Positions 1 through 64,000 of a stretch of 64,000 nucleotides of DNA are shown piece after piece. The position numbers were made by a program, and so were the translations under genes. Source of the stretch: Utricularia gibba (taxonomy: Eukaryota > Streptophyta > Magnoliopsida > Lamiales > Lentibulariaceae); NCBI GenBank assembly GCA_002189035.1, contig NEEC01000016.1, positions 1,178,001-1,242,000 on the forward strand. Direction: 5' to 3'. The stretch's first letter is position 1, and the number at the start of each line of letters is the position of its first letter. A model generated the notes under the pieces. That model had not been told where the DNA came from and made no database searches. It saw nothing but the letters and a program-made list of their open reading frames with translations.

Positions 1-116
1 GTGTTCGGAAGCCGGCTCCTGTTTTTAGGGATTTTCTTTTATGTGGTCATTTCTGAGCAGTCTTATCTTTTTCAAGGAGATCTTGACCTGTGATCTGAGC
101 TCTGGGATGCCCAAAA

Positions 117-1784
117 ATGGCACGAGAAAAGATCAAGATAAAGAGAATCGACAACTTGAGCGCTCGGCAAGTGACTTTTTCCAAGAGAAGAAAAGGGCTC
201 ATCAAGAAGGCTAAAGAGCTCTCAGTTCTCTGCGATGCCGAAGTTGGTCTCATAATCTTCTCCTCCACTGGGAAGCTCTTCGAATTCTCCAGCTCCAGGT
301 ACCCTTTTTCTCTTGCTTCTTCATTTGAAGTCTTTCAAGTGTGTGTTTCTTTTTTTCATCAGATCTTAGGGAGAAAAAGAGGGTTTTGGGGGTCTACACT
401 TATTTTTCCACCATACAAGTATGTGTTGGGATCTGAGAATTTGTAACATGGTGTCAACGTGCATACACCCACTTTTGAAGAAGCGCAGAGCAATTTGGTT
501 TGGCTCAATTTGCACCAACGCTGTAGCAGAAACTTGTTCTCTCTCTTTTGGGCGTTCCTTTTTCAGGATCAGTAGATTTAGACCATATTCTCTTCAAATA
601 GCCATTTTTTTAATAAACTAGGGTAGTGTGTGAATGATACGATGTGTGTGCATTGTGCTTAGAACCTTAAACTCACTTGTAATAAATGACGCCAAGCTTA
701 GTTTAATTCGATTGTAGTCTGTGTAAACTTATTACCTAAACTGGTTATTTTATCAAGTATTGTTTAACTTAATCAACTTGTGTTGTGAAGTTCAACTCTC
801 ATACACATGTGAATAGGGCAAACCAAATTCTGTCACTTGCGTTGTACATAACAAGCCTTTTCTGTACATTGAGGAGAAGCTAACTTTGGCTCTTTTTTTG
901 ATGGTGAGAAGCATGGATGCCATGCTTCAGAGGTACAGTCTGCAGTGCATTCATAATCCTGATAAGCTGGGGCAGCCATCGCTTGATCTTGAGGTACTAC
1001 CATGAAGTGTTATTGTTCATAACCTGACCTTTTGTATGTTTTTTCTGCGTCACAACGTTGGTTGCATTGCAGCTCGTAGTGAACAACAAGTTCCCCACGT
1101 TAAGCAAGGAAGTGATGGAGAAGAACCGGCAACTGAGGTAGGCTTCATGGACTTGTCGTATAACCCCCAGCTTCTTTGATCGTGATAAGGGAAATGTGAT
1201 GCCAAAAACAGGCAAATGAGAGGGGAGGATCTCGTGGGTCTGAGCATTGGCGAATTGGAGGCTATGGAGAAATCTCTGGAAACCGGATTGAACCGTGTCA
1301 CTGCGTTGAAGGTAGGCACAATGCAAGCACCTAGGGAAGCATCAGAGAACGAAAACTAATACTCTTATCGTACTGTTTTGCAGAATGAAAGGTTCATGAA
1401 GGAGACCAATGAACTACAGGACAAGGTCATGACTCTTAACCTCGAGTATTGCTCGGTTTCGAAAGAATGACGCCTTTCTCGACGAATATGCAGGTGATGC
1501 GCCTAACCAAAGCGAACGAGCTACTGAGAAAAGAGGTTCAAACTACACAGCTTTTAGTGCATCGCAAGGTAGGTTGGAGGATCGAAATCAGTTCAGTTAG
1601 TTACCTCTTCTTACATGTTCAGGTGACCAACATTGATTATACAAGACACAAGATGAGCGCAAGTTCAGAAGCCATGCCCTACGATGAGATACCCTTATCG
1701 GAATCCCAAGGGAACTCGGCGCGACATCCACAGGATTCCAAGAGCTCATCGGACACCTCTCTTACTCTGGGGTCACTCTTTTAG
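117..1784 (+). CDS. MIKC-type MADS-box transcription factor, SVP/JOINTLESS/AGL24 (StMADS11) clade
   Basis: DNA-binding transcription factor; relatives control flowering time, inflorescence or abscission-zone identity, and binding to CArG boxes is known for the family. Exons read as 117-298, 912-993, 1073-1137, 1212-1311, 1384-1425, 1494-1535 and 1623-1784. All junctions are GT/AG with matching phase. Exon 1 encodes the MADS domain (begins [13 protein letters not shown], includes [11 protein letters not shown]), exons 2-6 the I and K regions, and exon 7 a C-terminus containing SSDTSLTLG, a signature of SVP relatives. The start follows a 116-base leader. Intron 1 (613 bases) is the largest, usual in this family. 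The last junction is uncertain: a donor at 1569 would leave only a 54-base intron, so 1536 is preferred. Family assignment is firm; clade from the MADS start and C-terminal motif. Confidence 0.9.
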
Positions 1785-3890
1785 ACGCTTTTTCTCCTTG
1801 GTAGTGCAAATGTACGCAGCTCGAGTCAAGTGATGATATTTATCAGATGCTCTTTGCTGCAGACTCTCCTGCAATGTGGCGGAATCCAAGAGAGCTCACT
1901 GCGGCGGCGCGCTTTGAAATCATTGTCGTTATGGTTGTAGTTTGGTCCGCGCTACGACTTTCGTTCCAGTGTGTGATGGTTCGTTGCAGAAATGGAGGCC
2001 AAACTATTTGCTAACTTCATTTGATTCGTCATGTTTATTGGTAGTTTTATTTAGTGTTCCAAATGTGTTTCCGCATAATATTTTTCAATTCATATTATTT
2101 GTTAATTATATATATATTTCATACAAAATCAAGAGAGCTTTTTTTATTTAAATACTCATTCTATTTTATTCATAATTAATGTGAAACTCACTTAATGGTG
2201 TCAAAACCCACTTAATGGTGCCAAAGTTTCCTCCTCTCCACTCTCTATACTTTGGCAAGTAAAATTGCAAATTGCAACAATTTACTTTTCTATTCATCTA
2301 CTTGGTTTCTTTGTCACATGGACTTGGTATCTTCTTTGTTGATTTGATTTTTTTACTCTCTCTGTAATTTATTATCTTCAAGAGTTACTTGTTGAGATTG
2401 TTGTTTTGTTATCTTTATGTACATTGGAAATGAGGTATGTATTGACTAGTTTGTGGAGAATACCTGTTTATTCAAGTGGTATAGAATATTTTTTTAGATG
2501 ACATATTTAATAATGAAGTATGCTAGTATTTTCAATTGATGTATCACGTTTTTTTGTTATTTCATTTAATATTGTTAACAAATTTTATTGTTAGTTATGG
2601 TTATAATAATATTTTAAAGTAGAATAGTTTCCCTAAATTGTTATAGAAGAGAAGTAAAGTCATTTATTGAGTTTCCAGAAACTTAATAAAACTAACTTAG
2701 TTTTCGCAATTTCCGAAAATTGATACAAATGCTTTTACACATTTAGCATTCTTGATGATCATCCCTTTGTTTAATCATTGGTACTTGTTTATGGTTGACT
2801 TTGATATCAAATATCACGATTTATACTTATTTTGTATGATATTATTCATTTTAAACATTAAAACATTACAATTTTATGTTATTTTTTTAATGAAAAAGAA
2901 TTTATATAAGATTAAAATAATACTTTTATTTAAACATATATTCTTTTACATTTGTAACTGAATATTATCAACAGACTCCTGAGATTTTATACATGTCTAA
3001 AATAGAAAAATATACTTAAATTATAGTGATATACTAATCATTATAACATTAGCAAATGCAAATAAATCAAGCACCATAAATCAACTATTTTTTTATTTAA
3101 AAATATCGAAAAAGAATTGTCAACTCGGACCCGACATGCGTGTGGGCCGGTTTCTCTGACCGAAGGAGCTTAATTAAACAAATGTGCGAAAATGGATTTA
3201 TTTTTATATGGCTGGAACTTGGAAGCCAAGATTTTTGCAACGGATATGGATCCAAAGAAGGGGGATATACGTTAGCCGTAGAAATGCTCAACTCCCCCTC
3301 CGGAGGTGTAGTTCATATCCCCAGGATCCCGGTTCCAATAATGCATAATCACGCCTGAAAGGGGAAAACAACGGGCGCTTGTTTAGGAGTTTGGCACGAC
3401 GGAGATAAAGCTCAAATCTTTTTGCTTTTCGACTTTTGTGATCTTGTTTGATTCATCGAAAAAAGATCTGGGTGGTTGTTTTCCTTTGTGTGTTGCGGTC
3501 TATTTCGGGTGCTGGTGCCAGGGATAATATATCGTTCGGGGGGATTTGCCCACATCTTTCTCGAGTTTGATTCAAGTTTCCCAGGTTTTTCTGTGCGGTG
3601 GGGTTAAACAATCTTTTCGGTGATTATAATGCTGGGTTTCATCTCTGTCTGCCGTGATCATCTATTATGATTCTATTCATTCAAGCTGTATTGAGCTTGG
3701 GGATCGTTTTTTGACCCTCAAAAGGCGTTCGTTGTAAGGTGGTGGTTGATGCTCCCTTTCTGCTGTCTATTTTTGTGGCGCTTGCTTTCGATTGAGTGGG
3801 TTTGAAGGATGGTGTTTTATTAGCTTGATCCTCGAACTTTCCATTTTTAGATTGTTCTTTTTTAGGAGAAAGACAGAGAATTAGAAAAGG
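1785..3890. other. Intergenic, AT-rich; leader and promoter of the next gene at the right end
   Basis: About 1785-2000 is probably the 3' UTR of the MADS gene. From 2000 to 3120 the DNA is very AT-rich with many T runs and no coding signal. From about 3360 to 3890 base composition becomes mixed with T-rich stretches, as expected of the 5' UTR and promoter of the gene starting at 3891. A short open frame at 3140-3358 resembles nothing known and is not called. Confidence 0.5.
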
Positions 3891-4505
3891 ATGGCTCTTT
3901 CTTTCACTAGACTCTCATGGTTATGGTTTGGAAGCAAGGAAAAGGATAAGGTGTTCAGCAGTCCAGTTAACAATGCTATAAAGTCTGCGAGTGAACGGGG
4001 TGTGGGATCAAGAGGAGAGCCTGAAAGTTTGAGGTTCAATTCCATAAAGGGTGTCGATAAAAGGAGGCCCTCATCAAGCTCAAATAGGAAGGTTAGGAGG
4101 AAATGGAAGAGTAGAGAGGAAAGAAGGATTGATAAAGAGTATGATGTGGTTCTAGTACCATCAGATGGTGTTTGTTTATCGGGATCGGAATCCGACGCCT
4201 CTGATTGGTCTATTGGTTGGTTAGAGCCACATGGCTCAGAATTTCAGACCGATGAGGAGACTGATGACAGTTTTGCTGTGCTAGTCCCTTGTTATAGGTA
4301 TGATTCTGAAGAAGCAAGAGGAAGAGGGGAGGTGGAACACACTCATGGCTTCTGGAATGCTGCTAAGAACCATCCTGCTGGTTATTCCGGTATGACCCTT
4401 CAGTTTTTCGTTCCCATAAACGGTGTTCCTATGGCAACTCACTTGCCATCCACACCATGTGTTCTTGCTTCTCTTTCTCCTATGCTTAAAAATGCTAGTG
4501 CGTAG
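3891..4505 (+). CDS. Conserved plant protein of unknown function, 204 aa
   Basis: Single uninterrupted frame starting MALSFTRLSWLWFG and ending at TAG. I do not recognise a named domain. The middle is basic (KVRRKWKSREERR near residues 75-87), followed by an acidic, serine-rich block with SGSESDASDWSIGWLEPHG (about 102-120), then DDSFAVLVPCYR near 130-141. The pattern of exact, unusual motifs, an uninterrupted frame and a well-formed leader argues for a real gene. There is no clear signal peptide; the tryptophan-rich N-terminus (WLWFG) could be a short membrane-associating or targeting element, but that is a guess. No catalytic residues can be named and no function is proposed. Confidence 0.65.
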   Translation: MALSFTRLSWLWFGSKEKDKVFSSPVNNAIKSASERGVGSRGEPESLRFNSIKGVDKRRPSSSSNRKVRRKWKSREERRIDKEYDVVLVPSDGVCLSGSESDASDWSIGWLEPHGSEFQTDEETDDSFAVLVPCYRYDSEEARGRGEVEHTHGFWNAAKNHPAGYSGMTLQFFVPINGVPMATHLPSTPCVLASLSPMLKNASA

Positions 4506-6066
4506 AGCAATGCAGGCCATTGTTGTTGTCTGCTCAAGGAGTTTGTTCCTTGCAGGGAGAGTTAGAGTATAGATATTTCTTGTAACAAGAAACTAGAATA
4601 GGCAGGAAGCAGTCTGATGTCCGTTTAAAGGCATTTTATGCCACCATAAGCTTCCCCTTTACCAGATCATCTTCCACATTCTGAAAGTACCCCTTCTGGT
4701 CTCCTTGCAGATGGGTCGAATGACCTTCACCGGTGGCTTTCCTCGTTCCAGAAGCTTCAAGACACCACATTCCTTTGATGTCCTAATACCTACCATCTTC
4801 ACCTTGGAGGGAGTTACCCCGAACTTCCCGTTCGCCTCCGTGATGCATCAGATTCAGAAACTCCGAATATGTACAAAGCATGTCTACATATCTAGTGCAG
4901 CAGCAGCAGCAGCAAGAAAGAGGGAAACAATGTTGTTCCTGTGACGTCTGTGCTCCTGAACATGTGAACAAGGTTCTTGCTGCCCCCCTGCTGATCGTGT
5001 TCGTTTTTTCTTTTTTCAATGGCAGTGCTGATCGTGTTAGTGAATTAATGCAGTATTTCAGATTTCGACTCACTAATTGTCATTTATTATTTATTTTATG
5101 ATAATATTAATCTTAATGGGAGATTAGTCAAATTATATTTTCGTATGATTGAAAATGAACAAATTTTCAATAAATAATTCTTTATTAGTAAATTATTTTA
5201 AGATAAAATATTTAGATATAACTACTCATGATTATAAAATTTAAAATAATATTGATACTATATAATTTTTGATATACATTCATTATCAATATATTTTTTT
5301 ATTATTAACAATTTTTTTGCATGAACACAAAATAGGCATGAAGCCATAGAGTTGTGATTCTAGTCTATTTTATTTAATAATTCAAAATAAATACTATTTT
5401 TTTATTTTCATTTCTGGTTTATGGTTCTTGGTTTTTTTATTTTATAACTTATTTGATAGATTTTAAAATAAGATGTAAGAAAAATCAATATTTTTTCCCA
5501 TTTTTAATTTGATTGAATTTTCAACCACAAAAAAGTATAGTGTTTACAATTATTAGAGAATAATTAACAAGATATAAAATCAATTGATGACTATAAATTG
5601 GTATTTTATAAAACATAAAATTTTATTTATTGAATTCAAAATTAATATTATTATTTTTTGTTAATGATATATTTAATTAAATTTATAAAAAAAGACTTTT
5701 TCAATAAAAATAATTATTTATAAAAAATATTTTTTGAAGTAGAAAAAAAGTTGGGCTATGGGCCGGTAATTACTATCGGGCTGGACTGTTTTTTTTTTTT
5801 TTTTCTCGAAATGTAGAATTAAGCACTCAAATTTAATAAAAATATATTTCAATGGCGATCAAGATTTCTCCGAATCATTGAAAATTCTCAAGGGTGCGAG
5901 CAGTGAAATACTCCTTGGTGCCTTGCTTGCAATTCCTAATACCAAACCCTTTTCAGTCATTCTGATACTATTTTTCCCTGGAGAGAATTGTTTTGGCCGA
6001 TTTCGTTTTGATCTGAAGTTTTGCTGATTTATTTTATGATTAAGTTGGTTCTGCGTTCAAGCTGAA
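4506..6066. other. Intergenic: 3' UTR, then AT-rich spacer, then VPS55 promoter
   Basis: 4506 to about 5050 is of mixed composition and includes a short CAG run near 4894-4913; it is probably 3' UTR of the preceding gene. 5100-5750 is very AT-rich with T runs. 5752-6066 forms the promoter and leader of the VPS55 gene. No gene is seen. Confidence 0.5.
5752..5764 (+). promoter_or_regulatory. Paired site II-like TGGGCT/TGGGCC motifs upstream of VPS55
   Basis: TGGGCT at 5752-5757 and TGGGCC at 5759-5764 lie about 300 bases before the VPS55 start. Site II elements (TGGGCY) are known binding sites of TCP factors in promoters of housekeeping and organelle genes. Motif presence is seen; activity is inferred. 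Confidence 0.4.
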
Positions 6067-7490
6067 ATGGCTATGACCGTTGGAGGTTCGTTTCTTTATG
6101 GGTATACTAGCTATGTGGCTTTCTTGGTGGATAATTTTGGGTCTTTTTTGAGTATAGTATCAATCCTGTACATAGTGTTTTCGTTAATTGAATTCGTTGC
6201 TCTTTAGCCCATCCTTGTTGTTAGTTGGGGAGTTGGGTGGGATTACGTCATAATGTAATTCTATGGGATAAATATGGTTCATTTGGATACAAACCAAAAT
6301 TCATGCCGTCTGCTTTTTTTTTTTTTTTTTGGTCGTATTGTTCTCTGGTAGCTTTTGGGTATTAAGCTACTGGCACTGAGCACTATGAATGTTGTACTAC
6401 ATGAATAAAGATACATTTTTTGTGATTTTAGTATGCCACCTTTCTTGGGGATTGATTTTCAAGCTGCTGTAATTCATTTAGTCGATCTGATGTGCTTGTC
6501 TAGTTTCTTGCTTTCAATTATCTTGTGTGGCTCCAGAATTTTCTTAACATTTCCCATCCTGCTCATTTTGTTTTGTTTCCATATTTTTCATTTCATCTCA
6601 CTTATCCCATTCTGAAATACTACTTCCATCAATGGCTGGTGCTTCTTGCCCTCTTCCTATTACTGGTGTTCAATCAGTACAGTGTAAGTAAACTCGAACT
6701 GGATCCATTTCATTTGTTGTTAAATTTCTCTTTTGCCTGTCCATTAATGCTGTTGCTTTTCATGTTCAGCCTTGTTGGGTTGGCCTTCATGTTTTCTGCA
6801 AGCTTTCTTCTTCAAGTACTGGTAGGTTCAGAGTTCCCGCAATGCAAGACGTTCTCTTAATCCTGTGAAACATATTATCCACTAGGAAAATATACGATGT
6901 ATATTATCCTTTTTAGCTGATACTTGAAACTAAAAATGGTGTTAGCATATTTTTCCCACTAATAAAGCAATAATAAGGAACACTTATTGTTCTATAAACC
7001 CATCTAATGCTGCCTATTATGATATAAAATGCAGGCTTGTGCAATATACAGCAACTGGTGGCCAATGTTGTCAGGTATTGCATCCTGTTGTTCGATACAC
7101 AATCCTCCAATGTGAGAATTTGAGCAAACTTGCCTTTTCAGCTCTTATGTATGTTCTGGTTCCAATGCCGTGTTTGTTCTTTGGCGGTGGCTCCACTCAG
7201 TTCTTGACCAGTCGTGAAGGTGGAGGGTGAGTAATTTGTGATTGATCATGCCATTATGGCGCCACTTTTTATCAAGTATTTGTGACGAGTGCAATATTTT
7301 TTGCAGCTGGATGGACGCTGCAAAGTTTTTAACAGGGGCGTCTGCGGTTGGAAGTATAGCCATTCCCGTTATTCTGAGGCATGCAGGCTTAATTGGAACA
7401 GGAGCAATGCTCATAGAGTTCACCTCCTTCTTCGTATTTGTCTGCACAGTTCTTTGCTTCCATCGTGCTAGCCTTGATGATGACTGGTAG
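6067..7490 (+). CDS. VPS55: Vacuolar protein sorting 55 (VPS55/OB-RGRP family) membrane protein
   Basis: Small four-span endosomal membrane protein; in yeast Vps55 works with Vps68 in late endosome-to-vacuole transport. Exons: 6067-6101, 6770-6821, 7035-7074, 7142-7226 and 7307-7490, phases consistent throughout. Family landmarks are clear: CAIYSNWWPML, LMYVLVPMPCLFFGG, then WMDAAKFLTGASAVGSIAIP and a last hydrophobic span before the acidic C-terminus. The first exon (MAMTVGGSFLYG) is the least certain part; it was chosen because its donor gives the phase needed by exon 2, and the resulting length (about 131 residues) matches the family. Intron 1 is long (668 bases). Its stop lies 143 bases from the stop of the convergent kinase gene, so 3' UTRs probably overlap. 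Confidence 0.85.
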
Positions 7491-7633
7491 AAAACTGAAT
7501 CCTTTAGCCATGTAAGTACAGCTTGTACTCCTTTCATCTATCAAGTCGTCTGGGGGTTTCAAACACCATGGAACTCTTTCTAATCAAAACTATGTACACT
7601 CACAATGCACAAACTAACAGCCGTGCTAGTTCC

Positions 7634-10236
7634 CTATTCATCCATCGCTAGCTCTATATGGCGATTTAAGTCCCTAAGGTAAGTGGTACAAGTGTAGTCT
7701 TCCAGGTCACAAGCATCCAACATCAACGCTCTTGCTGCTGATGAGCTCTGCTTCGTCTCCACTGCCTGTTTCTCGCCTTTCAGCAGCTGGACAACCTGTG
7801 AGAAGAAGACAATTTTCATGATGATGAGTACAAGAGAGCTAAGATGTGAAGCTGTAGTACCTTCTTCATGTTGGGACGCATGTTTGGCAAATGATGAATA
7901 CATGCTGAAGCTGTGAACACAGCACGTTTAACTTCTGCAACATCATACGACTCCCCAAGCTGAGGATCTGCTATTTCTTTCAGATTCTTCCTCTCAAGAA
8001 ACGGTTTCGCCTGCAGCAGAAAAAAGCATGAAGAAGATCGACAACAGAGGACTAACTGCTTAAATTCTAATACAACTCTGAAAGGCAAAATATTTGCAGA
8101 TGATTAGGAGATTGACCCTTCAAAGGCAAAGCTAAGCATACCCACATCACAAGGCTTTGTCTACTGGAATCAACTGCTCTACGCCCTGTTATTAGTTCGA
8201 GTAGCAGGACACCAAAAGCAAACACATCTGTCTTCTCATTGACAATTCCATGCATGAAATATTCAGGAGCCATGTATCTGTATTTTGACACATAGGATAC
8301 TTTCAAAACTTCTTTTCTCAGTAGAGAAGCGCTAGAAAATGCAGCAAGCTCACCCAAAAGTTCCTTCTATGGGGGAAACAACAAGATGAGCCCATTTATC
8401 AGGTAGCCATTTTGCTAGACCAAAATCGGATATCTATAACCAACATCTTGAGTAAGGATTCATTTAATTTTATAAATGGAACTTAGTATATGTATGTAAA
8501 GGAACCTCAGGCTCATAATCTTGAGAGAGTAAAATATTTGATGCTGTAATATCTCTATGAATGATTCTCTTTTGACAACCACCATGCAGATACTCCAATC
8601 CCTTAGCTATTCCTATTGCCACCTTGTACCTCACATTCCATCCTGGGGACTCTTCACTACCTGAATCATGCAACATATGTTCACTATATGAAAAACCAGT
8701 CAAAGGGACAAAATCGATATCAGAGGAATGGTATTAAAAATCACCGTGCAACACATTAGCTAGACTTCCATGAGGTGAAAACTGAAGCACTAGATAGAAA
8801 CCACCATCAATACTGAAGCCAATAAGTTTAGCTGCATTGGAGTGATCCACATGAGCAATGATACCGAGTTCAGACAAGAAATCGCCAACTCTATCCTCGT
8901 CTGTCTTTTTTCCTTTGGTAATTTTCTTTACCGCCACAACTTGGCCATCTGGTAAGCAACCTTTAAATACTTGCGCATGACCCCCTTTGCCTATCAAGTT
9001 ATCTGATCAAGAAACGAAGGAGCATTTTAACAAACAGTTGGCAGATGATTACAACATATGAACTTTAATGCCAAGGCTCCATTTTTATCGGACAAGAAAA
9101 AAACCCCATGAACCGAATTCACCAATAGATCGACTATTTACTCTGCAGTATGAAAGAAACTTTGAATTTCAGCTTTTCTCAGTCATAAAAGAACAGCAGC
9201 AGTCAAAATTCTTCCCGTTCACACACATGAAATCAACAGTCAAAGAACTGCCCTGCTTCAAAACAGAATTTTATGGGCCGTCTGATTATGCTATCATAAT
9301 CAAGCTTTTGCCCCTGTTTTGTCATACTCCATAGTTGGACTATATGACAGATCTGTAATGGAACAGTAATTGGGTGTGCGGCCACCCAAAAATTCAATTC
9401 AAAGACCAACTGGAGCAGTACATTATTGGTGTGGGTTTTCAACTTCCACTATTACAGAATCAAGGCATTAAAAAAGATCTGTATTTCTCAATTATGTAGC
9501 CATGAATACCATAACGATCATTTACTATGAGATAGGTTGTGGGTAGTAGGATGGAGTTGAGGGTTTTGAATCTTCAACTTCCATCGCAGTGACAGCCTTA
9601 AAGCAATTCGTCAATCGAAGTTTAATGGAAAATGATTGAAGTGCGAGGTTTCTAAACTGGGTTTTAGGTAAAGATTCCAACTTCAATGAGAAAGGGATGA
9701 AAAGTCGGCAAAAGAGAGTTTACCTGAGCTGAAGTCGTGGGTAGCTTGCCTGAGCTCTTCCAAGGTGAAATTTCTCCAAGAAGGTTTTGTTACTGTAAAC
9801 CCCAAGGCGGCGGCGCCGTCCTCTGCCGCCGCCATCTTCTTTCTAGAAGACTTCTTGGCGCTGCGGAGCAACAGCATGGCGGGGAGAGACCAAACTGAGC
9901 TTCTCTTCATTTGAGAAAACAGTCTCTTCCAGTTCAAATTCGTGTACCCCGTCTCGGATAAAATCTTGTTCCCTTCGTTTTTCCCATCAACAGTGCTGCT
10001 GTTATCGGAATCTGAACCGATAGCCGACACGTCGAAGACACCCCGCGGCGAGGATTCCTCCTCCAGCTCTTGTTTCCTTTTCTCTTCCTCGCCATTCTCA
10101 CAGGTCGCAGGGGCCACCGCTCCAGGGGTGTACTGCTCTGCAGTTAGAAAAACATACAACATCAAAACCCCACTTAAAGAAACGAACAAAAGAGATGAGA
10201 AATACCAGGAACTGGGACTTCATCTTCCACCTCCAT
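7634..10236 (-). CDS. Receptor-like cytoplasmic kinase, class VI (RBK-like)
   Basis: Cytosolic Ser/Thr kinase; relatives include the ROP-binding kinases RBK1/RBK2. Eight exons from the start: 10236-10206, 10137-9724, 9002-8745, 8660-8506, 8433-8354, 8277-8142, 8010-7861, 7795-7634, all GT-AG and in phase. The N-terminus is acidic, with [17 protein letters not shown] typical of the class. The kinase domain follows [17 protein letters not shown] and shows the glycine loop [14 protein letters not shown] lysine in [21 protein letters not shown], the GTFGYMAPEY activation end and [21 protein letters not shown]. Oddity: the catalytic loop reads HRDITASN, with Thr where class VI normally has Lys. 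There is no signal peptide or transmembrane span, as expected of an RLCK. Confidence 0.9.
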
Positions 10237-12262
10237 GGTGAAGGAGCACGAGAAGATAAAACTAAATACTCTCAGCTTCTAAAATTGTTTTCACAGAAGA
10301 TCAAAAAAAGATGTGATTTTTTTTTTCTTTCTTCAGTGAATCAGGTTAAGCAGAGCAATACAAGAGCACGAATCTACGTAATTACAAGTCACGCCCACAA
10401 CCGGGAGCGAACAGGGGAAGAGAAAGACAGGTCGGGACCGTCCCATGATGTCGTCTGAACAGAACCCTCGCAACTTAAGAATCATATTTATACAAAATTT
10501 CACGTGTAACCGGGAAAGATGAAGCCGTAAATCTGGTTCAGTTGGATTTCGCCATTGTTGGGCCAACTGCTCAGCCAGAATTGAAGAAACAGTAGTCGTT
10601 TTAACACCTAACCCACATGATGACTGACTCCCGCCCGCTTCCTCTCAGGAGCGACGTCCTCTCCAATTTAAGGTTGTGGACCAACATCTCACCCCTTCTT
10701 GTCTGAACAGAGAGATGCATTCTACACATTCCCATTCTCCTGTTTTTTCATCCCGGCACACGACATTATGCCAACTCCAAAAACATCCTCAAAGATCTGC
10801 AAGAATGTGTACGTGCAATATCAACCATAACATCATTTGCTTTTTTTTTTTTACGTTTTATTATGTTTTTTAAAAACTATGGTTTAATCGAAATTGAATC
10901 TTGAAACATTGATAATACCAGATAATTAAATTCGAATAATTTTAAAATAAAAAATAAATCGCAATTCAATATGAATCATAATATGTCGGCTATGATTCAA
11001 TTATAATTTGATATTTTTCATATGAAAAATATTAAAAATATTTTTTAAAAAACAAATGATTCAATTATGATTTAAATCAATGAAACATTTCACAATTTTT
11101 TGACGATATAAAATATTAATTTTACTTAATTAATGAATGATTTAGTACTTTTATTTAATAATTTCTTATTTTTCATCTTCATTCTAAACTCTTATTAGGT
11201 CTTGCCCCCATAACTAATCATCCAAGACAAAAAGAAGGAAAACATCAAACCTCGCTATTTTATTTCGAAACATATTGTTTATATACTTTGATTCCAATAA
11301 TATTGTAACATTATTATGTTATGTCTAACACTAGAAAATCTTGTGTGTTAGTAGGATGGTCAGCTCCTAATAACATGTGATGTTTCATTCTTTCTTTCTA
11401 ATTAGAGGAGCACCAAAGAGATTTGTTGTACAAGACAAAGATACATTAACAGCCCTACCCTCTACCACACCACTAGGGCAGGAAGAATGACAAGGGTGGA
11501 GGTGAGTCAAGATGCTAGTGAATTGGTTGGCTGTGACATTGCCATGGAGAGTTGATGAACAAAACCCTTTGTCAAAATTCCCAATACTTGATCACACCTT
11601 GGCAAGTGTGGATCATGTTTTAGGGTTCGGGGTTCAGGGTTTAGGATTTAGGATTCTTTTGCTTTCATCCAATCCCGATAAACGCATGTGTTAAGGTCTA
11701 AATGTGCATACTTGAATCATGTTTTTATAGTATAAATTAAACATTAAAAAAGATCATTTAGAAAGATGATTATTTTTGTAAAATGGTTATTTTTGCAATC
11801 TACCATAAAATCCTCATCCAGAAGAAATTTTGAAATTTTGGATTTCATTAAAAATGACAAAATTTAAAGAAATTTTAGAAATATTTCATTTGATGAAAAA
11901 TTTGAAATCCGAAATTTCAGGATTTCGAACATTGTATTGGAGGCCTTGTTGCATGCGCCCTTCAAAGGGCATAAGAATATAAGATAATGTTTCCTTTTTA
12001 TGTAAATATATGCCTGTATTGTGGGAATTGGGAAGTATATTATGTAATATAAATGCGATTTTTTTTTTAAATTTTGGTGAGGGGTTACTAGTGTTTCCCC
12101 CAAATTGGCGGTTTGACGGTTGTGCGGTGCCCTAATTGATGGGCCGGTATCAATCAATTTCAGTTGCGAGAAAGATGGAAATTCTTTGAACTTTTGTTGG
12201 GAGCCGAATTCTCAACTCCGCGTAGTTAGATTCGTTGTCTAGGAGAGGGAGGCAAGCACTGG
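10237..12262. other. Intergenic: kinase leader/promoter, AT-rich spacer, promoter of next gene
   Basis: 10237 to about 10700 is the leader and promoter of the minus-strand kinase gene. 10830-11400 is very AT-rich. A degenerate telomere-like stretch lies at 11617-11656. TGGGCC at 12140-12145 sits shortly before the gene starting at 12263. No further gene is seen. Confidence 0.5.
11617..11656 (+). repeat. Degenerate telomere-like (TTTAGGG)n stretch
   Basis: About five imperfect units: tttaggg, ttcgggg, ttcaggg, tttagga, tttagga. The plant telomere unit is TTTAGGG. The copies have diverged, so this is an old interstitial relic or a slippage product, not an active telomere. Confidence 0.55.
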
Positions 12263-14890
12263 ATGGCATTGTTAGGAGAAGATGGGCGGGGCTACGAGCT
12301 GGCTCGGAAGCTTGAGAGCCATGGCGTGTGGCGGATTTGGCTTGGTGACGCGCTATACTCCACCTTTGTTCCGTTTCTTTCGTCGCCGGCGACATGGGAC
12401 GCTTTCATGCGCCCTGATGATTCCAAGCCCAGGCCTCATGTCAATCTCCAGCTTCGCGCTCGAGCTTTACTTTTCGATAAGGCCTCTGCTTTGCCATCTG
12501 CTCGACCCAAAAGCCTCCTCTCAGTCTCCAAGCTTAATCCTCATTGTGCGTGCTCTTCCCAAGTTTTGTGCTTTTCCCTGCGTGACTGCTTTTCTGGGAA
12601 TTGGGTTATTTGGAGTATGATGTGGGGATTATGCTGTTAATGTTGGCTTGAAATTTCTTTCCTTCTGGTCTAGTGGGCTGATTTTTTCCTTGGACTCAGA
12701 AATCAGTAGCATTGCAGATCTTTTGTTTGTTAAATGTGCTATTTGATTGACTCATCTAAATTTTGTCTCAGATTTGGAATTGCATGGGGATGATGTATAC
12801 TTCACGCTTGAAAGTAGTTCGCAGAATGGAGGAGATCAGCGTCAACAAGGTTTGGCTTCAAATAAGACTATACCGAAGGTGCTTCCACTTGTGGCTTTGA
12901 TTTTGTAGTATATGCATCATGAAAGTTGTGATATATCTGTGAAAGAATTTTCTGCTGGTTTAATTCCTTACTGTTCTTACATTTATCGAAAGTTTGGCTT
13001 ACAAGGTTAATAATACTTGGCAGGCAAGTTCTAAGTCATCTATTGTTAATAGTTCAAGATATAGTGAATCTGAGGTTGATACCCCGTCTAGAAGATTCAA
13101 GCACGAAGAATGCCCAGAAACTTGGTACAGTCAATTCTTTGAGAAGTACAGAGCAAGCAAGCCATATAGGTTGATGTTTTTTGATAAGGAATCAGAAAAA
13201 CGTACTCCTGAGCAGATGTCTGCGTATCTTAGAGTAGTTGAGAATCATAAGAGACGAAGAGTAACTTTCAAGGAACCTATGTCTAGTTCTCAAGCCAATA
13301 CGGTTATGGGTGAGACAGGAGGGGTGGAAGATGCACTTTTCTTCCCAGAAACAATGTTTACTTTAAACTGTGTACCAGATAGTGCAGTCCTTCAAGTAAA
13401 CAGCATTCAGAATAAAAAAGTTCCCTCCAATGGAGTTCTGGACAACTTGCCTCCAATGATGTCAAAGGGCCCTGCTATAAGCCCTGTTATGATTGAGAGG
13501 CTAGGTATTAGACCTGAGTATCAGACCAGGGGAGGAACTGGATATCAAGGTAGTAAAAAGTTACTCAGTGAGGGACAAGCACTGAAAACGTCAGAAAAAG
13601 TGGTTGCACGGCTACTATCCAGTGTGGGTTTTGATTCTTCTTCAGAAACCTCTCTGGGGGTCCTTGGGGAGCTTTTGAGTGCTCATACACATAAGTTTGG
13701 TAGAATCCTAAAGCTTCTAGGTGACGGTTATCGTAAGCAGTGTTCTGCTATTGAGTTGATAAAAATGTTCCTTCAAACTTTGGGATATAGGTGAGAAGTG
13801 TAATTTTTATTATGCTTCAAGTGTTTTTTTTCTTTACAGATACTGGTTTTCTCGCAAAAAGATAACAAAACAACTCCTTATTGCATTTGTTGAAACCAAA
13901 TGCTGATCCAAGCAGCATGGTTCCTTTCCTTATTATGCCATGAGAATTTTTCATGCCACTGAATATGCTTTTTGATGAGATGATATTTTTTTCTCCGAAC
14001 TGAATATTGGTTTCTTATTTGCAGTGATTTGGGGGCCCTTTCTGAACTAATGAAGGATAATCCTAAATATTCTGCTCAACAAATGCAGCAGCAAGTGATG
14101 GGTATTCAGGCACCGTTGCAGTTACAACAGCAGCCATCCATTCAACAATCTCATCAACAGCAGGTCAGTTTTTCATTAAGTTTTTTGTTCGCAGCAGCAT
14201 AACTTTGCATCTAAAAAGCTGCTAGGAGATAAGGTTTAGGTATTAATAATATTCATCAAACAAGATACCTTGCCTTGATTTTTATATTTTCAGCATTATT
14301 TGGTGATTCAATTGTTAATATTTTCCATTGTCGGGTTTGCCTTTTCTTAGCAGATTCTAAGGCAAATGGGTTCGAATATGCAACAGTTGAGTAATTCGCA
14401 GTACATGGCGCTTCAGAATATGGAACGAATGAGGAGGCGGCAACAACAAACTCCACGCCCCGCCATGGGCATGAATATGGACAAGGAGAGACAGCTGGTC
14501 CAGGTGAAGATGGAAAATCCATCTGATTTCCCCATAGAGACAACTTCCTTTACTGGAGCGAACACCAGAAACCCCCAACAACTGCGGCAGCAGCAACTTG
14601 CAGCAATATCTTCTCTACATGCGCATGCCAACCAGAACAACTTCAGGCCAATGGCATCTCTCGCAGTTCCACAAATGCAATCATCGTAATGCTTTCATGT
14701 TGGGTTGCAGAAGTTCTCCTTTTTCATCAGAGCGAACCGCTGCTTAAATGCAAGTTTACTGTTCTACAGGAGTATTGGAATGGCGAGAGCTCCACCTGTA
14801 AAAGTTGAAGGTTTCCAGGAACTCATGGGCGTGGACTCTTCATTGAAGCATAACACGGATGAAAATAAGCTACTTCAGCCTCAGAAGTAG
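12263..14890 (+). CDS. Plant histone-fold nuclear protein, candidate SAGA-type coactivator subunit
   Basis: Exons: 12263-12545, 12772-12878, 13024-13790, 14025-14163, 14354-14685, 14770-14890; all phases agree. It starts MALLGEDGRGYELARKLE, a strongly conserved plant N-terminus followed by the HGDDVYFTLE block. Exon 3 holds the WYSQFFEKYRASKPYRLMF and TPEQMSAYLRVVENHKRRR blocks. Around the exon 3/4 junction lies a helix-loop-helix stretch (VVARLLSSVGFDSSSETSL, then HTHKFGRILKLLGDGY) that resembles a histone fold of the bromodomain-associated/SPT7 kind. The C-terminus is rich in Gln and Met, as in coactivators. Histone-fold and SAGA links are inference; I recall plant-specific SAGA subunits of this sort but could not compare sequences. 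That the gene is real and conserved is well supported. Confidence 0.75.
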
Positions 14891-16624
14891 CATCATGCTG
14901 TTACTTCCTTCAAAGTGCCTCTACATGTTTAAAACAGGTAACGGTTTAGGACAAATCATTGCTGACTGCATCCCATCTTTTTAGCATTTCTCATGCCCCC
15001 TTTTCAAAATGCATTGTCCTCAAATCAATTTCAGGCTTAAGCACAAAGAAAATGCAGTTGACCAACCCTGAAACGGACAGAAGGCGTGAGGGCTGGGGGC
15101 AAATGATCGCTCCAAAGGAACACAGTAGAAGATATTCAACTCCAAAGAAGGATATGGCATGGTGGAATTACAAGTTGTGGAAATGGGTTTTGGCTATTTG
15201 TTATAAAAGTATATCTATAATGTATCAAGTAGAAGAAACAAGCATTCCCCAAGAATAGCTGAAAGTGCCAAGTTTACTGGTGCACAAAAGAATGGGAGCT
15301 TTATTCATTTTCTGCCGGAAGTGTTTTACATCAAACTTGATCTTGCAAAGCTCAACAACAAAAATGATGCTTAGCATCACTGTGGTTTTGAGGTATGCCG
15401 TCGTTAAATAGTGTTATATCTATAAAAAATCAAGGCAACTAACCATCCAGACAAACTGCGATCAACCTTCAACAGCTGCTGCACAAGGAACAGTAGTCAT
15501 GGTGCATAGCCATGGGAGGATCTCAACCCCCATGCTCATGGGAAATTTCGTGGACCAACAGTGATGTCTCTGTTTAGTGCCCTGAAGTAAGAATCTATTC
15601 TTTGTCATGTAACTTCAACCACCAAAAGCTACTCAACATGAAAACAAATGTTCACTCACGATAATATTTTTTGGGGGAGGTCTTTCTGTTCCACAGATAT
15701 CCGGTTCATCCTTATCCACATTTCAGCTATGCTAACACCAAGGCAAGGCTGCTGCTATATGTATTCTGCGGTTGAAACAAATCAGATTTACAATACAGCA
15801 GTCATTGGTAGCAACTCGTACAGGAAGCTGCAGCCACTCGAGAATTTTCTGCACCGTGAGGAAAAGCTGATTATAGCAAAATATCTCATGTAAATTTACA
15901 TCATGGAATGCAGGAAAAATTACATCTGGTGCATCTGGATACAACCAAACCTTTGTAGATGATCCATTTTAGCAGCCAATTGCTTTAATGATCTGCTGCA
16001 ACTTGTGATCTTAACCAGAGGATTTATAAAAACATCTTTTCCTGCGTTTAATGTCACCAAAAAAAAAAAAAGGATAGATAGAGTGAAGAAGAGGAACGAG
16101 ATGCCTTAAGAAAATAGCATTCCTTAAATAAATGGACCTTATTTAAAACCAGAAACAAAAACAAAGTGAAACCACATGGTGGTGAGGGAGGGAAAGGAAT
16201 CATTTGATCATCATTACAATATAACCAGCATCTTTTTTATGGGCTTAAGTTGCCTAACTATACTATAATAGAAATGAGCAGTGGGTGGCATCTAAAGCAA
16301 TACACACAGAAGTGGGGCATCCTAATCACATCACACCAATCACATAAAAGAATCGAGGAATTGAATATTCAAAACAGCAACACCCATTGGGATATTTTTA
16401 GGTCACGCCAGAAGAGAAAACAGCACAAAAATCTGGAGAATGAAACATACTTACATGTAAAAGTTGACCAACAGAGCTCAAGCATGGTATGAAAGATGGA
16501 TCTTTCCAAGGGATTCTGTTGATGCAACATTGAAAAAAATCAATGCTTAGGTTCTCCGTTCTTTGACCATTACAAAGAAGCAGGTAAGACAGTCATTCTT
16601 ATCAGCCCCATATGCCATCTTAGA
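14891..16624. other. Intergenic between convergent genes; no gene recognised
   Basis: Left part is 3' UTR of the histone-fold gene and right part that of the PPR gene. Composition is closer to transcribed DNA than the AT-rich spacers elsewhere, and a short A run lies near 16060-16071. Open frames are short and match nothing known. Confidence 0.45.
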
Positions 16625-19345
16625 TCACTGGAATCCTCGAATCAAAATTTCACGGGTCTGAGGATTAAGAGTGCAACCACTTTTTTTCATGAGAACAACT
16701 AGTTCAGAGCACTGATCTATAAAGCGACTGTTCAACAAGCCATCGATCAAAATCTTCCACGCTAGTTCATTGTTATTGTAACCACTGTGAAGTAGCCTAT
16801 AGAAAATTTCTTTAGCCTCCACTTCATCCCCTTCATCATACAATCCACACACAAGGAGCTTCATCAACTCTAGATGGGGTAAATATCCACGACAGAGCAT
16901 GGCATTGACTAAAGTCACTGCTTCCTCATGCATTTTCATGTGGCAAAAACACTCTAAGAGCTTGTTGTAAGCTTTTTCATTCAGGGAAATACCATGCTGT
17001 TTCAAATGGTCAACCACCTTACAGGCATCTTCAACACGCCCTTCACTACAAAATCCGCTGATGATTGCAATGTAAGTGTGTGCATTTGGAAGGCATCCAT
17101 GCTCTTTCATTTTTGCAAAGAGCTTGAGAACCATGCTATGGTCCATCAATTGCCATACATCATTAATATTAATGGATCTACCATCTCCATTCTTACCACA
17201 AAATTTCTCATGTAAGAGATGTTTGATAACAACAGCATAGGTAAACTGAGAAGGCTCATGCCCAGCCAAAAACATAGATTTTAAAACATTAAAGGACTTA
17301 TCTAACAATCCTGAACGTCCATATCCATCAATTAGAACTGTATAAACCATCAAATCTGGTTGTACACTCTCTTTCTTCATTTTTTCAATCACATCTTCAG
17401 CCTCTTTAATCCTTCCCAGTTTGCAATAAGCAACAAGAAATGATGTATATAGGCAGACATCCGGTTTATGCCCCACAGATATCACATGATTGAAAACTCT
17501 ATAAGCAATCTCAAATTTAAATTCTTTCAGAATATGCTCTATTATAGTCGAATAGGTAGCAAGATCAGGTGCTGTACCGCTTCTTAACATCTTTTGTAGA
17601 TATCTAAAAGCTTCCTTTCGTTTATTGACCTTGCACAAGCCGTTGATAATCACATTATAAGTGAAGGAGTTCGGGAAGCACCCCTGAGCAAGCATTGCTT
17701 CAAAAAGATTATGTGCCAAGTCAAATTTTTCTGCATTGCAGTACCCATCAATCAAAGAGGTATACATGACATCATTGACATCTATGCCTAACTCTTTAAG
17801 AGAGTTGAAAGTTGCTTGTGCCTCATCAATATTCCCCTTGGCACATAAAGCATCAATTAGGGGACCATAGGTTAACTGATCAGGAATTATATTTTTCTCA
17901 TCCATCAACCAGAGAAGCCGGAGGGCATTATCCACATCACCCGTTTTACAGTGGCCACACACTAAAAGGTTAAATGTCACCAGGTTAGGAGTAATACCTT
18001 GTTCCAGCATCTTATTAAGAAGTTGCATTCCTTTGTGCACTTCCATTTCTTGACAAAAACCAGATATTAACACATTATATGTCCTAACATTAGGTTTGCA
18101 CTCGTTAGATTCCATTGAATCCAGCATCCCTAAAGCAGCATTCATCATTCCCTTCTTACAATATCCATTTATCAAAGCATTATAAGTCACAGCACTTGGA
18201 CGGGACCCGCTATCTAACATCTCCTGCAGCACTTCCAATCCCTCGTCAAGCATCCCATCTTTACATGTACCATCAACAACTACAGTATAAGTGTGTGCAT
18301 TAGGCTTACAACCTTTCTCCTTCATATCATGAAATAGACCCAAAGCTTCTGGACTCCTTTTCAGGTCAAACAAGGCATCAATCAAACTTGTGTAGGTTCG
18401 TACATTTGGAATGCAACCGTCATCCTTCATTTCTGAAAATAGCATTTTTGCCTCATCAACCCTTCGAGCTTCACACAACCCATGAATCAAATTGTTATAC
18501 GAAACCTCATTCCTTGGGCACCCCTTCCCAGGCATAGCCATGAAAACCATCTTAGCAGCATCAACATCCCCTTTCCTGCAATGCCCTAAAATGAATGACG
18601 TGAATGTATGAGTATCAGGCTTCAGGCCCGCCTGAAAGATCATGCTCAAGAAATACTCAGCCTCACTCACATTTCCCAGTTTACAATAAGCATTAATCAT
18701 CGTATTGAATGTGTAAATATTGGGTGATACTTGTTCATCCAACATCTCCTTATAAACAGTTTTCATCTCATCAATCAACACAAATCGTGCCAGCGACATT
18801 AAAACCATGTTATAGCACTTAAGACTGACTCTAAACCTAAATTCGCCATCCTCACCACGATTCATCTTACGCAAAATAGAAAGAGCAAGCCTGGAATCCT
18901 CAGCCGTTTCACAAGACTTAACCATTGAGATCCGGATAACCTCCGCATCCCTAAAAGACTTGCTCTTGACCAAAATCCGCAAAAGGGAGGCATAAGCTTG
19001 CACATCCGGATTGAAAGAAGGCGCTTTGGAAAGAAGATTAAAAAAACTGAGGGCGACATGATGATTGAGATGGGGGTACTGCAATAGAAAAGAGGTGAAC
19101 AAAGAAGAAGACATCGAAGGAATCAATTTCCTAAATGAAGGATGCTTCGGCCAATTAGGCTGGCAAAGAATGCTAAAAAGCTGACGAAACAGGTCAGCGG
19201 AATACTGATCAGGTAGAGAAACAGGTTCCGGCGCGGCAGTGAAAGAATGGCAGAACGGCAACAACCGCGCCGGCCCCAAGGGCGACGATCGCATCATTTT
19301 GACGGCATACACGACTCCGGATAATCGGCGTAAGACGTCATTCAT
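16625..19345 (-). CDS. P-class pentatricopeptide repeat protein, At5g65560-like, 906 aa
   Basis: RNA-binding protein expected in mitochondria or plastids, where P-class PPR proteins stabilise, process or aid translation of specific transcripts. One intact exon of 906 codons, the usual PPR gene form. A roughly 130-residue N-terminus rich in Arg, Ser and Leu (start MNDVLRRLSG) would hold the targeting peptide. About twenty 35-residue repeats follow, recognisable by phrases such as TYNALINGYCKKGMMNAAL, YTSLIDGYCNAEKFDLA and YNVLISGFC. There is no E, DYW or SMR extension. Length and repeat wording resemble Arabidopsis At5g65560. A later in-frame Met (MMRSS) could also start the protein. TGGGCC motifs lie about 110 bases upstream. 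Confidence 0.92.
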   Translation of the reverse strand: MNDVLRRLSGVVYAVKMMRSSPLGPARLLPFCHSFTAAPEPVSLPDQYSADLFRQLFSILCQPNWPKHPSFRKLIPSMSSSLFTSFLLQYPHLNHHVALSFFNLLSKAPSFNPDVQAYASLLRILVKSKSFRDAEVIRISMVKSCETAEDSRLALSILRKMNRGEDGEFRFRVSLKCYNMVLMSLARFVLIDEMKTVYKEMLDEQVSPNIYTFNTMINAYCKLGNVSEAEYFLSMIFQAGLKPDTHTFTSFILGHCRKGDVDAAKMVFMAMPGKGCPRNEVSYNNLIHGLCEARRVDEAKMLFSEMKDDGCIPNVRTYTSLIDALFDLKRSPEALGLFHDMKEKGCKPNAHTYTVVVDGTCKDGMLDEGLEVLQEMLDSGSRPSAVTYNALINGYCKKGMMNAALGMLDSMESNECKPNVRTYNVLISGFCQEMEVHKGMQLLNKMLEQGITPNLVTFNLLVCGHCKTGDVDNALRLLWLMDEKNIIPDQLTYGPLIDALCAKGNIDEAQATFNSLKELGIDVNDVMYTSLIDGYCNAEKFDLAHNLFEAMLAQGCFPNSFTYNVIINGLCKVNKRKEAFRYLQKMLRSGTAPDLATYSTIIEHILKEFKFEIAYRVFNHVISVGHKPDVCLYTSFLVAYCKLGRIKEAEDVIEKMKKESVQPDLMVYTVLIDGYGRSGLLDKSFNVLKSMFLAGHEPSQFTYAVVIKHLLHEKFCGKNGDGRSININDVWQLMDHSMVLKLFAKMKEHGCLPNAHTYIAIISGFCSEGRVEDACKVVDHLKQHGISLNEKAYNKLLECFCHMKMHEEAVTLVNAMLCRGYLPHLELMKLLVCGLYDEGDEVEAKEIFYRLLHSGYNNNELAWKILIDGLLNSRFIDQCSELVVLMKKSGCTLNPQTREILIRGFQ

Positions 19346-19452
19346 GAATGCAAGTCCACTCCCGAGAATGGAGAGGCGTCTGAAGCGAGAAGCGTTAGCC
19401 GTGGAAATGGAAGAAGCTTCTCCTCTGAGAGTAGGGAGGCCGGGTCTCCGTA

Positions 19453-19489
19453 TGGGCCATCCGGATCATGGCCCATTTCCAATTGGGCT
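19453..19489 (-). promoter_or_regulatory. Cluster of three site II-like motifs upstream of the PPR gene
   Basis: TGGGCC at 19453-19458, GGCCCA at about 19470-19475 and TGGGCT at 19484-19489 lie 108-144 bases upstream of the PPR start codon. Such TGGGCY clusters are known in promoters of nuclear genes for organelle proteins. Motifs are seen; function is inferred. Confidence 0.45.
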
Positions 19490-20086
19490 GTACAAACTTG
19501 TTCTCAGTCCATTTTTATTAATATGTAATTTAGAATTCTAAAATTAAGATAAATTAATGTTTAAATATTCAAATTTAAATTTCATTCGAATTTATGTTGG
19601 AGTCATGTGTTCAGTAATTTGAATAATTTTTTTAGAAAAATAAAAATATTAAATTTAAATAATTATTTTTATTTTTCATAATATTTATACAATATTTAGT
19701 ACATATTACATAATTTGAAGTTATGTCTTAAATTATGTAAAATAGAATCAATTTGAGATTGTAAAACTATTTTGTACGATAACATAAAATTATATTATAA
19801 AATTTAATATATAAAATCATTGTATAATTTCATATTATGATATAAATGTATTTTTAGAATAGATAAAAAAAATAAATAGTGTAATTTTTCTAATTAATCT
19901 CTTATTTGATATCTAAAACAAAAATTCAATATTTTCAATAATTTTTAAAATTAATCACATACTCTAAATTTCTGATTTTACTAATAAAAATTAAAATCTT
20001 AAAAAATTAAAAAGAATTATTTTAAAAAATTTATAAAACATAACCCTTGAACTACCTTCCATAACCAATTAATTAAATAACTGATT
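19490..20086. other. AT-rich spacer between PPR promoter and lyase 3' end
   Basis: Very AT-rich with many A and T runs; nothing coding or structured is seen. Confidence 0.5.
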
Positions 20087-23000
20087 TTAAAATATTGGTG
20101 GTGTTTCGAGACGAATGTAATCATACATCAGTTCGTTGAAGCGTCCGTGGGCGTTGGGTTGGGTCAAGAAGATGGTGTTTTCTCCGGGAAGAAGCAGACA
20201 CCCCTGTATGCTGATGCTGAACAGATGGTACAGCCCATGAATCCCATGTCTGGCCACTGCGTTGTCTCTCCCCAAAACTTCCGTCGAGAACAGGGGATGT
20301 TTCGAGTTAACTCCAACCTGACAGAAAGGAAGAAGAAGGTTACTTGTCTTTCTCCAGCGGAGCACAGGGGGAGAGGAGGATGGAGTTACTTGGAGAATGG
20401 CTCCATTTGCAGAAGCAATTGCTACTTGAAGAGTGTAATTTGAATCGGCTTTCAGGCTCCGGAGATCGAACACGATCCGCCATGTTGTTCCTTGAAATGC
20501 ACCGTTTCCCATGTCCCTGATTCTCAGATTCGAGTGTTAGTGTTAGTGTGCGTCTCCAAGGGAAGAAAAGAGCTCTTCTTTTACCTGGTAACCTGAGCGA
20601 AAAACCAGTCTAATGTGTAGTCATCTTTTCCGACTCTGAAAACCAGGTCTTGTTCAGGGTATAGCGCTGCGTAGCGTTCCCAGAGCCCGTACTGCCTGAA
20701 TCTATACACACCCAAGGGACTAGTGAGCGAAACAGAGGATCCAGGAGGCTGGGAAAGGGAAAGCTGTTCAGCAACCTTTGATCGGAGCTGTTGCCTTTGG
20801 TTGCATATTGGTGGATTTTGTACTTGGGGTCGGGGTCGGGGATGAAGAACTCAGCAGCAGATCGGTCAGGAACTCCGATTTCCCATAGAGTAAGGCCTTC
20901 TCTTGGAGGTTGGAAGGTGACATCTCCTAATGCGATGTCGGATCCTGGGGGAATGGCCACCTCTGAGATGTGCTTGTAATCCCCCAAGACTCCTGGTACA
21001 AATGCAAAGAGGCTGTATTCCCCTGGAACCACGTTTTTTAGCAGAAAACTGCCATCGCTCTCGGCTTGTGTCCAGAACTGATATCCCTGCAAGAAGGCAA
21101 CAGACATTGATTTCTGGTGATGCAAAGCTTCTGTTAAGGCTGCATCTTGTGAGTCTAAGTAGAAAATACACCTTGTTTTCGTGCTGCCATGTCGCCGCCG
21201 CCCCTGCTGCTGCTAATCCAACGTGGGCTGAAGTTGCCGGAACAGGGTGATCATCCACCGCCCTGTGATACAAACAACATGCTCTGAGGATGGCTGAAGG
21301 TTCTACACTTCTATTCGTTTGATCAAAATGGCCAACCAGTCATGAACCAGGAGTCTGCCATGGACGGTTCCTCTGCTCTCAGCCTTGAAGAAATCATTTG
21401 AGAAGGGGAAACTGTATGGCCACTCTGCCTCCTCTACTCCCATCTGATTCAGACATTGAATTCGTTGTAACCAGAGATGGCAATTGGAGTTAAAAAGACA
21501 CGAAATTTATCACTGTACCATCCTCTTTGCATCATCCCAGAGACGAGAATGATCTCCTGCCCCGGAATAATCTGAATTAAGATACACAAAAACAGGGCCA
21601 AGAACCTTCTTCCATGACTCAGCAGCATCAAACTCCAGAGCCAATTCTTTTCCTGCGTAATGCGGGCTGATGAACACCTTCATGATTGTAATCCAAACGA
21701 TGGTCTGTTACGTTACGGTTATATTGAAAACATCCAAAAGTTAGCTTCTACTCACAGAGAGAAGTGTTGGTCCAACATGAGAAGTAAGATCCTGCTTGAA
21801 GGGGCCGCCGGTTTTGAACTCATTGCTCGGCGTAATCATCCAAAATCCGACGGCGGCGTCGCTGCTGGCCCATCCATGAACTTTATTGTCCTTGTTGTCG
21901 CTAGAGTAAAAGTACTTATCGTCCACCTTATGCACCAGAACTCAAGTTTAACTCCAGCTCTGGTTTTACTTCATTCTGATGCAGAGGAGAAGAAGATTAC
22001 CTCCCCATGGAGGTCGGGGTTCTCCGGATTTGTGAGAAGAACGGCTTCCGGATAGTCCAGAGGCTGGCCGTGGAGACGGTCCTCAGCCGTCGGCATGAAT
22101 CTTTGTCTCTCATCGGAAATTGCCATATACTGAAACCTACACGAACATTTCCCTTTCAATTGTAACGCTGATCCATCATGAAACAAACCAGTTCACATCG
22201 ACTGGTTTGACAGAAAAGCAAAGGCAGTACTTGTTTTTCTTAAGCTTGAACTCCAATCTTGCTATCTGCATGGTGAATGCTGGCCAATCCTTCAACTTTT
22301 CCAGAACAGCGTACGAGTAGAACCCAGAGGATCCACGCAGCATAACAAACCTGTTCATCGACAAGAACTAGAAGCCAATCATGCAAAACAAAATCTCTTC
22401 CAAACCATATGAAACAGCAGACGACTCTGCTGCAGTCATTTCAAAAATCTTATTCCATATTGAGAAAATATACCTTTTATCTACTCTCAGGGGAACTTTG
22501 TTGCTCCCGTAGCTCCATTCTGCAGTGCATGAAACCTCTGCGTGGTTCTCATTATGAGTTATGATCTCGTAACTCTCCCCAGCTAACCTGTAAAGAGAAA
22601 CCTATAGCCTCAGGTTATATTGTGGCTTTCAAGCTTGACATTACTTGAAACCCTAAACATTACTTGTCGAATGTTCGAGCTTTTTCATCTCCTGGATTGT
22701 TCCAGACGACATTCCAGCGTCTGCCATGCGTAACAAGCTTAGAAACAACTCTAAAAATACACATGCCTCCATCCTACACCAGCACAACATTAATTTAAGC
22801 TTCAAAGTTACCCTCTTTCATCTTCAGCAAGTTCATCGTCCAGCAAATTTTCGCCTCCGCCGTACGTGACGCTGGTGATCGTCCCGACGGGGACCTTTAT
22901 CGTGATCGAAACAATGCCGTTGCTCATCACCAACTGCCATAAAATTTCAATACCATGAAAAACAAAAAACTGCCAACCGTCCAAGAGAGCTGTGAGATAT

Positions 23001-23290
23001 TGCATACGTAATCATCCTCTTCAAAAATCTGCAGAACTCTGGCTGCTGGTTCAGCATTCCTCTTCTTATAAGGCCGTGGCCTGAGATAAAACAATCTTCA
23101 CGTTCTAAAGCAAACACACCAACACATACTGAACTATCAGAAGCCATAGATGACATTCGAACCCGGAAACATCGCGGGAGGCCGCCGCAAACGGTAGAGT
23201 AGCAAGCAGCAAAGCTCCACAGAACAACAGAATAACAGATACACCAAACCCTTTACCCATTGCTCCAGAATGCACCACCGGAGCAGGCAT
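20087..23290 (-). CDS. Rhamnogalacturonate lyase, polysaccharide lyase family 4
   Basis: Secreted enzyme cleaving the rhamnogalacturonan I backbone of pectin by beta-elimination in the cell wall. Fifteen exons from the start: 23290-23163, 23080-23008, 22933-22812, 22720-22664, 22587-22474, 22350-22231, 22136-22001, 21926-21756, 21677 to about 21520, 21443-21337, 21262-21172, 21086-20776, 20695-20587, 20516-20390, 20317-20087. The N-terminus has a signal peptide (VSVILLFCGALLLATLPFA); an inner Met at 23260 may be the true start. Landmarks: GRWNVVWNNPGDEKARTF, RFVMLRGSSGFYSYAVLE, FQYMAISDERQRFMP, HGWASSDAAVGFW, then the fibronectin-like part with FLLKNVVPGEYSLFAFVPG and the carbohydrate-binding-like end with RHGIHGLY and MYDYIRLE. 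No frame breaks seen. Plant genomes usually carry several copies. Confidence 0.9.
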
Positions 23291-25323
23291 GCAGACAGAT
23301 ATGAAGAAGAAGGAGTTGGTTGGAGTTTGTAAAAACAGTTGAGTTTGTTCAGACTTTTGGAAGACAGATGGGGTTTCGTTGCGACAAGAGGATTTTGAGG
23401 GGGGAGATTCTGGACGTATTGAATGATGGTGTTGTGGTCAAAACTTGTACAAACATGGTTGTGTAATAAAGGAACATTAAATGTGGCTAAGATTCTTCCG
23501 TAAAAGGTAAGTAAAAATGGGAATTTGAAAGCATATTCTACTACATTTAGGGTTAGATAATCAAATCCGTAACTTCCGACTAAAGATAATACCGCCGACT
23601 TGACAGATAATTATGGTAATGTTCCTTTGACCACCCCTACCGTAGCAGCAGAGGAATATTTTCTTTACAAGGATTGTGGGCCGAAAGCCCAGGCCCATTC
23701 CTTTTTTTTTTTGCTTTAGATTTCTCTGGAGTTTTTTTTTAATTTATTTCGATTAAACTCCTCAATAATGACTTTATTTTTTATTTTTTAGTTTTAAACT
23801 TGTATTTTCACATCTCGTAATGAATTTTCTCTATTTTTTTTCTAGTTTGTATTAAATTTCATGTATTATATATCTATTTATGACTAAATTTCATGTTCTG
23901 GGTTGGAAAACTTATTCTTCTATGTTTAATGAATAATTTTCCATTTATTCTTTAGATTCGATTGGATTTTACAAGTATCTGAGTACATATGTTACATACA
24001 TTCTATAATGACTCTAAGTCAAGATTCATAAATAAATGATATTGTTTATGAGTTTTGATGAAATGTAACAACTCCTAACTTTTTGGTTCGAGTGTATCAA
24101 TGTTTTGTTGTCACCATACCCCAATCCAATAGACATATATTGATCTTGCATTTGAATCATTGGATCATTGGTAACACTTAAGTATATATGCAAAATTCAA
24201 TCACGAAGATAATTAATGAGAGAATTATATGAGGTAATTCTCATACCTCTCTACAAGAGAGTATAAGGAAACCTAGGTAACATTGAGCATACTCAGTTTT
24301 TCATATAACTGAATATCCAGAAGAATTGGAAAAAATGCAATTACAACAAATATAATTGGAGATGATTCTAATTCAAAAAAGAGTGTTCTTATTTAATGCT
24401 TATCATTTAAGGTTATTTTTATTGTTTGTATTCACAACTCTATTTATAAAATTGTGGTAGTTTATATTCTGTTTCTAACTACACCATTCTCTTAAAAAAC
24501 AATTCAATATGATCAATATTCATGCTACGACTTGTGTGTTTTACTATATGCTCATACTATATAATATAATTAAATATATTGATTTACTACATTTATATGT
24601 ATTGATGGCTTATAAATTACATTTTTTCTAATATTCCAATGGTAATCATTTACCGTATTTGAAATGTTTATCATTTATTAAATTGTAAATAGTCAAAGTG
24701 TGACATATGAAATAAACTTTATAACTCTTTCAATGTTCGATGATACTTTTTACTTAAAAATTTTATGACTACATTCAAATCTCTTGCTAATTACATAGAT
24801 AACTTAAACTACTACTATACTATTCTTTCAAATGATTATAAAATATTTCATGGCCTTATTTTGGAATAAAGTATGGTAGACTGATTTTTCGTATTCCGTA
24901 TATTATTCGTATAACAATTCAAATGCTATTAACATTATTAATTAATTTTCATATATTCATGTTAATCTCTCCAACTTCTTTTTTGTATTTTTGAAAATAA
25001 TTTGATTATTTTTAAAACAATTTCGTTTTTTGAATAATATACTAAATTTTGATTATCTGGTAGTCTCGTTTGTCAGCAAATTTTGATGGCCATACGAACA
25101 TGTGGCAGGGAATTCATCAAAACCCATTTAGCTTCCATGTGGTGCAATCGCTACCACGGGATGCGACGCTTTGACACCGCTGCTTTGGTAGGTGTGCGTT
25201 TGTTGCCTTGGTGCCCAGCTTTCCCCATTTCTGAAACTCCCCGGGAGGAGATCTCAGGTCGTGGGCTGTTCAATTGCTGCGCCAAGTTTTTCTCCTGAAC
25301 ACAGTGCGATACTGGGCATCTCG
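23291..25323. other. Intergenic; divergent promoters flanking an AT-rich spacer
   Basis: The lyase (-) and the SPA15-type gene (+) are transcribed away from each other. TGGGCC at 23677-23682 and GGCCCA at 23692-23697 lie about 400 bases before the lyase. 23700-25070 is AT-rich without coding signal. 25080-25323 is richer in GC and reads as the leader of the next gene; an earlier ATG at 25083 opens a different frame of 71 codons. Confidence 0.5.
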
Positions 25324-27914
25324 ATGTTCCCCGAAACTTTGGTCAAGCAAAATAGTATCCTTTGTTCGCCCCCGCACACTCAGATAATTACTGCTAGTCG
25401 GAGACTCAGTCAGTGCAGGAAAGCTTATGGGTATTGCTCACAGTTGAAAACAAAGCTGTCTAATAAGGGATTATGGTCTGTGTATGGGCGTGTCAGAACT
25501 TCTTCTAGAGGTTCTTGGGGATCCCCTGTTGTGCCTCAATCAACGGAGACAGATCATGCGGAAACGGAAAAACATTGCAATGATGGTTCGAATTACACCA
25601 GGTATTCTGATGTTCTTCCCCCTTAGTTCAAAATGATACCTTTTTTCTATTCCGTCTTGATAATTGCTGATTTTGTTGTATACCCTTGATCTTGTTTTTG
25701 AGCTTCTTGTCCTTTATTTATTTATTTGTTCCTCGGGAAGGTAGTTCGATGGCATAAACTTCAGATGCTGCACTTAATCTGTGTGACCTCTTCCGTCTGT
25801 CATAAATTTCTGTGGACTCTTTCTAATATGTTGATTGCGTTTTCTTGGTATTTCTATTGCTTTTGATTCAGCTTTCAGATGGAACATAGTCGTGTCAATG
25901 GAGGTGGGAAAAATGTCTCTTTGAATCAAGGACTTTCAGAGGCATGCCGATATGTTCACATTGATGCAGAGTTTATGAATCGAAGGGCAAGAAATGATCT
26001 TCTACTTCTTTCAAGGTAGTCACACTGTTCACGAACCAAAAGTGGCGATCACATCCTTCTTTTGTTTTGCTTATTTCACATTTTTAAGTTAATATATACA
26101 GAGAAAGGTGAATGTTTTGAATTTCTGATTTTGAAATTAGAGAACTAGAGAAGTTGAATGCCCGAGCACAGCAAGATGTTGCACTTCTCGGCTCTGGATT
26201 CTTGAAGATGGATGGTGAGAATCTTCTTCTAACCCTTAGAGCGTGCTGAAGTTCGAAGTGGTTGAAGCAATCTGCAGTAAATTAACGCTTTTTTGTACGT
26301 AGAGGAAGTGAATTTTGTTGTATGTGTAGTTTAACCTATCACATTTTCTTCTGCATAGCACGAGCTCGAGAAGATACTGAAAGAATTGATCTTGATGTTA
26401 AAAAAAGAGCTGAAAGGCTTCAACATATTGCCGCTGTAAGAATCTACCTTGCATTGATTTTGTGAGCCTCACTGATGCTATGCCATGGTTGATTTATCTT
26501 TTTTAGCTGTTCTGTTCTTCAGGTACTTAAAAGCAAAGCTCAAACAAGTATAAAATCTGCTGCTGACAAACACTGGAGTGATGGTGCATTGGAGGTTGTT
26601 TATTGGGATTTGCTTACCGCAGACGTCGTATGCTGTTCTTATTATTTGACTCTGAATTGTTTGAGATTGCTGATGTTCAGGCTGATTTGAAGAGAGCAGA
26701 TAATGCAGCTAGGAGCCGTGCCATTGCAGATTCCCTGATGGCTTTAGAGGCACGTTCAGCCATGAATTATTTGCAACTTTTACATGCTTTTCTCCATATG
26801 ACTCCGGAATTGAATTATTTTTGATCTTTTGAATTGCAGTTTGTCAAAAATATTCACGAGATGATGCTGTGCAAAACGTATGAACTTATGTTTTAGTAGG
26901 AGACAACTTGTTGGTCATTCAAGATTTTATCCTGATCGTGGCCTTAGTTCTTCCAGGAAAAAAAGCTCTCCACGTGACTCAAGACATATAACAATTGAAA
27001 AGAATGGCAAAACAGTGGAAATTATTCCAAGAGATGCATCTTCTGATCGAATCAATGCTATTCAGGTTATTATCCCTCACCTGTTTATGGCTAATTTCTT
27101 ATTCTCTCCGCCAAAAGATTGCACTATTTCATCAGTCCCCTGCTTTGCCGCCACAAAAAAAATGCAAGTACAATCATAAACTAAAGATCAATTAATATGT
27201 ATATCCCATGACTCCTTTTCTGCATACTTGTTTAACATGTAGGAAGCATATTGGAGCATGGCTTCTGCCCTTTCGGAGGCTGATGGAATTGATTATACTG
27301 ATCCTGAGGAGGTTTGTACTTCTCCCAAAAAAACAAGGGTCTGGGATAATTACTTCACAGTGCAACTCCATGTTTTGAATAGTCTTTTGTTTAGAGCAGC
27401 TGGAGTTGCTAGTGGCAGCTCTTATTGACCTCGATGCAATGGATGGTAAAAGTAGTGTATCCTTGTTAGCTGAGTGTTCATCTTCTCCGGATGTCAGCAC
27501 CAGGTAGCCATGCCGTTACACCATGCTAATGTTTCTAGATAAACAAGAAACACCAGAGTACACTTCTCTTTTTCCTTGTGAACTCTGTACAGGAGAGCGT
27601 TGGCTAATGCTTTATCCGCAGCTCCATCAATGTGGACCTTAGGAAATGCTGGTATGGGCGCCCTCCAGGTTGTTTAATCTTCAACTCTCTGTTTTTTTTT
27701 CATGTCAAACAAGAGAAGCAGCTACCAGAACATAGAAACTCATCATGCCCCTTTCCAGAGACTGGTAGAAGACAGCAATCCTGCCATTGCTGCAGCAGCC
27801 ACCAAAACAATCAAGGAGCTGAAGAAACAGTGGGAGATCGAGGAAGGAGATAGCTGGAGGTTCATGATGGATGCAACTCCTGGAATCAGTAACGGGATCG
27901 AGGACGACTGTTAA
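25324..27914 (+). CDS. SPA15/AAF-type senescence-associated protein, plastid
   Basis: Relatives are SPA15 of sweet potato and Arabidopsis AAF, linked to leaf senescence and redox balance in plastids; the biochemical role is unknown. Exons: 25324-25601, 25872-26015, 26141-26214, 26359-26435, 26523-26594, 26681-26749, 26840-27065, 27243-27311, 27400-27503, 27593-27668, 27759-27914. The Ser/Arg-rich N-terminus fits a plastid transit peptide; the start at 25324 is the first ATG in frame but not proven. The middle is helical (YVHIDAEFMNRRARNDLLLL, ARAREDTERIDLDVKKRAE). The end has EAYWSMASALSEADGIDYTD, APSMWTLGNAGMGALQ and KKQWEIEEGDSWRFMMD, the hallmark of the family. Two oddities: the intron at 26750-26839 begins with GC, and one extra T in the run 26891-26894 shifts the frame inside exon 7. 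Confidence 0.85.
26891..26894 (+). other. Single-base frame break in a T run of the SPA15-type gene
   Basis: The frame encoding FVKNIHEMM meets TAG just after four T residues, while the family sequence resumes in the next frame (RRQLVGHSRF). An intron cannot explain it: the only GT...AG here would be 22 bases long. One T too many accounts for it. Confidence 0.65.
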
Positions 27915-28556
27915 CTATATGAATCCAAACTTCTTTGTATGTGTAGATTTAGATAGCAGACAGATGAAGAATCTCCGAGCACTGTTCTCTTTCCCCCTCA
28001 ACATGACTTCCAGATTTTAGTTGAACTTCCCTGATTCTCCCTCTCGCTGCATTTCTATTAGAGCTAAAGCATATGAATCGTGGAAGTAAGAGCAACTTGG
28101 TAGCTTTCACGGCCTGCAACTTCATGCAATTGAATGGGATCAGGAAACCAGATTCATAAAAGCGTTTAATGCATATTCACACTTTCATGGTGACACTGCA
28201 CCCAACTTGTCATTCCAGCTGCAGCGATAGATGCCTCTTAAGTACGCTCAAAGATGGTGAAATAGTCTACATGATCAGTTCATCCAAATAATCTGTCATT
28301 TTCTTGGACCATGCATGAAATTCAGTGGGATCTTTGCCATTGATGATCCTGAGTTGTTAGTTGTCATCCTAGTTTTCACTATACATACTTTTTTATAATA
28401 TTATTCATTTTGAATATTCAATTTTTATGTTCTAGTTTTTTGAAAAAATAATCAAAAAACATGAAGTAAGGCATAAAAAAACTAAAAACAGAGCACGTAT
28501 AAGGGTGTTCATGCTGGGTTCATCGTGAAGAATTCCACATATTCCTCATGTTTTTT

Positions 28557-29106
28557 TTACTTGGTGAACTTCATAAGATTTGAATTATGGATTGCAATTT
28601 TTGTATGAAGTGAGCAGAAAACCAACATTGCAAGATCTGCATCGCGTGATTCATTTTGTTTTTCTTCATTGGAATCCGATTGGGTGGGGTGTGATGGAAT
28701 CGCAGGTACTGAAATGTCGTCTCCGGGTGCTGGGTTGCCAATCACGATGGATTCTACTGCCTCCGAAAACTTCGCCACCCTGTCCGACAAAATAACTTCA
28801 CCAAGTTTTCTAGACTTTTTCCTGTAAAAGATTCGAACTTTGCCTCTTGCCGGATTCTTCTCGAGGGACGTGGCTGAGAAGGAAAGATTACGCGACGGGC
28901 GGCGACACTTCTGTTAAATTGTTGCTGCTGCTACTGGAAGATTGATTTTGATTCGGGGGCATGATTCTTCTCTGAAAAAAAAACTCTCTTATCTGCGGCA
29001 CACATCTCTGAAGAATCTCAGGAAACTGGACCGAAATCGAATTCATCGGAGTCTCCATGTTTGAAACAGAAATCCAAATCTGGGATTTCATCTTTCTCCA
29101 TTCCAA
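28557..29106 (-). other. Possible small gene or gene remnant, unassigned
   Basis: Two minus-strand frames adjoin: 29106-28888 (with MPPNQNQSSSSSSNNLTEV) and the one ending at 28557 (with DRVAKFSEAVESIV and a Ser/Pro/acid-rich tail). A T-rich stretch ending in CAG precedes the RRIMPPNQ block and could be a splice acceptor. Joining the frames would need an unseen intron or a one-base change near 28897-28915. I recognise no family; it may not be a gene. Confidence 0.25.
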
Positions 29107-29394
29107 AGCCCATTCATTATCTGGAGACGAGTGAGTGACAGAGCCTCTTCTTCTTCTCGGCTCGGGGGAGTTTTAAGTTGCAGATTGGTGCTCCAATATG
29201 GGACAAGACAGAGAGACAACTGGAAGCACCCGAACAGAAACATTGCAGGTGGCTGTAACTGCAAGGCCATATCACCATTCGGATAGGATACAAATATACA
29301 ACATACCTTAGAACAAAACCAAATGTACCCACCAACATTTCGAAAACACTAAAACTTAAAACTTTCATCTTACAAAAGAAATGAAAAGCAGTTC

Positions 29395-29880
29395 TTGGTC
29401 TGGACCAACTCCCCCTTTATGATGATAGGTATGCTAGAAGGGGGCTCCCCTTAGAGCTACTTTTTCCTCACGGATTAACAACACCCTCACCCCACGTGAT
29501 GAATGGGTAGGGGTTGCCAAGCCTCGACGAGCCCACAGTGGCCCTGGCAAATCTAGACGTAGTCAAAGCGGAACCTGCGACTCACTATGTAAACGCCCTC
29601 TGGGGGGCAACCCACGGCAACCAGGGGAGATGTCCCGACGGTTCATCCCTTCGTTACTCGAGCCCCGGCACGTCCAATGAGGAGTTCCAATGGCATCGGA
29701 TCTGTTCATTTTGCTTGACCGTCGAGAGCCCCATGTCCCGCCTCCAGAGCTCTCTTTTGAACATCAACTCGGTGCCCCAACAACAAAGGCGCGCCCTTTC
29801 AAAACCCTAGGGGTTACTGTACGGACACGAGAGCATTCAGGGATGAGAAGGAGAGCGCCACAGCATTAGTGCAAGGAGGA
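29395..29880. other. GC-richer island of unknown origin
   Basis: This stretch is clearly richer in G and C than its flanks and holds a 98-codon open frame on the plus strand (29514-29810) without any recognised motif. It does not look like the neighbouring genes or spacers. It may be part of a mobile element, a transferred organelle fragment or a decayed gene; I cannot decide. Confidence 0.35.
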
Positions 29881-30535
29881 TGATGCCGATGATTCACATG
29901 ACTCCGTCCATTTACCTTTGTTTATTTCAACTCTAATTTTCGAAAAATAAATTTTCAGAGATAATTTAATAAAATAAAAACCATGTTTAATGATTCTATT
30001 ATATTATAATTTGAATGTGTGTATATTTGAAATAACTTTAGAAGTTATTTAATATTATAATATTGAAGATTTATATCCAAATTTGTATATGAAATACTGT
30101 TTGATTAACTAACATATGACAGCTTTCTTGTATAATTATACTATTCACATATTTATTTTTTGAGCATATGGATAAATTGTTTAATTATATTTATACCATT
30201 CATATCATTTATATTATTAAATATTATATATAATTGAATATATATATATATATTTATAGTATAATTAAATATACTAATACCCCTATTATCAAACTATCTT
30301 CTAAATTTATCTTTTAAGGTGTAATTTGGAAAAAAAAATGAGGGAAGGAAAAGGAAAAAACCCCTAATTTCATACACATAAATAATTACAAAATAGATAC
30401 TTGTCTTTTTTTTAGTTGCAATAGGAGACAGCAAATTGTGCTGGAGCCATCAAATTGGGACAGGAGAAAAGGTAAGAGTGCACTCCTTCTGGCGGGGGCC
30501 CACATAAGACAACTGCAATGTCCTTTCTACCCCTA

Positions 30536-32831
30536 CTAACTCCAAGAGATTGCCACTGGGCTCCCTACGACGTGTCTCCCATCGGACCATTCGATTCTCC
30601 CGAACTGATTCGTGTTCGAGGGCATAGGCGCTGCGGTGAACGTCACCGTATACGATTGCTTCTCATCGCTTTCACTGAACGTTAGCGTTGGTGGATCCAC
30701 GGCTATTTTGACCGCCGCGGGAGAAGTTGCTGAGACCTTGTATGTTCCCGGCGGACCCACGTTTGTCAACGTTCGCGTGTATTTCACCACCATGGGTGCG
30801 GATCTGCCCTCGCTGACGCCGGGGTGACTCACCGGAGATTCCAGAGCCACCGCGAATGAAGGGTAGTTCAGGTCGTTGACGCTGTAGGTTTTGCTCTTGT
30901 CGCAGCTGAAGTTCCGTCGCGCCACACTGGTGATCTGCCCAGTGGTGTAGTTCAATGCGCACAAGAAATTCAGGTAATCTTCCGGCGCGATGTCGTAGAC
31001 GAGCCCCGGGTTGAGTGCGGACACGGGATCCACATGCCCGGATCCGTAATCGAACGGCGTCGCGGGCTTCCTTGTGGAGATATCTTGGATTGGCTCGCCG
31101 TTTTTGTACACCGTGTAAGCGGTGGTCATCAACGCCGAGCGGATCGCGGCGGGGCTCCAGCTAGGGTGCGTCGATTTGACCAGAGCCGCCAGGCCGCTGA
31201 CGTGAGGGCACGACATCGATGTGCCGGAAATTATGTTGAAGTCCACGCGCCGCCGTCGTCCGATAATCCGGTGGGCCCCACTTTTCGGGACCACGCGGCT
31301 AGGATGTTGACGCCTGGCGATATGAGGTCGGGTTTCAGTACGGCGGGAGTGATGGAGTTGGGACCCTGGAGCTGAAGGCGGCGACCACCGGCGATGGCTG
31401 GATGCCTACTTTCGTGCCTTCGAAGAGGATCGTGGCCGTTGGATTCGGATCTGTGAAGAGGTAGCTCTTTATCGCTTGGCCGACTGTTTCGCCGACTGCC
31501 GTGGCAGGGAGCAAGTGAGCGTCGGCGACGAGCTCATCTCCATTTGCGGCGGTATTGGATAAAATCATACCGGCGCCGCCAGCTGCTTTCACGACGGCGC
31601 CCTTTTGAACTCTGGGACTTACGCCACGATCACATAACACGATCTTATCCTTCACCTTTTCAGGAATCAGAGAACCCGTCATACAAAGATTGCCGCTGCT
31701 GACGTTGCTGGCGTTTCCGGCGTAGACAAATTGAAGCATTTTTCCCGGCAACTCACCTTTATACAGTGAGACACCGGAGAAATTCTTCCCGTTACCCAGA
31801 CTAACATACGCCGGGAAATCGCGGTCCAGAGTTCCGGCACCTACTGTGGTTATCCAAGGGCCACGTTGGATAAACTATACGAACTTGGGCCTGCATTTCC
31901 GGCAGAGCAAGAGACGAGTATGCCCTTTTCCATGGCGGCGAATGCTCCGATGGCAACGTTGTCTCTGTAAAAATCCGACGAACCACCGCCGAGAGACATC
32001 GAGAGAACGTTAACGTTGTCCTCGATGGCTTTATCGATAGCAGCCAGTATGTCGGAGCTGAAACATCCACCGACCCAACAAACCTTATACGTAGCAACTC
32101 TCGCCCGCGGCGCCATCCCGCGGCCGTCCCGGCCGCGTACCCAAACAAGCTTGCACTCGAAACGACAGATCCCGCCGCGGTGGAGGATGTGTGGGTTCCA
32201 TGGCCGTCCCCGTCTCTCGGCGATTTCTCCTCCTTGGTCTCATCGATTGGACCCATAGTCGCCTCGTAGCCTTTAGAAAAGAATCTGGCCCCGATCAGCT
32301 TCCGGTTACAGTTCTCTTTCGTAAAATTGGTCCCAATTTCACATTCCCCTTTCCAAGAGGCAGGTACTGGCCCGAACCCAGTATCATCGTAGCTCGGGCT
32401 CTCTGGCCACACACCAGTATCCAAAACGCCGACGATGACATCATTCCCAGATCCAGATTCCGGCAGCATCGCCGGATTTTGTCGAGACCCAGAAACAGAG
32501 GCGTCCTCGTAGTGTGAAGCTCATACCTAACCTCAGGCAGAACCGACAAAATCCCCGGCATACCCTCCATCGCCCGAGCTTCCTCGGGCAAGAGGACTGC
32601 CGCGAACCCATGAACCGCGTTGTTATATGCGTACAGCATTTCCGCCGAGTCCGACACCGATCTCAGAGAAGAACCATACCACCCCAGATGGTCATCAGCA
32701 AAAACCTCCGGCATCTCAGACCGCGCCATGTGAACTATGTAAGTCTTCCTCTCCGCAACCGATACACGTAAAAGGCACAGTAACAGAAACCCCATAACCC
32801 ATTCCACCGAAAATCCGATCCTTGTATCCAT
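30536..32831 (-). CDS. Subtilisin-like serine protease, SBT1 (SBT1.7/ARA12-like), frame-disrupted
   Basis: Secreted endopeptidase of the cell wall; SBT1.7 relatives act for example in seed-coat mucilage release. Intronless, as usual for the group. Signal peptide ([15 protein letters not shown]), inhibitor-I9 prodomain ([16 protein letters not shown]), then the catalytic domain with Asp in [10 protein letters not shown], His in [10 protein letters not shown], Asn in [10 protein letters not shown] and Ser in [13 protein letters not shown]; a PA domain is inserted ([20 protein letters not shown]) and a fibronectin-III-like end finishes with [10 protein letters not shown]. The frame is broken five times, near 32477-32480, 32121-32125, 31858-31860, 31364-31366 and 31251-31262. 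Each is repaired by assuming one lost base, mostly in a homopolymer. No substitution-type stop codons were seen and all key residues remain. It could be a recent pseudogene or a functional gene with assembly errors. Confidence 0.8.
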
Positions 32832-35800
32832 TTTTTCTCAGGGGAAGATGAGAAATGGTGAAACTGTGCAAAATAGTGTGGCGGGTCTATATAGGGGTAG
32901 AGCGCTGGTGGAAGATGGGCGAGGTGGGGACGGTGGCTCTTGTTTTCTCTGTTCATCGCCATCAAACTGAAAAAGAAAAAAAAAACTTAAAAGAAAAGCC
33001 AGGGAACAAGTGGGAGGCATGGTGCGCCATGTGCACCTCTCTCTCCTGCTATTTTTCCTCGGCTTTCCCTTTCCCTGTCCCTTTTGGTGGAATGCGTCGA
33101 TTTCTGTCAGTGACTCATGCACCTCCATAGCCAAAAGCTTGATTTTTGCTTTGATCACGTGTGTGTGGTGCAGGCTTTGGATAAAAGGAATCCTCCCCAC
33201 CACCAAAACCATCATCAAACTTCGCTATTTGGGCCCAATATTTTGATAGTTGATATTAGATGAATACAAATATTTATATTAAATTCTTATTTTTATCAAA
33301 TAAAATAAAAGTTACAAAAGTTGGGAGGGGATTTAATATTTTAAATTTTAATATATATAAATACCACTTAGGAGTTCATTTAATATTTTTATATGAGACT
33401 TATTTTTTATTTACATTAAAATGTAATGAATATATAATTATTTTTTGAATAAATGTAACTTTTTTTAATTTAATAATTCATCAGTTTATCATTTAAATGT
33501 ATATCATCCCATACACACATTACGTTTAAAATATTTCCAAATACATTTAAATGGTGCAACTAGATAATGCCCATTAGATGAATACTTTATCTTAAAACTA
33601 ATTTTAAATCTAGGATTCGTATTAATGGTTCCCACATGTCATCTTTGGAGTGATCTAAAATTTTATACCCAAATTAGGTAGTAGATGAAGAAGTAGGGGA
33701 CATTATTATAACCAATGAAAAAGGAGTAATCCTAGATTCTATTAAAATCATTTATTTTTATTTAAAAATAACTATATTTTTCATAATATAATAGCATGCA
33801 TTTGAGGGATTAAATACTTAGATTTCAATTTTCATAATTAAATTCGAGTTGTTTTTATTTATCATATATGTTAGTAGATACATAATTAATATAAAAAAAA
33901 TTATATTATAAATTTCAATTATATAAATTTATATTTCGATAAATTTCATCCGAGCGCTCGGTTTTTGGATCGTCCGATGCGCAACGGGTCCGGTTGACTC
34001 GGTTTCGGCGCGCGGAGCGAAACGACAACCCGAAGTTCATTAGGTTTCGGAAATCTTCTCCTCATTCACTTTCATTTCCCGCGTCAAACTATCAAAATCA
34101 GAATCAGTTCTTCGGTGAAGGTCAGCGAGGGCCATTCCTGTTATCCTTTTTTGATGCTTACAGGCTGATTTGATTCAACGAGAGGCTGTGGCGGGCGATT
34201 AGGAATCGCGGACGGATCTTCGGGAATCAGGTCGGAGATCGTCTTCATCAATACTGGTGAGTCTTCACTCCCTCGTTCTTTCTGCGTGTACTGCTATCGT
34301 GAACGGAAATTGGTTTGCGTGTAGAAAGGGCCGGAAATTGGTTGGTTCGGTCAGGCAGACCGGCCAGCTAGGTTTGGGCCGATTTGAAAACTTAAAACGG
34401 GTGGTTGAAAGTTGCGAATTTTATTTTATTTTTTCTTGAAAAAATAAATAAAAATATCCAGATTTGTATGGGAGGTGGCCATCGTTGTCCTAGAAATAAA
34501 AAAAAATTATATGATTTATATTTTATGTTGAATAATGGAATTATGGAGGCGTACGGAGATTTGAAACTAGGTGGTCTGGTGGGTCAATGAGGTGTGATAT
34601 TTTCGTTGAATTCTTGTGGACTACAACAACTTCAATTATTTGGGTGTTTTTTAAATAAAAACCTGAGTCATGATGCACATGACGTCGGGTGTCGTGGTGT
34701 TTTCAATGCAGTTCATGATTACAACCTAAACATGATTAGGGTCAGGCTTAGACTTACTACAACAATAATAATTAGATACTTTATGTTAAATAATGTATCA
34801 TATTTGGTTTGGTGAAAATTGATATTTAACACTATGGATTAGTTATTTATTTTTTCATTAATGATGATACATGAATCCATGTTTTTTAATTAATAGGATG
34901 ATAATAATATTATCTTTACAACTGTCAATTTAATTCTCTCTTTTTATCAACAAATTCATTATTTATATTTTTAAAAAAATTACAATTTTGAAGATATAAC
35001 ATTTTTAAAAATTTTGAACTATAAAATTATTATGTAAGATAACATAACATTGTATTATAAATTTAATAGAATAAAATATATGTTGTAAAGTTTTAATTTA
35101 ATATTATGATATAAATATATTTTTAAAATAAATAATATAATTTTTATTTATTTTTTAAAATAAAGATTTAAGAAATTAAATAATTTATGAAGTTAATACT
35201 AAAATTTAAATTTTTTATTTTATTATATAATGATTAAAAATTAAATAAAATTATTTCAAGAAATTAATAAAATAACACGCTCCAAATCTAAGAAAGATTG
35301 GGTTAAAGCGATTTGTTATGCAAGCCCAAACTTTACCGTACGGTGCAATCATGCAAAATCATTGGTAGAGCTGGGCCTGAGGCCCGCGTTCAGGTTCCAT
35401 GACGATAATCTGGGCCTCTATAAATGCATATATGAAGGTGATTCTTCAAGTCAGTTGCTTTCTTGGTAGACCCATCTTTGTTTCCAGAAGCGGACATGGC
35501 CTGGGGACCCTTCGTCATTTCTAATCCAATAAAATTTCTCTGCCCAACAACCAGATTCTTCATCTAATGACAATGGGGCCTTGCTTATGGAGGACCCATC
35601 TGTAACGTGCTTGTTCTCCCAGTTGCCACAACCAACTTTCCCAATCCTGCCTCGAGAAAAAAAATAGGACCATGAATCATGCTGTCTTGTCTTCAATGTC
35701 ACAGTAGCTGTAGGCTGTATGGAGATGATGCCATGTCAGGAATGCCGATTCTTGCTTATGTGCAATTTACATGCTGATATCCATACGAATTGCAGGCAAC

Positions 35801-36263
35801 CATTGGAGGATGGTTAAGGGCCCTTGCTATATTGCTGTTAAAACCAGCAGCTAACCGGTTCACTGCCGAGGGATGGCTAATTCGTTGTTTTTTTTTTTTT
35901 TTTTTTTTGGTGTCCCTTTGCTCCCTGATCCGTCTTTCTTTGATCATTAGATAGGGAGACACCATGGGATTCCAACTTAATGACTTGGGGTTGCCCATCA
36001 CAAGTCTACCTTTTTCTTTTGTCGAAATGGCTTGTTGCATGGATGTATGTTTATGTCTTTGGATAGCTTCACGTGAATTCTTTGGACTGGTCATCCTCAA
36101 GTGCCCACAGAAACAGCTACGCTCCAAAACCAGCTTCCTGGATTATAAAACAGCAATTAGAGTTATTGTTGTTGATGGTAAGTTGGTTTCAGGGCCTGTT
36201 AAAGTGAGGGAGAAGATGGAGGAACTCTACCGGGAACAGATACTGATATCGACTACTGCAAAA
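32832..36263. other. Intergenic; subtilase promoter, AT-rich spacer, possible orphan leader exon
   Basis: 32832-33240 is the leader and promoter of the subtilase gene. 33260-33950 and 34830-35280 are very AT-rich. 33955-34257 is GC-richer, leader-like and ends in a good donor. 35281-35420 has several GGCCC/TGGGC motifs and promoter-like composition. A T run lies at about 35887-35908. Short open frames (for example 35451-35702 on the minus strand) match nothing known. Confidence 0.45.
33955..34257 (+). other. Candidate non-coding leader exon
   Basis: GC-richer, CT-rich stretch resembling a 5' UTR, ending in ACTG|gtgagt at 34257/34258. No coding exon follows for 2 kb; the first candidate is the NPH3 gene at 36264. 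Could be a distant 5' UTR exon of that gene or a relic. Confidence 0.3.
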
Positions 36264-38310
36264 ATGTCCACCAGGAAGGAGCTTATGTCCATCTCAATGA
36301 AGAGAACTAGAGAATGGTTTGTTGTCTCTTATTTATTGTGTCACTTTGCACTCAACGCATGGAGTTAAGGATTTGAGAACTGAAGCATTGATTCTGAGTT
36401 TGACAGGATATTATCTGCGGAAACACCTTCTGATCTGATGATACATGTGGGGGAAACTTCCTTTTCTTTGCACAAGGTACAGAGAGCATTCTTTGCAGAA
36501 CTTTAACTGCTACTTAGGCTTCTTGAATCCTCTACTTCCATATTTAATCTTATAAGGTGTACACTGAAACCTCAAAAGGTTCCTCTGCTGTCGAAATGCG
36601 GATACATAAAGAAGCTCATATCAGAAGCGGATGAAGCTGGTGATCGGTTGACAATAGAACTCTTTGAGCTTCCTGGTGGGGCAGAGGGATTTGAGTACGC
36701 AGCAAAGTTCTGCTATGGCGTTGGGTTTGAGATGAACACGGGAAACATTGGTGTACTTCGATGCGTGGCTGAGTTTCTAGAAATGACAGATGAATATGCT
36801 GCTGGAAACTTGGTTTCCAGGACTGAAGACTTCATAACTGGAAGGGCACTTCAAAGCCTTTCTGGGGCAATTTACACGTTGCATTCTTGTGTAGGCATTC
36901 TTGATGCAGCAGAGAAAATTAAGCTGGTAAGCCGTTGCATCGACGCCATCGCTTTCTTCACCTGCAGAGATATCACATTAGCAGCCTATGAGAAGGTGAA
37001 TGGCAATCAAGAAGTTTACTGGTGGGCTAAATCTTTGAGTATTCTTAGATTTGATGTCTTCCAACGAGTGCTCGTTGCAATGGTAGCCAGAGGATTCAGT
37101 CAGCTGGCTCTCGGCCCTGTTCTAGTACAGTTCTCCATGAAGTTCATCAAAGGATTGGTAAGGTTTCTGAATATAAAAAGGAAGAAAGGCGCCACCATTC
37201 ATCAAAACCTCCCTGTTTTGTTTTTCAGGAGATTTATGCGAAGTTGAGGAAGAAGACGGAGCCTAGAGAACAACAAGAGAAAAGGGTCATTTTGGAAGCG
37301 ATAGTTGGTTTTCTTCCAAGACAGAAAGACACATTCTCAGTTAGTTTTCTCTCTATGCTTCTCAAAGCAGCAATCTACCTAGACACAACTGTTTCTTCTC
37401 GCCTCTGCCTGGAGAAAAGAATAGCCTTACAACTCGAGGATGCTGTCCTGGGTGATCTTATGATTCCTTCCTATTCTTCAGAAGGGTGTGCGGTGTTCGA
37501 TATCGATACTGTGAAGAGAATCATCTCTAGCACCTTGGAGTTTGAAAATGAAAACCATAGAGGAGTCAGTAAACTGATGGAGGAGTACCTCGCTGAGATC
37601 TCCTCTGACCCCAACTTATCTATTTCACAGTTCATCAGTTTTGCGGAACTGATCTCTCGAGATTCAACAGCCAGCGATGACGGAATCTATGAGGCAATCG
37701 ACATTTACTTGAAGGTTGTTAGCTCTCATTCAAAGTTCAATCCTTCGTTTTCATAACTTGTGTGTTTTGGTTGCAAAATATCCATCCACAGGCTCACCCA
37801 GCTCTCAGTGACATGGAAAGAAAAAAGCTCTGCAGTGTGATGGACATCCAAAAGCTCTCACTCGAAGCCTGCTCGCGTGCAAGATGCAACAAAGGCCTCC
37901 CGCTTCAAATCACCCTTCAACTTCTCAGCAGCGAGCAGCAACATCTCAGCCACCGCTGCTCCGATTACAACAGCGAGCAGGCCAGAATCAACCCGTGTGC
38001 AAATGACAGAAGCTTGTGCGCCAAAAGGGAAAGCCATGAACAGAAAATGGAGCTGATTAGCATAAAAACAAAGGCTAGTGATACGGGTAAACAGTCTGTA
38101 TCCCGCATCTACTCCAACATTACTAGCGCTGGCACCGCGGGGAAGGCTCCAACACAAAAGAAGACCTTGATCAGCGCCGTGCCGATAAAACTCTTCCCGT
38201 TACTCCGGGCAGACGCCGCTTGCAAGCCGCCACTCAAGGGTAAAACCACACTCAAAGAAACAGATGCAAAACAACTCAAAGAAAAGTGTCCAACTTTTGG
38301 ATCTTTCTGA
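36264..38310 (+). CDS. NPH3/BTB domain protein (NRL family, At5g67385-like)
   Basis: NRL proteins are plasma-membrane-associated scaffolds or CUL3 adaptors in phototropism, organ growth and auxin transport. Exons: 36264-36316, 36407-36476, 36579-37157, 37229-37714, 37792-38310; phases agree. The BTB domain begins after MSTRKELMSISMKRTREW (SDLMIHVGETSFSLHK, then LPGGAEGFEYAAKFCYGVG). The NPH3 domain includes WWAKSLSILRFDVFQRVLVAM, EKRVILEAIVGFLPRQKD, SVSFLSMLLKAAIYLDT and HPALSDMERKKLCSVMD. The C-terminal tail is long, Lys/Ser-rich and low in structure. An in-frame ATG at 36216 would add 16 residues. The gene converges with the GRAS gene: the stops are 217 bases apart. Confidence 0.9.
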
Positions 38311-38527
38311 ATCAAGTTTTTTGATACAGTAAAGTAACTGTAAAATTGCAACCCCCTTGAAGCCTTCTTCCATTTTGTTGGGAACCACTCCTTCCCCACC
38401 TGTGATTTGTTGCTTTCTGTTGCTCAATCCAATAAAAACAAAAACGCAAAAAACCAGGGACTTGAAAATAAATAAAATAAGTATTTGAATAACGTGGCGT
38501 TGACTGTAAGTCAAAACGTACAATAAC

Positions 38528-40138
38528 CTAAGCAGCAGGTACCCACGCCGTAGCGAAGATGACGTTATGACCCTTCCACGTAAGCACTAAATGCTGTTCG
38601 TCTTCTTCCTTCTTGAGTCCCCACACCGGAGCATGCTCATCAAGCATCCGCTTCACCTCCCCTATCGCTTCTTCACTGAACGCAACTCCTCTGAATCCGA
38701 CGTTTCTCATTCTCTGCACCCATTTGCTCTTCGTCTCCGCCCGTTCGACTCGCTGCCGGCCTTCCTGCGATACCACATTCTCGATTTTCCAGTATATATC
38801 AGCCTCGTACCTGAGTTCAGTTCAGTGAATGAAGGAAGGTTCAGATTGGATTCCTGCAAGAGCATTACATCACCATTGTACTTACCATTCTCGGGATTTG
38901 TTCCCATTTGGAAGGAAGGTTTCCATTGTATCATAAGGAATCCAGAGATAGTTGTAAGCTGCTATCAACCTGTTGACAAGATTGATCGATGTGAAGTCTG
39001 CGTCTTCGTCGACCACCATGACGACCGTCGGGTTCAAGGTCCGTACGGCCTTGAGAAACATGTCGCGGAGGGACATGGAGTCTATGGTTTCTTCCGGGAT
39101 GTAGTGCAGCATCATGTGGCAGTTGATCACCAGGGCTTCTCCTGTTTCTGTTGGAAACAAGCGAAAGAGTCGATCAGTGGTTTTGGAACTAATCACGCAG
39201 ATTGATTATTTGTATCATATTCGAATTTCGTCGGCAAAACCGCAAATCGACATCCCAAATCAATGCCGTGAAGCTATCTGGGATCCGAAGTGCAGCATGG
39301 AACCTTCCATGGATGTTAACGGAAGAACCCTAATCAAGAAGTAGATTATTTTTTATGACTCTGGGCACTAAAGCTATCTCCTTTGAGGCAGAGTTACGAA
39401 AACCAGAAGATGAATGCAAACATTGTCATCACCTTGTGGTAGCTGAAGCTGTTCTATCAATGCCGAGAAGCCATCGGAGCAGGTGCAAGGAACTGTGCGG
39501 AACTCCAGTACGAGGTTCTTGGACATGGCGAAGTTCACGAGCTTGGATCCGAGCTCGTCGTATGTGAAATCAGGAAACGGGGGGAACTCCTCTATCGTGC
39601 CCGCTACGGTGAGCTTTATCACCGGCAGGATTTTCAATCTGGATGCGATGGCATCGATCAGCGTCGGAATCTGCATGCAGTGTGTCAGGCTTATGTCTAC
39701 GATGTGAACCACCGGATATCCCTCGACGGCTTCGATCAATGCTGAGTTCGCAGCAGTAAACCCGAACCTGTATCAGAAAAATTGGTTCTAATCTTCACAG
39801 AGCTTAAAACTAGAGCTGGAATAATCAATTGTGGAAATGAAAAACCTGTGCCATGGAGTTAAGTCGACGAAGCTGGCGAGCTCGATGATGGAGAACCTAT
39901 GGTTATGAATGATGGGAAGGTTGTTATCAGGATGGAGATGGGCCACGGCGGTAAGAAGCTTGGTGTTGCCGGTCTTGGTGGCGCGTGTGATTAAAGCGCG
40001 GAGGAACCCCCAAGTCAAGCGCTGGTTGGAGTCTCCGTCGGCGGCGGCGATGTTGTTGAGAACCCATAGAATCTGCTGCGAAAGAGTGGCGTCGTTACTC
40101 TCGATGGCGGCAGCGCAGTGCACCAGAAGCTGCTCCAT
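38528..40138 (-). CDS. SCL32: GRAS-family transcription regulator, SCARECROW-LIKE 32 type
   Basis: Nuclear transcription regulator. Exons from the start: 40138-39846, 39767-39433, 39147-38886, 38820-38528, phases agreeing. GRAS landmarks in order: first leucine-rich region (MEQLLVHCAAAIESNDATL), VHIID motif as VHIVDISLTHCMQIP, a second leucine-rich region, EALVINCHMMLHYIPEE, PFYRE/RVER region (VVSQEGRQRVERAETKSKW) and SAW end (LTWKGHNVIFATAWVP). Wording matches SCL32. The start is unsure: the frame stays open upstream to a Met at 40318, but a likely acceptor at about 40160 suggests a 5' UTR intron, leaving 40138 as start. Three coding introns are unusual, since most GRAS genes have none. A long upstream ORF lies at 40532-40149. 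Confidence 0.88.
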
Positions 40139-40148
40139 GCAATTAGCA

Positions 40149-40532
40149 TCACTGTTGAAGAAGAGAGAAATGGCATGATTCACAACAACAACTGTAACAA
40201 AAGAACACAAGAATGCGATGACAATGACCAGACTGCATAGTGGTACCTGAGGCATTGAATATTTCCTGCAAACTGAAACAAAAAGCCTTTCTTTTTTCCC
40301 CATTGATTGTTCCCTCAAAAGTGACTAGAGAGTCCTCAGAATCTGTTCTGGTCAGCAGCAGAATCTGGAAATCATTAGCTCCAGGGCTACTCTCCTCCTC
40401 GCTCACCCTTCTCAGCACCTCTTTCTTTTCTCCATCTTGATGTTCTGAAGGGGAAAAAGAGGAGATGGAGATGTATCGTATGTCATCCCTATCAAGGGGC
40501 CATAACACGCGTCCTCCCTGAGCTATTCTCAT
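40149..40532 (-). other. Long upstream ORF in the leader of the GRAS gene
   Basis: A 127-codon frame starts MRIAQGGRVLWPLD at 40532 and ends at 40149, 10 bases before the likely GRAS start. It has no GRAS or other known motif. If the leader is unspliced it would be translated first; if the CAG|gtacc donor near 40250 is used, only part remains. Confidence 0.35.
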
Positions 40533-40846
40533 TTATGAATTCAGAGGTCTGTTCACTATCCACCCGATAACGGTATCTACTCGTCGGACGAGAGAGACGA
40601 CCATCCTTTCAACCTTCTTCTTCTCCCTCTTCTCCTCCTACTCCTCCTCCTGTAACCGCATTTCAGGTCTTGTAAAACCAGAACGTAACGTGAGGTGCCA
40701 TTGAAGGAAATGAGAGGATCGTTGAAGGTCTGGTTGATTCGGTATCAAGTCACGCTTCACCAAGCACGAAGAGACAAAGCGTGAGTGAGAACGTGGCTGA
40801 GTGACTCATCTTGTCTCCTTCTCTCTCCCTCTTTCTTCTTCTTTTT

Positions 40847-40890
<44 letters not shown>

Positions 40891-41701
40891 TACCTTGCCC
40901 ATTCATCATCATATGGTTGATTTGTTATGGGTAAAAAAGCTTGCACTATTAAATTTATTAGAATTGTTTGATAGTATAGTATAAAAGATTATATTCAATT
41001 TTATAAATAAATCATTGTCTAACTAATTAATATATGTATATCATTTTTGCATTATCATATCATTAACATATTCATTACAAATGGAGTGGAGTGGGAGTTA
41101 AATTATATTTATTCCATTTACATTATTATATTTCCATTTAGAATATAAAAGATTATATACAATTGAGTATTTATATATATAATTATATTATATTTAAATA
41201 TAATAATACCTTATTATCAAAAGACTTATTAGTATAATTATGACTCAACATGTTCAATATTTAGTTTAATTAATCATATATTGAATTATTTATATTTATA
41301 TAAACACGTGTTATGAAGTTATAATTAAAATTATATTTAATATATGCATTTATAATATATGAAAAAAAAACAAATTAAACTATTCTAAGGATGAGAGTTT
41401 TAACAAATTTCAGGAAAAGTAACTAAATTTCAGGAATATTTCATTTCATAAATAAATAATAAATTCAAAATTTGGGAAAATTTTGATGAAATTTTAAATC
41501 ATCGAACTCCAAGGTCTTGAAAGTGGAAATCGTATGCCTTGTTTCCGGTCCGTATTTACTTTTCAACGTGACAGAGAGCCGGCCCAAAAAAGGCCCAATA
41601 TGCTCCACGATGAGTTTTTTTTTCTCGTAGAACGACGTCGTGTTGATGGAAAGTCGGGGTTTAGATTAGATCGAAAACTGGTGAGGAAAAATGCAAATTT
41701 G
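40533..41701. other. Divergent promoter region with T tract and AT-rich spacer
   Basis: Lies between the GRAS gene (-) and CK2 alpha (+). 40533-40840 is CT-rich leader/promoter. A T run of about 36 bases sits at 40849-40884. 40920-41500 is very AT-rich. GGCCCA motifs occur at 41581-41586 and 41592-41597, about 110 bases before the CK2 start. Confidence 0.5.
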
Positions 41702-44079
<2,378 letters not shown>

Positions 44080-47000
44080 TAAAAGGGCTCTCAAATGCTA
44101 TATCCATATCCGCCGTCTGTGTTTCTTCTGGTTCTTCAGTGTTGTTGCGAGAATGCCAAGTCCGTTTCAAAGAAAAGATGACACCCCTTTTAAATTCGAA
44201 ATGCCGCTGTTGGAGTGGAATCTTGGTTAGGATGTTTGAGTCCGCGCCCCTTCAGACCATCATTGTTGTTTTTCCTGCATTTTAATTGCTCAGGGTACCG
44301 TACAAATCTTTCACCGAGGACGCACACACTCTCACAACCACCGCACCGCACCACCGGAGATTCGAGGCATTGGGTTCCTAATAAACACTTGGGAACCTGT
44401 TGCACTGTGAATACATCGGCACCTGGGGCTGGGTGTGGTAACTGCACAAATCCATGCATGATGATGGGGATGGGGTCGATGGATGTCTGTCGAAGAAGTG
44501 GAGTAAGGCTGCCACTGTGTTGAATTCAACATCTCTGCAGCATCTTCTCTTCTGATACCAGTCAGCACAGCCATTTATGTATCTGCTGCCTCTTTCCATG
44601 TGAGATGAGACAAAAAACGAGAAACAGAGAGAGTTATGCCCATTGCCCACCAGTCAGCCTTGAAAATGGTCGTCTTCTGCGGACATGATATCTCTCTTGT
44701 TTGCACACACACCATTTCAGACTCAGTTCCGGTTGCACGAGGATGATGAACGGGCTTTCCGCACCGCGGCTGCTAGGGCTCCATTTTCTTGATGGGCTCT
44801 AAGGTGCCCAGAATAGTTATTACAAACACAATCTCAATTCATAATCTTATCACCTACCCTAGTATTGCACGATATTATTCATTTTGGACATTTAATATTT
44901 ATGATTTTACATTATTATCTTTTGTAAAAAATGTCTTATGTAATATTAAAAAGGTAATTTTATTTTAAATACGTATTCAATCATATGTAATCAATGTGGT
45001 ATACGTAATCATCACTAAACTACTCAATTTACATTTACTTCTTAGACACTCACATTCTCGCTAGGTGGCACCTCATCATATCATCGACATGAATCCGAAT
45101 TTGACTGTAATATCAAAATGTCATAACCCACTCTCATTTTACATGATATTGTCCACTTTAAGTATTCGAAGCGGACAATATCATGCAAATTGAGTGTGAG
45201 TCGTGAAACATAATCCACCAACACCCCAAATTCTCTCCCAAAAAACAATATTCACCAAAACAAGTAAAAAAAAAAGTTACTTTACCACACGAAAGTGGTG
45301 CTGAGAGGGGATTTTTATCCTCACACACAAAGAGATGAGATGCGGGAATGTGGATTCTTTGGGTTGTCCAGAAGCGAGCAAGAATTTTAATCAATATAAT
45401 CTGTTTTTACTTGGTATCTGATTGGTTCCATGCCCTTTCCTTGGATTCTTGTGTGGCTTTTATATTGCCGTACGTAACCACTTGCCCTTTGTGGTAGACC
45501 CACTGCCGGCATCCCTGATTAGGAGTTGGTAATGGAGATTAAGGGCTGCTAATGGGGATTAAGAAAAATGGGAATCGAAGCAAGGCCCAGGATCCTTAAC
45601 GTGCGATATCTAATTTAGAATATACCCCCATTTCTGGGGCTTCTTTTTGTAAAGACACAGGAGTTGTGCGTGGAAAGCGACCACCACCACTTATTATTTA
45701 ATAGCACGTAATTATGAGGCTAATCTCTTCATCATTCTCCTAATCTCCCGCCGCCCACTTAATTATCGTAAGATATTTTATTATATGAGAATTACAAAAT
45801 TAAAAAAAAAAAGAGGAAAAAAAAGCGTAGTCAGTGGATGGAAAAAGGTTCAAAAGGTGGCTAGTGAAATGTCCGTAATACCCTTACTTTTTAGAGCTGT
45901 GTATCTAGCGTATCCATTTGTTGCACCTCGACCTGGATTCTTCAGGTAACATACACCTCCACATACATCGGATAATTTCATAACATGTTTTAACATTAAA
46001 AAAATATTTATTAAATCTTAATTAATAATTATTTATCATGCATACGATATACAATTTTATAAAACATTATTAAAATAATTTAAAATTTAAAATTGAAAAC
46101 ATTCTTTTTTTTAAGAATACGAAAATTTTTTATGAAATATTGAAAAAAAATGAAGAAAGAGAATATAAGTGATGATTGGAAAAAGAAAATTATTTATAAT
46201 GAAAAGAGAATATAATGATAAAGATTATGTTTCAATATGAATTAAGAAGTAAATAATAAAAATTATTTTTCTAATTAATTAATGATGCATTTTTAATATA
46301 AGTTAATTAACATAAAATAATATTTTATATTCCATCAAATTCTCATGAAGTTTATAGAATGAATTTAAAAAGGAAATAACCATATATTCCGGCAATTAAA
46401 ATGATGGGAAATTAGCGGAGAGAGGGTGGTCCTGTCAAACCGACACCGCTACTTTGTTTGATTATTCCCCGAATAAAGCTGCACCATGTGACTTTTCCCT
46501 TCGTTTTCCTTATTTTCTCCCAAAATATTTTTCGAAAATTGATATATAGTTTAATGAAAATAAAAAAATACTTCTAAATTTATATATTTTGAAAACAGAA
46601 ATAACTCATATCTTTTTTTATATAAATTATAAAAAAGGATAGTAAAGAGATCCTCGTAAACAGAGTTTTTAAAAATGAATTAAATCAAATTAAAACATTT
46701 TAATAATGGAGTGAATTGGGTTGAATTCATTATGAATATATTATCAAAAATAATTTTCTAAATTTTAGAATTTTCTTTTATTTTTAATAAAAAAGTATTG
46801 AATCCCAATCCAACATTAGATGCGTCCCATGATTTTAAATCATTGGTTGTAAATCCCATCCATTAATCCAATCTTTATCTTTCATACATTACAATAAAAA
46901 TTTTATACATATGGTAGTTATTTTTCTCATATATTCAAAATACGATGACTACTTTTGTAATATACTCATCCATTATTATATAAAGTAAAATAAAAACGAA

Positions 47001-47270
47001 TGTTCATTTATTAATTCTGAAAATTAATAAGGGTTGGTAAATAAATGTGATATAGTTTGATGGGGGTCGGGTTAACCCGTTGGGTTGGATGATGGTTCGG
47101 TTCGGGCAAGTGAAACGGGAGAAGCTTCAGCTTGACAGTTTAAGAGTCTCTCTCTGGGAGTGCAGTCTCGCTTTCACTGAGTCTCTCCTGGGGGTTGCAG
47201 AGGCGGTATCAGAAGCTAAGTGACGGATGAAGCGCCACCGCGTCACGACTTGGTGTCCTACGGACTGAGA
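44080..47270. other. Intergenic, long AT-rich spacer; no gene recognised
   Basis: 44080-44820 is of mixed composition, probably 3' UTR and flank of CK2 alpha, with only short meaningless frames. 44830-47060 is AT-rich with many A/T runs. 47060-47270 is GC-richer and serves as promoter and leader of the formin gene. Confidence 0.5.
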
Positions 47271-49990
47271 ATGGGAGCACTTCCCCGTTCCTGGATTCTG
47301 CTTCTCTTGCTTCTGTTGATCGCCATTGTTGGCGGCGAGGAGAATGGCCGGAGGATTCTCCACCAGCCCTTGTTCCCGTTTGTTTCATCAGAGCCACCGC
47401 CTCCGCCGCCGCTGCCGCCTGCCCTGGATTCGCCTCAGCAGGACCAGCCCTTCTTCCATGAGCTCCCATTTGGGTCTTCCGAGGGGATACCCAGCAAATG
47501 CCGCCGCCGCCGCCGTTTGTTGGAGCGATGGAAACACCGGTGACTCCTCCGCCGTCCAGTTTGATTAAGAAAGTGGCGATCGCGGCGGCATTGACTGTTG
47601 TGACTTTGGCTCTGCTGTTGGCGGTGGGGTTGTATCTATGCAAGCGGCGTGGGAATCAGAAGGATGAGTCGCGGAAGCTCGTCGGTGAGAATTCGATGGC
47701 TATCAACGTGGAATCGAGAATGCCGCCGCCTGCGCCGTCGCTTCTTTACATCGGGACTGTTGAGCCGTCCGTCGGTAGTTTGATTGATGAAGCCAGTGGC
47801 GCTGCGAATGGATCGCCGTATCGGAAGTTGAATTCGGGCAAAGTATTATTCGATCGTTACAGGCCGAGCCCGGAGCTTCATCCCCTACCACCATTGCCGA
47901 AACCACCGCCCCCTCCGCCGTCTCTGAGGCTAAATTCTCCCCACCCATGTCTTCTTCCGATGACGACACCAATTTCTACACTCCTCAACGGTCCTCTTTC
48001 AGCAATGGGTCTCCAGTTTTGCGTCAAAATCGCATTCATCAATCCAAAAGAACTTCCCCTAAATCTCGCCTCTCATCATCTTCTCCTGATACAAAGCCAG
48101 TGATTATACCCTCAATCAAGCAACCTCAACTCCCTTCACCTCCTCCGCCGCCAGTTGCGGCAGTTGCTTCTTCATTAGCGCCGCCGCTACCTAGTAAAAC
48201 CCTTCCGTATACCCCTAAAAGAGTAGGCCCAAAATTCCCCCACCTCCTCCTCCACCGGATATCTCGCGTCTCCGATCAATAACCGCCTCCGATCAGGAGA
48301 AACCCGGCGTCCCAATTCCACCGCCACCACCGCCGAACTCAGAAAATGGTGGGTCTGTAGATGCAACTGCAAAATCACTGCTTTCCGAAACGGTAACAAT
48401 ATCTGAGCTACAATGTAATACTCCCAACGAGACGGTAACTTCCCTTTCATGCCGCGATGATGAAATAAAAGAAGATGGAGATGGGTCGAAGCCGAAACTC
48501 AAGCCTTTGCACTGGGATAAAGTGCGAGCCACCTCTGAACGAGCCACAGTTTGGGACCAGATGAAGTCAAGCTCTTTTCAGTGAGTGAAGCTTCTTTCAA
48601 GGAAGTCAAAATTGTCATAATCGTCAGTAATGAGCCACATTTTTTGTTTCACAGATTGAACGAGGACGCCATGGAATCACTTTTTGGGTGCAGTTCATCA
48701 GGTAAGGATAGAGGACGAAAGCCTGTCCTGCCGATTCCACAGCGGGGGAACCGAGTTTTGGATCCTAAGAAATCTCAGAACATTGCTATTCTGTTAAGAG
48801 CGCTGAATGTCACAGTAGAAGAAGTCACCGATGCACTTCAAGATGGTACATTTTTTGTTATATGAAGACACTGCAGATTGTAGCGATTGCATGCCATTCA
48901 ATGGTGGGTGCATTTTGCAGGGAAATTAGAGGGATTGGGAGTGGAACTGCTGGAGACGTTAGTGAAGATGGCACCAACGAAGGAGGAAGAGATCAAACTC
49001 AAGAGCTACGATGATGAAATTTCGAAGCTGGGATCGGCCGAGAGGTTCCTCAAGGAGATTTTAGATATCCCATTCGCTTTCAAGAGAGTCGAGGCAATGC
49101 TGTATCGAGCTAACTTCGAGAACGAGACCGTTTACTTGTCGAAATCGTTCCAAACATTAGAGGTACTTACTGTACATGTCTGAGTTTGAGGCAATGCTTC
49201 ATGAAAAGCTTGCAAGTTCAGTGTTTGTTGCATTATCTGTGTTCAGGAAGCGAGTGAAGAGCTGAGGAACAGCCCCCTCTTCCTGAAACTTCTGGAAGCA
49301 GTTTTAAGAACAGGGAACAGGATGAACGATGGGACAAACAGGGGCCATGCCAGAGCTTTCAAATTGGATACATTGTTGAAGTTGGTGGACATCAAGGGAG
49401 CAGATGGTAAGACAACTTTGCTTCATTTTGTCGTGCAAGAAGTCATCCGGTCCGAAGGAGCCGAATCCGGAACAACTAGCGAGCCTCAGCAGCCGGATTT
49501 CAAGATGAAAGAGGATGAGTTCAGGAAAAAAGGGCTGCGCATTGTTTCAGGTCTCAGCAAGGAGCTGGGAAATGTCAAGAAAGCTGCTGGTATGGATTCC
49601 GATGTTCTTAACAGCTACCTTAGCAAGCTGGAAATGGGGCTTGAGAAGGTGAAATCCGTCATCCAATGCGAGAAAACATCGCTGCCCCGTGGTGAATTTT
49701 TCGACTCCATGAAAGTTTTCGTCAAGGAAGCTGTGGAGGAAATCAGCAGAATCAAGTCTCAGGAGATGAAGGCCCTGTCCATGGTGAAAGAGGTGACAGA
49801 GTATTTCCATGGCGACGCAGCAAAAGAAGAGGCTCATCCTTTCAGAATTTTCATGATCGTACGAGATTTCCTCTCTGTATTAGACAACGTGTGTAAGGAG
49901 ATAGGCAAACAGCAGCTGGAAAAAACCTCTTTTGGTGCAGGAAGGTCATTCAGAATGGCACCAACAGCAGCAACACGATACATATCATAA
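47271..49990 (+). CDS. Class I formin (FH1-FH2), membrane-anchored actin nucleator
   Basis: Nucleates and elongates actin filaments at the plasma membrane; class I formins have an extracellular Pro-rich part that can contact the cell wall. Exons: 47271-48580, 48655-48845, 48921-49162, 49247-49990. Order: signal peptide ([16 protein letters not shown]), extracellular Pro-rich region, transmembrane helix ([22 protein letters not shown]) with basic stop-transfer KRR, a serine-rich cytoplasmic linker with FH1-like proline runs, then FH2 from [17 protein letters not shown] onward, with [20 protein letters not shown] and [19 protein letters not shown], the lasso and knob wording of FH2. Exon 1 has three one-base frame breaks, near 47496-47498, 47917-47921 and 48231-48236; exons 2-4 are intact. 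Confidence 0.87.
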
Positions 49991-52279
49991 ATCAGATGTA
50001 TTTTTCTGGGATTGAACACCAAAACCATGAACAGTTTTACAGTAGACGTTTAGTAAATGATCCGATCCGCATATTCTGTAAAAACAGAAGGGTAAGGTGA
50101 AATCATTTTGATTCTCTGTAACGTGATACAAGGATGAAGAAGATGATGAAGCACACCCACATACATGATGTGATGAATGCAATGAAGCATGAATGATGAT
50201 GAACTACAGGTGTCAACTACAAGTTGAGTTTACTTGATGGAACTCACATTATACCTCATCATGATACAAAAATTTCATGAAAAACCCACTACCCTCATAA
50301 TCTATAAAGCCGAAGGAAATTTAATATAATCATGTTTGATCGACTTGTTTATATTTTTAAATATACATATGTTGAAAGAGTGTCTACCCTTGTCTTTGGC
50401 TAAGGACAATGATGATGAGAGTCAAAATGACAATTGCTGAGGTTTTGGTGTGCACCCAAACAACAACTTGAGGACTTGTGTGTGTGTAATGGGGAATTCA
50501 GGGGTGAGCCCTTTGAGGCAAAGATGCAATACCATGACATGGTAGCACAATGGTCAAGCACTACTAATGATCCTTTTTTTTATTTTCTAAGTTGTAGTTT
50601 TGGGGTTGAGTTACAAGTTAGGAAAGGAGGAGGATAAGAAGGAAAATGGAGTGACCAGGCAAGATTAAGTGCATGGGAGAAGGATAGCTATGGAAACGCT
50701 CATGGGACGTGCACATGTGAACTTTTGTAGTATGGGACTTCTTCAAGCTTAGCCTGTCTCGTCTCCCTTGTCTATTGGGTTGCAATTGTTCAACAATAAC
50801 TCACCTATTCTACCTGATGCTCGACATTTTCATAGTCTTGTGGGATGCTTGCTATATTTTTCATACACCAGGTCAGATTTGGGCTTTGCAACACACACCA
50901 CTTAAGCCAATTTATGCAAAAACCTAGGGGATCACTTTGAAACACGGGAGTGCATGTGATTGGTTATTTGCTGAGATCTCAAACTCTCAGTATCAGGTAC
51001 AAACCGATCGTTGGTACAGAATCTAACGCTTATTATGATGCAGGTGTGACAACTTGTTCTATTACTCGTAGTTCACTCTGAGTATTGTATCTTTTTCGAT
51101 GGGCAACTGTTCTCTTGGAAATCCAAGAAACAGTCGACTATCTCAAAGTCCTCAACTTAGGCTAAGTATCATAGTATGGCAGCTGCCACATTGGAACTAT
51201 GATGGTTGCCATCTCTTTTGAAGGATTTATGTAGGTCCATCTCATTATTATGTGATAACAAATTAGGTATCCATATTACACAAAACCTAATGTTTTAGGA
51301 ACAAACTAAACGTATCAAGATTTATCGTCACATTGTACATGAAAGCTATGACAAGGGATTCTTGGTTCTAAAGTATGTTCTTTCAAAGAGTCAACTTATG
51401 GCTATGCTGACTAAGACTTTACGGGCTAACAGCTTTCAACATCTCTTGTTACTTCTACATCTTACACATCTTCAAGTCTTGATCACTCAAGCCGTGCCAT
51501 GAGACAATAATCTTTTCTATTGTGATTCACGTTTTTTGTGTACTTGAACTTCATGAGTGTGCTTGCCCGACCCATCGGATCCTGAATTTCAACAAGTGTG
51601 GTATGTTACGGTGTATGTTCTCATAGATAGCGTTCATAGATTGTAACCTTAACTTATATCTAAGCTTAGATTGTGACGTTAGTTTAAGAAACATATTGTA
51701 TAAGCATTCTTATTCTATGGAAAATTACATCGTTTTCCCACTTCTCATTCTTCGTTTGTACAGCATCGTACATACATTCTATTGATCAGGTGAAGAGGAC
51801 TGCTCTTGCACGAGAGATCTCTAGAAGATTATCTACAAATGAGAGTATGATCACCATCGGAGGATCTTGCGCTGCCGAAATGATCGTGTTGCAGCATGAA
51901 GTCATCGCATGATCAGCAATTACACTTTCCAGTGAATTCGACACCGAGGCGCTGGAGAAGATCCCCAGGTTGGGTGTTGCGCTTGCCTGGAATCCTTGAA
52001 AGCATCCGCATCTTCCCTTCCAGTACTCTGCGTTGTTTGAATCCTTTTTTTTTTTTCAACTGTCGTGTTTTTGAGGTCACACACGCCATCGTCACCAGGT
52101 GGTTGATGCTCAGGAACAGCCTGATCAATTTTGAAGATCACTTGGGTGAATTTCTGCAGTCTGTTCTGCATTTATGGAATAGTAGGCAGGTGATCATGGT
52201 GGTGCTTTATGTGGGAAAATTGGTATATTTGGCAATTGATGGGCAAAATGGAGGCCCAAAGGATCAACTGAATGCCCAC
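49991..52279. other. Intergenic with a decayed copia retrotransposon piece
   Basis: 49991-50430 is formin 3' UTR and flank. 50430-51070 holds short frames only. 51070-51560 is a copia remnant and 51560-51780 may be its decayed LTR. 51896-52279 is open in the frame of the following gene but looks non-coding. Confidence 0.5.
51070..51790 (+). mobile_element. Degenerate Ty1/copia retrotransposon 3' end (RNase H region and possible LTR)
   Basis: Translation on the plus strand gives the typical end of a copia polyprotein: a SWKSKKQST phrase, a phrase resembling the AEYRSMA box, LLCDN, an alternate frame phrase KIYRHIVHES and finally LTKTLRANSFQHLL, resembling the common LFTKAL box. Several stop codons and frame changes interrupt it, so it is dead. 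The AT-rich stretch 51600-51790 after it may be LTR remains. No complete element or second LTR is seen in the window. Confidence 0.7.
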
Positions 52280-52768
52280 ATGATTTCTCCCAAGCTCCCC
52301 AATCCTATTCTCGCGAAACTTCCGGACAACGCAGCCGTGACAAGAAGATCGACGGTAATCTTCACGGCTGCGTCTCCGATTCTTCTACCTGCCTGGTACA
52401 TGCCTCCCGCCGCCGGCGCCTTTAATTTACGTATGACGACGCCGGATAGGACGGTGGAAGAAGCGGAGGCCGAAATCGGGCCTCACGCGAGGAGCCTGGT
52501 GAAGGTGAAGGACCTGTTAACTTCGGAGTCGTGGAGAGACGCACAGAGGGTGCTCCGGAAGAGTGCGGCGGCGCTGAAACTCGACATTTACACCATTATC
52601 CAGTCAAAGCCGCCGAGCGAGAGACGGCGGCTGAGGGAGCTGTACTCGGAGCTATTCAACGCGGCGTCGGAGATGGATTATGCGGCCATGGACGAGGATA
52701 AGGTGAGGGTTTGGGAGAATTACACCGCCATGGTTTCATCTCTACAAGAGATTTTGTCGCGGCTGTAA
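52280..52768 (+). CDS. PsbQ-like thylakoid lumen protein (PQL3-like)
   Basis: PsbQ-like proteins are lumenal subunits; several belong to the chloroplast NDH complex that drives cyclic electron flow. One exon, 162 residues from MISPKLPNPILA. The N-terminus has TRRST followed by a hydrophobic stretch (VIFTAASPILLPAWYM) and a small-residue site, as in twin-arginine lumen targeting. The mature part is four-helix PsbQ-like: TVEEAEAEIGPHARSLVKVK, ESWRDAQRVLRKSAAALKLD, YTIIQSKPPSERRRLRELY and a last helix ending LQEILSRL. The frame is open upstream to 51896, but that part lacks conservation signs, so 52280 is preferred. Which PQL type it is cannot be settled here. Confidence 0.7.
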   Translation: MISPKLPNPILAKLPDNAAVTRRSTVIFTAASPILLPAWYMPPAAGAFNLRMTTPDRTVEEAEAEIGPHARSLVKVKDLLTSESWRDAQRVLRKSAAALKLDIYTIIQSKPPSERRRLRELYSELFNAASEMDYAAMDEDKVRVWENYTAMVSSLQEILSRL

Positions 52769-52862
52769 AAATAATTAATCCTGCTTGATTAACCAACCCT
52801 CCGTTTATTCACGTATTATTTCTGTTCTTCTGGTAATAAAAACTACAACATAATCTTAATGC

Positions 52863-52866
52863 AAAA
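52863..52866 (-). terminator. Pol III terminator of tRNA-Thr
   Basis: Four T residues on the minus strand, 7 bases after the tRNA 3' end, the usual pol III stop signal. Confidence 0.7.
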
Positions 52867-52873
52867 GAGATAT

Positions 52874-52947
52874 TGCTCTTGTTGAGAGTCGAACTCAAGA
52901 CCTCCCGCTTACTAAACGGGTGCTCTAACCAACTGAGCTACAAGAGC
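52874..52947 (-). tRNA. tRNA-Thr (anticodon AGU)
   Basis: On the minus strand a perfect 7-base acceptor stem (GCTCTTG/CAAGAGC), D arm GCTC...GAGC, anticodon loop TTAGTAA giving AGT, and T arm TTGAG-TTCGACT-CTCAA; 74 bases with the discriminator A. Internal A box (TAGCTCAGTTGG) and B box (GTTCGACTC) are intact and there is no intron. The AGU anticodon and the lack of a plastid-like context indicate a nuclear cytosolic tRNA. Confidence 0.95.
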
Positions 52948-53380
52948 TTATTGGTAATTGTTTTTATTGAAATAATTATTATACCCACTATGCATCACCT
53001 ACCTTCACAGCTACACCTCCGCCGTGCTACCGGCGGAAGTTTTCTTTACCGGTGACTTTCATGGTATCAAGTACGGTCAAATCAATCCATTTTTTCGCCT
53101 TTTTTTTCCAACGTCATACCATGTGGAAGGGATTTCTTCTGTTTACCTGGAGGTCCCTCGGGCTTCTAGGCTAAGATAGAGAGATTAAATAAATATTCAC
53201 ATTCAGACTTCAAGAAGTCGAATTCACATATTCTAGCTATTTATTTCAGAACAATACTGTACTTCAAAACGCATGACTGCATTGCTGAAGACCCCATCAT
53301 CACAAACACAAGCGCCAATTACGAGAACATGAAATGGCGATGACACCCGAAATTGTAGAAGAAGAAGAAGGAAGAGAAGG

Positions 53381-55434
53381 CTACTTCAGTTCAAGTATCC
53401 ACCCCATTTTATCTTCAGTCAGCCCCATCTGTAGGGAGGTGAGAGCAGAGTAGAGCTGCTGCGACACTCGGCCGACGCCGGCATCTCCATAGGTTACCCT
53501 ATACCACCAAGAGGCACATGCTATGAAATGAAATGAAATGAAATGGCCTTTCGAGTTTAAAGTACTTCACATGCTAACCTTTCACCGAGATAGGTTATGC
53601 TGCCGACAGGCGAAACCACAACTGCGGTTCCTGTGCAGAAGACTTCATCGGCATCAAGAAGCTCTTCTATCGGCACCTGGCGCTCATCCACCTTCAGTGT
53701 CACAGAGAAGAGCAGGAAGTGTGAGAGATGAGGGGTCCTGCTTAACTGTATAACAGAAGGCATACCTGGAATCCTAGACTCCTGGCAACGTCAATGATGC
53801 TCTTTCGAGTGATGCCGGGAAGAATGGTACCCTTGATCTCAGGAGTAGCAATCACGTTGCCCTGAGAAAAAAAGTATGTAACTTCAAGTAACTACTTGAT
53901 GAAGTGGGCCTGTTTTTGCTGTGTTAGGTTATATGATTATTTTCACCTTCACCACAAACACATTGCAGGACGAAACTTCTTCCAAGTACCTCTTGTGGAT
54001 GCTGTCCAAGTACAGAACATCAGCAAAGCCCTTTGCTTTTGCAGCACTCTGTGCCAGTAGAACCTGTAAAATAAGGCTATGACTATCGTTCTCAGAATAC
54101 AAATCTATAAAAGAAACAAGCGCCTGATAAATCAACATTCCAATCAATATGAACCAGAAGACAGAATAGTTTAGTAACATAAAAGCCGCTTACGGGGCAT
54201 AATTTCCAATGGTTTTCACTCCCCCAGTACCTCCGGGAGTAGCACGATGCATTTCAGTTTCAACTATCAGGTTTATTGGTGCCAAGCCTTCCTGGAAATT
54301 AAAGAAGATCCGCATGTTGATTAATAATGAGATTGAAGGGACAGCAAATCCATGAGCAACAAATCAAACAACATGATCTACTCAAGCTGATGATCATACC
54401 TTGAAATAGTTTCCAACTGGTGATACATAAACCAGAAAGGTGTACTCAGGAGCCGGCGCTAGACCAAGAACAGCTCCACTTCCCATAAGCAAAGGCCTGA
54501 TGTACAGGGAGCCTTTACCAGGTGGGGAATCTGAAGGCGTTACAAAAGAAAATGAGAACGATACCCCAAAATCACAGCATACTGTAAACCACATTTTCCT
54601 AATGAAACTAATACCCATCTCTCATTTGCCAAGACAGTGGCTTTGACTGCCTCAATGAAATCCTCCACTGTTGGCGCAGGCATACACATACGCACCGCAC
54701 CCGTCCTAAGTCGAAGAGCATTTTCCTCAGGGCGAAACAGTAAAATATTCCCATCATGCTTCCTATAAGCTTTCAATCCCTCAAATAATCCCTGAGAATG
54801 ATGCATTAAGCAGGGTTAAATGGAAGCTTAATTACTTGAGGGCACATCACTGAAGAGAAGCAAGATTACCAACCTGTCCATAATTCAGAATTCCAGCAGA
54901 TGGACTTAACTCAATGTTACCAAAAGGCTGCAGACCACCTTTACAAAATGCCTCGCCTTTGCCACACTTGGTCACATACATGTAATCAGTCGGCAAAAAT
55001 GAAAAACCAAGATTGTCCCAATTCACATCGGCAACCTGTTGTGCTACATTGCTGTACAAAAATGACACCCCAGTTCATGAAACAAACGAGCAGACGAGAA
55101 AGCTACGCAATCGCGAACCAGTACGCCAATCCTCCAACCCACCTGGAAACCGAACCCATTCGACAACAGATCACATTGCCCTTGCCGTGGTTAGTGCGAA
55201 ACGTTAAACTCTGTACAGAAAAGTAATAAAAAATCAGAATTCGAAAGCAAGCCCCCAAAAGAATGAACTGAAAACAACCGAAGAAACCGGGCACAGAAAA
55301 ATCACCTTTCCCGATACGGAATTCCGAGAGAAGAGCTTCCCGGAGATGGAAGACGGAGAACCAATAGCATAAGCATGAAGATAATGGAAAGTCAAGCTTT
55401 CACGCGCGCCGGAAATGAAACCAGTAGCCTCCAT
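53381..55434 (-). CDS. Branched-chain amino acid aminotransferase, organelle-targeted (BCAT, fold-type IV PLP)
   Basis: Transfers the amino group between Leu, Ile or Val and 2-oxoglutarate, the last step of their synthesis in plastids or first of breakdown in mitochondria. Ten exons from the start: 55434-55306, 55210-55143, 55051-54874, 54791-54615, 54530-54400, 54291-54194, 54063-53947, 53861-53766, 53691-53579, 53498-53381. A Ser-rich N-terminus of about 65 residues fits a transit peptide. Marks: [42 protein letters not shown], the PLP lysine in [26 protein letters not shown] and [15 protein letters not shown]. Two one-base breaks occur at exon edges: the C run 54524-54527 in exon 5 and the run 54194-54197 ending exon 6. 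Confidence 0.88.
53525..53544 (+). repeat. (GAAAT)n microsatellite inside a BCAT intron
   Basis: Four tandem GAAAT units lie in the last intron of the BCAT gene. Short and perfect; a usual slippage repeat. Confidence 0.7.
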
Positions 55435-58068
55435 CTCCGATTCTGAATCTCAGTCTCTCGATTCCTCGTTCCACTTTACACACAAAACGAGGAACCTTTC
55501 TTCCGCCGCCGTGATCCACTGACAACCCTCACATTATTTCTCAATAACCTTAAAAAAATTAATTAATTGCTTAATTAATAATTTCATGAAAAAGAAAAAT
55601 ATACGTGTAATAATAAAAAATATTAAAAAATGACTATTTTTTTAAAAATAGTCGCCGACAGTCGTACCCTCTAGCCTAGCTATTACATGATGGGTCAGTG
55701 GCATTGCTGCTGCAATTCCATATCATCCATCGAACATTCTGGAAAGAACTAGACATGTTCGACTTAGGGTCTTTGTGCCCGTTTCATTTTTAGTATGCAT
55801 TCTATTTATGATGATGATACTAACCATACTTCGTATCGTAGAAGCTTCCAAACCCCACAATTGATGGTCGGCCCACTGACTCATTCACGCGGCCCAATCA
55901 TCACCCTTCACGGCCCAACAGGGCTACTTCAGTAATAGTATGCTGCTACTCATTATTGATCGGACACATTGGACCATATTATATACAAATTTGTGACGCC
56001 ACAAGATTGTACATAAGTGTTGCAGGATGACAAGACCTACAAATCACTTGAAGAAGTTAAATAAATACGTACAATACATAAAACTCGAAATGATTTTTTC
56101 GATCACAATAATAAAAAACGTAATATGTGATAAAGATTCCCAATGTTTAAAATTGTGGGAATGAAAAGCGTAAGGTGACATTTCTAGTGTTACGATAAGA
56201 ATATTTGTCGTAAAAAAGTGACGGATATCTTCAAAAGAACAATAGATTCCTTATCTAATACATGTAGAATAAAATCCATAACCAAATATACATTCTCATA
56301 CTCGTAATTCATAAAACGATCTTATCTAAAAATAATTAATTTTTTCACACGTTTATAATAAGACGATCAAATTTATAAATCCGTAACTTACGTCCCGAGT
56401 CATGAGTTGTATTTATCTCTTTCATAGATTATAAGATTGGAAATGTGGTTTAGGAGAGAGATGGGGAACAACTTAGGTGGGTCAAATGGATTTGTGCTGG
56501 GGAGATGCGAATGGGCATGTGAGGTCCGCGTACACGCACCCACCCTTTACGACAATCATTGCCCTCTATCTTATCTTAAAAGTTCAAAGTGCACGTGTAT
56601 TTTAATCATCCCAAACGCATCATCATCATTATTGTTTATAGTCAAGGAGGGGGCAGAGCATGCTTCAGTGATGTCCAATGATAATGATTTTTTTATTAAA
56701 AAATATCCATAATACAATTAAACTATGATTAAAATTATAATATTAATAAATACAAAATATTATTTTTTTACTAATAATATTAAAAAATATTGGATACGCC
56801 TCTCCTCATTTTGCGACTTGAGACCCCAATGGTGTATAATTTAACTGCTTTTGCCCAGTTGCCGCTTTGTGTTAGAAATTATGATTTTGTTTCTCGAAAA
56901 ATATTATCTCTCAGAACATGTTATGTAAACTAAATCATTTGAAGTAATTTTACTTAATTTTTATAGATTCCAATCTTATCTTGGTTTGTGATAAAATTAG
57001 AAATTCATAATCTATAATTAATTTTAGAAATTGTTAAATTTTAGGAATTTATATTTTAATGATTAAATAAAAAATTAATTAGAAAATTATAATATTTTTG
57101 TATCAATATATTTTAAATATATATATATATATTTATGATATCATATGAAACTAGATAATAATTTAATATGTCAAGATCTATAATATAATTTTATATTATT
57201 ATATAAAACAGTATTACAATCTAAAAATTGAAACAAAAATTAAAAAACAGAAACCCGTAGTTTTTTTAAGTTAGAGATAATTTTAGATTTATACTATTTT
57301 TAAAAATAATTAAAAATCATTAACAATTTATTTCTAAAAACATAAATTTCACCAGATATATCACATATTTCCCATAAAGTGAATTTAATGCTGACTCCTC
57401 CAAAGTTTTTTTTTCTTAAAAAAAAAAAGAGTTCAATATCCGACAAGGGGAATGCCGCACAAAATTTAGTATACTTTAGGGTCTACTTATCCGTAGAGTA
57501 TCCTATGTAGATGTCTAGGCGATAGATTCGTCAATAAAAAAGCATAAAAGTACTACCTTTTTCCTCTTGCCAACATGGGTATTGCATTGCACTTTTTTTT
57601 ATCATCACCTTGATTAGATTAGGGAAGCATATTATATAACCATAGACTTATGGTCTATTGAGTAACATATTATTAAACCAAGTACTCTGTTACTGTTACT
57701 TGCACTATGATGCATCATTTGTCTAGAAGTTGCATCTGTTGACATTGCTCCATCCATTCCCAAAGTCAAACTTCAGAGCTACGGTGGGCCACGTCAGCGT
57801 CGGGAGGTGTCGCCGTGTCCGGGTGGGTTCGACACCAGACCCGTCCTCAGAGCGTGTCTTTTGTAATCACCGCGACTAAGGAAAATGGGATTTTTCCCTT
57901 AGGCATCTCGCTCTCATGCTCTTCTTTTGAATTCATTATTAATAATCATGGAAACGCCACCCACCCGCCTACCTACAAAAGCCCCCCACCCTCTCCTTGG
58001 GCTCTCCTACGAGAACGCCATCAGTTCGGACAACTCAATTGCTTCTTTTTTTCCCTTGAGTTTTACAG
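55435..58068. other. Divergent intergenic region: BCAT promoter, AT-rich spacer, HD-Zip leader
   Basis: GGCCCA motifs at 55870-55875, 55891-55896 and 55912-55917 lie 430-480 bases upstream of the BCAT start. 56030-57600 is AT-rich and includes a TA repeat near 57118-57131. 57720-58068 is GC-richer and forms the HD-Zip leader; a candidate acceptor sits just before 58069. Confidence 0.5.
55870..55917 (-). promoter_or_regulatory. Cluster of three GGCCCA (site II-like) motifs upstream of BCAT
   Basis: Three GGCCCA copies within 48 bases, 436-483 bases upstream of the BCAT start. Read on the gene strand they are TGGGCC. Function is inferred. Confidence 0.35.
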
Positions 58069-59033
58069 ATGGGTATGGGTTTGGAAGAAGAGGGGCTTGC
58101 TCTGGAGCTGGGATTATCCTCCACGCCGCCGGAGGGGAAGCCGAAGAAATCGGCGGCGGCGGGGGCGGCCTTGGTTAGGGAACATGAGCCATCGTTGGCT
58201 CTCACTTTGTCCGGGGAGACCTATGATCTGTTTCCTCCGGTGAGATCCGATGAGAGGAAAGGGAAATCGATTGACTTGTATAGACAAGACAGCGGGGCTT
58301 CATCTTTCTCTAGTGTTAAGAGGGAGAGGGCGATCAACGGCGGGGATGAGGCGGAGGAAACAGAGAGGGTCTCGTCGAGAGTGAGCGATGAAGATGACGA
58401 CGGATCCAACGCCAGGAAAAAGCTTCGTCTCAGTAAAGCGCAATCCGCGCTTTTGGAGGAAAGCTTCAAGCAACACAGTACTCTGAATCCTGTAAGCCAA
58501 TCAGTTTCTCTTTTCCTTTTGCCCCTGTTTCTAATCCGATCGCCCTGAATCTCAGATTCAGAAGCAAGATCTCTCTCGGGAACTCAAATTGACTCCTCGT
58601 CAGGTTGAAGTTTGGTTCCAGAACAGGAGAGCTAGGTAACCATTCAATTTTCCCCAATTCCCATCCAATCTTTTTTTTTTTCCCCAAACCTAGAACGAAA
58701 AATCATCAATCCCGCAGAACGAAGCTGAAACAAACCGAAGTCGATTGCGACTTTCTGAAGAAACTCTGCGAATCGCTGACGGACGAAAACCGACGGCTGC
58801 AGAAGGAGTTACAAGAATTGAAGGCGATCCACTCCGCCCAGCCGCTATACATGCAGATTCCAGCCGCCACCCTGACGATGTGCCCCTCCTGCGAGAGAAT
58901 CGCCTCCGCCTCCGCCCTCGCGGTGGTACCCGAAACCCCCGCGAAGAGCTCGCTCATCATGGCCGCCGCCGCCGCCGCCCCCAAGCCGAATTTGTTCAAC
59001 CCTTCCGTCAGCAGTTTGCTAATTAATCACTAG
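58069..59033 (+). CDS. HD-Zip class II homeodomain-leucine zipper factor, HAT22/HAT9-like
   Basis: Nuclear transcription factor, usually a repressor; relatives act in auxin, cytokinin and shade responses. Exons: 58069-58491, 58556-58635, 58718-59033, phases agreeing. The N-terminal part has LxLxL EAR-type repressor motifs (LALELGL, LALTLSG) and the [10 protein letters not shown] and [11 protein letters not shown] blocks of this clade. The homeodomain starts [20 protein letters not shown] and its third helix reads [20 protein letters not shown]; the leucine zipper follows ([22 protein letters not shown]). The C-terminal CPSCE motif, a redox-sensitive cysteine pair, confirms class II. An alanine run lies near the C-terminus. 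Confidence 0.93.
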
Positions 59034-62000
59034 ACAATCCGAATCTGGGTGTACGGTCACATATTTTAAAGGTATGGAGCCATTCCCAACCCTATTTTTT
59101 GGTTCGGAATGTGGCTCGTAGATCGGAGGGAGCGATGTGGTTTAGCAAAAGTTAGAAAGGAGACAAGGACCAATCATCCCAAGTGCTTCATTAGCGCGTG
59201 ACAAATTATTATCATTATTATTATTAATATTATTATCTTGTACATTCCTGTTATTATTAAATATGTCGATATTATCATTATTGCATGGTTGAATTGGCGT
59301 CCCGTATAGGCTTTAAACGACATGGAAATCGAATTATTCCAAAAAAATAATAATAAAAAACACATGGTGATACATATAGGTAGCATCCTCGTATTTCATG
59401 CATTATTTTTATACAATTTAATTTATTTAAGTTGGAATATCCTCTTTTTTAATTTTCTAAAATATCCGAATAAAAGCAACAACGACATGAGTCCCAGTAT
59501 TTATTCCCGCGGTTATGATTTAGCGACAGCGAGGGACTAATGGTCGTGATGACCTCGTGGAATGTCCCTAAATCTACGAACCAATGGGACACCCCCACCA
59601 CGTGATTTATTTACTATTTTTTTCACTATTGTATTTCACCCCTTTTTGTGTGATTTATTTATTTCCAAAAATTATTCAGTATATATATGTTTGGCATGCT
59701 CTAAAGCAAATATAATTTTTATTTATTATTTCTGGGAATATATTTATAAGGGTAGAGTTTGACGATAATGCTCCAAATTATATTTAATATAAAAATTTTA
59801 TTTTTAAAATTTTAAAATTACTTTTTTGATCTCTTAATATGTTTTTTTGTAAACATTTAGCTCCTAAACTTATGAAATTACATATTTGATCTCACATGTT
59901 ATTAAAATTAACTAATTTTGACCTTGATACTTGTATAATATTGCATCGTTGAAAATAGTATATACAAATATCACAAGATGTGAATACGATATAACTCTAA
60001 TAAGATTATCATTCGATTCACTGAACTCCTAATACGAATGCAAAAAAATATTATTACGAAATTTTATTGAATTTGAATTCACAGTACAGTGAACCAATTC
60101 ATTTTTTAAAAATTTTTAAAAATATTTAAGTCTTCATTGTACAGTTTTAAAACTTAAAAATTAATTTTTTTATAATGATCCAAAATTATGGTGTTTTTAT
60201 TGTAATTTTATCATATTTATAAATATGAATTCTCGTTGTTGGAGTGGGACACACGTCAACTTCGGTGTTCCCTGTGCGCATTTCACACCATATTGTGTGT
60301 AGTGTTAGGTGTGGTGGTCGCAATAATTGGCGACGCGCCCACACCATTAACGGGTGTCCCTCCAATCATTTGTCGACACGATTCATGTCCGGAGTCCAAG
60401 GACCTGGCGGCAAAAATGGAAAAGAAAAAGGACCAACAGTCTAAAATATGCAAATTTAGCAAAGGGGCCCTTTAGATGTTGAAAAGTACTCATTCTTACA
60501 TTTTCCCATATATTAAATTATTAGAATATGGCCAATTTTATAACAAACATGATTGAAAATGATAATATTTTTTTTAATAAAATTGAAAATGAGTGTTGAA
60601 CACAAGGAAAAATAGTATTTTAAATATTTATGCAATTTTGACGCTCAACAAGGAAAATTAGAAGACATTTAAACTGTATTTACGAAAATGAGGTTCTCAC
60701 ACAAAACATGTCTTATAAGAGAAATTGAGGAAGCTACAGAACTCTCAGAAGCCCCCACAAGAGTACAACTTCTATGCAAAGGAATACATAAGTTCTTATG
60801 ATTCTTAGTAATCTCTTACATTTGTTTATAAGGAAACCTTATTTCCAAACTTGATGTTATTTAAATTAAGAATACGATAAGCCACACGATTATATGTGAA
60901 TCTTAAATATATAAAAAAATATAAATCATATTATAAAAAATTAAATAAAATCAATAATTAATAATTTACAATCTTTTATATATTTGATTATTTCATTTAA
61001 ATTTTTTCAATGTAAAATTGTTTATTTTAATATTCATTCTAAAAAACAATTTTTAACTGTATTCAATATTAATAATTAAAAATGAGTATTAAAATAAAAG
61101 ATTTTATATTAAAAAAATTAAATTAAAATAATAAAATATATAATAAAATTATAGATTACTACTAATTAGTTAAAATTAATATTTTCTAATCTAATATATA
61201 TATTTTTTGTATAATGAAGCTTCACACATACACATACTCATGACCTACACCCTAAACACTAGGCCATTACCGACATATGTTTTCAACACGTACTTGCCTA
61301 ATCTATCAAATTTGATAATTTCAATATATGTTTTCATTATTTTTAATGTCTATTACAATGACATTGAATTAGATTTTACATATATCGGGCTAAATAAAGC
61401 AAGCTTTTCCTTAAAAACATATGCCCGCCGACAATTAATGTGCCATAATATGTAATCGTGTGTTAGTCAAGAAATGAACGTTGAGAAAAGTGGTGTGTCT
61501 CCCCCCGCTTTAATTACCTTGATGATTTCCTTATCCGGATCCTAATCCCCAGGAAAGCAACCAACACAATTGACACGTGGCGTCCACTCACTCGCGGCTG
61601 TCCATCAAACGTATCTCCGTCCTTGTCCCCTCTTTTCTTTTAGCTTTTCATCCGGTCCAGCTGGGTGCATTATCATCTCCTTGTTGTCTAAACGGTTCGG
61701 GGCTTGACCGGGTTCGAGTAATTAACCACATCAAATGGGCTTGACCAGGCCCATAACATTTCAACCCTATTCGGCCCATAGGCCCACTTTGTTTCGAAAA
61801 GCTAGGGTCCCACTGGGCTACCTTATTGGGTTTTTGAACTACATTGCATGATTATATCGAGTGCGTGATTCACAAGGTGCGTGCAAGGCGTGTGAGTTTT
61901 AAATTACTTATTGTAATTGATAAATTTATTTTATTTTATTTATTATTGTATTAATTTATATAATATGTATATATTTTAAAATAACGTATCTTTAACACAC

Positions 62001-62367
62001 CTTAAAAATCGAATTTTTAAAATCAACGAATCTCACACCTATTTTGGTGCAACCTACGTTTTGAAACTGATCGAATTACTACACATTTTTTAAAACATTG
62101 AATAAATTGCACAGTCGCGTATCCGACGCGTGCACGCGCACCACGCTAATTAGTATTCTATGACACTCGAGTCGCCTGCCACGGGAATAACTAATAAATT
62201 AATTATTTGATTTTCTTTTTTTTCTCTTATTTTTAGGGTTTAGGGTTTTTATCTGGTTGTCACGTGACTGCGAATCAGAAGGCAACGTGGAATAGAGATG
62301 ATCCAGTAACAAAACCCAATCTTGAAGCTGGTTGTCAAATAACCTTCCCGTCGTTGGAGACGACGGG
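59034..62367. other. Intergenic, mostly AT-rich; no gene recognised
   Basis: 59034-59170 is HD-Zip 3' UTR. 59180-60230 and 60480-61480 are AT-rich. A GC-richer block at 60230-60475 has a 79-codon frame matching nothing known. 61500-61850 has mixed composition with GGCCCA repeats, possibly an unattached promoter. A short TTTAGGG-type telo-box lies at 62233-62246. Confidence 0.45.
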
Positions 62368-62883
62368 TCACTGGGCGGCGGCGGCCGCCGGCCGAATAGC
62401 GTCCCTAACCAGTGTCACGACTTCTGCAACCGTCAAATCGAACCGTTCCTCGAGCTGATCAATGGACAAAAAGTGGTCTTATTTTCAGCTGGAGTAAATG
62501 AGTAACGTGATCGTACGTACCTCCGCCACGATCGTAATGTCGAGGAGGAGGTTTCCGAAGACGGAGGAATTGGTGTTCACCACGACCATGTTGAGGCTCT
62601 CCACCTTGGACAGCAACTTGGCAAGAACCCCTCTTTGTTTCTCGCATTGGATGCGGAGCAGCATGCGGTTTTCGTATATTCGACCTTCGATCTCCGGCAG
62701 TGGGACCGCCACGGTGCTCCCATTTCGCTCCCCGTCGTCCTCCTCCGCCGCCAGCCGTGTCCTTGTCACCACGGTCACCGACTCCATGGAAGTTCTCCCC
62801 TCCGCCTCCTCGAGCGTTCTGACCCTGTCTTGCAGAACCCTCATGCATTTTATAGCATCCGCAAAAACCGAACCTCCATCCAT
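62368..62883 (-). CDS. bHLH transcription factor, NAI1/bHLH18-25 type, 3' part only
   Basis: Exons seen: 62883-62521 and 62454-62368 (stop TGA). The first begins in helix 2 of the bHLH domain (MDGGSVFADAIKCMRVLQDR; relatives have MDKASVLGDAIKYLKQLQ), runs through RTLEEAEGRTSMESV, then LPEIEGRIYENRMLLRIQCE, an ACT-like dimer domain typical of the subgroup, and continues in the last exon with LEERFDLTVAEVVTLVRDAI. The basic region and helix 1 are not found in the 1.1 kb upstream within the window, so either a long intron reaches beyond the window or the gene has lost its 5' half. The ATG at 62883 is probably an internal codon next to an acceptor rather than the start. Confidence 0.75.
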
Positions 62884-64000
62884 CTTTCAAAAAACAAAAA
62901 AAACAAAAGAAGAAGAAAGTTACAAAGGAATTGAATGACGCTTGAGGTGGAATTTGCATGGATAATGTATATGAGAGCACCGAATGGCCTTTTCTTCATT
63001 ATTTTATTGTCTGCATGGAGGTATAGGGCCATTTTTTTATTGCTAGCGTCCTTCAATGACGATTTGCCCAACACCCAGAAGCCAGAAAGAGAAGATTCCT
63101 TGCAACAGTTCTGGTATTTCCCAATGCTTTTAGCAAATATAAACATCGAAACTGTTGATATATTTATTATTGAGAGAGTAAGTTACTCCACATGCACTCA
63201 TATTATATAGTTTATATACAATTATACTTATCAATAGTTAGTGATGATTGTATCGGTTTTATAATGAATTACTTGAATCTTGATAATATTCGATCAAAAT
63301 ATGTGATTAAAAATACTTTTACGAAATTAGATTTCCATGTCTGTAACTTTACTTTGGTATTCCTATTCCATCGACGCTCTAATTTACGCTTATGTAGTGA
63401 TCAGAAACTTTTGTGGTTGGATTTATTTGAACAAGAAGTTAACTTGTTCTATTCAACTGATTTTCGTGAAAATTGGATAGGAGGACATGTAGATCAACCT
63501 ATGACTCGAATATTACCTACAATAAAAAAAAAAATTAATCGCACCATAGTCAGTTTGACTTAAAAGCACATAATAGAATAAATAATTTCACATAAAAAAT
63601 TAAAGTAAAATAATTAAACATAGAAGATATTAATGATTATTAACATTTGATTAGATCTAATATTTTAAAATATTATTTACATTTTTTATATATTTTGGTT
63701 TTACCCACATGTTCATCCGACACATCAAATCCTTAATTTTTACATTAGTAGCCCAGAAAATGCAACAATCAGTTGAAAAATCGGATCTTGATGCTGGATG
63801 CAATACCAACATTTGATGGGCTGGCATGAATATGTCTGGAGGCCCAACTGTTTGGGGCCATATTGATAATTATAGGATTTAGGCCCACTGGATTTTGCAA
63901 GATTATTATCAAGTTTGTGCAATCCCGGCGACAATCCAATGATGCCTGCAATGCGATATTAGTGATACCTATTTAAGGAAACATGTCGACCCCGACTGTA
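62884..64000. other. Upstream flank or intron of the bHLH gene, with an unassigned ORF
   Basis: AT-rich DNA without bHLH helix 1 on the minus strand. It contains the plus-strand open frame 63192-63563. The end of the window (63700-64000) is of mixed composition and carries GGCCCA-type motifs but no recognised gene. Confidence 0.4.
63192..63563 (+). other. Unassigned AT-rich open frame, about 123 codons
   Basis: The second half looks protein-like, with phrases such as CSDQKLLWLDLFEQEVNL, ENWIGGHVDQPMTR and a lysine-rich end before TAA. I recognise no family. Codon use is strongly A/T, unlike neighbouring nuclear genes but like organelle genes or a decayed insertion. No splice context is evident. 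Confidence 0.35.

What the first reader, a model, noticed from the sequence alone, without database searches (positions are those of the whole stretch)
26891..54527. Twelve single-base frame breaks in five otherwise conserved genes
SPA15-type gene (1), subtilase (5), CK2 alpha (1), formin (3) and BCAT (2) each lose frame by one base, mostly within short homopolymers, eleven as apparent losses and one as a gain. Protein similarity continues directly in the next frame and no stop codons from substitutions were seen. Other long frames, such as the 906-codon PPR gene, are intact. A sequencing or assembly bias is the simplest explanation, and it would make automatic annotation split or truncate these genes.
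Basis: partly seen in the sequence, partly recalled or inferred. Interest (0 to 1): 0.6.

Follow-up and report, generated by a model that had tools for sequence, protein, structure and literature searches.

The report
Missing bases from long-read assembly errors
Four ordinary plant genes look broken because this genome assembly drops single letters, mostly in short runs of C or G; the same fault appears across the assembly, even between contigs that carry the same DNA, so it is an artefact and not biology.

Summary
The window is a plant contig (C402 of a 100.1 Mb, 516-contig assembly, very probably the PacBio-only Utricularia gibba genome). It has a homeologous block on C505. Against that block, 10 of the claimed 12 frame breaks are confirmed, all one-base losses: subtilase 5, formin 3, CK2 alpha 1, BCAT 1. 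A second BCAT break was not found (the frame changes seen are introns), no gain was confirmed, and the SPA15 site has no paralog here and stays open. All ten sites lie in G/C runs or pairs.

An assembly artefact is strongly supported. The same DNA assembled in three contigs differs almost only by single-base losses, worst at a contig end. Such losses break about a third of the GRAS genes surveyed, and the C505 copies have three of their own. The broken subtilase has no stop codon and no excess of changes over its intact twin. The subtilase is a local hot spot (2.2 losses per kb against roughly 0.4), probably thin read depth, which I could not measure. It is not a real biological feature.

The parts
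30536..32837 (-). Single-exon subtilase gene (SBT1-like), one base short at five places: about 32479, 32120, 31857, 31363, 31250
   Evidence: Frameshift-aware alignment to the open C505 homeolog; no in-frame stops
41498..42043 (+). CK2 alpha first coding exon, one base short in the C-run at 41886-41889
   Evidence: DNA and protein alignment to the C505 homeolog
47300..48600 (+). Formin first exon, one base short at about 47479, 47940 and 48239
   Evidence: Frameshift-aware alignment to the open C505 exon of 416 codons
53381..55074 (-). Branched-chain aminotransferase (BCAT) gene, one base short in the C-run at about 54528; other frame changes are introns
   Evidence: Pfam Aminotran_4, alignment to the C505 homeolog
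26582..27914 (+). SPA15-type gene; two frames meet at about 26891 (ATGTTTTAG), unresolved
   Evidence: Sequence reading only; no paralog in the genome and no Pfam match
16625..19465 (-). PPR gene, intact control
   Evidence: Open frame of 946 codons
36507..37756 (+). NPH3-type gene, intact control; the one-base gap at 37209 lies in an intron
   Evidence: Alignment to C505 and shared GTAAGG...CAG intron
38543..40138 (-). GRAS gene, intact control: its four matched pieces are all in one frame, separated by an apparent intron
   Evidence: Pfam GRAS match positions, ORF list
20087..22360 (-). Rhamnogalacturonate lyase gene, intact control at its last exons; frame changes fall at introns
   Evidence: Pfam matches and sequence reading

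Best explanation
The frame breaks are residual consensus errors of a long-read-only assembly. During consensus calling one base is dropped where short homopolymers, above all G/C runs, are under-called, and the chance rises where few reads support the consensus. The genes themselves are most likely intact and under ordinary selection. Shown here: the losses exist, are of size one, sit in G/C runs or pairs, recur across the assembly, and appear between contigs holding the same DNA. Inferred: that read depth is low at the subtilase, and that the organism is Utricularia gibba.
For: Three contigs with the same 3-4 kb differ by 16 gaps (11 of one base) in the C414-end copy against 2 in C422, and 6 single-base gaps in the C416-start copy, with almost no isolated substitutions; the GRAS gene there is open in one copy and broken in two. 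About 14 other GRAS genes carry about 21 net losses against at most about two gains, several in the C- or G-run of the same Gly-Gly-Pro-Pro codons where intact relatives have runs of only 3. The C505 homeolog has three losses of its own. In the subtilase, differences by codon position are 51/33/177, there are no stops, and unique amino-acid changes are about equal on the broken and intact copies. All ten breaks are of one base, against 49% of noncoding non-3n indels. Literature: the U. gibba assembly was made by HGAP from PacBio reads only (PMC5793159).
Against: No reads or second assembly were available, so no single site is proven. The subtilase has clearly more losses than the assembly average (5 in 2.25 kb, P about 0.002 at 0.4 per kb), and the low depth that would explain it was not measured.
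Confidence: 0.94

Rival explanations
1. Real mutations: one copy of a duplicated block is decaying by single-base deletions while the C505 copy keeps the function.
For: The block is duplicated, so a copy could be lost freely. All ten breaks are losses, and gene loss after duplication (fractionation) is reported for U. gibba (PMC10663240).
Against: No stop codons, full purifying selection and no excess of changes on the broken subtilase. Five real breaks would be expected to bring some fifty neutral substitutions at the noncoding ratio. Losses occur in both blocks and between contigs with the same DNA. Intact genes are interspersed.
Confidence: 0.04
2. Programmed ribosomal frameshifting or another recoding mechanism keeps these genes working.
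For: None found beyond losses repeated at the Gly-Gly-Pro-Pro codons in several GRAS genes, which C/G-runs explain better.
Against: No shared motif at the ten sites other than G/C runs. Close homologs encode the same residues in one frame. The same DNA differs between contigs.
Confidence: 0.01
3. Some apparent breaks are misread introns rather than indels.
For: True for the claimed second BCAT break, for NPH3 37209 and for the lyase near 20530; possible for SPA15 at 26891.
Against: The ten confirmed sites lie inside exons that are continuous in the homeolog, with no room for an intron.
Confidence: 0.01

Closest known systems
Gene-fragmenting homopolymer indel errors in long-read-only assemblies (PMC12007338, PMC8812927; described there for small and bacterial genomes)
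   Same: Single-base indels in homopolymers that split otherwise conserved genes; no accompanying substitutions; recur across the assembly
   Different: Here in a plant genome, with G/C runs of only 2 to 6 affected and a strong bias to losses
Pseudogenes formed after whole-genome duplication (fractionation)
   Same: A duplicated block with one broken and one intact copy of a gene
   Different: No relaxed selection, no stop codons, both blocks affected, and the same signature between contigs with the same DNA

Membership tests
Long-read consensus indel error | Single-base events in homopolymers, biased in direction | tested here: met
   Ten of ten are one-base losses in G/C runs or pairs
Long-read consensus indel error | Same signature elsewhere in the assembly, independent of gene | tested here: met
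   GRAS genes on many contigs and the C505 block
Long-read consensus indel error | Copies of the same DNA differ by such indels without substitutions | tested here: met
   C414, C422 and C416 ends, at another locus than the window; no second copy of the window itself exists
Long-read consensus indel error | Reads support the base missing from the consensus | not testable with these tools
   No reads or second assembly held
Pseudogene (decaying homeolog) | Relaxed selection: excess of amino-acid changes or stop codons on the broken copy | tested here: not met
   Subtilase: no stops, unique amino-acid changes about equal on both copies
Pseudogene (decaying homeolog) | Indel sizes like those of neutral DNA | tested here: not met
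   Ten of ten of one base against 46 of 93 noncoding non-3n indels, P about 0.001
Programmed ribosomal frameshifting | Shared slippery motif and conservation of the shift in close relatives | tested here: not met
   Closest homologs are in one frame; the ten sites share only G/C runs

The most novel reading that the evidence does not exclude
The losses are real: one copy of a duplicated block in a compact bladderwort genome is being silenced by a recent burst of single-base deletions in G/C runs, before substitutions could follow.
Probability: 0.03. Interest if true: 0.55.

Novelty: not a real feature. Interest (0 to 1): 0.1.

Why it matters
Biologically it is ordinary. Practically it matters to users of this assembly: about a third of the GRAS genes looked at carry at least one apparent frame break, so gene models, pseudogene counts and gene-loss claims that rest on it need checking against short reads or RNA.

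Tried and rejected
Pfam on the SPA15 region gave nothing, and the genome holds no second copy, so that site could not be judged. Four further candidate breaks were considered and rejected: NPH3 37209 (intron), a second one in BCAT (introns), the lyase near 20530 (intron), and formin 49920 (a loss in the C505 copy). A search for a third near-identical copy of the window itself found none. The primary genome paper is not held, and searches for papers on such errors in this genome found none. G/C runs of 6 and 7 look scarce in the held sequence (13 and 1 where a steady ratio predicts about 21 and 5), but without a second assembly this may be natural. A frame change shared by several GRAS genes at one spot looked at first like a conserved shift; it is one-base losses, mostly in C/G-runs, and in one gene (L076) a real intron.

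Full report
What was checked. The window is G000:C402:1178001-1242000, part of a 100.1 Mb plant assembly in 516 contigs. I looked for a yardstick inside the same genome and found one: the subtilase has an 87% identical copy on C505 with an open frame of 794 codons, and BLAST shows a largely colinear homeologous block covering much of the window. BCAT continues the same block at C505:706911-708536.

The breaks. A frameshift-aware protein-to-DNA alignment places five one-base losses in the subtilase, all in the window copy. That makes ten. Comparing reading frames with the C505 copy, each of the ten falls in a G/C run or pair (my reading of the alignments). The formin difference at 49920 is best read as a base missing from C505, not gained here. 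SPA15 at 26891 does show two frames meeting at ATGTTTTAG, but no second copy exists to decide it. PPR, NPH3, GRAS and rhamnogalacturonate lyase in the window are intact where examined, once introns are allowed for.

Artefact or mutation: selection. In the subtilase the window and C505 copies differ 51/33/177 at codon positions 1/2/3, the broken copy has no stop codon, and against seven outgroup subtilases the unique amino-acid changes on the two copies are about equal. Noncoding DNA between the two blocks has about one non-3n indel per ten substitutions (93 to 903), so five real frame breaks would be expected to bring some fifty neutral substitutions. There is no such excess.

Spectrum. About half of noncoding non-3n indels are of one base (46 of 93), yet all ten breaks are (P about 0.001). 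The noncoding boundaries were judged by eye, so this number is approximate.

The same DNA assembled more than once. In a GRAS survey one locus turned up on three contigs: the last 4 kb of C414, the interior of C422 and the first 3 kb of C416. They are 99.0-99.6% identical, and the differences are almost all small losses in short runs: 16 gaps (11 of one base) in the C414 copy against 2 in C422 over 3.7 kb, and 6 single-base gaps in C416 over 3.2 kb. Isolated substitutions are almost absent; the one cluster is a five-base AACAC/GTGTT swap. The GRAS gene is open in C422 and broken in the other two. This is the signature seen in the window, arising between copies of what is evidently the same DNA, and it is worst at a contig end, where read depth normally falls (general knowledge).

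Assembly-wide. Of the GRAS genes found, 25 are open through the domain, while about 14 others carry one or more breaks: about 21 net losses against at most about two gains (a few rest on references of only 36-38% identity). Three of them (L083, L084, L086) lose a base in the C-run of the Gly-Gly-Pro-Pro codons and L082 loses one in the G-run just before it; intact relatives L026 and L065 have runs of only 3 at that place. The C505 block has three losses of its own in CK2 and formin.

How it most likely works. The assembly is very probably the U. gibba long-read genome, made by HGAP from PacBio reads alone, a pipeline that ends in Quiver polishing (PMC5793159). Contig C451 (6,822,880 bases) fits the reported 6.8 Mb Unitig_8 (PMC8333044). 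Consensus from such reads drops bases where runs are under-called and depth is thin. The species and the depth are inferred; no reads were available.

Local excess. A rough rate is 0.4 losses per kb in GRAS genes and none in about 21 kb of other single-exon subtilases; the window subtilase has 2.2 per kb, similar to the contig-end copies. The likeliest reason is a local dip in depth. The window-against-C505 contrast as a whole is only suggestive (10 to 3, P 0.09).

Verdict. It is an assembly artefact, not a biological feature.

Noticed in passing
L079 (C414 end), L080 (C422:15501-21500), L081 (C416:1-4000): One stretch of 3-4 kb is present on three contigs, so the assembly holds redundant contig ends. 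C422 has a five-base AACAC to GTGTT swap (an exact reverse complement) against the other two: a micro-inversion, an allele, or an error.
   Followed up: partly
L082-L086 (GRAS genes on C244, C375, C142, C2, C1): Five GRAS genes change frame at nearly the same protein position; in four the lost base lies in the C- or G-run of the Gly-Gly-Pro-Pro codons, a hot spot for the error.
   Followed up: yes
window 3625-55300 and C505:625001-710000: The window and a stretch of C505 form a homeologous block about 75-87% identical in aligned parts, useful as an internal yardstick for errors in this assembly.
   Followed up: yes
window and C505 block: G/C homopolymers of six or more are scarcer than the steady ratio of shorter runs predicts, as systematic shortening would give; natural scarcity is not excluded.
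   Followed up: no
C505:625001-695000, block positions 40399-41615: C505 carries a second, inverted set of CK2 alpha exons about 8 kb from the first, so CK2 alpha is duplicated there and single in the window.
   Followed up: no
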